Source of the DNA: Gymnorhina tibicen
Lineage: Eukaryota; Chordata; Aves; Passeriformes; Artamidae
NCBI GenBank assembly: GCA_013399875.1
Contig: VXAZ01008245.1
Coordinates: forward strand, 280-64,279
Reading direction: 5' to 3'
DNA length: 64,000 nucleotides
The notes beneath the pieces are model-generated. The model saw only the letters and a program-made list of their open reading frames with translations. It made no database searches and was not told where the DNA came from. Below are positions 1 to 64,000 of this stretch, piece by piece; the first letter of the stretch is position 1, and every line of letters begins with the position of its first letter. The translations under genes were made by a program, and so were the position numbers.

Positions 1-130
1 GGGGCAGGAAGGGGAAGGGCGCGGCAGCGGGGCTGCGCGGGGCGGCAGGAACCGCGAGTGCCCTGCTGGCCTCGTCCCGGGGATTGGATCCCGTGCCAGT
101 ATACCGGTGGGCGGGAAGGACGGGCAGGGG
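1..130. other. GC-rich window edge, possible CpG-island border of a neighbouring gene
   Basis: The first ~130 bases are GC- and CpG-rich compared with the following AT-rich DNA. This may be the border of a promoter whose gene lies to the left. No exon can be assigned. From 131 to 850 I see no supportable gene. Confidence 0.3.
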
Positions 131-849
131 ATGTCCCTTATCCCAGCCTCTGCTTCTGCCTACGGAGGAAGCGCCGTTGTTTCCAAACGCAGCTGCTCTG
201 CCTTTCCCTGAGCGCAAATACCGTCGAACAAGCCAAATACAGCAATCAGGAGCAACGCCTTTAACAATTTACAATAAACATTTCTAAAGAATCACCAGTA
301 ATGCTTGCCCTGTATTTCCACGCAGGAACTTGCCCGTGCTCGCCCCGTGCCCTCGCTCGGGCAGTCGGTTCAGTGAATCACTGCTGCTCCTGGCACGGAC
401 ACAGCGATGCCGCTGGGTCAGCGCGGCCGAGCCCCCGGGCCCCGCAGCTCAGGGCTGCTGCCCAGTGCTTCAGCACTGCGGTGGAACTATTAAGTACTCC
501 AAGCTCACAACTCTAAACAGATATCTGAAACCTAAAGAAACAAAAATACAACTATTAAGAACAGCATTTTCTAATTTAGAAACAGGGAGCACCTGCAGCA
601 GCCGCACTTCCTTAGCCTGGCCATTCCAGGCCCTGCGCACTCTGCCGGAATGATGATGGTCAGGGAATGAATCCAGCTCCAGGCAAACTCCACCCAAACT
701 CAGCCTCCCCCTGGAGCCGTCTCTGCGCCAGTGTAAACACAAAGGAGTAACAAGCCAATCACGCACCCTAATTCAGCCATTGCTATCAGCATTAGAGAAA
801 GCCTTAAGCCTGAGAACACAAAAAATGATCACATACACACACCTTGCAT

Positions 850-3800
850 ATGCCAAAGTTTATTTTTTTCCAAAACTTGTTTCATCAAATAATTGGATAT
901 GAGCAGTTGTTTAAAAAAATGAACAATTTGCGTATTAACAAACTGTGAAGTTCCACAATTAAAATATCAACACAGCCAGTCTTGTGCTTAGGCTTCTTTT
1001 TAAAAAAAATTATTAATTGAACATAAACCCTTAAGATTTTTTTTTTCCGCTTTGTGGCTAGTGTATTTTCCACACATTCTGTATTCTTATAAAATGAAGG
1101 AACTCACATAAAGGAACAGCTGTATAAGAATACATCTGAAAAAAAAGCGACCTAAATTATCATAGCTCCTTTTAAATAAATATCCAATAAAAGGCACAAA
1201 CCTGTTAGGGGGGAAAACATAACATACAAAACAAGACCTATTAAATAAATAAAGTGTGGGTTGGGGTGAGGGAAATCTGTTCCAGCACCTATTTTGTCAT
1301 TGCTCCAAGATGAAATTCCAGCCAAACATTTGGTAAAGGATTAAGCTTAATCACAAGGATACACATCAGAGATATACTGAAAGATTTGATGTTACAATTC
1401 CTGTTGTAACTGTACCAGTTACTACAATCTCTTTAAATAAATGATCATGAAAGTCTGCATAAAGTAGTGATGCAGTGATGTACAGATCAATGACAAGTCA
1501 GATACATCTTCAGAGTCATAGCAACAGGTTTTCTATATTCCTAGCTATCAGTAATGTATAAATGATAACATGTACAGTTTCCATTGCTCAAAAATATAAT
1601 CTTTTAAATGGAAATAAAAGACTGATACAGTGCCTTTAGATGTTATCCTTACAATACAAACTACCCCAAAGTTTTCCTTTTTATGTACAAATTAAGCACC
1701 GATCCACAGTGCATACTATTCTAATTTAACCCCCCCCTCCCTGCCACACATCAAAAAGTCCAGCTGGGGATAGATACACCCTGTATTCAATCTTCTAGTC
1801 AGAAGTTTTGTTGTTGTTACTTTTGTGTGTGTGGGTTTTGTGGTTGGTTTTGTTTTTTTCTTAAACAGAAGTCCATTTGTTATTTTTACCTACAAATATT
1901 CCACCACTATGTGCACAGAACTGAGTTTTTCTAGTACACATGTCCAAAATTTATTAAAAAAAAAAAATCAGTAACTTCTTGGAGGCAAAGTCAAACTATA
2001 TCTAGAGAACAGTAGAAAATCCCAGTTATTTGGAGAGGTACACGTTCAAGTCCAAGAAGCCTCACGCCATCCACCTTTCCAAAGTCCCTCAGAAGTTATC
2101 CTATGGTGTATTCCATGACAGAGAGAGCCTGCCTGCAGCAGCACCAAGTCCCAACAGTGAGGCTCAAGTGACCCACTAAAGTACAATAATGCAAAGCGTA
2201 CAGCACACGTCAAAGTCTTCCTCCTTGTTCAGACAAACATGGAGAGACATCTTAGTTACCAGATTCCTGAAGTATTCAGAACATGATTCTGATCCAACGA
2301 GTTGGAAGGAAAGTCACATTTATATACATCTCTCTTCACTCATCACAACTGCTATTCACAGCTCCTGTGGGCTGGATACAGTCACCCTCAAGAATAACCT
2401 TGGTGTTCAAAGTGGGGGTTTTTGTGGAGAATAAGTTCTGAGCCATAAAAGCCTTCACAGCATCCTAAGTCCTTGGTTTTCACTTCTCATGTATGTTATT
2501 TAAACATATACTCTGCCATTTTATGTATTCCAATACATGCACAAGGAAGAGGTGAGCAAAACCCAGTCCTGTGCACTTGTGTGCAGAGAGAAGGTGCAAA
2601 GCCATCTTTGCTTCACAAGGATCAAGCTGAAAGCTCTGCTTCAAAGCATCAAAAGAAGGTAGGTTATAAAGTTTTTAAAACATACTTTGTGGCTGTTTCT
2701 CCTTTTTTAATACTAATTAAGTTGGTATCAGACAGCTTTGCTACAAGAAAGCAGACCAGAAGAACCATTAAAAGATCTAGAGCAAATCAGATGTAGCGCA
2801 AACTATTAACCAGTACTAAATCCATTTCTGAGCAAGTGTCTTCCAGATATTCAGAATGCTCTGCAAAAAAGTTATAACAAATATATACTGCTTGCCAGGC
2901 ATTTATTTGCATATTTTATTAAAATAATGAATTATTACTTATACAACTCAGTGTAAGAAAGAGACCTAACAGTTTACAGTGGCAGGAACTGCCTGCTTGT
3001 AGCACTCTCACCTCGGCCATTAATGCCCAGACATTTATAATTGCATGGACTGGTCTATTTGAACACAGGACTTTTGATTGCTGAGTAAGCCTATGGAATT
3101 CACTATTTCCTAAATGAACAGTCCCCTCAACACAATGACCCATTCTAAATGGCATCTATTCCCTCATCATGTGGAGGGCAACTATAGGCACTGATGAACT
3201 CATTGGCTTAAAATTGTACAATTGTTCAACCCAATAAAGGTGGATTAAAGCTTGAAGCCCTTTGTAATTCAAACTTGGAACATTAAACTGCCATATACTG
3301 GTCCAAATTCTTTCAAAATCAATACACATCAAGGAACACTGAGTTTTAAATTTCTGCAAGGTTTCGTTTTCCAGGCAATTAGCAGTTACAGATTTCAAGG
3401 GTTGAGGAGTAGAGTTTTGTTTTGTTTCTTTTGTATTGATTCATTTGGCAAAAATATTTACCATAGGGTTAAGAAATACTACTTTTGCACTCTTTGGACA
3501 GAATTAAGTATTTGGAAAAAGAGAAAGGTTGTTCTCACTGTGAGGAATGTGCTTAATTTAAAAGTTCTCTACAGGAGAGTTTGACAAGATTCTCAGGCCT
3601 ATCTGCATGTATGGTGAGAGTCAGATATTTCTGCAATTACAGACTCCCCAAAGGATAAAAGACACACTACTCTGGAGGTCTATTTATTGTAACAATAGAA
3701 AACTCAGCTTTAATATTAATCATTATTAGAAATAAATTTACAGGAGAGCTTTTCATTGCATTTTGCTGCAAAACTTTCTGGAGGAAAGGTTGTTCCCACT

Positions 3801-5201
3801 TCTATCTATTTAATTATAACTATTGGGTTTTTTTACTGCTATCACTTTTTATCAGACAGTGAAAAATACAAGATAAGGCATTTTCATAGCCAATTTCAGT
3901 TCTGGAGGAAGATTCTTAAATACAAAATATGTGCCAGAAGTCTGTACACATCTGACCCATTGTGAACAGCATTCTTCATAAATTAGTTGATTTTAAAGAT
4001 TTTCCTCTCAAAAAGAGTCTGGATTTCTTAACATAGCTTTTAAACCTTGAAATTACTACAGAAGAAAAAGATACTGCAGCATCAAAGAAACAATTATCTA
4101 AAAGTTTACACGTATTTACACATTTAAAAATAATTATTTTTATATGGTTTACAACTAGGCTCTTATTTCAGAAAAGAAACACAAGCTATTCTCTACAGCT
4201 GGATAATTTCAAAATAGTTGCCAGTTCACAAGTGTCAACATGATTGCAAGGTTTGAGTCTTTTGACCTAATGGACTTCAGAAAGAAGAACTGGCTCTCTT
4301 GCCTCTACTGCAGTTATCAACAAGACTCTCAAACTGCTCCCGTGTGCTGTGGCTGGGGCAGCGACAGCCACTGGCTCCCAAGGCTGCTCTTCCCCAAGCC
4401 CATGGTGGGAGATGCCAGCTCAGAGAAGGGACCCATGGAAGGGCAGCTGCTGCAGGCTGCGTGAGCTGCTCTGTAACACACTCGTTTCCACTGCTCCAGC
4501 ACAGACTTGCAGCCTTGCAGCTGCTGGCTCTTTTCACTCAGCCCTGTAATACTGACATACCAATGGAGCAATTTATTATTTTTGCTATAGCTATCTATGT
4601 AGTATGTGTTTTGTTGATTCTTAGCATTTCAAACGCATATTATAAAGTCTGAAAATTACTATAAGCTATTCTAATGTGAAAAAGCTGTCTGATTTCACAC
4701 GATATTGGCCTTATGATAATGCAAGCATTGCTCTATCAGAGTAGTTATTGGAGCACATAAAAATTTTATTGCTCAACTTGATTTGTGTTGTGTCTTGGTT
4801 ACAACAGCCACAGAATTTATGGATAAAATAAATAGTTTTGACATCCTCAGTCAATTCCTAAGGTAATCCACTGATGATTAAGGTTGTAGAGCAATCATGT
4901 AACCTTCTCCTTGATTTTGAAGATGATAATCCAGCTTGCACCTTCTGAGTCAACCTCAATAAAAATACATTTTCTGCTGAGCAGTTTAGAAAAAAAAAAA
5001 ATCAGGGAACAAACATGACTTCACACTGCAGTGACTGTTATAAACAAGAATCTCTAAAGCATTGCAGTTCAAAATAATATTGTATTATACAGGGAATAAA
5101 CAGTTGCCCTGTTCAGGAATACATCAAGGAAAGATTGAAATTCAGTCTTTTCTTTTTTTACCAGTATTTGGTTGTTCTCACATCTTGTTGCTTTGGTGGC
5201 T
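850..5201 (-). other. Probable long 3' UTR / downstream flank of the PICALM-like gene
   Basis: AT-rich sequence with no supportable ORF. Minus-strand AATAAA signals (TTTATT on the plus strand) occur at several places, such as 859-864, about 2916, about 3681 and about 4767. The real cleavage site or sites cannot be chosen from sequence alone. The leftmost would give a 3' UTR of about 4.3 kb. The extent is inferred. Confidence 0.4.
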
Positions 5202-5216
5202 CTACATAAACTGTAT
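5202..5216 (-). CDS. PICALM-like exon 22 (last coding exon, IQFM stop)
   Basis: Only 15 coding nt follow a TTGTTTCACAG acceptor: ATA CAG TTT ATG TAG. This gives the C-terminus IQFM, identical to the end of human PICALM. That agreement supports both the splice and this terminal exon. The exon continues as 3' UTR to the left. Confidence 0.92.
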   Translation of the reverse strand: MQFM

Positions 5217-8200
5217 CTGTGAAACAAAGATTACGTATTAATGCCACTTACTTAACAAATGGTTTCCTAAGGTTTTAGAATAATGAATCTGTTTGACTGC
5301 CTTGTTACTTGTAAGTTAAATCTATAGGCTTTGGCACTTTAGAAAACCCCAAAGAATTTGGGGTACCTCAGAAGACTGAGGTATTTGGATGACAGGAGTA
5401 CAGCTTCTCCAGTGTGAATGATCTCTTGTCCATGCCTTTTCCAATCCCCCATCGCCTGATCCTTCAGGAAGCTTCCAACACTGGCCTGCTCAGTATGACT
5501 AAACCAAGTATCCAGCTAATGTCATAGGGAGACTAAAACCTACATACCTTCACCACTCCTGTTTACTTAATACTGAAACAGTGAGAGGTAATAATCTGAT
5601 TTTTACTTTCGTCCTTGCTTTCTGCAATTTCATCGTCTGAATTTGCCTCCTCACCAGCAAAAGCTCCTGCCCTTGACTGAGAACCCCTCACTTTCATGTG
5701 CAGAAATACACCAGCAGCCCTTCATGAAGCATTTGGCTGTGTTTACCAAGGCTAAAGTTTCAGTGACATCACAAGATTAAAGAGCACCGTTCACCTGAGT
5801 TTCAGAAACAGGTGCAAAAGGATTTGTTGGCCTTAGACCAGGCTGTGTATACATCATTGACTGGGGTGCCATCAAAGGAGCAGCTCCAACCTGAGGAGGT
5901 ACCTGTAAGAAGAAAAACCCACAAAACAAATATATAAAAGATATCAAATATATAAAATTCCAACTACTTCCAGAAAATACAGCTTTTTGCATTTTAAGTA
6001 TAGTAGAAAATAAACATAAATACACACACACAGAATAAAGTCAAAGCTTTTAAAAACCCCTGCTATACAAACCTCAGTTATCTCTTTCAATGCAGTATGA
6101 GAAACATACCAGATTTCACACGCTATTGCCAACACATTTAATTTGAAGGATGGTTTGAACATCATAATGCACGACATGAAACCTACTGGTAGAGACAACT
6201 CAGTTTTCAGGAATACACAACAAAGCACGTTTCTTACCATTCCGTATACAGGCACTTGAGGTGTGGTCAATGGGTATGTGATAGGAGCAGGTACCTTTAA
6301 TCAAGAAAATTTTAATATATTTTAGAGAAACTCATGCATATTTAGTAATACATATAAAACTTTGAAAAACATATATTTTTCAGTACTTAAAATAACCAAT
6401 GTATTTACAAGAAATTGACTTACATATCCAGGATAGTGTACTCCATTCTGGCATAGCAAAAGGATAAGATAGAAAATTATTTAATAGGTATTCATGCTGG
6501 AAATTCTAACTAAGGGATGGCTTCAAGCCCAGTACCATAACAGTCTGTAACTGCTTAACTCATTTATTAAAACAATTAAAGTGTGAGGGAAAAAAGTGCA
6601 AGGACAGTAGCACAGTAGCATCAGTAATAAGAGATAGAAAGCTACCACTAGTATGACTTAAAGCAAAATTAGAAATTTTACTACACCTAGCCAGATTTGA
6701 GCATATTGCTTGTAAAGCATGTGTGTGAGAAGCTTTTAGAGGGCATGGCGTGCAATGCTCCTTCTTCCTCCCATTATGTGAGGAGGGCATAGAAAAGAAG
6801 CCGAGAAAGCCAGGGACCATTCAGCTTAAGAAGTCAACAGCAACAGATGTTCAGCCAGGTCAGCATTGCCCCCATACTAACAACTGATGTCAGCAACACA
6901 TCACAATATGAAAAAAGAAAAATGAAGAGCATTTTAAGCCAGAAATACCTTGTATCATGATATGTTCACAGGCACAGCAATGCATGTGCTTCATAAGGCC
7001 ATGCTTCGTTAAGCAGTGCTAATTATACTGAAAGCCAAGTGCTGGATGAAACACTTGGCAATGGGATAGGATGCAGTGGTACATGAATTGGAGGGTTAGT
7101 TCTGAGTGCCAGAGGCCCAGCCAGGACACTGAGACCTTTGCAGTTCTGAGGCACAGATTTTAAAGAGGCTCATAGCTGAGCTAGATCTTCACATCATTAA
7201 TTTTTGGGAGTTCCAGGCAAATGCATGAGCAGACACCTGGCATAAAACACTCAAATGCTTAGACCTGATGAACACATGAAATAAAAACATAACTTTAAAT
7301 CCACAGTGATCAACGGTTGCTAAGGCACCCTCTATGTTCCGGAAATAAAAATGCATCAGCATTCTAACAACACATTCTAGAGCACCTAGATGGGATAAAG
7401 AGATCATATGGTCTCAAAAAGTCTTACATAAAAGTGCAACACAACTGTGCCCTCTCATCAAATTTTTTTGTCTCATTTTTGAGTCCAATACTGTATTTAA
7501 TACTGTATTCAACTTTTCTAATTCTGAGTGAGCATAGTCATGTAAGACAAGGAAAATAAGCATTAGAGGCAAAACTATTCTTATCGCAAAATGAAGTCAG
7601 ACAGCAGTCCAAAATTCCCAGCAAATGTGATAATTATCCTAATTGTACATATAACTGAGATGAACATTCTACTTCCCTCTAAGACAGCTATATTTTAGAA
7701 GTGATTTATATTTGTATGAATATATTATGAATACAACACACTGGAAAAATCTTTTTAAAGCAAAGAAAAGTCAGTTGCCTAAAAATATCCCTCTTAGAAA
7801 TGAAAATTCTTCATTTAATTAACTATAAAAGATACACTTAACATTTTGTACTGTATTAAAAATATGAAGTTGCTGTTGAGCGTTATCAAAAGTCCAAAGT
7901 GCTGCCTGACCTCATTATTAAGGTGCCTTGCAGGGGTTGCAGCAGTTTTTCATTATAAAACTGAAAAAAGAGCAAAGACTGCAAGAAACAGCAGTTTTGC
8001 CCTTAAAACACATTCTCAGGATTCTTAAAGGTGGATGTTTGTGTGCACATGTGCGTGGGAGGGGGAGTGGGAGCATCTCAAACATGCACATCAGGAATTT
8101 TCTGGACTGGGATAATTTGTTTCAATCCAAAAAGAATTTATGAAGTGAGACAGGTAATCAGCCTTTCACTTGAGACATTAAGTCCTCAATGGACAAGTTT

Positions 8201-11200
8201 TACAGTGAGGGGAAATAAAGCATGCTAAAATCTCTACCTCATTCAGTATGATCCTATGAGCATTCCCTGCTACCCCCAGTCTTGTATCAAATGCCTTTGC
8301 TGTTCTTTATAAATTAATTCAAGCAGAGAAGCAGCATTTGCTAGAATGAAGTGTAATTGCATAGTACAGAAATTACCATGTGTGGAATAGTGGGTAAGGG
8401 AGTCGGGTTCCACGTGGTCGATGTGCTTGTTTTTGCTTGCCAGTTTGTTCCACCAGTAAGTTTTTTCTCTGTAGGCTGAGACCACTGCATATCTGATCTA
8501 AAATGAAACCATGGTGTTAGTTTTCATGGAGGGGCAACAGCTAGAGTAAAACAACAGAACAGGAAACCAAAACATGCCTTAATGCATGCACACAGCTGAA
8601 ATCTGAAGAAACACTCAGGATTTCAGTAATTACTTATGTATCTGTTCTCCAGTAAGTGTGAAATCTGGGGGTTCTGTTTATGTTGAAAGTGAACTATCAG
8701 TACTGCACTGTACAATATAATAACTGGAGTCTTACATAACTTTTATTTAGGGTTTCATAAAAGTACTTCAATAAAAATACAGCAATTACAAAACTAACTA
8801 AAGTGAGCTACTTCAAAAGTTAAGATTGGCCATGTTACGGTGGCTGACCACAAACACACTGTTCCAATGCACTTCTCAATTATTTCAGATTATTTCAAGA
8901 GTTGAGATTCTTGCCACATTAGTGCCAGAGACTATCAAAGTCACGTGAGAATATTCTAAGTACATATACGCACTTACTTTTTGGATGGAGTTCCTCCAAA
9001 GCCAAGATCTGTGGGAGAAAAGAAACAGACAAAATCCTTAAAGCATTTTAATTTGGGAGGGAAAAAAACTCTTGTTTTACTTCCAGTAACAAATGGGAAA
9101 GTTAATTTTAAAAGCTTCACACTTACTTCCTACTAGATTAGCAAGTGAAGAATCAAGGTCATTTGCCAAAATTTTTCCACTTTGCTGGGTGGCTACAGTG
9201 GCTCTTTGACTTTGTGGTGGTACTGTGGGTTGCAATACATCATCTAGAAAGTTAAAACCTAAACAAAGAAAATAAAAGCAACTGTTAACAAAACGGTTAC
9301 ATTGCATTTAATAAACAACACCCATAGGCCAGGGAGGTATTTTCTTTATAGAACAGTAATTTGAGCATTTATATGTGAAGGTTCAACATGATTAAAATAT
9401 TTAAGACTTTGACAGAAGCATAGTTTAACTTATTTTTAATGGAATACTGTATTGTACCGACTAATCTAAAAGACCTTATAATTGTACTTCAACAATACTT
9501 TGCTATACAGAAGAAAGACTAACTCAGGTATTCTTCAAGCAACACACACAACCGGTTCTGCACTTCTGCAAGTGCTCTGCCTCTCAACGGAGTCAGAAGG
9601 AAGTCATTATCACGTATCAGGAGAAAGCACAGAAGACAAATGAACACGAGCTTACCCATTAGGAGACATCCAGTGGGCCACGTTCAAAGTTCGTTCCCCC
9701 AGAGAGAGAGGAAACAGTTATTACACAGAGAATGAAATCGGTCAAAGCTAATTTTAAAGTAAATAACTACAACTGAACTGACTGCCTCTTATCAGCCCAT
9801 AATCACCTTGCAAATATATTAAGTTATTAAATTTTCAACTGCAATAGCAATTATGCTAAATTGTTAAGCAACTGTTGCCTGTAGGGTATAAATTAGTCAT
9901 AAGGCAGTTTTTACCACTTGCAGTCCTGTACTCTGGTGCTGTAGATTTTCCTCCAAAAACAGCATCAAAGTCCACATTAATTGTTGAAGACGTGGTACTC
10001 GGAGGAGCTGAATGAAGAGGAAAACCTGAAAAAAAAAGTTGAGTAATGAAATACACCTGTGAAGTACTAGCACTCATTCCAGTGAAACCAGAAAGTTTTA
10101 AAAAACCAAAAAAATCAAATTACCATCAACAGTCACAGGATGATACACAGAAGCATATGTTGGTTTATGACCACTAAAGTCATCTTTGCAAAAAGAAAGA
10201 AGAAAAGAAGATCAGTTTTAAAGAGAAAAAGGAAGAGGGAACCCAACAATTACATCTGCAGTTAAAAATTATGAATTTTTACTATTATAAAAAGGTTTTT
10301 TATTTTACATATTTGAAAAGTCAAGTAACTCCTGCATTCCCCATTACAAAAGAGAAAGGAAGTTGCAGTTTGAAAGAAATCAGCAGATTTCAGCAACACT
10401 GCAAATCTTAGGATGTCTAGGCTGGGCAAGCAGAATAAAATAATAATTTATTTCAACTATAGAAATAAATGTTTAAGGAAACATATAATTTACTACACCT
10501 GGAATTAATGCACCACTTTCACTTGTAAATAAAAAGTGAAGATTGGCCCAAACCACAAAAAGATTACATGGCCCACTTTATTAGCATTATGATCTCCAGT
10601 TGCAAATAAATTACATGGGGTTTGTTTTTTTACCACTAAACAGTTCCACTGTTTGTTTGGAGGAAAAAGAAGAATTGATGAAAGGGGTGGCAGATTTTAC
10701 AGCTTCTTCAACTGGCTTCATGTCAAAGATGTCCAGATGAGGTGGAGAACCAACACAACCATTTGAAGACGAGAAAGGACCTTTCAGACGCAGAAGTGAA
10801 GGAAAGAATACAGAGTACAAACAATGGAAAAGAAAAACAGACTGAAATGATTGAATATGTGAATCTCTAGACAAAGTCAAATTGTAAATATTCCACCTAA
10901 TGGTCAGCCCATTTAGATACAAATTTTTAGTTTCAGATAAAAATCCTAACAGCTCTCTATTTAGGGAAAATATTTCTAGTATTGACACCGGATGGGAGGG
11001 GGAGAATGACAGAACATATATCAAAGAAGTTAGATACTACATTTTTGGCTTCAATCTACCTTTTAAATAGCATATATGCTATCAATTCCACCTATTAAAA
11101 CACTAACATTTACCATGGTGTTAACATTGTCTTCTTTTGGCATTTAAGCCATTTCTTTGACATCTAACCTGACCATTCTTTGGAAGGATGGGTGAAGAAA

Positions 11201-14200
11201 CTGGAGTCCACAGCTTTTTTACAAGAACTCTGAAGTTACCAACACCTTTTAAATGAGAAGTATATTAGACATTGCTTAATTAAATGGAAATATTAGTCCA
11301 GGATCTTTTCAGTTACACCTGCTTAGGTTTTATTTCCTAGTATTTTTCAACTTTGATCTTTAGTTACATTTCTTCTCCCTGTCCCCTTTACTGAACAGTT
11401 CTGCTCCTTTGTTCCATGAACACTAATGCTATGTTCATGAAAGTTTGTCAGAGTTTTCAGATGATTTCCTTCATATTTTGTTATGAATGTTTAGATGCAA
11501 AGTAGTTAAGGTTTAAGATGCAGATTCAATTAAGTATGAACCTTGCATTCTAAGAATTCCCTTATCATTTAGACAGTCAAATCAAGGTATGAGCTCACCT
11601 CCCCAAGCACTGCTTGCTGATGTTGATATAGCTGGAGTACTTTGCACAGTTGGAACAAATGCAGGCTGAAGATCAAAGAGATCACTAGAAAGGTTGGGCA
11701 TGCTGAATAAGAAATGAGAGAGAGAAATATGAAGATATGTAACAGGCATTGTATTCTTGCTTTTATGAACACTCGTACCAATCTCATTTTCTCTTATTCG
11801 CTAGCAGCCCATCAACAATAGTGGTACAACAAACTGGTAATTAAGCACTTACTGACAGAATTCCTGTGGGTACACCAAGAAAGCATCAGCAAAAGGTACC
11901 TGAGAGGTAACTAGGATCACAGTTTTGCAGTTCACTGTGGAGCTACAGGCCAGTGCAGTAATTTCTGCTTCTTTCAGATAACAAAGTATCTCTCACCTAT
12001 TTGTTGTGGGTGCTGGTGCAGCAAAGAGGTCAACAGCCACAGTGGTATTCACACTTTTTCCTGATAAAGTGCTTGGGGATGCTGATGTGGAAGTGGAATT
12101 TGATACTACAGAGATCTCTCTTAATCGCTGTTCCTGAAAGATGAGAGAGACAGCTGGCATTTTAGTGTTACTAGCTTATTAACATTTTAGTCCTGGAGAC
12201 CTTTTCCAACAAGAAAATTTTAATTATGGTCTTAATAAATAAAACAGTTATTCTTCTGTAAAGTCCTAAAACCAGAGAAATAATTGAAATTAGAGATAGG
12301 AGTATTTGTTTTAACAAAGCATGTAAAAATCAAGGTGAGACTTGATGTTTTAAATAATTATTTTTTAATCCATAACTGCCTAGATGTAAATCACTTCTAG
12401 TGAAGCTACACATTCCAGGCTCCCTCCATAGTCACTCAGAGAAACAGCTCAATGGACCTTTGTTCAGGAAGACTCATCTCCCTACTTTATGAGTCTCATC
12501 ATGGTTCAACTGAGACATTCAGAAACTAGCGTGCCAACGTGCATCCCAATAATAAGGTAGCAACATAACAACCTTGTTACATTAATTTCAGGTTTACATC
12601 CCTCACTACTTCTAGATACGTCCACTGCATTTTTACAGCACATGTCAAAGCATGGGTTTTACACAGCTCACATTCCTCACACAGAACACTGAGTGACCCT
12701 GCAAGCTTCCTCACCATACACTACTTTATCCAGTTACAAAAAATCTTGGGATACAAAACTTGTTAAAAACATTGTACCTTAAGTGCCTGCAGTCTAACTT
12801 GTTCCTCCTCCAACGCCTGCTGCTTTTCTTTCTCATCCATCCGGCTGAATGACATTCCTGTACTGGCAAGTGTGGAAACAGCACTGGATAGGGCACTGGC
12901 TCTAAAATCAGCAATAATTTAAAAAAAAGTTATTAAAAAAGCCACAGTCAGGTATACATCACTTACAGGTTTATCATCAAGTGCCTTATCTAGTTGTGTG
13001 TCATCCTCATCCCCAGTCACTTCTTCCCTTACTCTCTGGTACATAAGAGCAGACACCCCAAAACTAGTTTGGTGACAAAGAGGCATGAGTACACAGAGTG
13101 ACTCCCTCGAGTTTCAGTGGGTAGGAACTGGAAAATGTGGAACATAGCAGTTGTCTTTTCTCTTTAAAGTTATCTAGACTAGACTGGAATGTTACTCAAA
13201 TGGCTGAGGTGCAGAAAGCTTGTTTGTACACCATGTAACAGCGAAGAAAACACAGCAGTTATTGCCCATTTATTATATATATGAACAGAATATTGTGGCA
13301 GTGAATCCTTAGATTCCCGAAAAAAAAAAATCTGAGGCGAAAGACAGCTAATTGGGAAAGTAGCTCAGCCTGGTACATTTATCAGTATTTACCAAGTTTC
13401 TGTGGGAGAACGTCTGTGCCAAAAGAGATCTCTCATTATTCAGACAGAAGTATTTTCATACATCCTGATACTGTACTTGACAGAAAGAATAACACAGTTT
13501 CTTTCAGCACAACACATCTAAGCTAATTTGGGTGTTCTGAAGAGGGACTGAAGAACTTTTATGAGAAGGTTAAGATAAATTCATGGTCTGAGAGATTGAC
13601 CATAAATATATAAAGATAAATAATAACAATTCAGATAAATACCATCCTATCTTGGGTAAGAAGAGTATCAAAATCCAAACACTTTATAAATCTTACAAGT
13701 CAAGGGACTTTAAACAAGTAAAAGCTAAAAAGAACAATATACAAGGTCTCAGCTCAGTGATTTATTACAACATAATCAGAAGTCTGTCTGAGACACAGCA
13801 GACATACCTACATTTCAAATGTGGCTAAGCTATCAGACTATTACTCACTAGATACTTCATTTATATTTCTAGGAAGATACATTCAGAAGTGAAGAAAAAT
13901 CAAGAACACCACATGACTGAATTCTGAAAATTGTTAGAATGACAATGACAAATCTTAACTATGGGCATTGTTGTAATTCACTGGGTGCTCACCTGCTGGC
14001 AGCAGAGACTTCCTTTGTTTTCTTTCCCTCCACAGAAGCCAAATGCTGTTCCAGTGCCTCAAGCAAGCTGCTGGGTGCCTAAAATTAAAAGTATTTGTAA
14101 AACACTGCTTCTATCAACACATCATTGTTTAGTACACAGATTAGTTTTCTCACCAACTAAAAACAAACAAAAACTCACACATCAGTAATTGTGCCTTTGG

Positions 14201-17200
14201 GTTTTGCTGCCATCCTACACACCCAAATTCTATCTACTTGGTGGTTCTTTACAAGGAGTGGGACCACAAGGCACAAAGCAAGGATTCCCCCAAAGTGGCT
14301 CTGCTTCTGTGCATGCAAGTTAGATTCTTGATTTTGGCAACAGTACTTGCTATGTTAGAATTAACTGAATAACCAGAGATGATTAAGCACTACGCCCTTA
14401 AAACTCACAGAAGTCCCAAAACAAAGACCTGGCATTTTTGATCTACTTTCCTAAGTAACAACGAAAACCCAATCACTCTCCATTCAAATATTTACAGTCA
14501 AAGGCTTGCAGTAGAAATGCCTGACAACAGCAGGATGTTAGGTTTGATAAAACAGGGAATCAAATTCAATCTGATCCCAAGGACGCTACTGCAGACTGAG
14601 TAGCTATTCAACATGCAACCGTATGAGAAACCAACTCTGTTACTCTAAGTGAAAGAAATCCTAGTGCTGATTTAGATGAAGGGAATGTACTCTAAAATTT
14701 AAATCTATTTTCCAGCTCAGTCCTCCTCACCTGGCAGGGTTTCAGAGACATTAAGCCTCTCTCACCACTTGCCAACTTTCACCAGGTAAAACAGATATGA
14801 CAGGCATTGTTTGGGGGAAAAACAAACTTGCCCTTGCTAGCCCTTCTGTACCAAAAGCTAGAACAAGGCATTTCCTGGAAAGAGGAAAAATATTATTTAC
14901 ACAAGGCTTTGGCAAGCTCCCCTTTGAAATACTGAGCACAATTCTAGCTTCCCACTTTCACTGAAGGCCAATTCAAGCTAGATGAATCAAGAGATGAAAA
15001 AAAAAAAGGCAATTAGAATAATCCTATAGAACTGCTTGTCTTAAAATGAAGACCTGAGTTTATATTTCTTAAGCAGAGCAAGGCAAGCTAGGACAGTGTA
15101 GTTATCTCAACAACAGATCATGAATAAATTCAGTGTTCAACCCAGACAGCTAAACCACAAGGGGGACATTTTGAAATACCGTTTTGGAAAGGTATCAGGG
15201 ACAAAAAACCCAAACCAAACAAAAAAACCCAAAAACCAACCAACCAACAAAAAACCAACCAAAAATAACCCCAACCAAACCAAACTTCGCCGTACTGTTA
15301 CCTTCCAGGAGGCACAACAGCTTGCAAAAGGCATCGCATGGCACAGCTACTTAGATAATCTTAGTAACAGGAGACTATGCCGTAATTCCAGAAAGCTTTT
15401 CCTCGTCTTTTTTTCTCCCAAAGCCACTCAAACTTATTTGTATGGAAATGCATATTCCGTACTTAATTTTTCTAAAACCCTCTGAACAACCCCTCAACGA
15501 CAAAAACTAAACTCAAAAATCCAGTAACCTCTCTGAACTTTCTCACTACTGCAGACATCCAACCAAACATCAGACTTTGAGTGAGCAGGGTAGTTTTATG
15601 TCAGGAACTATACCTGGGCTAATGCAGCCACTGAGACTTGAGAAAGGCTGAATTTCATGATTCACCTCCATCCCCCACCCCCAAAACACAGGACAGACTA
15701 ACATCCATACAGAGGGAAATGACCCAGTTACATTCATGAAATACGGGAACAGCTATAAACAGAAAGCAACATCACTGTGAAACAGGGCACCTACAAAGGA
15801 AAATACTTTCTTCATAGAAGCAGGCAAAAGTGGCAATATTAAGAAATTCTAGCAAATCCTTTTGAAGTGGCACTAAATGGATGTACAATTATTCAACTCA
15901 TATTAAATGCCATGAAATTTTCTGTCTAAGTGGAACGTTTAACAGCGGCACTGAAATTGCCAAAATGCACAGGATGCTGAGGTCTACCAGTTCAGAATTG
16001 CTTTTCTCATATAAGTGCACTTACAACAAAACAACTGAGCTATTAGAAATAAAATGTTGTGGGCACAGTAGATATTAAGGATTTTGTCACTGAAAATTTC
16101 AGATAAAAAATGCAGCAAAATGAAGTTAAATACCCCTATTCCCAGTAAATAAAAAACTCCCACCTGCTTTCAAGAGCCTTATAATGACCCAATTAAGTGG
16201 ACAAGTGCACACTAACCCAGTGAGGTATAAATCACATTATACTCACATCTGAAGTTATTAGCATAATACAGCCCAGCTGAATACTGCAGTACTAATCAAA
16301 AGACAAAGCATGACGCTAAGATCAAACACCAACAGAAAACATCAAACTACTGTTTTCAATCATTACCTGCTCTTACCCTGATGGTTTCAGTTGTATCTTT
16401 CCTACCACACAGGCAAGTTCTTAAAGTGATTAATATTAAATGCTATGAGCAAGCATTAGAGATTTATACTTTGAAGCATGCATGGTTTTAGATGGAAATC
16501 ATACTGGAGGCAGTAATGAACACCACCGACAATGGAAGTTTGTGACTTAGGTTTAATTTCCATATTAAAAAGACACTGATTAAGTTTAGACAAATCTTCC
16601 CACTAGATATATTTTTCATGATTAATCCATGAAATTTAATTTCATGAAGGTAGTGTAGGATTAGATGTGACTGTTCAAAGTTTACACATTAGATTTTTAG
16701 TTTCTAACTGACTGCACTCCCAGCAGCTCCAGTACTTAAGCTCTAAGGCACTGCAGTTTGTGCCCGAGTCTCCTCAGGCTGTTTATTCCACCTAGCAGGT
16801 TACTCCATGCTACAGAAATAAAACACTCTGCTCTGTTGGGTTGGCCCTTGGTGAGAAATAAAACATCCCCATAACTGAAGGGACTCACAAAGAATAACCT
16901 TGTTGACCTCTGTGGACTATCAATGTTTCCTGTTCACCAGGTCAAACCATTTTCTCACCTCCCTTCTGCCCCTCAGTTCATCCTCACTGGAAGGTGTTTC
17001 CCTGCATTTCACCTTCCAGACTGAGTTTTCCAGCACGGAACCTGCATTGCTCATGTCCCTCATACTACTGAGTAATATCAAAGCCAGCATTAAGAGCTGA
17101 TATAGAAACATCAAATTTATTCTTCAGACTTTAGGGACAGAAAAAAATTTCAACTGAACCAGCTCACTGTCATCTTTCAGTGTGTTGGAAGACATTAAGG

Positions 17201-20200
17201 TACAGTGAAACAGAAGGTTTACCTCTAGGTATGACAAGATACTTCTGGCTTACCTGCCATGGAATCCCCTGTGATAAAAACCAGAAGCTCTTGAAAAATA
17301 TTATTTTCTGTGAGTTTTATTGCTTTAAAAATCTCATTAAGAGCTGCAAAGTGTAAGTATTGAATACATGTAATGCATGTGAGAAGCTACTATACATATT
17401 TCCCATATATAATAAATACACAGAAGAGAATACTGTCTCGAGAAGAATGATTACTACGATACACACCAACCTTTAAAAACACAAAGAACAAAATAATTGG
17501 GTTAATCAATAAACAATGTACACTGACCTGAGTAAGATCTGGAATGTCACCCTGATCAATTCCAACTTGCTGGGTTTACAAAAAAAGAAGAAAAAAAAGT
17601 ACATAACTACATGCAGTGGCAATGAAAATAAAACCCAGCAGTGTCTGAATGTTACACAGAAGCTAGCATACTGAAAAGGGATATTCATAATTTTCTGAAC
17701 TGGTACAAGTTTCACTAGGAACACATCTTAGAAATCACAAATGCATTAAAATGCATCTCAAGGCAAACTCAACTTTTCATCCAGCCCAACTTCCATGCAG
17801 AAAAGCCTACTAGAAGCATTAGAAACAGCCACATTGCTTACTGAAACTACTTCTCCATTTTTTAGCACTTACAGTAAAGGAAAGCCCTATAAATATCTTT
17901 AAATAGACTGTAACATTCAGTTTATGCATTCTGGAGCATTCATAAAATTTATAACAATACTTCAGAAAGTTTACTGTGGTCTTACCCAAGAATCACACTC
18001 CATGTTAATAAGCATATACAATCTTTAAAATACCTAATCTCTAGAATACTTCCTTTTATAGTGAAGTTAAGCAAACAATCTGTTTAAAGGTATTTTTGTG
18101 AATATTGATACTGTACCAATATAGACAGCTAAATTATATCCTTTCCATACATGTAGATTTATTTACCTCTGCTACTTTGAGGAACTCTGACAAATTGGTC
18201 ATTCTGGCTAGAAATTTTTTGTAAATATCCAAGCCTTCTTTGCACTGGTTCTTCTTCATATCAAAATATCTTTCTGAGGATGCAAATAGAACTCTTGTAA
18301 GATAATACACTCCCCAGCAAAAAGCTGACACTGTATTATAGAAGTTAATTTGAGACAAACTTCAGTAAGAGAACAGACAGGAGTAACTCAAAGCTATTCA
18401 GATTTTCAAGCTTACATGAATACCTGAAACCTTTTGTAGTAAGTCAGTCAGTACAAAACCACAGATTTTTCTGTTTCAGTGTATTAGACTATAATGCAAA
18501 AATTTATTAAACATGGATGAGAATCAGTGCAAATTGTTAAATTAGGTATTATGGTGAATATTTTCAAAAAGTCAGCTTATTAGCTGGCAATGAGATAAAT
18601 GATTTTATAATTTGAAAATATTCCTGGTATTTATTTACCTTTTTAGACCTTGTCTCAATACATTTTGATACTGAAGTGGCTACATATATTGGACTGACCC
18701 ACCAAAAGGAGCATCAACCACGTCCATCACTTCTTATGCTTTTGCCATATGTACGTACAAATAAGTAACTGAGTAAAAACTAATGGATTAACAGAACAAA
18801 CTGATCGTTCCATTCATAAATTTGCTTAAATAATGAAAAAGCTTTGTTAAGAGCTCATCACCCTTCTACAAAAACCCCTACATTTCATCTAATCAGCTCA
18901 GGCAGATTCAGGTACCAGTCAAAGGTGACAAGTCAAGCTTTAAAGAAAGTACAGGAAAACAGAATTCAGCCATACTGTGAGTAAATTAAATATTCAAAAC
19001 ACCACATATCTCACTAAACCTTTACAGTCCAATTGCAAAGGTTATCCATTGCACTTTTATAGTATCTTTGTTTCAGTCTCACCAATCATCCTCTCATTTC
19101 ACTTTCTGTTTCAACATGCATTCTTCCAGGTAGAAGCGGATTTGTAAGCCTATGCTCCTGGTCACTAAAACTAAGACAGGCTTCATTTAACAGCAATAGA
19201 GCAGAGACAATTTATTAGGAAACTGCAGTCAGAAATTGTCTATGTTCTTTAGCTTTCTCATTATCTTTCACAAAAATTCAAAAGCTAAAAAAAATCTCAC
19301 ATACCTAAAAGATTAATAATCCCCTCATTGTATGCTGCAAAAAGTCTAATGGAATCTTTAAAGAGGAGCATAAAGGCAGCATTTATAACACCATTTGTTA
19401 GTTCATTTGGATTTGCCTGTGTAGAAAGCAACGAGAAAGTAAATTAGTATTTATCAAAATAATAAAACTCACTTCAAAATGAGAGAGTGTTACTTAACAC
19501 TGAGCTTAAAGTACTTACATCAAAATCAAGGAGTGCATCAAGCTGGTTCTGTATGATTGGAAGGGTTTTCAGAAGCTTTTCAGGATTCATAGTTCTCATC
19601 ACTCCATCTATCCTACAGAGTAAAAGACACACATTTACAAGATACAGAGACCTCAGCACACATTGTACTGTTGCAACAATACAATATTGCTTCAAAGGGC
19701 CAAAAGAACAGCATTCTATGACAAGCTCAAGAACAACTGTGTTCCCCCTTCTCCCACCCCCCTGCAATAGGAAAAAGATCAAACAGAAGTAGCAGTAGTA
19801 GTCTTACCCTCTTTTCATTTTGGTGAAGTCAACTGCTACAAGTCTATATGAAAGTGCTTTTTCATTCAAGTATCTGCTGTATCGCCTAATGAAGGTAGAC
19901 ATATCATAGCCTAAAAGTTAAGCATTTATAAGTTAGACATTTTGAAGGGGTACAGTTTTTCAGTTATTTTCAAGAACTGTTCTCCTACTAGCCTATTTTA
20001 CATAAAAAGTCCTTCCTGGGCACCTTCCAGGGTCTTGAGATGGGATGTTAGTTTCTTTCCAAGTTGCTAAGATTAGGAAAGCAATTGCTGCAATTATGAC
20101 AATAAACACCTAAACACGTTAAAGTATTAGACAAGAACCAAGCATAAAAGATTAGGAAAGCACCAAGCAGTTCTTGTTAAGATGTTCTAGAAATTAGAAT

Positions 20201-23200
20201 AAAAATATATTCCTAGTAAAATGCTGAAGAGTTTGGTAACTTATCTGCCATCCCTCAAAACCCACATAAAAACCCAAAAATGTTTTCTACCATTAGCAAG
20301 TAATTAAAGGACTTATCAGAGATCTGAAGAACTTCTCCCTATTTATACAGCACATCCTAGTTACCATTCCATGCACCTTAACAGTCAATATTTACTCCTG
20401 AGGCTTTAAAATGCAACAACAAAAATTATCGTGCTGATAATTCATCAGGTTTATTCGAATGAACATCAAGAGTTCACTTTGTAAAATTTACAGCTGTGTG
20501 TGCAATGCTACATATATTATAGACAGATTTCTAGCGCTCACCTAGGTAACTCAGGATCTCACTTTCCCTGTGTCTACATTCTTGGCTGGACATTCTTTGG
20601 TGTCTCATGCAATAAAGATCAAAATACCCTTCCATTTAAATGTCATTTGGTCCCTAGCGTGCATCAACACATGTACCACGACCGAGAAAAAAAGGAGTAG
20701 AGTTATTCCCTTCAGTGAAAGATCCTTACCCTGCATGGCACTTTTGTCCAGGTAGTTATTTAAGTTGAACAAAGTGTTCCGGGATGCAAGATACTGGATA
20801 AAGCGCTGTTGGCGAAGAAGAAGTTGAGGATTTAATTGTTGTGAGAGTCAAAACACAGAAGGATATTACAAGCAAACTACACTTACCTTGTAACTGTTTC
20901 TAGTAACCTCTATCAACAATAGGAATTAGTTAAAAGGGAAAAATTTGGAGGAAAACCTGAAAATACTCATTAGGAAAGCCTCTGAAGTCCAAAACTCTAT
21001 TTGGCAAAAATAATAAATTTAAACTAAACAAAGAGACATCACTGCCCATGAATAAAGTACAAATAATCCTAGAGGAAGCTGCTTAGTTAACTTTGTACTT
21101 TAAAACAGACAAGCTGGAAAACACAAAACAAAAATACTACTTGCATTATCCAAGCTCCTGAAGTTTGACACAGCTCTACTGCTGTAGTGTGAACAGCACA
21201 CTGTTTGACAGGTCATTTCCATCAAGTTCACAGAGCTTTGCAGAGAGGAGGACCACCAAGCTATCCCAGCAGTTTAATGGCTGGAAGGCACTTTTAAGAA
21301 TCATCACTTCAATATTACCAGTAGTCAACAATCATTTCTTAGATCAATGACAACACACAGGTTCTGCCACCTGACCAAAGTTTAGCTTCTAACGTAAGGC
21401 TTGTTCAAGAGATGCTACATTTCTAGCACCATGTTATTGACTAGGAAGCTTTTGATAAATTGTGATGAAATATTTTAAGTGAATTAAAAGCAGTAGAAAA
21501 ATGTTTCAGAGGAATGTTAACAGCAACAACATATGAAGACTCAACCCATTAGATGATGTCTTGCAAGATCAAATATTCTAGTCACCATATTCCTCTTCCC
21601 TTTAGCAAGTATTCTTTCTTATCTGTTATTAGGTTGGCTGCACATTTATGGAGTGCTAACAAGACTCTTCTGCTGTGCTCTTACTGATAAGCGCTACCCT
21701 AATGAAGTAAAGCTCATCAGAAATTTTTCGAGTCTTTATTCTAGAAAGGTCGCTCATTCCCTCACAGACCAACCAAGATACCTACAGGTAAATTGGAAAC
21801 ACTGATATATTTTGGTATTGAAATCATGAAGGGATTTTTTTTTCCTCTGGACAAATACTTTAGAGCCATCAGCAGAGGAAAAACAAAATCTTTGAAAAAC
21901 TGAAGTACGTATCTAATGCTTTACATTTGGAGACTATTTTTTAAAAGCTGTCAAGGAGACTTTAACAGAACGAATCATGTCTTACCTCATTTCCATACAT
22001 CATGAGGTGGTGTGTTGTAATTAGAGCTTTGAACACTACAACCCAGCTACTGTTTGCCGTTCTCTCAAAGAGTGTATCTGCCAACTGTGGAATATTCACA
22101 TTCATTTCATTTGTGCACTGTATTAGATCTAAATTAAAGGGGAAAAAAAATCAAAGCATTACAATGAGTTACATGCTCAGAGGATCAGCATGTTATTTTG
22201 TATTTTTTACATTGAGAATTCATACTGGAAGCATTAACATTAGTTCTGTGTTTAAGAAATAATTGAGCTCCTTTACCCTCCTTACTCAGATTCACTACAT
22301 TTTACTGAAAGGCTCCAAGTATGAACTTCAAAGGCATTTCAATAATTTTACAGAGTCCCAATATCTCTTATATTATCAATAAATAACCTGTTCCATTAGA
22401 AACACAATGGAGCCCAAATTAGTCTCTGAAAGCCAGTGCAAGCAACCTTCTGGATGCTCCGTGCCTGAGGCCACTCAATCTAATGAAAAAAGTGAAAATC
22501 TGAGAGGAAAGAAAGAATTGAGACATCCCAACCTCATGACATCAACAGGCAGCACAAGCCTGCCACTCTGACCTAGGCCTAAGTACTCACACATGATGGC
22601 AAATGAGATGCTACAAATCTGAAAAATAAGCCTCTTTTCTGTAAGAACTAAGAGCAAGAATTTCCATCTATCCACCCTTCCACTTAGCTGAAAAAGCACC
22701 TGGTCACAAGCCTACTGAGTCTTTTGTGGTGAATCATGGTAGGTCTCAGACTTTCATATAAAAAAGCTCTTCATGTCCTAGAGACTGACAATAAACTCAA
22801 TAGTAGAACATTAACTTGGGAGGTCAGAGACAGAGAGGTTCAAGACTGCCTGAGATTTGGTACAAAACCAGAACAGGCTCCAGCAGACACATGGAAAGAG
22901 CACCTGCCTGAGAAGGCTAAAGAAGGTACTGGCTGAGAAAAGAGCAGAGAACTGAATCCAGGACTACTCTAAACCCCTCAAGACGTGCACATCAGACATT
23001 TACTTCTCTCTCTGTGCTAAATTTGGCTCAGGTGTGATCAAAGTACACCCTAAGGACTGGGCAAGGCTAGTAAAACAAACATTTGGTTTGAAAAGCTTCC
23101 TTTGTGGCCTCTCATTTAAGCTGAGCCTGTGAGCAGCCCATTGGCAGCAGAGCCCATTACTGTTTGCGGGACTTGTCTGGGTAAGGACCCGAAGAAGGGC

Positions 23201-26200
23201 AGGTGCCTGGGAAGCCAGGCAACAACTGAATTCCGAGGTGTTGGCACCACTGCAACAGCCAACTGCTCTGCCTTGGAAGCAGCACAGAGAGGACAGACTG
23301 TGTCATCATAAGCAATTTAAATGTGAACTTCGAGCTCACACGTTGATAATTTAGGACAAAGTATTTCACAGAAATACTGCACTTAGAATTCGTATCTTTC
23401 TAGTGCACAGAATATATTACAGATGTACCTTAATTAAACATCAGTTTATTAAGAACTAAGTCCTTTGATTAAGGATCACTGTTTAGAATAGTTTAATAAC
23501 CAGAGTAATTTTAACAGAGTAAAGAATTTTAGATAGTATCTCATCAAGGCAAAAAGCTATAAAATGCAAGTTACAGTAAGTTACTAATTTCATTCAGATG
23601 TCAGAGGTTTCCAAGTACGTACAAAACATGGAAGCTGGGGTGAAAATTTTCACTCTTATTAACAACACACAAAAATGCTGAAATAACTGCACAAAAAGAA
23701 GAGCACCAGAAAGAAGGCTTAAAGCAAGCAATACATCAAAACCTTATTGCTGAGTAGTATTCAAATAGTTCAGTATTTACAAATGTGAAGTTTCTCAAAA
23801 CCCATGTAATTTATTAGCTACTGCTCCCTACTCATGGTTGTATCATCATCAGATGTTCTGTCAAATTAAGAAGTACTTTAACCTAGAAGTCCAAACAGCC
23901 CATAGGCAATTATTGCCCCATATAATGAAGCCAGTCCCAATCCCAGAATTTATACACAGAAAAATATTAAATTATAATTCAACAGCCTCATCAACTGAAT
24001 GAGGATTTCGTTATGACATTTCTAAGTAGTTCTCTCAAAACACGCTAAGGCAACTAAGTCTTCCTAAATCCAATCAGTTTATAATCAAGTATTATAGAGA
24101 TACATGGAAAATACCGAGCAGTATCTAAGAGCAGAAGCTGATGTGTCTGTACCCAGCACAGAAATGTTACAGGACTATTACAAGTCCTACTCTCAGTTTA
24201 TAAAAACCAACCGACCAACAAAACTCACTCAAACTCTATAAAAAGCAATACCTATAACACTAGGTAACAGTTAAAGAAATTCTATTGATCTGCTGAGGTC
24301 AAAGACCACACAGCCTGTCAAAAATATTACTTCAGCACGAAGTCCTTTTGCTTCACATAACCAGTAAGCAAGTCAAGATTTTCACTGAAGATTTTCAGTA
24401 TTAAATGTGCTTATTAAATAACAGATGAAAATAGGAAGGAAGATCCAGGTTAAAACCTAAAATCTTGCTGCTCTCCAGTCAAGCCAGCCAAGCTATTTTC
24501 ATTCATATTTTGCCAGCACTCTCCAGAGACATTTCAGTCCTTCCCTCAAGCTGAGGTCTCCCAGCAGATGTTCCAGCAGACTCCAAGATGATGCTAACAC
24601 TGGGAGATCCTTTGCACATTCTAATGTCTGCAACTGCCATTAAGTGTTCTTACAGTGCTGCTCAGGCACAATGCGACAGGAATCCTGCCGTTAGCACCTG
24701 AATCCAATGCTCTACCTGGTGAACTCTCCTTAAGCCCCACACCCAGAAAACAAGTTTTGGCTTATGCCAGAATAAAGGTTTACTTCCACAAGAAGCCATG
24801 CAGATGTCTTCTGTCAAGTGACAGTAACAGAGTGGAGATGACAGAGCTCTGCTGTATTTGAGAAGCTCTTTTGTTATTGTTTGATTCTCAAGTGTGGGCA
24901 CTTCTGTGGAAGTGCTAGTAAATTTTTCCAGCATATGCTACTGGCTTCTGTACCATACGTGCCTGTCCATTTCAAAAGGCAACCAAAATGAAATACTTCA
25001 CACAGGTAGGGCCACTGGGAATCTAATTCAAGCTATGACTGAGGTTCGAGGGCCTGAGTGAGCTGCCAGCCCCGTGCACTTGAGACACGTGCTGAAGACA
25101 ACACGCACTGGCTGCCCTGAAGACAATTTTTACAGGGGGTACTCAGTAGAGCGTGGTCTTTGATTCCAAAATCTCCTTCAACACCCTAGCACATATGCCA
25201 CAGTTACCAATATCGAAGAACACATGCTTAGACAAACAAAATGTCTCTAAAATACTAAACTAAGCAAAAAATCTCAGTGTGTTTTATAGGCCAAAACTGA
25301 ACTTTTATCTTAAGAGTGTGTTGCAAAAGCACAAGTTTAAAAATAAGGCTACTTCAAGGCTTCAATAAGGTTACTTGGGGTATGTTTTTAAATTATTATT
25401 TTACAGCTAGTAATAAAAATAAAGCTGGCATTACATTTTAATTCTACAATTGAGATACATAAAAAGGAAAGCAAGTGCCATTTCTCTAATATGATTCTTC
25501 TAAGTCTGCAACAGGAGTATCTATATAGAGACAACTGTAGTGGCACAGAGGGAAAAAGGTTATTATCCCCATACATCTGGAAGTAAAAAGGAACACATGC
25601 ACCTGAGAGACTGACAGCTGGGCAACAGTAACATGGATGTTGGCAGCAAAAACTGGAATGAAATGCATAGGGTGAGTGATGCTCATTTTCTTATCGCAGT
25701 ACTTACATAAACACTTCACAACTCAAAGCATTTTGCCAATTACCCAGAGGAATCATTTCAACTGCAAGTGAAACTGTGGTGCTATTTCTAGAATGGAATT
25801 TAGTAGCATGTTAACATCACACAGGAAAAAAAAAGAAAGGAAAAAGAAAAGAGAAAAAAAAAATCGAACAGCTTTAAACCAGAAGAGTACCAGCCTGGAA
25901 GAGCTGTGGCAATCTTACTGCCTAGAAGAGTACCAAGTATTTCCTCTCCACAGCACATCATCTATGAAGCTATATAGCTCTTCAGAGAGCAGCATGCATA
26001 AATCCAGATATTAAAAACAAAATAAAATATACATGTATCAGGTTTTTTGAAAATTCTCAGCCAGGTACCACCAAAAAATGACATACTTTTCAACTTTTAA
26101 GTAACAGGAAAAGTCATAATTTTCTTGAGTCGGGAATCTCTCTCAAGAGAGCTGTAAATACAGAAGTTAAAGGCAACCATAATGGTTTAATATTCATGTA

Positions 26201-29200
26201 TTTCTTCCATTTTGTCACAGGACTGAAGCTGCTCTAAGACAGATGTAAGAATTAAGACAATTTTCCTCAGTCCCAGCAGTCTTAAAAAAATGTATTTTCT
26301 TCTGGAAAGTTGCATCATAAATGGCACATTACAAAAATGTAAAACATCAGAGCCACTTCAGCCAACTTTCTTAATGTAGCCAAGGAATGCAACCAGTTTT
26401 GCTGGAAGACTTAAAAGATAGCACTCAACTGTTACAAACATTGTTATGCCAATGTGCTCTTATAGTGCACATCTGAGAGCTATCTTTAAGTTTCAGTTAT
26501 ATAACAACAGCTAAATCTGAATTTTGAGTTACTTTACCAGAAGCAAAGCAATTCAGCTATTCTGTTCCACTCCCCCACTAAACAAGGATACAGGACAGAC
26601 AGCCCATAATGTTTTTTAAAAAAGCTATATACAACTCTGTAGTAGGTTGAAACCCCCATTTATAGATTCCAACAATATTAACTATTTTTTTGTTCAAGTT
26701 AAATTTCCTCAATTGTTGTACTGAAAAACTTCACAAATTGCTAAAGAACTTCAAATGAATGACAGCCACTGGTCTGTGTAAAGAGCTCAAGAAAATGCCT
26801 TTGTCCTGTATCACAACTTACACATCTCTGCAAGAACCACACTGCATCAGCATTCACTTGACAGTCAAAAGCTCTGGCTGCCAAAAGAAAGAATGGGCAG
26901 TACCAGAATTACAGTGCCAGAATTATTACTTCTTAGAAGGTTTCCAAAGCTTGTATACATATGGGAGTTCTAAGTTTTGATTAGCAACATTACCTTCCCC
27001 ACCTCTGTGTTTCTTAAGTGGGTTGTGTACAAGTTAAACAGGAGCTGTTTCTTCATTACTGTGTTAATTTACAAGTTTAAGCTGCAATTAATTTAGGGGT
27101 TTGTTTTTTCCAAGTTTTGGTCTACACACAAGTCTACTCTGCCAGTTACCAGCTTGGCTACAGCTTTAATTTATTCTTTTTTCTTGTGACTCTTCAGTAG
27201 TTAGAAAAGAGGAGGTTTGCCTCCACAAGCATACCAGCCCCACTCTGCTGCAAACCAGACTCAGGAGGCTGAGGGAAGTGAAAGAAACCACACTAGGAAA
27301 GAAGAGACAAAACGTTCAAGTGCTCCACTAAGAGGAACGATCAGCCTCTATATAACATTTTATATTATCTGAAAATATTACAAAATACTACAGAAATAGA
27401 CCTGCTGACTTATTTAGGACACTGTGACCTACTTTAAAAGGTAAATCCCCAAGTATTCCCATTGACATTGCTTAGGTTTTTGGGGTTGGCTTTTTGTGGG
27501 TGTTTTTCCACTCTTAAAGTAAAATATGACTATACTACTCAGCAATTAGTACTCAGACAAACCCCAAGACTCTTAAATACTAGTTCAGACACTGCATATG
27601 TAACATCTTGCTATAAAAACCTATATTGTAATACCACAGTTTTTCTTGCTGAGGAAACTTGGCAATAAGGGGATTTTAAGAATTAATCTGAACAGAGGGC
27701 ACGAACTGATACTCCTCCACAATCTCTGATACAACTACAGCAACTCTCAAAAAAATGTTCCTGGTAAAGCTTTTTCCTGAGCAGCAATTACAAATACCAG
27801 ATGGTGTAGCATTTTGAATGACACACACACACACATAGTGACCAGAGTACAACTACCAGAGTTTTACATTAAATCCAAGCTATGTTTTCCTTCATAATGT
27901 ACTTAATTTGGGAAGTACTTGCACTGTATCTTAGAAAAACATACTCTGTGAGTTTTTTTTCCAGAGATTACAGTATTTCATGTCTACCATTTAATACAAG
28001 TAAGTCTCGTGTACAAGTGAAAAAATAGGAAGTGGCCCTCAAAGGGCTGCAGATGTTTGAAAAGCAGTGCCTGGTATGGTTGATGAAGACAGGAGCATGT
28101 TTATTGGGATTTTTTAACCCCTTACTGACATATTTAAGGTACCATATTTCAAATCTTTTTTTTCCCTACCTCACCAAATCATTCCTCTGTTTCAGATACC
28201 AAGAAACAACAACAAGATTTTTGTCCATCTTAGGCTGAAGTCTGAGCAAATGAATTACACCAGAAAACAGAACTCATCTGGCACAGAAGGGGACCTTCGG
28301 GAGACTGACTGACAGCTCTAAACAGCCTGGGAGCAACAGGAACTTGTAAGTCAAATGGCAATCTCAGTTTATAGTATTCCCAAGTTAAGAATTGTTCCAT
28401 GTTTCCATTTTCTTCTTTTGTAAGGGCGACTTATAGCAGATGACATTATTTCAGTAATATTTTCAAACAACACACTAACTCTTTTAGGATTCAGAATCTT
28501 TCAAACTATTGAGCAAACTGTCACCACTTTCTGGCTTCCTGTTATGTTGCCATTTATGGACTCAAGGGTTACCTTATTAACTTGTACCACACTCAGAACA
28601 CAGGACCAGAAGAAATAAGGTAACTTTAAAAAATAAATTGCCAGTTATCCAGTTTTAAGGCTTTTAATTTCAACACGATATCTGCAATATTCACTACTGT
28701 AGCTGGATCCCACCCATCCAGATCAATAGAAAATGAACTATGTATTTGGCTGGTTGTAACTGTTTGATCCACACCGAAAGCTCTCACACACGCCAGTATG
28801 AGCAGACCAGTGTCACAGGGTCACACATCCCAACTATCCTCAAACAATATAACCCAGAACGCTTCTGCCGAGAGCCTGAACAGCAGCTCCTTTAGTACCA
28901 CCAACTTGTACGAATCCTGCAAAACTACCAGCCTGTCTTTGAAAAAACCAGCAAAAGGCTTCAAGCCTTTTTTCCTCTCCTTAATGGGAACACACACACT
29001 TATTTCGCTTTTACGAGCCGGGGAGCGGGTGTGTACAGAACGTACAAGGTTTGTGCACTTTTGAGCAGTCAGACAGGAACTCCAATTGCTACTCTATTAC
29101 TAAAGCCTGAAGCGAAGCAACACCACCGACTTCTGTAGATTTCAGGGGTAACTCGGCATCTTTTGGTAAAGGGGTTGTAAGATAGTAAGTTTAAATGTAT

Positions 29201-30381
29201 TAGCGGCAATATACTCTCATCCAGAAGAAATGCACTGCTCAAACCTACGCCCTTTCCTTTACCTCGCTTCTAATCTTCTACCACGTTTCGCGAGCCGTAA
29301 GACAGAAAACTATGGTATTTCAGGAAATATTCGAAATATTTAAACGGCTGTAGTCCACTGGATGCACGGAAGGACGAAACAGTGCTTTAAAAAATTAAAT
29401 TCTGGCTTGCAACAGTAAACACACCTTTTCCCCAGGTGCCGGATTAACAAGCACCACTGTATCCAGAGCACAAGAGATAAGCAGCTCGCACCGGGAACAG
29501 CTCATGAGGTTGGAACATTTTTGCTCCCCGGGCGCGACAGGGTGTTACAAATCTCGCTCCCTCCACGTGGAAAATAAGTTCTGGAGATCACGCCAGTCAG
29601 GTCCACCCAGATTTACACGACACCCCCCTCCAGGTGCAAGCGGCCGGCTCTCCCCTGTCCCCCGCCCGCGGCCGGAGGGCCCGGCTGACGGGCTGCCCCC
29701 AGCTCGGAGCTCCAACCCCGGGCCCACCTGGCCCCGCCGCCAGGTCCTACTCACAGTCCAGGTGCTTCTTCTTGGGGCCCATCACCTCGTGGGTCGTCGC
29801 CTTGCACACAGCCTTGGCGACGGCCGAGCCGGTCACACTGTGCTGCGCCGCCGTGATGCGGNGAGCGGGGTCGGGGCTCCACTGGAGCGGGGCCGGGAGC
29901 GGGATCGGAACGGGGCCGGCGGCAGGAGCGGGGCAGGAGCCGAGGCGCCCCGCCCGCCAGGCCTCAGGTGTCCGTGGGCGGTGGGGACCCAGCCCCCGCA
30001 GCCCCGATGCGCTCCGTGACTCGCCGCCCCCAGCACCCCAAAATCACAGAATGAGCTCNCCACGTGGAAAATAAGTTCTGGAGATCACGCCAGTCAGGTC
30101 CACCCAGATTTACACGACACCCCCCTCCAGGTGCAAGCGGCCGGCTCTCCCCTGTTCCCCGCCCGCGGCCGGAGGGCCCGGCTGACGGGCTGCCCCCAGC
30201 TCGGAGCTCCAACCCCGGGCCCACCTGGCCCCGCCGCCAGGTCCTACTCACAGTCCAGGTGCTTCTTCTTGGGGCCCATCACCTCGTGGGTCGTCGCCTT
30301 GCACACAGCCTTGGCGACGGCCGAGCCGGTCACACTGTGCTGCGCCGCCGTGATGCGGTCGGTGATCGACTGCCCCGACAT
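5202..30381 (-). CDS. PICALM/AP180-family clathrin assembly protein, probable third paralogue (22 coding exons, complete)
   Basis: Spliced minus-strand gene; exons are listed separately. The joined reading frame is open for 2064 nt (687 residues plus stop), with GT-AG introns and matching phases throughout; human PICALM is about 650 residues. Residues 1 to about 289 form an ANTH domain, which in this family binds PI(4,5)P2 and R-SNAREs at the plasma membrane. The lysine patch GPKKKHLD lies at 36-43. The remainder is low-complexity Ser/Thr/Pro/Ala sequence with DLF and DIF motifs that in this family recruit clathrin and AP2. A block around [11 protein letters not shown] and a C-terminus ending IQFM follow. 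ANTH and C-terminal residues are PICALM-like in places ([30 protein letters not shown]) and SNAP91-like in others ([20 protein letters not shown]). It is too divergent from PICALM, as I recall that protein, to be its direct orthologue. Family assignment is near certain; paralogue identity is inferred. Confidence 0.93.
5795..5902 (-). CDS. PICALM-like exon 21
   Basis: Encodes [20 protein letters not shown], then [16 protein letters not shown] (about residues 648-683). It aligns with IPPQMGSVPVMTQPTLIYSQ and PVMRPPNPFGPVSGAQ of PICALM. The donor is GTGAAC. Read-through past it would instead end the protein five codons later (VNGAL, then TAA), giving an alternative C-terminus. Confidence 0.94.
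6238..6294 (-). CDS. PICALM-like exon 20
   Basis: Encodes [19 protein letters not shown], aligning with the APPVMAYPATTPTGMIGYGI stretch of PICALM. It is 57 nt in phase 0/0 with a GTAAGA donor. The acceptor (GATTAAAG) has a poor pyrimidine tract, so skipping is possible. Confidence 0.88.
6424..6447 (-). CDS. PICALM-like exon 19 (24-nt micro-exon, probably alternative)
   Basis: Encodes NGVHYPGY between a CAG acceptor and GTAAGT. It aligns with NGMHFPQY, which I recall as a segment included in only some human PICALM isoforms. It is symmetric (phase 0/0), so inclusion or skipping keeps the frame. Confidence 0.85.
8377..8497 (-). CDS. PICALM-like exon 18 ([16 protein letters not shown])
   Basis: Encodes [20 protein letters not shown], then [20 protein letters not shown] (about residues 580-620). 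It aligns with DVNWSQPGEKKLTGGSNWQ of PICALM. The donor GTAATT directly follows the ATG codon. This leaves a phase-0 boundary that suits alternative use of the next exon. Confidence 0.95.
8978..9008 (-). CDS. PICALM-like exon 17 (31-nt micro-exon)
   Basis: Encodes LGFGGTPSK, completing an N codon at the start and a K codon at the end (about residues 570-579). Skipping it would shift the frame, so it should be constitutive. The acceptor is TTCTCCCACAG and the donor GTAAGTG. Confidence 0.9.
9127..9258 (-). CDS. PICALM-like exon 16 ([11 protein letters not shown] block)
   Basis: Encodes [20 protein letters not shown], then [13 protein letters not shown] and [10 protein letters not shown] (about residues 526-569). 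[11 protein letters not shown] is a hallmark of the PICALM and SNAP91 tails. LDDVLQPTV corresponds to the LGGLLKPTV segment of PICALM. Confidence 0.95.
9915..10025 (-). CDS. PICALM-like exon 15 ([10 protein letters not shown] block)
   Basis: Encodes [20 protein letters not shown], then [16 protein letters not shown] (about residues 489-525). [14 protein letters not shown] aligns with the LNVDFESVFGNKST block of PICALM. Confidence 0.93.
10124..10183 (-). CDS. PICALM-like exon 14
   Basis: A 60-nt exon in phase with its neighbours that encodes [19 protein letters not shown] (about residues 469-488). I recognise no motif in it. Support comes from a good acceptor (TTTTTGCAAAG), a GTAATT donor and matching phases. 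Confidence 0.85.
10634..10780 (-). CDS. PICALM-like exon 13 (SNAP91-like LDIFDMKP segment)
   Basis: Encodes [20 protein letters not shown], then [19 protein letters not shown] and [10 protein letters not shown] (residues 420-468). LDIFDMKP resembles the LDLFAMKP motif I recall in SNAP91, not the DPFSATVDAVDDAIPSLNPF segment of PICALM. The phases at both ends fit. The donor is GTAAAA, which is weaker than consensus. Confidence 0.9.
11599..11702 (-). CDS. PICALM-like exon 12 (SSDLFDLQP motif)
   Basis: Encodes [20 protein letters not shown], then [14 protein letters not shown] (residues 385-419). DLFDL matches the NDLLDLQ clathrin-adaptor motif of PICALM at the same place. The acceptor is TTATTCAG and the donor GTGAGC. 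Confidence 0.93.
11997..12133 (-). CDS. PICALM-like exon 11 (DLF-containing tail)
   Basis: Encodes [20 protein letters not shown], then [20 protein letters not shown] and APTTN (residues 340-384). VDLF is a DLF-type clathrin/AP2 motif. The exon ends two bases into a Ser codon before GTGAGA. Confidence 0.93.
12778..12901 (-). CDS. PICALM-like exon 10 (start of tail, charged helix)
   Basis: Encodes [18 protein letters not shown], then [20 protein letters not shown] and ALK (residues 298-339). The [15 protein letters not shown] stretch is a strongly charged, probably helical segment also present in PICALM. The donor is GTACAA. Confidence 0.94.
13993..14078 (-). CDS. PICALM-like exon 9
   Basis: Encodes [20 protein letters not shown], then TKEVSAAS (about residues 270-297). 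It lies at the boundary between the ANTH domain and the disordered tail. It is separated from exon 8 by about 3.45 kb of intron. The donor is GTGAGC. Confidence 0.95.
14079..17527 (-). other. Intron 8 of the PICALM-like gene
   Basis: About 3.45 kb with no exon-like ORF that fits the phases. It contains an A/C-only low-complexity stretch at about 15198-15286. Nothing else was recognised. Confidence 0.8.
15198..15286. repeat. A/C low-complexity stretch
   Basis: About 90 bp made almost only of A and C (AACCAACCAACCAAC and similar units) in intron 8. The ORFs crossing it (Lys/Asn/Pro-rich on plus, Phe/Gly/Leu-rich on minus) are by-products. Confidence 0.85.
17528..17569 (-). CDS. PICALM-like exon 8 (short, end of ANTH helical region)
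   Basis: A 42-nt in-phase exon encoding [14 protein letters not shown]. It has an acceptor after TAAACCCAG and a GTCAGT donor. The motif QVGID.GDIPDL is diagnostic of the PICALM/SNAP91 family. Confidence 0.95.
18167..18273 (-). CDS. PICALM-like exon 7 (ANTH domain)
   Basis: Encodes [20 protein letters not shown], then [15 protein letters not shown] (residues 220-255). This exon is PICALM-like; SNAP91, as I recall it, has FFEMKKGQCKDALEIYKRF here. Confidence 0.96.
19305..19416 (-). CDS. PICALM-like exon 6 (ANTH domain)
   Basis: Encodes [19 protein letters not shown], then [18 protein letters not shown] (residues 183-219). In PICALM this helical segment is part of the surface that binds VAMP-family R-SNAREs. 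The donor is GTATGTG. Confidence 0.96.
19519..19612 (-). CDS. PICALM-like exon 5 (ANTH domain)
   Basis: Encodes [18 protein letters not shown], then [13 protein letters not shown] (about residues 151-182). Human PICALM has ADGVMRTM here, so I (Ile) replaces A (Ala). The donor is GTAAGTAC. Confidence 0.96.
19808..19910 (-). CDS. PICALM-like exon 4 (ANTH domain)
   Basis: Encodes [20 protein letters not shown], then [15 protein letters not shown] (about residues 117-150). The sequence is near-invariant across the family. The exon ends two bases into a glycine codon before a GTAAGA donor. Confidence 0.96.
20730..20805 (-). CDS. PICALM-like exon 3 (ANTH domain)
   Basis: Encodes [15 protein letters not shown], then [10 protein letters not shown] (about residues 92-116). 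The exon starts in phase 0 after a CAACAG acceptor and ends one base into a glycine codon before GTAAGG. Confidence 0.96.
21986..22128 (-). CDS. PICALM-like exon 2 (ANTH domain)
   Basis: Encodes residues 44-91, including [33 protein letters not shown] and MMYGNE. This is among the most conserved parts of the ANTH domain. FKAL resembles SNAP91, while [17 protein letters not shown] is PICALM-like. The acceptor is TTTAATTTAG and the donor GTAAG. Confidence 0.96.
25825..25863. repeat. A-rich low-complexity stretch
   Basis: Purine run dominated by A with scattered G in intron 1. Confidence 0.8.
27821..27834. repeat. (AC)n microsatellite
   Basis: Short AC run of 14 bp in intron 1 of the PICALM-like gene. 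Confidence 0.85.
29563..29861. repeat. Assembly duplicate block A (copy of 30060-30358)
   Basis: These 299 bp match 30060-30358 with a single C/T difference (29659 versus 30156). The copy includes 3' part of exon 1 (29755-29861) but stops at a lone N (29862) before the start codon. The truncation at N and near identity point to an unmerged contig overlap, not a biological duplication. Confidence 0.92.
29862..29862. other. Single-N assembly join
   Basis: Lone N separating block A from block B; the sequence on the two sides is not contiguous in the genome. Confidence 0.9.
29863..30058. repeat. Assembly duplicate block B (copy of 30632-30827)
   Basis: These 196 bp are bounded by N at both ends (29862 and 30059). 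They match 30632-30827 with one C/A difference (30038 versus 30807). This is a small redundant contig placed out of order. Confidence 0.92.
30059..30059. other. Single-N assembly join
   Basis: Lone N between block B and block A'. The following base starts the repeat of 29563 onward. Confidence 0.9.
30060..30358. repeat. Assembly duplicate block A' (functional copy with exon 1)
   Basis: Second copy of the 299-bp block, offset by 497 bp. It begins directly after the N at 30059 and continues into unique sequence that holds the start codon, so this is the copy to keep. Confidence 0.92.
30252..30381 (-). CDS. PICALM-like exon 1 (start codon, ANTH helix 1)
   Basis: Encodes [16 protein letters not shown] through MGPKKKHLD (residues 1-43, plus 1 nt). 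The basic stretch KKKH at 38-41 is the family's PI(4,5)P2 site. The ATG at 30379-30381 matches the conserved family start; an in-frame ATG one codon upstream gives MMSGQ but is not the family start. The donor is GTGAGT at 30251-30246. Part of this exon is repeated at 29755-29861 by an assembly duplication. Confidence 0.95.
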
Positions 30382-30558
30382 CATCGCCGCGGTCCTGGCG
30401 GCGGCTCCGCCGCGATCCCCACGCAAGGCCGGGGCGGCGGCTCCCCCGCGGCCGGGGGCGAGCGCAGCCTCCCGGGGGAAGCGCGCCGGCGGCTCCCTCC
30501 GGCGGGAGCGCTCGCCGGGCTCCGCCTCAGCGGCTCCTCTCGGCCAGTCGGCCCACAC

Positions 30559-30559
30559 N
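30559..30559. other. Single-N assembly join in the promoter
   Basis: Lone N between the contig carrying exon 1 and the contig carrying the YY1-like site and block B'. The true gap size is unknown, and GC-rich sequence may be missing. Confidence 0.85.
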
Positions 30560-30566
30560 TCACAGA

Positions 30567-30578
30567 CAAAATGGCGGC
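30567..30578 (+). promoter_or_regulatory. YY1-like site (CAAAATGGCGGC)
   Basis: Matches the core AANATGGCGGC that binds YY1, commonly found just downstream of transcription starts in CpG-island promoters. It lies about 186 bp upstream of the PICALM-like start codon and points away from that gene, so a divergent transcript is possible. Seen in sequence; function inferred. Confidence 0.45.
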
Positions 30579-30631
30579 GGCCGCGGCGTCAGGTGACCGC
30601 GCGCCCGCCCCGCTCCCGCCCCGCCGCTGCC

Positions 30632-30827
30632 GAGCGGGGTCGGGGCTCCACTGGAGCGGGGCCGGGAGCGGGATCGGAACGGGGCCGGCGGCAGGAGCGG
30701 GGCAGGAGCCGAGGCGCCCCGCCCGCCAGGCCTCAGGTGTCCGTGGGCGGTGGGGACCCAGCCCCCGCAGCCCCGATGCGCTCCGTGACTCGCCGCCCCC
30801 AGCACCACAAAATCACAGAATGAGCTC
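30632..30827. repeat. Assembly duplicate block B' (in native context)
   Basis: Native copy of the 196-bp block, offset by 769 bp. It runs without a break into the CR1 element on its right side. It is upstream of the PICALM-like start and may be part of the promoter or 5' UTR. Confidence 0.9.
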
Positions 30828-31150
30828 GGATGGAAAAGACCTCTGCGATCATTGATCCCAACCTGTGACCGAACACCACCATGTCAACCACACCATGGCA
30901 TTGAATCTTTTCTTAAACACCTCCAGGGTCGGTGACTCCACCGCCTCCCTGGGCAGCCCATTCCAATGTCTAATCACCCTTTTTGTGAAAAAATTCCTCC
31001 TGATGTCCAACCTAAACCTCCCCTGGTGCAGCTCGAGACTTTGAGCTCCCGTTCTGTCGCTATCTGCCTGGGAGAAGAGGCCACTCCCCACCTGGCTACA
31101 GCCTCCTTTCAGGGAATTGCCCGCCGGCTCTTTGTTTCGTGGGTGGGTGT
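30809..31150 (-). mobile_element. CR1 LINE 3' fragment
   Basis: Begins with the avian CR1 tail seen in reverse (AATCACAGAATGAGCTCGG, then GGAAAAGACCTCTGCGATCA). It continues through the usual CACCTCCAGGGTCGGTGACTC and CCTAAACCTCCCCTGGTGCA stretches. It is 5'-truncated, as most CR1 copies are, and lies directly against the promoter of the PICALM-like gene. Confidence 0.88.
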
Positions 31151-31270
31151 GAATTAAAAATAAAACCTGCCGAGTCGTCACGGCGAGTCTGCGGTGGGAG
31201 AAGCACCGGCGGAGGAGCGGGGGCTGTGCTGTCGCGGGGTGGACGAGGGGAATGATCGAGATGAGATTTT

Positions 31271-31355
31271 CATCACAGATCACAACGGTTTGGGTTGGAA
31301 GGGACCCTAAGGATAGTCTAGTTCCACCTACCTGCGGCGGGCAGGGACCCGGTTA
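31271..31355 (-). mobile_element. CR1 LINE 3' end, short fragment
   Basis: CATCACAGATCACAACGG followed by TTGGGTTGGAAGGGACCCTA resembles the extreme 3' end of a CR1 copy in minus orientation; only about 85 bp remain. Confidence 0.7.
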
Positions 31356-31477
31356 CACTAGTTTTTGTGGTGATAAGTTTTCTTTCCTCTTGCGGACTTT
31401 ACTTTCAGAAGCAACGTCTTAAAAAAAAAAAAAGAAAAGAGCCCAACCTCCCACGCTGAGCCTGTTTCACGGGGCTG

Positions 31478-31795
31478 TAGAATCATTTAGGTTGGAAAAG
31501 ACCTCTGAGCTCATCGATCCAACTGCTTACCCGGCACTGCCAAGCACACCACTAAACCCTGTCCCCAAGTGGTGCCACATCTACACGTCTTTTAAATCCC
31601 TCCGGGGCTGGTGACTCCACCACTGCCCTACGGAGCCTGTTCCTGCGCTTGACAACCCTTTTGGTGAAGAAATTTTTCGTAACATCCAATCTAAGCCTCC
31701 CCTGGCACAACTGGGGGCTAATTCCTCTTGTCCTACCACTCGTTGCTTGGCAGAAGAGACCGAGCCTCAGCCTGGGTGCCGTGCAGCACTGCTCA
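31478..31795 (-). mobile_element. CR1 LINE 3' fragment
   Basis: Starts with GTAGAATCATTTAGGTTGGA and AAAGACCTCTGAGCTCATCG. It then follows the CR1 pattern (CTGGTGACTCCACCACTGCC, GTGAAGAAATTTTTCGTAAC, CCTCCCCTGGCACAACT). Minus orientation, 5'-truncated, abutting an LTR fragment. Confidence 0.88.
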
Positions 31796-31837
31796 TCCGA
31801 AGCCAAACCACTGGTGGGTTCTCAACACCTTTCCAGC

Positions 31838-31930
31838 TGCTGATACCCAGCACAGCCCTGTGAGGGCTGCCATGAGGGAAATTAACTCCATCCCAGTCAG
31901 ACCCAGTACTGGGACGGAAAAATGCAGCAT
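31838..31930 (-). mobile_element. ERV LTR fragment
   Basis: Contains CAGCACAGCCCTGTGAGGGC and ATTAACTCCATCCCAGTCAG, similar to the segment at 33905-33985. This looks like the U3 start of an avian endogenous retrovirus LTR in minus orientation, truncated near the CR1 fragment on its left. It may be the 3' LTR of the element at 32.6-34.0 kb. Confidence 0.6.
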
Positions 31931-32619
31931 CACTACTACTCAGTCAGAACAAACACTCTTCCCAGGCCATCCCATGGAGGAGTATTTTTTTAACTTCTGC
32001 ATTTATAGTACACTAATATAAGTGTGAACACTCATACAAATAGAACACTAGAACACAGCAATAGCACGTTTTACTTTGAAGTAAAAATACAAAAAGTAAG
32101 GAGAGTAAAAAGGAGGCAGTTGAATATGAGTGTTATAAACAAAAATCTAGCAGCTTCTGACAGTCAACTCATATTTTAGGGTGCTGATTAGAGCTCTCTT
32201 GCTTACATTATCCCTAAAATGAAATAGTCCATAAATATGTGGGTAGACTGCCACACACCAACTGTCTGCTATTGCAGTACACCTATAAAAGCAGTAAAGC
32301 AGGAAACATTTGCATTCACTGTACTGCGTATTTCACTAGTACATAAAAATTTTGTCTTTTCATAATAGTTGTACGATACAGAGGGTGTTTTTTAACTGCT
32401 TCAGCATATTCCTTATTGACCTTGAGATGACCACAGGGAACAAGGGCTACTGAAATGTCTTCTTACCAACTTATGCTGCATACTTAAACCATCTTTATGC
32501 CCAGCACGCAGGTTTATACATTCTCATTAACTACTATCCCCTGTCCTTTAATAGACACTCTCTCATTCTGTGGGTTTCCTCTACTCCTCCAAATGTTCAT
32601 AAGAACAGGCTGTAGTTTG

Positions 32620-33720
32620 AGCCCATCTTTCAAGATGGGTGCTCAGGACAGGAGAAGCAGTGCGTTCAAAGGACAGGAGAAGCAGCACGTTCAATTCTTG
32701 GGCACCAACACCAGTTTGGTTTGTGTCATCATTGCAGTCACTCAGTTCCTTGTGAAACTCACTCTTTTTCAGCCCAGTTCATTCCTGGTAGTTGCTCCCA
32801 CTGCGGTGAGTACGTAGCGCTCACCTTGGCGTCTTCGTGGCTGTGTCCAGAATAGTCCATTGCCAGGACTCTCCGTATCAAAACCCAGCCACCACCCTCT
32901 CTTCCAGGGGGATTTAACTTGCTTGATTGCAGCACGTTTCACATCCATGAGTGACCTGTGTGATGGCCTCCATGGTCAGGTCTCCCCCTCAATTACGAGT
33001 CCATCTGTATGTTCTGTCTCTCCCTACATGTTTCGTGGGCCCATTGAGCTGCAAATAGCTCATGTTTATGCTCCTAGTCCAGGTCTGCCTGACCTACTTC
33101 AGTTTTGACAGTTTTGTCTACCTGTTCATAGTTTCCATGTTCTTCGATGATGTGGCTTTTGGGCATGTGATCATGCACATGACGTACCTCCAGAGTGATG
33201 TTCTCTGGCCACGCAGCTGTGTCCTGCCACAATGCAGCAGCCCAGATGGGTTTAACCCTGTGCTGCTCGTTGTCTTCTTCCACGGCTGTAGCCACCCCCA
33301 TAGGGCATTAGCCACCATCCAAGAGTCAGTGTGGAGACAGAGTACGGCCACTTTTCTCATTCAGCAGTCTCTAGGGCTGATTGGGCGGCTTTCAATTCTG
33401 CAAATTGACTTGACTTACCTTCTCCTTCAGTGGCTTCAATGAGTTATCATGTGGGACTCCACACAGCAGCTTTCCACTTCCAAAGGTTTCCTACAACACG
33501 ACAGGTTCCATCAGTAAATAAAGCATAACATCTTCCATCTTCTGATAACTCATTACGTGGTGGTGCCTGTTGGGCACAAGCTGCCTCCTCAGGCAATGCT
33601 TCGAATTCTCTGCCTTCTGGGCAGTCCATGATCTGTTCCAGGATACCTGTGTGGTCGGGTGGAGCTTGTTCCTAAGCTTAGCAAAATAGGGAAGCAGCCA
33701 ACAGACTCCGTGACCCACAC
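32620..33720 (-). pseudogene. Decayed endogenous retrovirus pol remnant (RNase H and integrase N-terminal region)
   Basis: Minus-strand reading frames, broken by frameshifts and stops, show retroviral pol features. An RNase H-type segment with YALFTDG lies near 33520-33550. A second RNase H segment with HTDSW lies near 33320. An integrase zinc-binding-like region follows below about 33110. No intact ORF remains, and gag and most of pol and env are absent. A short GGACAGGAGAAGCAG tandem repeat lies near 32647-32690. It is an old, inactive copy. Confidence 0.6.
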
Positions 33721-33785
33721 AGAAGCTTGTAATTTATTAACTTCTGTAACTACAGCATGCTTCACACAAAGCTGCCCTTGTCTTG

Positions 33786-33803
33786 GGCCCATGTTGGGCA
33801 CCA
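33786..33803 (-). other. Retroviral primer-binding-site-like sequence
   Basis: The minus strand reads TGGTGCCCAACATGGGCC, resembling a tRNA primer-binding site next to a 5' LTR. About 8 bp separate it from the CA end of the LTR-like region, which is longer than usual, so the boundary is uncertain. Confidence 0.5.
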
Positions 33804-33811
33804 AAAAGGGC

Positions 33812-33990
33812 TGTGATGGGTTACATTGGCTGGACACCAGATGCCCACCAAACTGCTGTATCGCTCCCCCTCCTCAGCTGGAGGGATGGGGAAAAAATTT
33901 AAATGGAATACCAGTACACAGCACAGCCCTATAAGGGCTGCAATGGGGAAGATTAACTTCAGCCTGACCCAATAAATTGTAAAGAGAACA
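33812..33990 (-). mobile_element. ERV 5' LTR remnant
   Basis: The minus strand ends in CCAATGTAACCCATCACA just before the primer-site-like sequence. Its other end carries the U3-like segment shared with 31838-31930. TGTGATGGGTTACATTGGCT and CTCCCCCTCCTCAGCTGGAG are typical of a common avian LTR. The outer edge near 33990-34060 is uncertain. Confidence 0.6.
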
Positions 33991-34657
33991 ACAAAGGCAA
34001 GCAGGGTCAGCAGCAGAGATGTCTCTTTTGATACCATTGAAAAGCACAATAACACTGAACAAATATTAGTGGTCCTATGAACTGGGGTGTGTAATGTTGT
34101 GAATGAAGGATTTCTATAGACCTAAGGGCATAAATGCATTAATACATGGTCACTGATATTAAATTATTGAACATTTCCTGTGCTGGAAAAAGTTACAACC
34201 TCTTTAGTCTGACTGGCAGCAGGCAATTTCCAACTGCCTTATTTTTAAGAGTTGTAGTTTCTGGGGAAAAAAATGATCTTGAGTCTTCAAAGCCTGAGGG
34301 AACATCAAAACAGTAAGAAAAGATGTAAAGATTAAATACACATTAAAAATGTCTACATCTCTTAGGGCCTGTCTAAACAGGGAAGCTCTTTTGCAATAAA
34401 GGAGGGTGTGAGCTGAAGCACAGCAGCTATTCTGTATTACCTCCTCCCCCAGCAGGGACTCACTTATTTTGTTCTGTTTCAGAAAGCCTAAATTCCACAT
34501 AAAAGTGCCTGAGTTGAGTGTTTCCCTTTGCCATGGCTCTGTCTTTACTCAATGTGCTGGTCAGGCCCAAATCTGAGTTCAAATGTTCCTCTTCAGTCAG
34601 TGCATTGACTTGCTCTGGGATCAGGCCATCCTGTGCACCCCATGGATGGCTGCAGGT

Positions 34658-34965
34658 AGAATCACAGAATCATTTTGGTTGGAAAAGACCTTTAAGACCA
34701 TTAAGTCCAGCCATTAACCCAGCATTGCCAAATCCACCACCAAACCATGTCCCCAAATGCCACGTCTACACAGCTTTTAAATATCTCCAGGAATGGTGCC
34801 TCTACCACTGCCCTGGGCAACGTGTTCCAATGCTTGACAACCCTTTAGGTGAAGAAATTTTTCCTAATATCAAATCTAAACTCCCCTGGCACAACTTGAG
34901 TCTATTTCCTTTTGTCCTGTTCCTTGTAACTTGGGGAAAGAAACTGCCCTTCAGGCCCTGATGTC
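34658..34965 (-). mobile_element. CR1 LINE 3' fragment
   Basis: AGAATCACAGAATCATTTTG, then GTTGGAAAAGACCTTTAAGA, is the canonical CR1 terminus in reverse. It continues to about 34965 with the usual CTCCAGGAATGGTGCCTC and GTGAAGAAATTTTTCCTAAT blocks. It is 5'-truncated. Confidence 0.9.
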
Positions 34966-36570
34966 TGCCCAGGCTAATGCAAAAAGCCTTGCTCTTGGCC
35001 ACTCTCCTGCATCTATGCTTTTGTTCATTTTTATAAAGATGAAAAGTGGAAATTATATGTACAATTTACCTCTCACTCATTTTGCTGCCCTCTGTTTACT
35101 GTGGGGCAGGTAAGAAAGGCTTCAGACAGGAAACGTGGTCCGGGCTTGGATACATATAAATAGTGCTGGGGGACAGTGGCTGTGGAGGGAATGGATGTTT
35201 CTGGGCTTCTGCCATGACTGAATGACACAGATGGTTTTCCAGGGAAATGAGTATTTTAGTAATGAGTAGTGAATGTGCTGCGGGCTGACTGTACCTACAG
35301 CCCCAGGAATGCAAACAGTTTAGCAGCAGGTTTGTCAATAAATACCATCTGCTCAGTAGCACTGAATCCAAAATATAGCAGAACCTACCTTACTGGAGGC
35401 TGTTTTGCTGATAGAGGTGAGATAAAAATCACTACCAAATTATTTTTTTTAATACCGTGATTGTGATCTAAAATTATAAAACTAAATTTATTCAGGCTTG
35501 TTCAATCCCAGTGTAAACCCAGGAGAGTTGAAGTGTTGTCATTAGCATTTTTCCTGGCCAGTAAGACATCTGCATGGAAGAGTGAGCTGTAAAAAAGGCT
35601 GCTTCTCTCACAGTTCAGGCCTCTGAAGTGTCTGAGAAACACCTCAGTTCCACACTGCCTGCAAGGGAAGGAAACAACCATGGCAGCAGCAGAGATGGGG
35701 GCTTGAGGCTGATTTCCTGATCCAGCATTCCAGTCACGAACAATGCGTGAATCCTTGCCCAGCCCTTCTCCATGCAGGGGCACTGAGAGTTCTTTCTTCT
35801 TGGCTCCCAGTTTTCCATGAGTTTGGCCAAAGCAGAGTGCCTTGGGAATCTTTACTGCTGTCAGGTGTGGTTGAAATTGGGTGAGGAGGTTTCTGGGAGA
35901 GAAACAAGGCATCAGCATAATCTAAAAAGCTTAATACCAGAAGGAGTTTCACTGTTAGTTGGCTAGTTCTTACCTGAACAGAGACATGACAGGAAAAAAC
36001 TCCACACATTGTTGTCCAGCTTGGATTTACGGGCACCAGATTCTGCCAGTCTCTTTAAAAAGATCTTTGTTTCCCTCTCTCTGAGTTGTAAAATGTTGAT
36101 AAGAAATTGAGCTCCAGAACTGGGACTCTTTATAGCTGGATTCATTCAAGCCTTGCATAACTGAAAAATATGAGAAGATCAGATCATGAGCCCCTTCCTC
36201 CAGGATCTCACCTCAAGAGACCCTGAGCTGTGACTAGGTTTGCCTCAGGGCTGGTTTTGGAGCCTAAAAGATGCAAAATTTGTACACAATCCCTGGGCCT
36301 TTAGGCCCCTTTTCCAAGCGCCCTGTAGACATGAAATTTATGCTCAACAGTGTAGCAGTGCTAAAAGCCACATGCTGGTTTTCCCCTCTCCTGTCACATG
36401 AGGGAAGGTCACGCTTCCTCTGTGCCTCCCATCCAGCCTCTGCCAAGGACCAGTGACCTGGGGCAGGACTTGGCCCCGGGAGCTGTCTCCCCTCTTCCCA
36501 GCCATCTCCAACTTCTGCCTCTCAAACTGGACTGCTCATGAAGTTTGAACTTTTAAATTGCTGACTTTGT

Positions 36571-36622
36571 ATAGAGAAGAGAGAAAAGAAAGAGGAAAAG
36601 AAAGAAGGGGAAGGAAAAACTA
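36571..36622. repeat. Polypurine (GA-rich) stretch
   Basis: About 50 bp of nearly uninterrupted A/G in intergenic DNA. No gene association is evident. Confidence 0.75.
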
Positions 36623-37185
36623 ATCTGGAGTTGTGCCACGGTTGCAAAAAGTGCTGGGAGGCAGAAAGGCAGAACTCCAGTGGCTCCCATTGCAGCAGCT
36701 GGCTACTGTTCCTGCCCTTAGGCTCCTCGTGTTCCTTGCAGGTGTATGGCTGTCAATAACAACATATTTGAGAAGGTTTCTGATTTATTTCTGAAGCACT
36801 TCCCTGTGAAAGAGTTTCTATTTGGTGAAGAAGCTGTTCTGGTTCCTTCTACTGAGCAATTGACCAAGGTTCATGGAAGTCCCCTTTGCCTGACTTCTCT
36901 GTTTAACATTACAATTCTGTAGCTTTTTAAAAGGGAAAACAAAATAAATACTGCAATATGATGCAGTTGGTGTAATATAATTACTCTAGCCTGTCCGGGT
37001 TTGGTCTGTTACTTCCTGAGTAGGTTTATGAGAAGGGTTTTGAAAAGCAGGAGCTGAGCGGGGTATCTCACACAGATTCAGGATCGAGGCTTAGGCTTGG
37101 AATATTAGTCTTGGTTTAAGGGGGGAGGGCTCAGTTTTGGATTTGGGACTGTCCCAGGACAAACCTTGTTTATTTTCCAAAACCC

Positions 37186-37204
37186 TGTGTGTGTGTGTGT
37201 GTGT
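37186..37204. repeat. (TG)n microsatellite
   Basis: Uninterrupted TG dinucleotide run of about 19 bp in intergenic sequence. Confidence 0.9.
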
Positions 37205-40200
37205 ACACTGAGCAGTTCTGATACAGACAGTCACTGCTGGCGTTAGCAGACACCTAAGGAAGTGTAAATGCCACCTGAGGAAATGGCATGGCTAGCCCTG
37301 CTCCGAACATTTCAGAGGCTTTGGGTTGACAGATGATTAGTGTATTCATCCATTGTTTCCATCACCTTGGCATTCATTCCAGGGGCCTCTCTGGGAGAGG
37401 CAACTCAGGATGATAAGACAAGGTGTGATGCAGGTGCTGGAGCTGTTTTGGAAACATCAGAGATTGCGACTTGGAGGACCCTTGGTCAGGACCAGGAGAG
37501 CCATTCCCTGCTCTAACACTCATCATTTTAACCACAGACTTGATAAAACCTGGAGAAGCAAGAAAGCTGAAATCATCGGCCTGGTAAAATTATACAAATT
37601 GTGGGCCATAGCAGATTCACAATGTTTCCATCCCTGCCAAGGAAAAGGAGCATACCTGGCTTGGGGAAAAAGGGTTTGGGGAGAGTGGGGGGGGCTGGTG
37701 GGGCTGTGCCATGGCAACGGAGGAAGGAGCTAGCAGCACAGCCTCCAAAAACATATAACACTGCCAATGGAAACCAATCTTGTATTACAATCAGTTTAAA
37801 GCACTCCTGGAAATTACAGCCCATCAGGCATTAGTTTCATACCAAATAAATAAAGAGGAACAAAAAAATAACAATAAAAATGAGACATTTGGCTAAGCAG
37901 GAATAAATAGGGACAAAGCTGCAGATGCCTATAAAGGAAAATCGTCCATTTCGGTTCCTTGAGTGTGTCAGTGAAATGGAAGATAAGGGAAAGCCAGCAC
38001 ATACCTTTTATCTAGACCTGCAGAAAAGCCCCCAAACAAACCAGAAAAAGTCTTGGACAGATGAGCTTAGGCACTTGTGAGATGCCATCGAGGCATCTCA
38101 CTGTGTTACTAAAGGCTCACAAGCCTCTGAAAAGCTGATCCTGAAAGGGAAAAACAGATTTGGATGCAAACAGTAGAGTCACAAGTGTTTTGAAACTGAA
38201 ATGCTTGTTTGCAATACTTTGCTGCTGGAATGAGCACCAAGTCAATGCCCTTGAAACACAGTGGTTTCAAAATTGTCCAAGAGATGGATTTTTTTGGTTT
38301 TTTAATGCAGGATTAATTTTTTTAATACAAACTAAAATAAACGGAATAAAGATACTTGAATTTAGCATTTAGCACAAGCACTAAGAATTGAACTGAAGCT
38401 GGGGTGTTCACAGAGGTAGCTGAGAACCTCTAGAGACAGACGAGGGGCTGGTCCCAGTGGAAGAAGGAGCCTGAGCTGGTGTTGCAGCAGGTACTGTCAC
38501 ATGGGGTGGCTCCCACCATACACAACCTGCCTTTGCGCTGGTCCTTTTGCCTGTTTTTGTGGGAAATGCTGCACCTAACAAGCAGTGCCATGTGCCACAG
38601 AACTAATAAATAAACTGATAGATAATTTTCTATGGGTTTTTGCCTGGGGACTGGGAGACTGAGTTCTCCAAGGCTGCAGCACAACTCTGTTGCTTAAAAG
38701 ACATCAGAGAAGCCACACATTGCGAATGTTCTAACCACAGGAAAAGCTCAAATGGAAGTTCACGCTTTATTAAACACCAATGAATCCACATGAGAGAGAA
38801 ACCTTAAGTGAAGGGTGGATTTTTTTGGTGTCTAATAGTCACCGACTCCCATTCAAGTTTTTTTCCCAGGGTTTAATTCATTCTCTTGCCTCTTTTTTTC
38901 TCAGCCTGATTACCTGCTCTCACAAAATTTGCAAGACCTTAATATTTTCAAGACATTCACTTCTTTGAGAATAAAGTGGGCAGTGGGCTCAAGAAGTACT
39001 GGGGAGGTGACGGATGGAGTGTGATCTTACAGGAAAACATGTTGAAAATCAGATCCCATCAGCCTGGCAGGGTCGGGAAAACCTGCTGTGCTGACCGTGC
39101 AGATGAGAGAGCTGAGCGTGGTATTTTTAGAAAGTCAGCCAAGCAGACGGTGCCACGTTCCTTTCTGTGCTCTTCCTTTCTTTTTACACAAGCCATCATC
39201 ATCCCAGAGGTGAGAATGGGTGTGCCAAGTATCAGCCGTAAAATAGCTGGTTTCACTAAGTAGCATCGCTAGGGAGGTGATGTTTTGTTATCCACCCCAT
39301 TGCCTGGGAGGGCTGGACACGTTTCAGGGCACAGGAGTGCTGAGCACAGGACAGCGCCCTGTGCTCCATAGGCAGCTGGCACAAGGATGCTCTGGCTGCT
39401 GCTGAAAGCCCTGTGGCCGAATTTCGTGCACATTTCCAAAGTGTGGAACTCAGATATGTTAACAGCTCAAGCCCGTGCACACGATTCGCTCTCAGTGAGC
39501 ATGGGTTTATTTCACCTTTCCTTGTGATCAGCTAAAATTAAAGTGTTTATTAGCTGCCTGTTACTACTTTCCCAGCTACAGATATGCCTTTGCATTACCA
39601 TAAGTTGCTTTGGCAGCTATTGTTTTTTGAAGCTGGTTGTGCCAGCTGAAAGAGTGTGCAGGCAGTGACAGAGACATTTGTGTGCTGAAAAGCCATTTGC
39701 TGTGTTCTCCAACTACACCATCACGCTTATTCAAAATTATCCCCTCTTCCCATGGGTTTCACCATCCCTATGCCCTTAAACATCACAGCACAACTGCAGT
39801 CCTGTTTTTGCAAGAGTTCCCTTTCTGTGTATACAATTAATCAGCAAAAATGGAAAGGGAGTACTGGCAACCCCTAATGAATCCCCACTTCTGACAGCTT
39901 TTTTCTCTGATGACTGCAAGTGTGGGGTTTAGTATGCAAGTACACACACCACTTTAGTGATGGATGAGCCTTCCATTCCTCACACAGTGGTGAAGTTGGT
40001 GTTACAGGGCAATTCAGTCACAGGCACTGGGCTCTGCAGTGTCATGAAAAGAGAATCTTTTTCTGCAGGTGTCCCTTCACCCAGCAGAAGTTGCACCAGA
40101 GAAGGTGATGGTGGTTCCTGTGTCCCCTCTTTCATCCCTAGAAAAGCCACAGTGTCCCTGCGTGGGGGGAGCAGCAAAACCCCACTCGAGAACTAATAGT

Positions 40201-41624
40201 GCCAGCATGGCCACAGCAGGGCTACCTGTGAATTGAGCTCATGAAGGGAATGGCATCACTTTCTTCTCCAGGCAGCAGCTGAGAAGGGCGTGGGGCTGTG
40301 AGGGCTGCAGAGGCTGCCGGGCAGCCAGAGAGGGTGTTTATTGCAGACACCATCAGTTGGGCCATCCTTCGCCGGGGTGCCACCCACCCCTGGATGTCGT
40401 GGGTTTGGACTGGGGGGAAATGGGCCAACTTCAGACCAGGATTAGCTGTGACGGGTGCTGTGCTCCTGGGGCGATGGATATCTCCGTGTCTGGCCCAGGA
40501 ACATCACCCTCCATGGGGTGTCTGGGGAACCATCCAGCAACCGCAGAAGTGCCTGTGCCACAGGCTAAAAACAATTGCATTAACATGGACAGTTGTCTGC
40601 CTGCTTCAGAAGGTAAAACGTGGCAAAAATAACAAGAACAGGGACTGCAAAGCTTCTTGCAATCAAAACTGTCATGGAGTGGACAGCTGTGGTACAGCTC
40701 AGGGCCCTTCCACCTTAAAGCCTCTGGGTGTTGGCAAGTTCCCACCCTGTGGCTGATGCACCCACACTCAGAGCAGCCCTGTGCCTGGGCACAGCCAGAT
40801 ACCGCTGGTTATCTCCCTGGGGCAAGGAGCCCAAGACACTGGAGGGGAGATATTTGTACCAAGACATTTCCAGCTCATGCAGTGCTCACATCTCTGTCTT
40901 GCTGTGTGCCAGAGTGCTGTGAGAGCAGCACTGACACTGCTGGTGGTGAGGAGCTGCAGAGTTGGTGTCACCAGTCCCACCCCAGTGCAGCAGCAGTGGC
41001 CACTTCTGGCAAACCAAAACCGATGGCCAATATTGCAATGAATTCCACAGGCAACACGGGAGCAGGTATGAGTGAACCTGGCTGCAGTCATCCGTCACTG
41101 ACCTGATCAGGGAACAGAGCAAAATTGTTACAGGTGGCTGCACCTTATTTGTCTTAACCGACCCTTAAAACCCTGACCCCAGGAGCCACACCATGGGCTC
41201 AGACCCACAAGATACCGAGAGCATGAGAGAGCACATTTCCGATAGCAATAAATGCGGCTGAAAGCTGAAGTCACCATGGCTGGCGTTTTGCATCATGCCT
41301 GTCACAGCACAAGCTGCTGGTGGTGGTCACGCTGCCCCCGGGGCAGCTCTGCACGGGAGAAGGTGACAGGGAAAACAGGCGTTTTCCTGTCCCTTTCCCA
41401 GTCAGCATGGGGAGCTGCGGGGGTGGGCACAGGCTCCAAGGTTTCAGTGTGCACAGGCATAGCAGAGCAGGCACCGGGCAGCCAGGCAGACACAGAAATG
41501 CAAACTCTGGTCTTCCCACAGGAATGGTGCTGCTCCAGGCCGGCCCCCACATGCTTCTGTGTCCCAGTGGGAGAGACAGATGTCTTCTGCTTCTCAAGAA
41601 TATATACAGATATGTCCCCTCAAG

Positions 41625-41643
41625 CTATATATATATACACACA
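41625..41643. repeat. (TA)n/(CA)n microsatellite
   Basis: TATATATATATA followed by CACACA in intergenic sequence. Confidence 0.8.
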
Positions 41644-44600
41644 TTATAGAGATAAAAATCTTTTATATAGATAGAGGTCTGTTTGTTTTCCAGTTCCAGT
41701 ATGTACTATTTCACTGGCAGCCCCTCAGGGCTGGGAGTCTTTCAGATGGGTTGTGAAGTGAAGAACAAGCACGTGAGGAAGGTGTCTGACAGCGTGGGAC
41801 ATGGGGAGGAGGAGGCGAGCCCTGCCTGATGGCTGTTCTTGGGCTCTGTCCCGTGTGTCTAATTTGGTGTCAGAAACAACAACCCGTACCAGAAATTCTG
41901 GCCTCGATAAATCCAAGACTCGGGTTGCTCAGCCTTGGTAGAAGCAGACTGGACATCATAGACCCTGGCAGTGGACACTGCAGGGCTGGGAAGGGGCAAC
42001 TGCAGCAATGATTCTACAGTCGATTTAGCATCAGCCAAAACAGCATGTCGACTGATTTCATTACCAAGCAGCTGATGAAAAATGCCCTTTTATCAGAAGA
42101 AATCCAGGTGAATTGCTTTAACTTGAGGATCTGGGTCCTGGATTTCCCCTCAGTTTTGCCCTAGGCTCCACGAGTTACTGCTGGACTTGTTTTCCTCTGC
42201 TGTGGGCACATGTGGGTGTGCAAGGAGCAAGAGGAATACAGCTGAGCTTCATTCTCTCCAGTACCCTCTCAACAAAATGTGGTCTGTGGCAACAGCGTTT
42301 TGTTTATTTTTCTAAGAAATGCCATCTTCAGCACTGAGGCATAACATCTATTTGGAGACTTCCATGAAAATGACTCCAAACAACAGCTTGAGATCGACCA
42401 CTTCCCCCTGAAAGGTTTCACAAGTTAAGATGGAAGATCGGCATTTAAGGTGGCAGTGGAAGCTGTTCCTCCTCTCTGCCTTGATAGCAGCAGAGGTTGG
42501 GTTTAGGTTTACCTGCACCCCCAGGTCTTGGCTCCAAGGACAAGAGAGAGATACTGGCCAAAAAGAGATCCACTGCCTCTCTCCCTGCTCTGGCTTTGCC
42601 TTGTGATGCTTCCTGAGGTTTGTGTGGCAGTTGGAGTGACACACTTAACCTGTAAGAGAGAAGCAGCAATACGGCAAGGAATGCTCGATTACTTACTGCA
42701 GAGAGGACAGGTCAGCCAGAAGTGTCAGGGAGAGCCTCCTGTTGAGACACAAGGTTCAAGAAGGACCCCCTTGCATTCTAAACTCCTTTCTCAGGGGAGT
42801 CTGTGTGCAGCTGTATCCAGACATAGACACAGACTTGGTTTATGTCTGAAGGACTGTATGTGCCCAACCAACTCTTTGTATCACTTAGCTAAGATTTCAA
42901 AGTTTCAGCACACTTATTCCCAATTCCCTTCATCTGATGTGACAAGGATTCTCTCAGCCTCGAGGAGCAGGTGTCCCTACTCAGGGGCAGCTCTTGTCCT
43001 GCAGCCTGCTGTGATGCAGGAGAGCTCAACAGGCCCTGGGCCGTCTACTATTTATGGTGTAAGATGACTGACTTATGGTCATATTTACATACCAGCTGTA
43101 TTTTGGTTGGCACACGCTCAAGCAGCCGTCAGCTGTTGAGCAAGACTGACGGCCCTTAGCTATTGACATTATCTGTCTTCCCAGAGTCCAAAACCATCAC
43201 AACCACCACTGGTGGCTATTGCTTCAGCAGAAAGTGGGAGCGCTCATCACCATGGCTGGTTATTTAAAAAAAGCAATCATAGCACAAAACAGATCCCACG
43301 ACTACTGAAAGCCTTTGCCAGCACCAAGCGCTTTCTATTACCAGAGTAGTTTCCTTTTTTTCTCCCCTCTGCTGTTTGGGGTGACGGCTGCCAGGCCACG
43401 TGTGATGTGAACAGCAGATAAGGATTATCTCTAGACCTTTTGAAGGACAGCTATTTGCATGCTTTCCAAGCCAAAATAAAAAGTGATGTTTTGGGATGTG
43501 GAAGTTGTGTTGCCCTGAGCTGCTACCCACTCAACCACAGATATCTTTGGACACCTTGTGCCCACCCTAAAGCTGCTGCCAACCTCCCACCAAAGTGGGA
43601 TTGAATGCACTGGAGGCTCCCAGGCTGTAATTTCCCCAGGGAAGCAGCAGGTAGGCACTGGGCACGGCAGGGTGGGGTTTGCCTTTTTCTCAGCACTGTC
43701 TCACCCTGTGCCTTGCAGCTTTCCTCACTGGGTTTCCCCTGCCTGCCCTGCCCTTGGCCCTTTGTACTGGGAGGGTTGGTGGGGAGGGGAGGCGAGCACC
43801 TCCCCAGGGAAGTGGCCAGATCACAATTTTACTAACAGGTTGCTCAACCCTGGGTTGGAGTTACCGATCCCATCTCACACTGACCGCTGCTCTGCAGCAC
43901 CAGGAAGCCTTTGCGTCAATGTTTTCCAAGCAGAGGGCTCTGCTTGGCTGCAGTGCAAGTGTCAGAGTTATCAGAGAAATCTGATTTTTAAGTATTTTTT
44001 GACCATTCAGAGTTAAAAGGTTATTGAGAAAGCACATCCACCAGCTGTTAAGATACAGCACTTGTAGGCAAGGCTTCTGGTGGAATATGATTTTTTCTGC
44101 CTCCTCCTGAGGCTGCAGGTTTCCCTCCCCCAGGTACAAGACTCAGACTTTTCCCCAGGGTGCAAACAGTGGGGTGTGTTTTCCTCTAGATCCACAGAGC
44201 AAAAGGAGCTTGCACAGGGCTTCTACACAAAAGCAGCAGCTTATGGATGTGTCAGGCAAAGCCAATTCCCTGTGCTGGAGCCGGTGGGCACACAGAACTG
44301 TCCCCACAGCCAGGCACGGGCTCCATGCTGAGCCTTTCCCTGGCAGAAGGACCTCGGGGGTTTCCTTATGCCACAGAGCTCCTTGAACCTGCTGCTTCCC
44401 CGGGAAGCAGATCAAAGGCAGCCGTAGCAAAAATAATCCTGATAAACACAAGATGGAATTCAGAACCGTTTTCCTTTTCTGAGTGTAGACTTTGTATACA
44501 GGCCGGGACACACCTGATCCTCTGTCTGTAGAGGGTATTTTGCCTGTTTTGGAGCAGCCTGAGGACCTGCCAGCATGGGTGAGGCAGTGCTCTCTGTGAC

Positions 44601-44779
44601 ACCAAAGAGGCCATGAGGGTGAGCCTGGCAGTGCCTGTCTCCTCAGGGGAAGCACAGGTGAGAGAGCTAAAGAGTGGTGGAAGAGCTAATGCACGATGCT
44701 TTGCTGCCTTACCTGGCACAGGTTACTCACTGATCTAGAAGAATGCAGTGCAGGTACAGTTCTAGACAGAAACATAGAC

Positions 44780-44895
44780 AATACTCTCAGGCACGTGGTG
44801 TGACTCTTGGGGATGGTCCTGTGCAGGGACAGGAGTTGGACTCAATGATCCTTGTGGGTCCCTTCCAACTCAGCTTATTCTGTGATTCCGTGGTC
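44780..44895 (+). mobile_element. CR1 LINE 3' end fragment
   Basis: The sequence GTTGGACTCAATGATCCTTG, GGGTCCCTTCCAACTCAGC and ATTCTGTGATTC is the 3' end of CR1 in sense orientation, opposite to the CR1 copies at 30.8-35 kb. Confidence 0.88.
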
Positions 44896-47800
44896 TCTTT
44901 CTAGAAAAGATACAGATTTTGTACTAGCCCGTATTAGTGAGGTTTGGGGTTTTTCACCTACTCAACCTTTTCTACGCAGTGTCTCATCTGCAGGATTGAA
45001 ATAAACCTCATGGGTATGGCTGCTCTTCTCTTCACCCCCAGCTCCTGCACATCTGTTTCTCACCTCCTCCCAGTAGACACCAGCCACTCCATGTGCTCCT
45101 CCCTCTGTTTTTTTCAGTGAACTGTGGTCAGCAGAGTTAGCAAGAGCTCCTTAGGAGGATTAACATTATGTTGCCAATGGAAAGGGATGGGGCTTTTGCT
45201 TACACATCTCTGGTTTCGCAGCCAGAAATGTACATGTAACCATACCTGAAGGAATAACACCAAAACACCCTTTCCTCCCAACTTGATCCACAGAGGCTGA
45301 AGGTAAACAACTGCAGTCAAGCACTTTTTGAGCCAGTCCAGTCCAGCTGTGGATTGTGGAAGGAGTAATGGTGTGGTCACTGGTGAGAGGAGCACAGAGA
45401 GATGGGCAGGTCTGCAGTAGAAATGAATCTATTCATGGAGCCTTGGGTATCATTGAACAGTCAGAGCTGTTTAGAGAAAAGTCTGTAGTGGTGTATGGAT
45501 GGTAAAGTGTGCTTTTGGGGTTTTTTTTATGCTATATATAAACATGGAGAAAAGAATTACTGACATTTCTGGAATTATTCCAAATTTTCATTTAGTGCAA
45601 AAGTCAGATTCTGGGTGTGCTGATTGTGGAAATCCATCTTTATTTTGTCTCCCTGTCATTTTGTCTTTACATGTCATGCAAGTTCACTCTTGAGCTGTCT
45701 CTGATGCGTTGCTCAGCTCTGCCTGGGAAGAGGCAGAGCCCCCCCTCACTGTCCTCTGCCTGAGCACATTCCTTGTGCTGACCAGGCAGAACAGGACGGA
45801 TTTCCTTCGGTGCCATTTCCTGATGATTTCTGACTAGCTGTGGAGGAAGTTAAACCTAAGAAATGATGAATCTTCTGTTTTTTATTTTAAAAACACTTTT
45901 AAAAAGACATCTCTCATTTTTGAACTGTAAACAGCCTGCCTGCTGTCCTGCTGCCTGCCTCATCTTCATGGATAAAATATACACCAAAGGCCAGATACAT
46001 TTTCTGCTGGGAAGCCCTTTGGGGGCTTCTGTTTTGGGGGAACTTCATTTGCCAGTGTCAGTACACTGGGCTTGCTCAGTGCTTTACAATAAATTGTTCA
46101 TAGTCTGAATGAACCTACCCTAAGATGTGACTGACGGAGTCACCTGCACCTAAGATGGCCAAGGGCAAATCTCTCAGCCTCTGGATTTTTGGGGCCCCAA
46201 GGGGCCCAGGCACAACCCTATGGGTGTGAGGCTGCTTGACGGGAGAAGCAGCAGCAGCAGGAGGCAGGAGAGGGTCAGTCGGTCCCTGGAGCCCTCCTGG
46301 GGCTGCCTGCACATGGCACAGCTGTGTCGGGATAACGCAGCCCCTGGTCGGGCGTGCCCTGAGGCAGGTCAGGTTTGAAGGGAACAGCTCAGTGTCTCAA
46401 ACTCTGGCTGTTGACAGGGGTCTCAGCTGGATGCCACTGTGGTGGAGGCACCCAAGCTCCACTAGGACTCATTTTTGAAACTTTGTCTCCCTTTGCCTGA
46501 TAAGCCTGGCTGCTTCCTGAAAGCTACATTAATGCTGAAGGGAGAGATGGGGGAGTTATGGAGACCTCACGGATTTTACGAATCCCTGTATTGCTCAGTC
46601 CTCCATGTCTTTCTGTGGAGTAGTGCTCTCTTTCAGGCTGTATGAAAGGTTGCACTTAAAGCTTGTCCTGAACTTCAATCTGGAAATCTAAAGGAAAAAG
46701 CTGTATTTGCCTTCTGGCACCTCCTCAAGTGCTTGCAGACACCTGCCAGTGCTGCCTCTATTTGATGTCTTGCCCTTTTCATTGCTGTGTAACTCTACAA
46801 AACACCCTGTGCCTTTCCAGAGAAAACCGAGGTGCTGGCAGAGCCATATTCTCCCGGAGCAGGTGGCAGAATGGATGCTTCATGGGAGGGATCTGTGGTA
46901 TTTCCCTTCTGGGGAAAAATACACAGCAGGTCTCCCCCATGCTGCTCATGTGGGGAAGGATGCTAAGAAATGACAGCAGCAGTAGCAAACCCAGCCATCT
47001 GAAGATAGCAGCATAGTCAGAGGCAATTCCAAGGAGCTGAGCTCCTGGACAAAGAATGGAGCATTTTTGGATGAAGGAGCAAACGGAACTGCAACAACCA
47101 CCACAAACACATGCAGTGAAAACACCCCCTCCAATTGCTCTAAGCTTTGAAGCCCTCAATGAGAGCCCACCAGAGAGCAAGGGCTTTTCAAGCTCTTACA
47201 CAGTGATGGATACGCCAATGCCAAGATCCCAAAGCTGTCAGAGCAGGATGTTGGGGCTGTATAACAATGAGCTTATGCTAAAATTGGATGTGAAAGGAAA
47301 AGCAAAATAGAACAAAACAGGACAGTGAATGAAAGGTTGGGTTGCTCCCTGCTCACTCCTGCATTACAACAGGGCCTGGGATCAGCTCCCCAGGTGAGAA
47401 TGGGCTGAGCCTCTGCCAGTGCATCCTTTGTTTGCACGGGATGTGGTACCCCTGGCTCCCAGTGTGCTCCCATAAATATGTATAACCTGATAGCTGAGTC
47501 CCTCTGCACTCTCTGCCCTAAACAACTGGAAGAGGAGCTTTAGATGCTGTTTGATGAGGAAATGCAGATCTTAAGAACTGTCAAAACACAGTATGTAGCC
47601 TGCATAAGTTGCTGGCAAAAATGCAGGACTAAGACCCCACAAATTCAGTGTTGTCTCTGCTACTGTCACTGGCCTGGGGGGAGTCACTGTCCTGCAAATC
47701 CCACATCAAAAATCAGAAGTGAAGTATGGCTCCTTTGCCAAAACTCTCAGAGATATCCTGGAGAGAATGAGATATCACCACTGTGGCCTTGAGTTGATAC

Positions 47801-47914
47801 AGAGCCCAAGGACTACGAAGGAATGCCTGTTTCTAAGGCAGATGCTCTATTGAGCATCTCCAGCTAAAAATGACCAAAGCAATTGCACTTTAACCAAAAG
47901 AGTTGAAGAGGCAA

Positions 47915-48160
47915 AAAGTACTGGGCCAAAAGGCTGGATATTAGAAAAAGGTTCCTCACCCAGAGGGTGATCACTGGAACAGACTCCCTAGGGACGTGGT
48001 CACAGTACTCAGCCTGGCAGAGCTCAAGAAGAGTTTGGACAATGCTCTCAGGCACATGATGTGATCCTTGGGGCTGTGCTGTGCAGGGCTAGGAGCTGGA
48101 CTTCAGTATTTGCTATGGGTCTCTTCCAACCCGAGGTATATTCTATGATTCTATGATAGG
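47915..48160 (+). mobile_element. CR1 LINE 3' end fragment
   Basis: Runs from AAAAGGTTCCTCACCCAGAG through CTAGGAGCTGGACTTCAGTA to CTTCCAACCCGAGGTATATT. It ends in the CR1 tail microsatellite TTCTATGATTCTATGAT. Plus orientation. Confidence 0.9.
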
Positions 48161-48363
48161 GAGTTACTGCCTTTTTGGAGAGGTTTGTGTTTCACACCCA
48201 ATGAAGATAAACCTGGTTTTGCTACCTGGCTGGCTGCTCTGTGGCTTTTTGCTACAGGGAAGTATTTGTTGTGGTTTGAAACTGCAGATGTAACTAGAGG
48301 GGCCAACCTCTACAGATCCAAGTGCTTACAAATGTCCAGGCATTTTGCTGTCAGTGTTTTCAC

Positions 48364-48389
48364 ATTATTATTGTTATTATTATTATTAT
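48364..48389. repeat. (TTA)n microsatellite
   Basis: ATT/TTA trinucleotide run with one TTG interruption, just downstream of a CR1 copy. Confidence 0.85.
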
Positions 48390-51300
48390 CCAATCACTAA
48401 AGTACTTTGCACAGAGGTGCAAGAAGTCTGAGAGCTTCCTGGCTCACTCCGTGGCGGCAGGGCTGATGGTGGCTTTGACACAGTTGTTTCCCTCCAAGGC
48501 TCTGGGAGTAGGTGCAATAGAGGGCGGTCTCTTTTCTGGGAAGTGCTCTCTGACGAAAGGGCTGTTCCCATCTCTGCTGGGCAGAGGACACAGAAGAGCT
48601 GTGAACCGGCAGTCAGACTTTATCTGACCTTTTATTTGTCTGACCTGCCCTCCCTTGAAGACCAAACACAAAATGTCATGGAGTTCCCTGCTATCAAGCC
48701 CGCAGGCGAAGGCTTATCTAAGTCACATGTGTCTGTGTGTCTTGAGCTGTGCAGCCAAGTTTCCATCAGTGGCTCTCTAAGCACTACACCTCCCTCGATG
48801 CACCACAGTGGGTCTCCAGCCAGGATTACAAAGCATGCAGATCCAAAAGTGGCACTAGCCTGAAGCAATAAATAAACTATTTCCAAACTAATTGGCTTGT
48901 TAGCAGCAAGGCTTGCTCAGCTCTGCTCCCATGGACTGCCTTGTTTCATCTTCCAAATCCCGAGATGTGCACACTGAAAGGATCCCATGTCCCTAGTTTG
49001 CTGCATGTGGAAATTGTATTACCAGCAACTACACTCCTCAGCACAGAGCAATTAAAAGACCAGGTTAAATAACAACCAGTCTTTGTATCCAAGGCCAGAG
49101 CATGTGCTGAATAAATTTGTGCTTGTGGTCTACACGGTCGGTCAGGAGTTGTGGCCCCTTCCTGCCCCTTGGCTGTGGCAGCAGCAGGGATATGGTCAGG
49201 AACTGGGGCTGGGGCTGTGGGGCTGCAGCTCACCCTGCCTCAGGAGGATACAGACATGACTCCAAGCCACAACTTCACAGTTCTTCGTTATTCTGCAAAT
49301 AATCTCCCTGATCCAGAGGTGTATGACATCTGTTTGCAAATTTGTTTGAATTTACATCCAAATATTTTACATGAACAAGTCACTGCCTAATAAGAGACGT
49401 AAAAAATGGAAAAAGCATTAAATGAAGAATGTGGGAGCTTATCCCATGAGCACCTTCACTTATCAAAATAATTCAAGATCACAGCTACCTTTTATATTAA
49501 TTTATTAGAAAAAAGATACAGTTTAATGTGCAAATATATACACCAAACATTACAATGAAACATGAGGAAGGTGAGCCCCTTCCCTCTAGCAACGACTTGC
49601 CCCTTCTTAACAGAGATGACTGTTTAATGCTTCCCCACAGATTTACAAATACAAAAAAATGTATAATGCTTCATTTGCACAAGACAAAAGTTTATTTTTA
49701 CTTGAAAACAAAAAATATCCTGGCTTTGACATGGCAAAAGTCTGCTATTTTGGTGGCTTTTTCTTTTTTTTTTAAACCTGAGCAAGTTTTGCGGAACAGG
49801 GGGACAAAGGGAAGGCATTGCCCTGTGCTTCGCTCTCATCACAGCATCTTATGGTCTTTGAATTACTAAACCTCTGAATCACTGCAAGAGAATGCAACTC
49901 CAAAATCTACATCCAGGATGTAGTTAGTAACAATGAAGAAAGCAGGCGCTACCATTGGCAAAGTGAGCTGGCTGAAAACACCTTGCTCCAGTTACATGGC
50001 TGTTGGCATTTCTCAGGTCAAGTGTTCATTTCTGCCAGTAAGGAAATTAATGCTGACTCCTGTCATAAAGGAATTATAATTGTAAAATGCAGTTTTGGTT
50101 CAAAAATCAAATGAGCTGTGGACCTGCTACGCCTTGCTCAAATGTGTGGCCATCGAAGGAGTGCAGAGTAAGGCCATATTAAACACATCAGTGGGGGGCA
50201 ACCAGCTGATGGCCCCAGCAGCAACCACAGGACTCAAACCATCGAGTTTGGTTGTTTTCCACATCATCCTGCAGCCAAGCTTCATCCAGCACCTCCACAG
50301 GGTGACACTTCCAGTTAAACTAAAACTATTCCGCTCATTTAGCGCTTCTCCCTGTTTTTAACGAGAGGCCCCAGCAGTGCTGGAGAAGGCACTACAAGAC
50401 CTGGGCTGGGCAATGCCAGTTCCCTCAGCAGACCAGAGTTTGCTGAGGGACCAGTGGCCACCCTGTGCTCATTTAGGTGCAGAGCCTCTCTCTGCATCAG
50501 CCCTCACTACACTTTTGAAAAAAATACCTGCAAATAACAGACCCATGGCAAAAAGAGGACACCATCAGGAGTGTGCATGGCTGGTCCCAGAGCTGGTACT
50601 AACCAAGGGCCCTGGCCTGGGCTATATTTTCAGACATGACACTGTCAAAAGCTGACTCACTTTTCAGGTTTTCTTTCCTCTTTGGCCAAGGGACTAGGAT
50701 TTAAGAACAGACTTAGCTAGACAGTGACTCCTTTTTGCTCTGTAACACCCCTCCTCTCCCACCGGTTGGCTCTACAGGTACTGGCCCACAGGTTTGTCAG
50801 TCGTGGCTGCTGCAGCTCCCTTCGCAGCCAAATCCTTGGTGGTGGGGTGGCCACAGCAGATTTGGCATTTGCCATCCTCCCAGCATCCTCCTCCTCTTTA
50901 CCTTCTTTGAAGTGTTGTGGAATTTGACCAAATCAAAAGAAACAAAAAGCCTTTGGAGAGGAGTGCTCTGCTTTTAAATTTTTTTTCCCCAGTATTTTTT
51001 AATTGCTCCTGTTTCATGTGTTGTACTTGCACAAGAATGCATGTCATGGGTCCCAGAGCAGTGGGTAAAAACAGACCTTACATGAAAAATCATAATAAAC
51101 CCTCAAACTTAGCTCTTAATTAAAAGTGAAATTTAGAAACCAGCGAGCAGCATTTGATCAAGATAAGAGTGTTGTTGGGGCAAGCAGGGGACACAGGAAG
51201 TTGAAAGGGGCCATCCTGATCTGAGGACAGTCCCTGCCAAGCTATGTGCTTATGTCCTTTTAGGGGAGTAAAAATCCCGAGAGAACTCTTTCTTCTCTAA

Positions 51301-53337
51301 ACTTCTGAATAATTCGTTAGCCAGGTTTGTTGAAGTTTAAATATTTTTACAATAAACTAGAATAACAAGCGAGTCAGTTGTCTCCAATAACTTGGTGTTT
51401 TTCCACTTCAGAAGATTTTCTGACAGCACAAAAAGAAGCACTCCAGTCAAACAGGGGCTGATCTGTACGCGATTCCGATCCGCATCAGAGGCTGCCCTGC
51501 CATCACTCCACAGGCCGGCATCTGCAGTAGCAGAACAGAACTTCACCCACTCTTTGTGGAGGTTGTCTGTCCCTAATTTAAAACACCTCTTAGCTGGTCT
51601 TTTAACCTTTTCAGTACATCAGTGCACACCAAGAGCTTTCAGCGACACATGTTATTTGCACGCTTTGAAAGAAAGGCAATTCTTTTGAGCAGAAAGGCAC
51701 AGGTCTCAGTATCTGTGGCCCTTCCATGCTTCCCTCTCTCTGACACCTCTGTGCAGGTGCAGATCTCCACTGCCTCTCTCCAAATGCCCTGCCCCTGTCA
51801 CAATACCACTCCCAGGGCATGGGTGCTCACAGCTCTGCTAAATCAGTTAGAGGACAAAACAGCTGGGTTTTAGCAAACTAAATTTCACACCAGACAGACA
51901 AGATATATATGGAAGAGTTGGTATTATTTTCAAAATTTTTATGAACATCAACTTTCATTTGAGAGCTTTGGTGGGGAGGGGGAGGAGCAGAGTGGGAGGG
52001 AACAGCAGGTCAGCTATCTGCAGGAGTAACCCTGGTTTTCCAAGCAGCTCTAGTCCGGGACACTCGGTGCCCGCAGGCCTGGGTGCCCAGTTTGCCCCAG
52101 TCAGTGAAGGCGCTGGTGAACCTTGTTCTTGCAGGGTAACCTAGTGAGAGCCTGGTCACCACAGATCCCCAGGGGCTGCGCTACAGAAGCAGTGAGACTG
52201 GCAAGCCCTTCAGCTCTCTTGAGGTAGGAGGAAAACTGTGTTTCTGTTGGCTACGCTGCCTCTCCTGCAGGACGTGCGACTCGGCCTCCCAGAGTGCCTG
52301 AACGGCCGCAGCAGAGGGGGTGTGGGGAGGAAGCTGAGTAGCAGCCTTGAAATGCCAGTGGTTTCTGTAATGATGTTTCTATGACCTCTGGTAGATGAGC
52401 AGTTTTGGGAAGTCAGGTTACAGCAATGCAACGTGGTTAACAACAGGCACATGAAGGGAGGCCAGCAAATTGGCACTGTCAGAGAAGAAGTCTTTTGTAA
52501 GGGTCCTGCGTGTCTGTCTGTCCACGTTGACAGGATCAGACCTCTTATGGCTACTGAGACTTACCTACAGGAGCAAAGCCTGTGAGACCAATCCAGTGTG
52601 GATCACTTGGTGTCACTGCCTACTTCCATGAGTGAAGTGGCTGTGTGCCACTGCGAAATAAAGACTGCAGCCAAGCGTTTAAAGTTAAATATCTTATAAA
52701 CTGTACACATATGTCATCCTGAGATAGTGCCTGTAACAAGTCCCAAGGTAGATAAGCTTCCTGAGCCCAGAGGTCCTCACGCTGCATGAGCGCATTGTTG
52801 TCCTGTTTTGGCAGGCTCCTGGCCTCTCTCGGAGTGCACTGCACTTCCTAATGCTCTTTTTTTTTTTGGGGTGGGTCTAGTGAAACAATCAGATTGACGA
52901 CTGCTACCAGCAATTCCAATGGCATTTCTTCTGCCGCTCAGATGAAAGCATTCTTGATCCTTTGCCAGTTCTCTCAAGGCTTGCAGAAACAGGCTCACAG
53001 CTTCCCTTTCTATTTTTTGGCCAGCCAAGAGCTGTGTGGCTGCAGCCTCCTGTTAGAAGAGCAGCTGTGCTGTGCCGAAGACACTTCTCAAGACAGGGGA
53101 GAAAACATCAATAGGAATCAGACAGAAAAGCGACAAGTATGAGCCACAATGGAGAGAAGAAGCTTAATACAATGCCCGTTGTCCAGAGGGTCAAAGACCA
53201 TGCGTTCCAGTCGCATGGGTACGTAGTCCTGTTTTGAGTTCTGACAGCATCAGCTCACAGTCAGACCTTTTAAACCCAGGGGAAAAATATTTTTCAAAAT
53301 TCTCTTTGCTTAAGCACTATATATTTAAAAAGTTCTT

Positions 53338-53814
53338 TTTATTGTTTCAGTATTTTAGCCCTTAGTTGATTAGTCACTAAAACCTGTCAGATGCCCGCTG
53401 CCATAAAAGCACTCCGAGCACCTCCAGCATTTGTAGGAATATCAAAAAATAGCTTTAGCAACTAGGAATTATGCAACAGAAGGAGAAGGCAGGACAAACT
53501 AGATTAATGCAACTTGTAGTGGATTTGTTAAGTGTATGACTCGTCGCAGAATCATGCCAGAAAATGGTACCATGTAGCTTACTGGTAAGGGCAGTAAAAA
53601 GGCTAATGCATTACTTGAGCCATCAGTGAACCACTCACTCACTCACTCACTCACCGTACTATGTCCAGCTGAAATCAAAGGTTTCCAGTAAAAATGCCTC
53701 TACAGACTGTAAGCATCTTACAACTCTCTCTGCCTTTGAGCTCTACTGTGGTAGCTGCTTCATTAACATCGTGGTTCCAGTGCAAAAAACCCCCTCCAGA
53801 TCCCAAATCTTCCT
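53338..53814 (-). other. GAB3: GAB3 3' UTR (proposed)
   Basis: From the stop codon to a minus-strand AATAAA (TTTATT at 53338-53343). It contains a CACT tetranucleotide run at 53632-53654. The cleavage site is inferred from the signal only; a more distal signal is possible. Confidence 0.45.
53632..53654. repeat. (CACT)n microsatellite
   Basis: Nearly six perfect CACT units within the proposed GAB3 3' UTR; likely length-polymorphic. Confidence 0.9.
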
Positions 53815-53931
53815 TTACACTTTTGACTGTCTTTCATCTGTCCATTCCTGCTTAGTGTTCTGTAAAGCTTGAGTCTTCTGTTCATCTACCTGGACATAGT
53901 CCACTCTCTGTTCCTCAGACAGAAAAGGTTT
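53815..53931 (-). CDS. GAB3: GAB3 last coding exon
   Basis: Encodes KPFLSEEQRVDYVQVDEQKT, then QALQNTKQEWTDERQSKV and TAA. VDYVQVD is the second SHP2-binding tyrosine motif. The C-terminus is almost identical to human GAB3. The acceptor is TGTCCCACAG. Confidence 0.96.
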   Translation of the reverse strand, partial: KPFLSEEQRVDYVQVDEQKTQALQNTKQEWTDERQSKV

Positions 53932-56900
53932 CTGTGGGACAGGGAGGAAAAAAACAATGTATTAATTTCCACGTTGAAAAGGGGTGCTACTGAAACTTAG
54001 CTTGATTTTCTGTTTTCCTTTTCCCTCGTTCCTTGATTGCTTCACTTCACCTTGAAGCTCACAGTGACATCAGCTGACAAAAGCATTGCTTTACAGCCTG
54101 CTTTAGCTATAATTATCCATCTGTCACCCTGTCACTCAGCCCAGCACAGCAAGCGAGGGAAACGTGCTGTGCTGGCTATTTCCAAGCAGATAATAATTTT
54201 CTCCTTATCTGAGTGATCCTGCTGCAGGGATAACTTAACTGATTTTAGATACAGGGAGGGTTTAAATAAGAAAGCTTAAGAGTCTTGAGTCTTTTGCACC
54301 TGGGAGTATTGGCTGATGGGGAAAATGATATGCAGAACATAAAATGACCCAAACTGACAACAGTTCATTGCTTTGCAGTGGGACCTACCCACCACCCGGG
54401 CAGGTTAGAAGTTCTTCGGAACAAGGAATGTATTTTCTCAGCATTGCAAAGGAAATTGAAATGGTTTTGGTGATGCAAGAATAAAGATGCATATTTTGCC
54501 AGGTTATAAGAGATGGTACAGTTTTACCCCATGAATTTATCATGGACTGCAAACTTGTTACTGCAAAGAGATTTTGGGGAAAACTAGCAGGAAAAGCTTT
54601 GTGGAGACTTGATAAGAGTGATGGAGCATGCGGAGATCCTGCAAGCACCAACCAGCTTGCCCACAAGCCCTCATGGCTGCACATCCCAGTGCAGTCTCGT
54701 GCCCTGTGCCAAGCTTGTGTTAACGGCATCCCCGTGAGTCACACTAAGGACACCTTGTCACCACCCTAATCACGCTTCCATTATATTCATCTTGAGCCTG
54801 ACACGAATCCAGTCAGCTGGAAACACGACTGGCTTCATCGTGGCACTTCGGGCACCTAGCAGAATGCAACCCTGGGTCCCGATTTCCTCCCAGGAGACAA
54901 AAGGACAGGAGGCTGTGGGGTTTTTCAGATGATTCGTACCTTCTGCACAGGGGATGGGGAAGCAGAGTTAAAATCCAGTGCTAAGTAATCAAGGTTAGAT
55001 TTCCTTGTCCATGGAAAAGCACCACTGTATGGAGATGTGGCCTGTCTGTGTTCCTGTCAGGAAAGAAGAGAAATTTTAATGCTCTTAAAACATGATCCTA
55101 GAAGGAAACAGGATCACAGCTGTGAGCTGGGAGATTTGCCTGGCCAAATGTGAGTGAGAACAGTCAGGACCCATGTCATTTTCTATGCTAAAGGTGCCTT
55201 TGGTTACCAACCACAGCATAACACTGATAATTGTGGGATGGCATAAAGAAACTGAGAGCCTTTTTCTCCTGGTAATTCCGGCAAAACAAACAAAACAGGC
55301 TGATTTACACACAATTTTATCAAGAAGGACTTGTGCCCAGCTTCTCAATCCAAGCCCTTGTAAGGCTCAGATTTGCAGGGGCCCCCTCTCAATCATCATC
55401 ATTGAATGAATTTGAAGAAATTGTGAAAATTCTGCTCAAATCTAGAAACTGAAAATTAATCTCATAAAATCACAGATAACCACAAACATACGACAGGTTT
55501 TCCTTGACTAGAAAAATCAAATGAGGAATGGTTACAACTGGAACTGCCCTCTTGACCAGATTTCAGTTTGGTAGAGATGTGGGTTAAAATCTGAAACTTA
55601 TGGTTCATGGAGACTGTGGTCAGTTTTGCAAAATATTTTTATAGCTATTGGTATTGGGCTTTGGTTATGGAGCCAGATCTGTAGACACTGGCTCAGATTA
55701 ATGGATTTGAGATCCATTTCCACCTAAAATTCAAAGAAAAACAAGATTCTGGTCTTTTGCAAGATATGGCTAAAGAGTAAATGAAGAAAAGGAAGCCACA
55801 AAGCCAGATGTTCTTCTTTCATGGGATGGGAAGTGGGGTTAGTGCCACCAGCCAAAGCAGAAGCAATAAGAGACTTTAATGGGAGTTCTGTTTCTGCACA
55901 ATATTTGGTGTGTTTCTTTAGGAAGTGCACTAACGGCTTTCTGTTATTTCCTAGGAGATTTTGCAAGGCACACTTTAGAAGGTGAAAAGATTTAATTTTC
56001 CTTTGTCTTAATGAGTTCTCATGTAAATATGGCTGATCCCTGTGATCTCTTGGAACTGCTCAGCAACATTCGTGGGCGAACAGCTGAGTTCTGCAGAGCA
56101 GGAAAAGGGCTTCTCTTATCTCTCTGTAAATTGGTCCCAGTGTCTGTGGTTTAAAACCGTTTCATCATTTGAAAAAAAAAACCAAACCAGAAGGCAAAGG
56201 ACAAACCTCCTCAACGTTTTTTCTTAGAAAACAAACTTCTGCGTTCTCCATCAATGTGACAGAGCAGAATAAAGCAAAGGATGGCTGTGTGAAAATGAAG
56301 ATTACCATATGAATGTAACTTTCTTCCTCTTCTCCGGAAACTGAATTGGCAAATATTCTTGCTGAATTAATACCGTCTCTTTCTGGTGAGATAAAGCTCA
56401 TTCGATTGCTATGAAGAAAAACACAGGAGAGGTTAAGGAAGCATCTTACAGATGCACTGAAATGAAGCCAAAGCCTGACACAGTCCATATGGTGAATAAA
56501 CTCACACTAAGGCTGCAGCCTTTATGGAGAGGATGTCCAAAGCCACTCCTTAGTTCTAGAAACAGTGTGCTATATCGCCAAGTGATTTTGTTGATTGTTT
56601 TCTCTGGGATTTGTGAAAGTTTGCTATCTGGTATGACAGAAAATGTAAAACATTGAAGCAATTCTCCATCAAGGGGCACAGAGATAGGTATCTATCATTC
56701 ATTTGGGTAATAATGGGGGCAGTTACTTGGCTGTGCAGGTATCCACATTTTGGAGACTGATGTGAATTAATCAGCTACTGGAGGTACACACAAAGGAACT
56801 TGTCTGGCTTTGCACACAGTGTCAACACATGCCACCCGTGCTGTGGAGATGGCTGTGACTCAGCCCTTGCACAAGGAAATCTCTCCCATGAACACAACCC

Positions 56901-59900
56901 TCAGAGGTGCATGGTGAATAAACTACCCCAGGCGAGCACAATGGGCTTGGTTAATAGGAAATTAGATGACCTCTCTGTGCAGCATGAACAGCATAGTTCC
57001 TTTCACTGTATTAGTTTCGGGCATAACTTCTTTTTTATTTTTGTTAGTGTGAAACATGCAAACTCCCCCTAAGCTCGTTACCCTTCAGGACTCTGCACTG
57101 TGTCAGCACTGATTAACCTCAGTGCTCTGGCAGGGATGCTTGGGAGGCAGGGTATTGGCTTTCCCTAACAGGCAATGCCAAAGGGCTTAACCAGCCTTGG
57201 ACTGGATGCGAGAGGGGGCTCTGCCACTGAGAAACTGCCCACCTTGGGTCTCTTTTCCCCTTCACATGACATCCTGAAGTGAGGGAGTGGAAATGCCCTG
57301 TCTGGCACTCATGCCAGCAAAACCCCACATTTTCTGGAGTGCCTGGGGTGTGCAGAGGAGGTTGATGGGAATTTCTGGGTTTTGCATGCACACTTCAGCA
57401 CAGCTGCTTTTCTTCGTGTGCCAAGACCCCTCCGGCCAGCAGGCTGCGGTCCTCCCCTGCTCACAAGTTCCCTGAAGATGAGTCTTCTGCTGCCCTTGGA
57501 GCCCAACAGTATCATCTGTTCATACTATCTGGGCTTTGGGATCAAAAGCATTTGTTTTACCAACAGCTAATTTCTAGTGACGAAAGGTCACGCCAGCAGT
57601 TCAAGTCTGGATTGCTGTGTGGCAGTGCAGAATTCTACACGCAGTCTACAATTCAGGCAGATCTTTACCTGATCTGGTTGTCCTTTGCTATATCAATTTT
57701 CAAGAGCAAAAATGGCTCTATAATAGTTTAGGCATGTCAAGCTTTTAGCCATCATAGCAGCCACACCAGAGCGCAGACCAGCTCCAGTATGTTCAAAAGG
57801 AACCTTCAAAACACGACGCTGAATTCTCTGGAGCTGCCCTTGTGAAAGGGAGCCCTGCTTTTTAGAGACAGAAAAAGCCTGGGAGGTACTGAAAGGAACC
57901 CCGGGGAATTTTTGTTTGTGGACTTTGCCAGGAAACTTTCTGGTGGGATGGGATGGGATAAGTTATTTTTAACTCTATTCCACGCTAATGCTCAGAAGAT
58001 TGGAATGGCAGGTTTCTTGTTGACTTACTAAGGCACAGTCCACATCCTGGTCACGGCAGCATGCTCCCGGATTGTGGAGAGGTTCCTCAAGTCCAGAGGA
58101 GGTGGCCGTGCTGTAAGTGAATACAAAAGGAACTATGTTTTCAATGAAAGGTACAGACTGTTTAGAAAAATAGTTTTATATTAACAGAAAGAAACTAACA
58201 GAGTATTTCACAGAACATAACCAAGACAGAAATCAGTAACAAATGACCTCTTTGGTCAGTGCTAAAAAGCAAAGTCCCCCAGTCACCCTAAAATAACAGA
58301 ATAAATACAGTGGGCATAAAGAGACCAAATGCCCCACAAGATCCACATGCTTGCCTCAAATATGCTCTGCATATGCTGCTTTGGAGAGGCTGTTCAGCTT
58401 ACAGGTTGTAACAGGTTTTGGGTTCTGTTCTAAACAAAAAGGTCCTGTACATGGGGATCAGGATCATTCCTGTCACCGGTCAAGGTGTATGTGTCCACCA
58501 TTCTCAAAACCCTTTAAGAAAGGATGAGTTTGCTTTTCTTCATGGCAATGGTCTAAATGTCTGTCCCCACTTTACAGCAGCACTGCCTGAACCAATTTCT
58601 GAGTAACCCTGTGGCTCTGCAACCCTAAGAGCTTTACTATAGGCTAGGTTCAGGCAATTTCTCCACTTCAAAGCTGAATTTTGTCCCCAGTATATTCTCT
58701 AGAAGTGCAGCTTAGATTTTGGACATGCCACGAAAACCAGGAGTGGAAAATTACCATCAGCAAAAGCATCTGCAGAAAATTCCTAATTAAACTAAGACAG
58801 CTGTGCCTACCCCACAGAGGTTTAACCAACAGCCCACACATCAAGTTTGAGTACTTGAGTGTTTGGATGTCCCATTCCTGGCAGGTCAGAGAGCTGGTGA
58901 GACAGTAGCACACGTACTTCAGAGTGGCAGGATTTAGTCTGCTGTCTGTCCCTTTGGCTCTTTGCAGTCCCAGTGGGAAACAGGGCACGGTGCTTCTGCA
59001 GCCACCTGGGCTTTGACTGCAAAAGCAGCCAGGGAAGCTCTTCCTCCACTCACAAACCACCCTGCAGGCACATCCCAGGCCACAGTGCTGTGAGTCACTC
59101 ACACAGCGTTTCAGCCCATCCTCTAGAGGGGGAATTGCTTTAAGACGTGCCAAGGACACCGTCAAAGGAGGTCACCCCTGTCCCCACCATCAGGACCCCC
59201 GGCTTTGCACTTTAGGTCTGGGCTTACACTTCCTGCGGGGCTTGAGGTCTCGGTTCACTGGAGGGGGCTCCACGTCCGAGGGAAGCTCAGGCAACGGGCT
59301 GGTGAGTTTCTCAGTGCTGACGACAGGGAAGGTGAAGGTGGCCGAGCCGGGGCTCATGGGGATGTAGCCGTCGGGGGAGCAGTCGGAGCCGGGCGCGGAG
59401 GGCGAGGTGCTGGGGCGCATGGGCACGTAGCTGTCCTCCGCGCTGTCCGCCGCCGTCGAGTACAGCGGCGAGAAGCGGCACGGCTGCGCAAGCAAGGGCG
59501 GAGAAAGAGAAACAGGTCCATTAAGGCGCGGCCAGCCCCCTCCAGGCCGGCAGCTGCCGTGAGCTGGGAACACGCCTGAGCCGAGCCCAGGCCGGGATTG
59601 TTCTGACGGGGCCTTTCAGAGAGGCACAAGATGGAGCGACAAGAGACAAATACGTGAGTTCAGGTGAACCTCCAGCTCTGGAGCCGTCCACTCTGAGCTT
59701 CACGAGTCACTGCTGGAAACTAGAACCAAACTTATTGGTGACTTTATTGGTTAAATCCTCCAACTTCAGCGAGGTTGCACTTGCCTCTCACAGCAGTAAT
59801 TCTGACCTATAAAATGAGGGAGGATCCTTAATACAAAAAAAAAGTCTGAAAGGAGAACACCTGATGAACTAGATTTTGGCAAATGTGGAAGCTGAGAGAG

Positions 59901-62900
59901 CAGACACAGACCTACAACTCCTGATCACTGAGCATCAGCATTAGAAAATAATTTCAAGCAGATTAGTGCTAGCTGGGTGGTGAGAGGGAGTGATTACAAT
60001 CCTTGGAAGCTCTCAAAAGGGAGAAAAATATAAGTTGCCCAACACCAGCAAAGGATCTTCCACATAAGACAGTATCCAGCACCAGGCAGAAGACTGGCTG
60101 TGTGATGTGAGATGGTGCTGCATGGAACCGTGTCTGTCAAAGGCTGAGGTAGGAAGCTGTGGACTGATAGAGCCCTCAGTCACAGGCACTTTGAGAGCAG
60201 ACTCTGCTTTCCTATGTCCTAAAGAAGAGAGATCCCTCAGGACCATGAAGTGACAGGCTTCTTTACACCCCTTTTTCAAGGGATAAGCCATTTGTTCTGG
60301 CACTCTTGGTCAACAGTTTAATTCTTGAGGCTACTGGTAACCTTTTCCATAACAGAGCCAGCTTCATCTACTTTGAAAACAGGATGCTCAGTATTGAGGC
60401 CTCTCCCCTCCTTCTTCTCTCAAAGGCTGCCTGAGGCCACAAAGCAGCAGCCCAGAAGTTGCCCAAAGCCAGGCACTTTTCCCATTTTTTAAATTCTTCT
60501 GCTGAACAGAGGAGAGGAGTGATTGAATATCAGCATGTGAAATGATTCACTCCGAAGTTTATGTGTTTCAAATTTGTGCAAGCAGAGTACTTACCAAATT
60601 CAAGCTAAGCCTCTTATCTCGACTTCTTAAGGAACTGCCTTCCATGTCTGCTACAAGGAAAAAAAAAAGTGATTAAAAATGGGATAAGGCAGTACAACCT
60701 TACAGAGATAATTCTGGAGTAAAACATATGGCTCTAAAATAATTAGATTTTTATAAAGATTCCATAACTCGTAAATGAGGAAATCCCATGACAACTTAAG
60801 ACCAGAACCAACTCAGTAGCATTTCAAGAGTGATTACATCTATTTTAAGTATGATGAAACCAAGGAACCTGTTCATGTATAATCCAGCTGTAACTTATGC
60901 TTCCTGTAATACAAGCAGTTGGGGAGAAAGACTGGTGTGGGAGCAAGCAAGCAAACATTTAAATGCAGCTCCTGCTCTTGTCATTCTCTGTTTTCCCATC
61001 TGTCAAACTGGGGAAATTATACGAAGAGGTGCTATTATAGAGAATATTATTTCATTGTTTCGTGGAAATTTATTTAGGAGCCTTTTAAGGTGCCAGGGAA
61101 GCAATCGTTATTGTACAGAAAGTGGTGCATGGGGGAACTTAATAGTAGGAGAAAAATTCTTTGCTTTGTCATCTAGAAGGGGTGATGTGGTGCAAGTGGC
61201 TCAAGGTGACGGGGAATGAACAGCCAGAGACACAATCACCAGCCCCCACGCCTCCTTGTGCAGGTGGGCCTTTGTCTTGGTGTAGGTCAATTTTATTTTC
61301 CCAGCAAAAGCCAAAACCACCCACATTCCAGCATAGAAGATCAGCTGTGGGAGATCCTTACTATCACCACCCTTTTCTGAAAAGGGATTTTCTGTGCAGA
61401 AAATGGCTTTTCTATGGGAATGCCTTAAATCCCTGCAACCATGCTAATCCATTCCCCACTCTTATGGTGGAGATGTCAGTACTGCAACTGGGGCATCAAA
61501 AAAGGCCAAACAAGAACAAAGCAATTCTGTTAGTGCAGATACATATTCAGACAGACACAGTCACTGTCCTGGGATGGCTACATTCATTTATTTTTTTGGC
61601 AAAGAAACACTGAGGCACAAGACTGTGGCAGATGCCAGGATACAGGTGCCTTACAGCTCATCCTCCTTCATGGCACTTCCACCAGCACACGCTGCCTTCG
61701 CCCTGGGCTAGTTACATCTGTGCACCTTTTGCAGGTTGGCAAGAGCAAAAAAATTAAGTTAATAACTTGAGTGCGCTCACTGGGGAAGCTGGTGAGGAAC
61801 AACCCCACAGTCCCTGTTTCTTTTTCTGATCTTTCTTGTTAAACACATTTTAATTCAGAGTTTAACCCTTGAAATAGTTTCAGCTGCACTTAGGGTAAGA
61901 AAAAGTGGCAGCACTTACTAATTCATTGCTGCCCCCATCAGGCAGAGACAACCCTGCAGCACAACATGACATTTGGCCACTTAATCCTCTTAAAACATTT
62001 TGGTGTAAATTGGGTTGGAGGAACATGAACCAGCTGTGTTGGAGCAGCACCTTTCAGAGAGCAACCAAATGTAGCTGATAATTAAGAACAGCAATTCCAC
62101 TGATGGGTGTTTCTCCAGAAACCTTCCAAGAATTGTCTGTACACTGATAAACAGGCTGAGCAGAGATCTCCTTGCTTTAGCTTCTGAGCTTTAAGAGCAA
62201 GATCTAACGGCCCCACACATTGTCTAGTCATTCCAACTGCAGGAGTCTAAAGGATGCTTGTCCTTAAAAACCTACATTCTTTTCCTCATCAAAAATGAAG
62301 GTTTTCACATCACTGCAATGTACTTGATGATTTCCACCCAGGTATTCCAGCTGCCTGCCTCTGTTCTGTGGCTCCATGAAATAAAGCTTTCTCATAGTGC
62401 ATGTGCTGGTTTGTGACACCATGATGTTCTCGGTTTTGACTGTTACTCGTTTGTGATGATGGCGTTTCAGGAGCAAGTGGAAAAGCCAGCTCAGCTCAGA
62501 GTAGAGTTCACTTTGCAGTCTCACCTTGCTCTGTAGCAGCAGGTTTTCAGACTGCCCTGACTGAAGTGCAAGGACAGAATGGGATTTGTTCAAGGACACA
62601 CAGAGTCCCTGGTTCAACCGGGATTACATCCCATCCCCAGCGTCTCCCTGACTTCCTGGTCTTTAAGCTGTGAAAAGACATGCAGCTCTCATAGAACAGA
62701 CTGGGTATAGCAAAGCAGCACAGCTCCAGAGGCATTTCCCACATGCAAGCCCACACTTCGATCTGTATAAACAGAGTTTGGCATTGCCCAATTCAGTGGC
62801 TGACTTCTCACTTCGGTTTTTCTACTGCTTTCTCTTCTGAGGAGGGAGGGGGAAAAGTAGCCAAGCATGAGGCACCCTAAAGGGATCAGAGCCAAATTGC

Positions 62901-63619
62901 TGCCCGTGTGTACACATACTAAGAGGCTTCTACAGAGCAGGAGCTGAACCCTGAGGGGCAGGCCTGAACCCTGCTTGCTAATTCATTTGAAAGCAGCATT
63001 TTGTGTTACTTTGGGTGGTGTGTAATTTCACAGAGGGGAGGACAGAGAGGCACAACTGGAAGTCAAAACCACTCTGTGCGTGTGGGCAGCTCCATCCCTC
63101 ACGTTGGTACTGCTTTGCTGGCTCTGGGAAGTGCACTCACCTTTCCAGTTCCTCATGTTGTCTAAGCTGGACAAGGAGATCCTCCTGGGCACCAGAGCGA
63201 CCTGAGCCCGGCAGATCCCTGCGTGCCCGTTCTGGAGGGCCCCACCGCCCACCTCGTCCCCCCTCCTGTCCGAGAAGTGGGTTGGCTTGGGCGGCCGCGG
63301 CGGGGGCGTGTTGGACAGCACATCCAGCTGCGTCACACCGTAGGGCAGCGCGTTCTGGCTCTTGTCAATCTGAAACGTTGGTGTCAGTGGCGTCCCCAGC
63401 AGTGGAGAAGAGGAGGAAAAGTCACTGGATGGCCCACTAATGTCTATGTTCCGGGACACGATGCTGGGATTTGCCAATGGGGCTCCGTCCTGGTGCACAG
63501 TGCCAGCACTGGTTGGCTGTACAAGGTACAAGGAGGGCTGGGATTGCAAGGAGTCAACAAAAACATCGTCTGATGATGTTTGCTCCAGAGATCTGTCTGA
63601 ATTTGACCAGCTGTCACAC
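53815..63619 (-). CDS. GAB3: GAB3, GRB2-associated-binding adaptor protein 3 (3' part, seven exons)
   Basis: Seven minus-strand exons join in phase to give the last ~397 residues, ending DERQSKV before TAA at 53815-53817. GAB proteins are cytoplasmic docking adaptors phosphorylated downstream of receptor tyrosine and cytokine receptors; GAB3 is associated with macrophage and lymphoid signalling. Visible motifs are SNTPPPRPPKP and PPVNRDLKP, which fit GRB2 SH3-binding sites. YVPM, YIPM and YIHM are candidate PI3K p85 sites. DYLALDF and VDYVQVD form the paired C-terminal SHP2-binding tyrosines. VPRRISLSSLDNMRNW and FISPERDGINSARIF match GAB3 specifically over GAB1 and GAB2. The exons encoding the N-terminal PH domain lie beyond the right edge. 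No frameshift or stop was seen. Confidence 0.95.
54940..55041 (-). CDS. GAB3: GAB3 penultimate exon (first SHP2-binding tyrosine)
   Basis: 102 nt in phase 0 encoding ATSPYSGAFPWTRKSNLDYL, then ALDFNSASPSPVQK. DYLALDF is the first of the paired SHP2-binding tyrosine motifs. Two AG acceptors 4 nt apart are present (AACACAG and ACAG); only the downstream one keeps the frame. Confidence 0.93.
56306..56408 (-). CDS. GAB3: GAB3 internal exon (SPERDGINSARIF)
   Basis: Encodes NRMSFISPERDGINSARIFA, then NSVSGEEEESYIHM. The human protein has YIEM at the last motif. The acceptor is TTCTTCATAG and the donor GTAATC, which is sub-consensus. Confidence 0.94.
58029..58110 (-). CDS. GAB3: GAB3 internal exon (PPPLDLRN)
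   Basis: Completes a Ser codon, then encodes RPPPLDLRNLSTIREHAAVT, then RMWTVP. It matches RPPPLDLRNLSIIREHASLT of human GAB3. The donor GTAAGT splits a Tyr codon. Confidence 0.94.
59228..59483 (-). CDS. GAB3: GAB3 internal exon (YVPM/YIPM and GRB2-binding motif)
   Basis: Encodes PCRFSPLYSTAADSAEDSYV, then PMRPSTSPSAPGSDCSPDGY, IPMSPGSATF and PPPVNRDLKPRRK. It holds two candidate p85-binding YxxM motifs and one PxxxRxxKP-type GRB2 SH3 ligand. It is GC-rich compared with its neighbours. The donor GTAAGC follows one base into a Ser codon. Confidence 0.95.
60595..60650 (-). CDS. GAB3: GAB3 internal exon
   Basis: A 56-nt exon that completes an Ala codon, then encodes DMEGSSLRSRDKRLSLNL. It aligns with DVEGQSLRHRDKRLSLNL of human GAB3. 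The acceptor is TTGTAG and the donor GTAAGTAC. Confidence 0.94.
63141..63619 (-). CDS. GAB3: GAB3 large internal exon (SH3-ligand region)
   Basis: Encodes CDSWSNSDRSLEQTSSDDVF to DNMRNWK, in 479 nt. Contains SNTPPPRPPKPTHF and LVPRRISLSSLDNM, both close to human GAB3. The acceptor is CTCCTTGCAG and the donor GTGAGTG. It begins with the last base of a codon, so at least one more coding exon lies upstream. Confidence 0.95.
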
Positions 63620-64000
63620 CTGCAAGGAGACAGAGGTCAGGACGCGAGCTTTCTTTTTCTCCTGTCTGCAAGAACACAGCAGACAAAAAAAAACAACCCC
63701 ACAGTTTGGGACAAGATCTGTCCCTTCCCTCTGAGCTGGCCTGGAGGCTGGGGCACTTTGTGGAGCACCTCGGCAACAGCAGGTGTCTGGAGGGAGGCTG
63801 TGTGTGAGATCCTCAGCCACCCACCCTGGAAAGGGACAGGACCAACATATGAAGCTCAACCACTAATCTGTGCTATGAAAAGCACCCTGTAAATTGGATT
63901 AGGCTGGTGGTCCCCTGTTGTGCTTGGGAGCCAGCCCTGAGTGGCAGGGCTCCCGGGGGCTGCGTGCCCCAGTTCCACCCCCGGACAGGCAGAGGGTGGC

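What the first reader, a model, noticed from the sequence alone, without database searches (positions are those of the whole stretch)
5202..30381. Likely third PICALM/AP180 paralogue beside GAB3
The full 687-residue gene mixes PICALM-like exons ([23 protein letters not shown] end) with SNAP91-like ones ([24 protein letters not shown]). Avian PICALM should be nearly identical to human PICALM, and this protein is not. A third vertebrate family member, intact here and not known to me in mammals, is the simplest reading.
Basis: partly seen in the sequence, partly recalled or inferred. Interest (0 to 1): 0.8.

Follow-up and report, generated by a model that had tools for sequence, protein, structure and literature searches.

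The report
Third PICALM/AP180 gene of jawed vertebrates
A bird genome carries, besides the two clathrin-adaptor genes known from humans (PICALM and AP180/SNAP91), an intact third one that is shared by sharks, fishes, amphibians, reptiles, birds, echidna and, in altered form, wombat, but appears to be missing from placental mammals such as humans.

Summary
It is not the PICALM orthologue. The same unnamed assembly has a separate PICALM (exons 2-7: 210 of 211 residues identical to mammalian PICALM; window gene 187 of 211) on the contig that carries EED, and a separate SNAP91. In a maximum-likelihood tree PICALM (99/95), SNAP91 (100/99) and this third clade (97/96) are distinct; forcing birds' third gene together with birds' PICALM costs 96 log-likelihood units. 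The third clade holds sharks, ray-finned fishes, coelacanth, amphibians, reptiles, birds, echidna and a divergent wombat protein, so the duplication precedes the jawed-vertebrate ancestor. Databases name it 'PICALM-like', 'PICAL', chicken LOC772071 or 'prefoldin subunit 3'; my paper searches found no description. Most likely it works as a CALM-type adaptor (inferred): PIP2-site, helix-0 and VAMP-groove residues are largely kept, with a clade-specific L247 in the groove and GPF where human PICALM has DPF.

The parts
30252..30381 (-). exon 1 (start codon, helix 0, K28/K38/K40/H41); a further ATG lies directly before it at 30384
   Evidence: donor GTGAGT
21986..22128 (-). exon 2 (ANTH)
   Evidence: ANTH hit
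20730..20805 (-). exon 3 (ANTH)
19808..19910 (-). exon 4 (ANTH; clade-specific L136, L140, V143, M148)
19519..19612 (-). exon 5 (ANTH)
19305..19416 (-). exon 6 (ANTH)
18167..18273 (-). exon 7 (ANTH; VAMP-groove residues F240, M244, L247, L251)
17528..17569 (-). exon 8
13993..14078 (-). exon 9 (end of ANTH)
12778..12901 (-). exon 10 (linker)
11997..12133 (-). exon 11 (DLF motif)
11599..11702 (-). exon 12 (DLF motif; ends ...SSAWG)
10634..10780 (-). exon 13 (GPF where recalled human PICALM has [11 protein letters not shown])
10124..10183 (-). optional 60-nt exon ([20 protein letters not shown]), peptide present in other birds' isoforms
9915..10025 (-). exon 14
9127..9258 (-). exon 15
8978..9008 (-). 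exon 16
8377..8497 (-). exon 17 (EKKLTGG)
6424..6447 (-). optional 24-nt microexon (NGVHYPGY), peptide present in P0082
6238..6294 (-). exon 18
5795..5902 (-). exon 19 (NPF motif; ends ...SETQ)
5202..5216 (-). last coding exon (IQFM, stop)
29755..29860 (-). partial duplicate of exon 1, probable assembly artefact
   Evidence: 299-nt repeat 100% identical, Ns at 29862 and 30059
53800..63640 (-). neighbour, not part of the gene: exons of GAB3 (PPPRPPKP, PPPVNRDLKP, YLALDF, VDYVQVDEQKTQALQ); PH-domain exon at contig position 70382-70804

Best explanation
The gene is an intact third member of the PICALM/AP180 (SNAP91) family, arisen by duplication before the last common ancestor of jawed vertebrates and kept in sharks, bony fishes, amphibians, sauropsids, monotremes and, in fast-changing form, at least one marsupial. 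SHOWN: intact structure, separate clade, coexistence with PICALM and SNAP91 in the same genome. INFERRED: it works as a CALM-type endocytic adaptor. Helix 0 (I6, I10, V17) dips into the membrane, K28/K38/K40/H41 hold PI(4,5)P2, the groove (L219, F240, M244, L247, L251) sorts a small R-SNARE (VAMP), and the disordered tail recruits clathrin (DLF/DIF motifs) and EH-domain proteins (NPF). Relative to PICALM, L247 in place of I247 in the groove and GPF in place of DPF suggest altered VAMP preference and weaker AP2 coupling. Also inferred: loss in placentals, and origin in the early-vertebrate genome duplications together with the GAB2/GAB3 pair.
For: Gene model and ORF. ANTH domain: Pfam E 6.3e-78. 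289 residues aligned to PDB 1hf8 at 88.9% identity. Own genome: PICALM exons 2-7 on C1605 are 210 of 211 identical to 1hf8, against 187 of 211 for the window gene; SNAP91 on C1989 is 242 of 245 identical to recalled human SNAP91; EED is on C1605. Tree of 43 rows: PICALM 99/95, third 97/96, SNAP91 100/99 (the tool says the bootstrap had not settled). AU test of five third-gene birds plus three bird PICALM rows as one clade: delta lnL 95.7, p 6e-110; a similar test with mammal and lizard PICALM added, 41-row tree: delta lnL 93.1. Of 12 ANTH sites that set the clade apart, six (87, 140, 148, 168, 204, 247) carry one residue in 56 of 56 third-clade rows of the 86-row alignment; at five of these no row of 18 PICALM and 11 SNAP91 has it, at 204 five PICALM rows do. 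PIP2-site and groove residues K38, K40, H41, L219, F240, M244, L251 are in 56 of 56, K28 in 55 of the 55 that cover it. L219S, F240A, M244K, I247D and L251S abolish VAMP8 binding in CALM (PMC3267021, figure-legend passage); L6, I10, V17 are the key helix-0 residues (PMC4406947, passage).
Against: No expression, binding or localisation data. AP180's ANTH also has L219, F240, M244 and mostly L251, yet did not bind VAMPs in PMC3267021, so conservation does not prove VAMP sorting. Helix-0 residue 17 is M in 24 of 55 third-clade rows. Lamprey shares the third clade's L168 and L175, so these two may be ancestral. No shark PICALM and no invertebrate outgroup is in the tree; the root rests on SNAP91. 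GAB2 (C1635) and PICALM (C1605) are on different contigs here, so the shared block could not be tested. Absence from placentals rests on capped lists (120 shown of 4294 and of 761 hits), on few placental rows in the tree, and on general knowledge of the human gene set. The DPF comparison uses a recalled human C-terminus, and 2 of 33 third-clade proteins scanned (Engraulis, Heterodontus) have a DPF at another place.
Confidence: 0.88

Rival explanations
1. It is simply the avian PICALM orthologue, fast-evolving in birds.
For: Many database entries call it PICALM or 'PICAL protein'; exon layout and the IQFM end are PICALM-like.
Against: A separate, near-identical PICALM on the EED contig of the same genome; separate clade and AU rejection; over the first 330 columns it is closer to four shark proteins (91.5-91.8%) than to mammalian PICALM (85.8%).
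Confidence: 0.01
2. It is a lineage-specific (sauropsid) duplicate of PICALM.
For: ANTH identity to PICALM is high (88.9%).
Against: Orthologues with the same diagnostic residues in sharks, ray-finned fishes, coelacanth, amphibians and echidna; coelacanth and Lates have proteins in both clades.
Confidence: 0.01
3. It is a decaying or non-functional copy in this bird.
For: Exon 1 is partly duplicated with Ns beside it; residue N246 is seen in no other row of the 86-row alignment.
Against: 659 intact codons and AG/GT at every junction; in the ANTH domain it differs from the song sparrow protein P0010 at one residue only, 246; the duplication looks like an assembly artefact.
Confidence: 0.03
4. 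It acts mainly as part of a read-through product with VBP1 (prefoldin 3) rather than as a free adaptor.
For: Six of the 120 proteins listed join exon 19 (..TQ) in frame to the same VBP1 residue (EDVDSFM), in five passerines and the green turtle; many entries are named 'prefoldin subunit 3'.
Against: The other 114 lack the join (the 120 were too short by the length rule to show it); the own IQFM exon is intact; the joins may come from gene prediction on rare read-through reads.
Confidence: 0.05

Closest known systems
PICALM (CALM)
   Same: ANTH domain 88.9% identical to 1hf8, PIP2-site and groove residues, NPF and IQFM end; 64% identity over the full length to recalled human PICALM
   Different: Separate clade; 12 clade-marking ANTH sites including L247 in the VAMP groove; GPF in place of DPF at the aligned site; different locus (beside GAB3 instead of EED)
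SNAP91 (AP180)
   Same: ANTH domain 79.9% identical to the recalled human sequence; shares 10 residues that PICALM lacks
   Different: Own clade 100/99; V247 instead of L247; separate gene on C1989 in this genome
Chicken LOC772071 and bird, turtle and lizard 'PICALM-like' database entries
   Same: The same gene: orthologues in the same clade
   Different: Names only; no description found in the paper searches listed in the report
Lamprey PICALM-type protein (P0284)
   Same: Same family
   Different: Outside the PICALM plus third group, 99/94; single row, position provisional

Membership tests
PICALM/AP180 (ANTH clathrin adaptor) family | N-terminal ANTH domain | tested here: met
   Pfam ANTH 262 bits, residues 22-283; PDB 1hf8 hit
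PICALM/AP180 (ANTH clathrin adaptor) family | PI(4,5)P2-site residues K28, K38, K40, H41 (roles recalled, Ford 2001) | tested here: met
   present in the window; K38, K40, H41 in 56 of 56 third-clade rows, K28 in 55 of 55 that cover it; binding itself not testable
PICALM/AP180 (ANTH clathrin adaptor) family | C-terminal clathrin (D[LI][LF]-type, recalled) and EH (NPF) motifs | tested here: met
   two DLF, one DIF, one NPF in the window protein; short motifs, so weak evidence
PICALM/AP180 (ANTH clathrin adaptor) family | DPF motif as in CALM (PMC4184852, passage) | tested here: not met
   no DPF in the window protein, GPF at the aligned position; a feature of CALM, not shown here to be required of every member; AP2 binding through other motifs not excluded
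PICALM orthologue group | groups with PICALM in a tree | tested here: not met
   third clade 97/96, AU rejection; searches agree
PICALM orthologue group | locus beside EED, sole PICALM of the genome | tested here: not met
   PICALM with EED is on C1605; the window gene is on C1937 beside GAB3
SNAP91 orthologue group | groups with SNAP91 | tested here: not met
   own SNAP91 on C1989
2R ohnologue of PICALM | duplication before the jawed-vertebrate radiation | tested here: met
   sharks inside the third clade; coelacanth and ray-fins in both clades; no shark PICALM row
2R ohnologue of PICALM | shared paralogous block (GAB2-PICALM versus GAB3-third gene) | tested here: inconclusive
   GAB3 is on the window's contig, but GAB2 (C1635) and PICALM (C1605) are on different contigs; human linkage of GAB2 and PICALM on 11q14 is recalled

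The most novel reading that the evidence does not exclude
Jawed vertebrates ancestrally had three CALM-type adaptors. The third, with its own VAMP-groove chemistry and without CALM's DPF motif, sorts a cargo set that placental mammals have handed to PICALM, so the human two-gene picture of CALM/AP180 biology is a derived, placental condition; in sauropsids part of its output is a conserved in-frame fusion with prefoldin subunit 3.
Probability: 0.3. Interest if true: 0.75.

Novelty: new member of a known kind. Interest (0 to 1): 0.58.

Why it matters
PICALM is a major Alzheimer risk gene (PMC9776874, abstract start in the listing) and, with AP180, is treated as one of two members: PMC6912373 gives two family members for mammals (passage), and PMC4824007 describes AP180 as the paralogue that emerged in vertebrates (passage). 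A third ancient member means that results from chicken, frog, fish or shark cannot be read as one-to-one with mammals, and it offers a natural experiment: a clathrin/SNARE adaptor kept for some 450 million years (age recalled) and then, it seems, lost in placentals. It also explains why databases call the gene PICALM or prefoldin 3.

Tried and rejected
PICALM-orthologue and sauropsid-only duplicate: rejected by the own-genome search and the trees. Exon-1 tandem duplication as a real feature: rejected. GAB2-PICALM linkage in this assembly: not testable, different contigs. RAB39B neighbourhood: query not answered, not repeated. Structure prediction was not run; identity to 1hf8 made it unnecessary.

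Paper searches for a prior description: searches found 0 papers; one listed 5, 22 listed 9, 37 listed 5, 51 listed 2. One search found 144 papers with at least two terms and listed 12, none of which holds PICALM or SNAP91; the other 132 were not seen. Of these I saw passages of PMC4824007, PMC8834532 (lists eel Picalm, Picalm-like, Picalma and Picalmb transcripts without analysing the family) and PMC3473312; the rest as listings only. Searches were searches on function.

Rows and superseded results: one search's tree is superseded (one SNAP91 exon had been placed one column off); the 211-residue comparison stands. One search used 86 rows: the window, 33 proteins chosen, two references, P0010 and 49 of the 113 new proteins. 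Searches used 41 and 43 rows, dropping among others P0257 (odd human isoform, long branch) and the fast-evolving teleost extra copies. The residue counts used a hand-picked 36 third, 14 PICALM and 9 SNAP91 rows; one search recounted all 86 (56, 18, 11 and lamprey), and the report gives those counts.
Full report
Observation. The gene runs on the minus strand from the ATG at 30381 (a further in-frame ATG lies directly before it) to a stop at 5202. Twenty coding exons were delimited with AG and GT at every junction and join to an open frame of 659 codons. Pfam finds ANTH at 262 bits. The first 289 residues align without gaps to PDB 1hf8 (CALM) at 88.9%.

An artefact inside the locus. Exon 1 is present twice within a 299-nt direct repeat at 100% identity, and a second repeat of 196 nt is 99% identical. 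Of the window's three Ns, 29862 and 30059 sit at the seams and 30559 lies just upstream of exon 1. I read this as an assembly error.

Same genome. The window is contig C1937:280-64279 of a 1.02-Gb assembly. An ANTH search gave 15 matches on six contigs: C1937, C1605, C1989, C1626, C262 and C2319. Exons 2-7 read from C1605 match PICALM 1hf8 at 210 of 211 residues, where the window gene has 187 of 211; those read from C1989 match recalled human SNAP91 at 242 of 245. The short loci held for C1626 and C262 gave no tblastn match (E 0.01) to PICALM, SNAP91 or the third gene, so they are more distant ANTH genes (HIP1/HIP1R is my guess); C2319 was not examined. EED lies on C1605 at 4.846-4.863 Mb and the PICALM exons at 4.763-4.771 Mb; PICALM exon 1 was not located.

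Neighbours. GAB-family motifs lie on the same strand at 63.3, 59.4-59.2, 55.0 and 53.9 kb. A search with recalled human GAB2 matched C1635 best (most exons 69-85%), then C1837 (best exon 69%), then C1937 (PH exon at 70382-70804, 51%), so the window's gene is GAB3 by elimination. VBP1 exons start about 3.9 kb into another contig, C1638. The joined proteins of other birds and of green turtle place VBP1 downstream, which fits a contig break between the two genes (inference).

Relatives. With the 659-aa query the 120 listed of 7996 scored hits are 119 birds and green turtle. A 349-aa turtle query, which by the tool's length rule admits only proteins up to 611 aa, listed 120 of 4294: turtles, tuatara, lizards, snakes, crocodilians, birds (chicken LOC772071), echidna, caecilian, newts, frogs, coelacanth, bowfin, gar, teleosts and sharks, at 92-100% identity, and three entries without a name. 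No named placental or marsupial is in that list. A PICALM query (120 of 761 listed, 113 of them new) brought PICALM, SNAP91 and third-gene proteins of many vertebrates, among them one wombat protein, P0342.

Trees. Searches (86 rows, quick; 41 rows, careful; 43 rows, careful) agree on three clades. In one search support is PICALM 99/95, third 97/96, SNAP91 100/99; the program notes that the bootstrap had not settled. Sharks branch first within the third clade. Lamprey P0284 lies outside PICALM plus third. Coelacanth (P0248 and P0178) and Lates (P0249 and P0223) have a protein in both clades; so does song sparrow (P0332 and P0010, two subspecies). Holding birds' third gene and birds' PICALM together costs 95.7 log-likelihood units (p-AU 6e-110). 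In one search (36 rows, 330 columns) the window is 91.5-91.8% identical to four shark proteins and 85.8% to PICALM.

Residues (all 86 rows: 56 third, 18 PICALM, 11 SNAP91, 1 lamprey). Twelve ANTH sites mark the third clade: 87, 114, 136, 140, 143, 148, 168, 175, 183, 204, 247, 261. Six of them (87, 140, 148, 168, 204, 247) have one residue in 56 of 56 rows; 114 and 143 in 55, 175 in 54, 261 in 52 of the 53 covering it, 183 in 49 and 136 in 42. Against a clean picture: five PICALM rows share S204, and lamprey shares L168 and L175. K38, K40, H41, L219, F240, M244 and L251 are in 56 of 56, K28 in all 55 that cover it. Position 247 is L in 56 of 56 third, I in 18 of 18 PICALM, V in 11 of 11 SNAP91 and in lamprey; I247D abolishes VAMP8 binding in CALM (PMC3267021, figure-legend passage). 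The same paper reports that AP180's ANTH does not bind VAMPs, so the groove's outcome must be measured. Helix-0 residues 6 and 10 are I or L and I; residue 17 is V in 31 and M in 24 (role: PMC4406947, passage). Human DPF becomes GPF (recalled human tail). Wombat is 87% identical to echidna over 286 residues, lacks the 14 residues of exon 8 and sits on a long branch; of the 14 sites listed it covers 13 and agrees at 12.

Mechanism. Inferred from family membership: a monomeric, PIP2- and curvature-dependent clathrin adaptor for small R-SNAREs. Distinct cargo preference and reduced AP2 contact are hypotheses.

Origin and loss. The phylogeny puts the duplication before the jawed-vertebrate radiation. 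Its link to the 2R duplications through the GAB2/GAB3 pair is plausible but was not testable here (different contigs; human linkage recalled). Loss in placentals follows from the human gene set (recalled; PMC6912373 states that mammalian genomes encode two members, passage) and from no placental row among the 56 third-clade rows, a tree with only about five placental rows. It is not a genome-by-genome proof.

Novelty. The gene is in databases but not under its own identity. In the paper searches I found no description of a third family member. PMC4824007 (passages) speaks of CALM and AP180 in vertebrates, and PMC3473312 (passages) of AP180 and CALM in Metazoa. The library lacks most subscription papers and 132 papers were not listed, so a prior mention is possible.

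Noticed in passing
window 29563-30827: A 100% identical 299-nt and a 99% identical 196-nt direct repeat, with single Ns at the seams, duplicate exon 1 and its upstream region; probable assembly error.
   Followed up: yes
window 5795 (exon 19 end) and contig C1638:3890-8122: Six of the 120 proteins splice exon 19 in frame to VBP1 residues EDVDSFM, at the identical join in five passerines and green turtle; many entries for this gene are named prefoldin subunit 3.
   Followed up: partly
P0342 (Vombatus ursinus): A marsupial third-gene protein with a long branch and without exon 8: fast evolution or decay in marsupials.
   Followed up: partly
window exon 7, residue 246: N246 in the window, K in 53 and R in 2 of the other 55 third-clade rows: species difference or base error.
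   Followed up: no
proteins P0280, P0290, P0295, P0307, P0318: Teleosts have additional fast-evolving copies within the third clade, perhaps from the teleost genome duplication.
   Followed up: no
G000 C1626, C262, C2319: Further ANTH-type matches, not resolved; possibly HIP1/HIP1R.
   Followed up: partly
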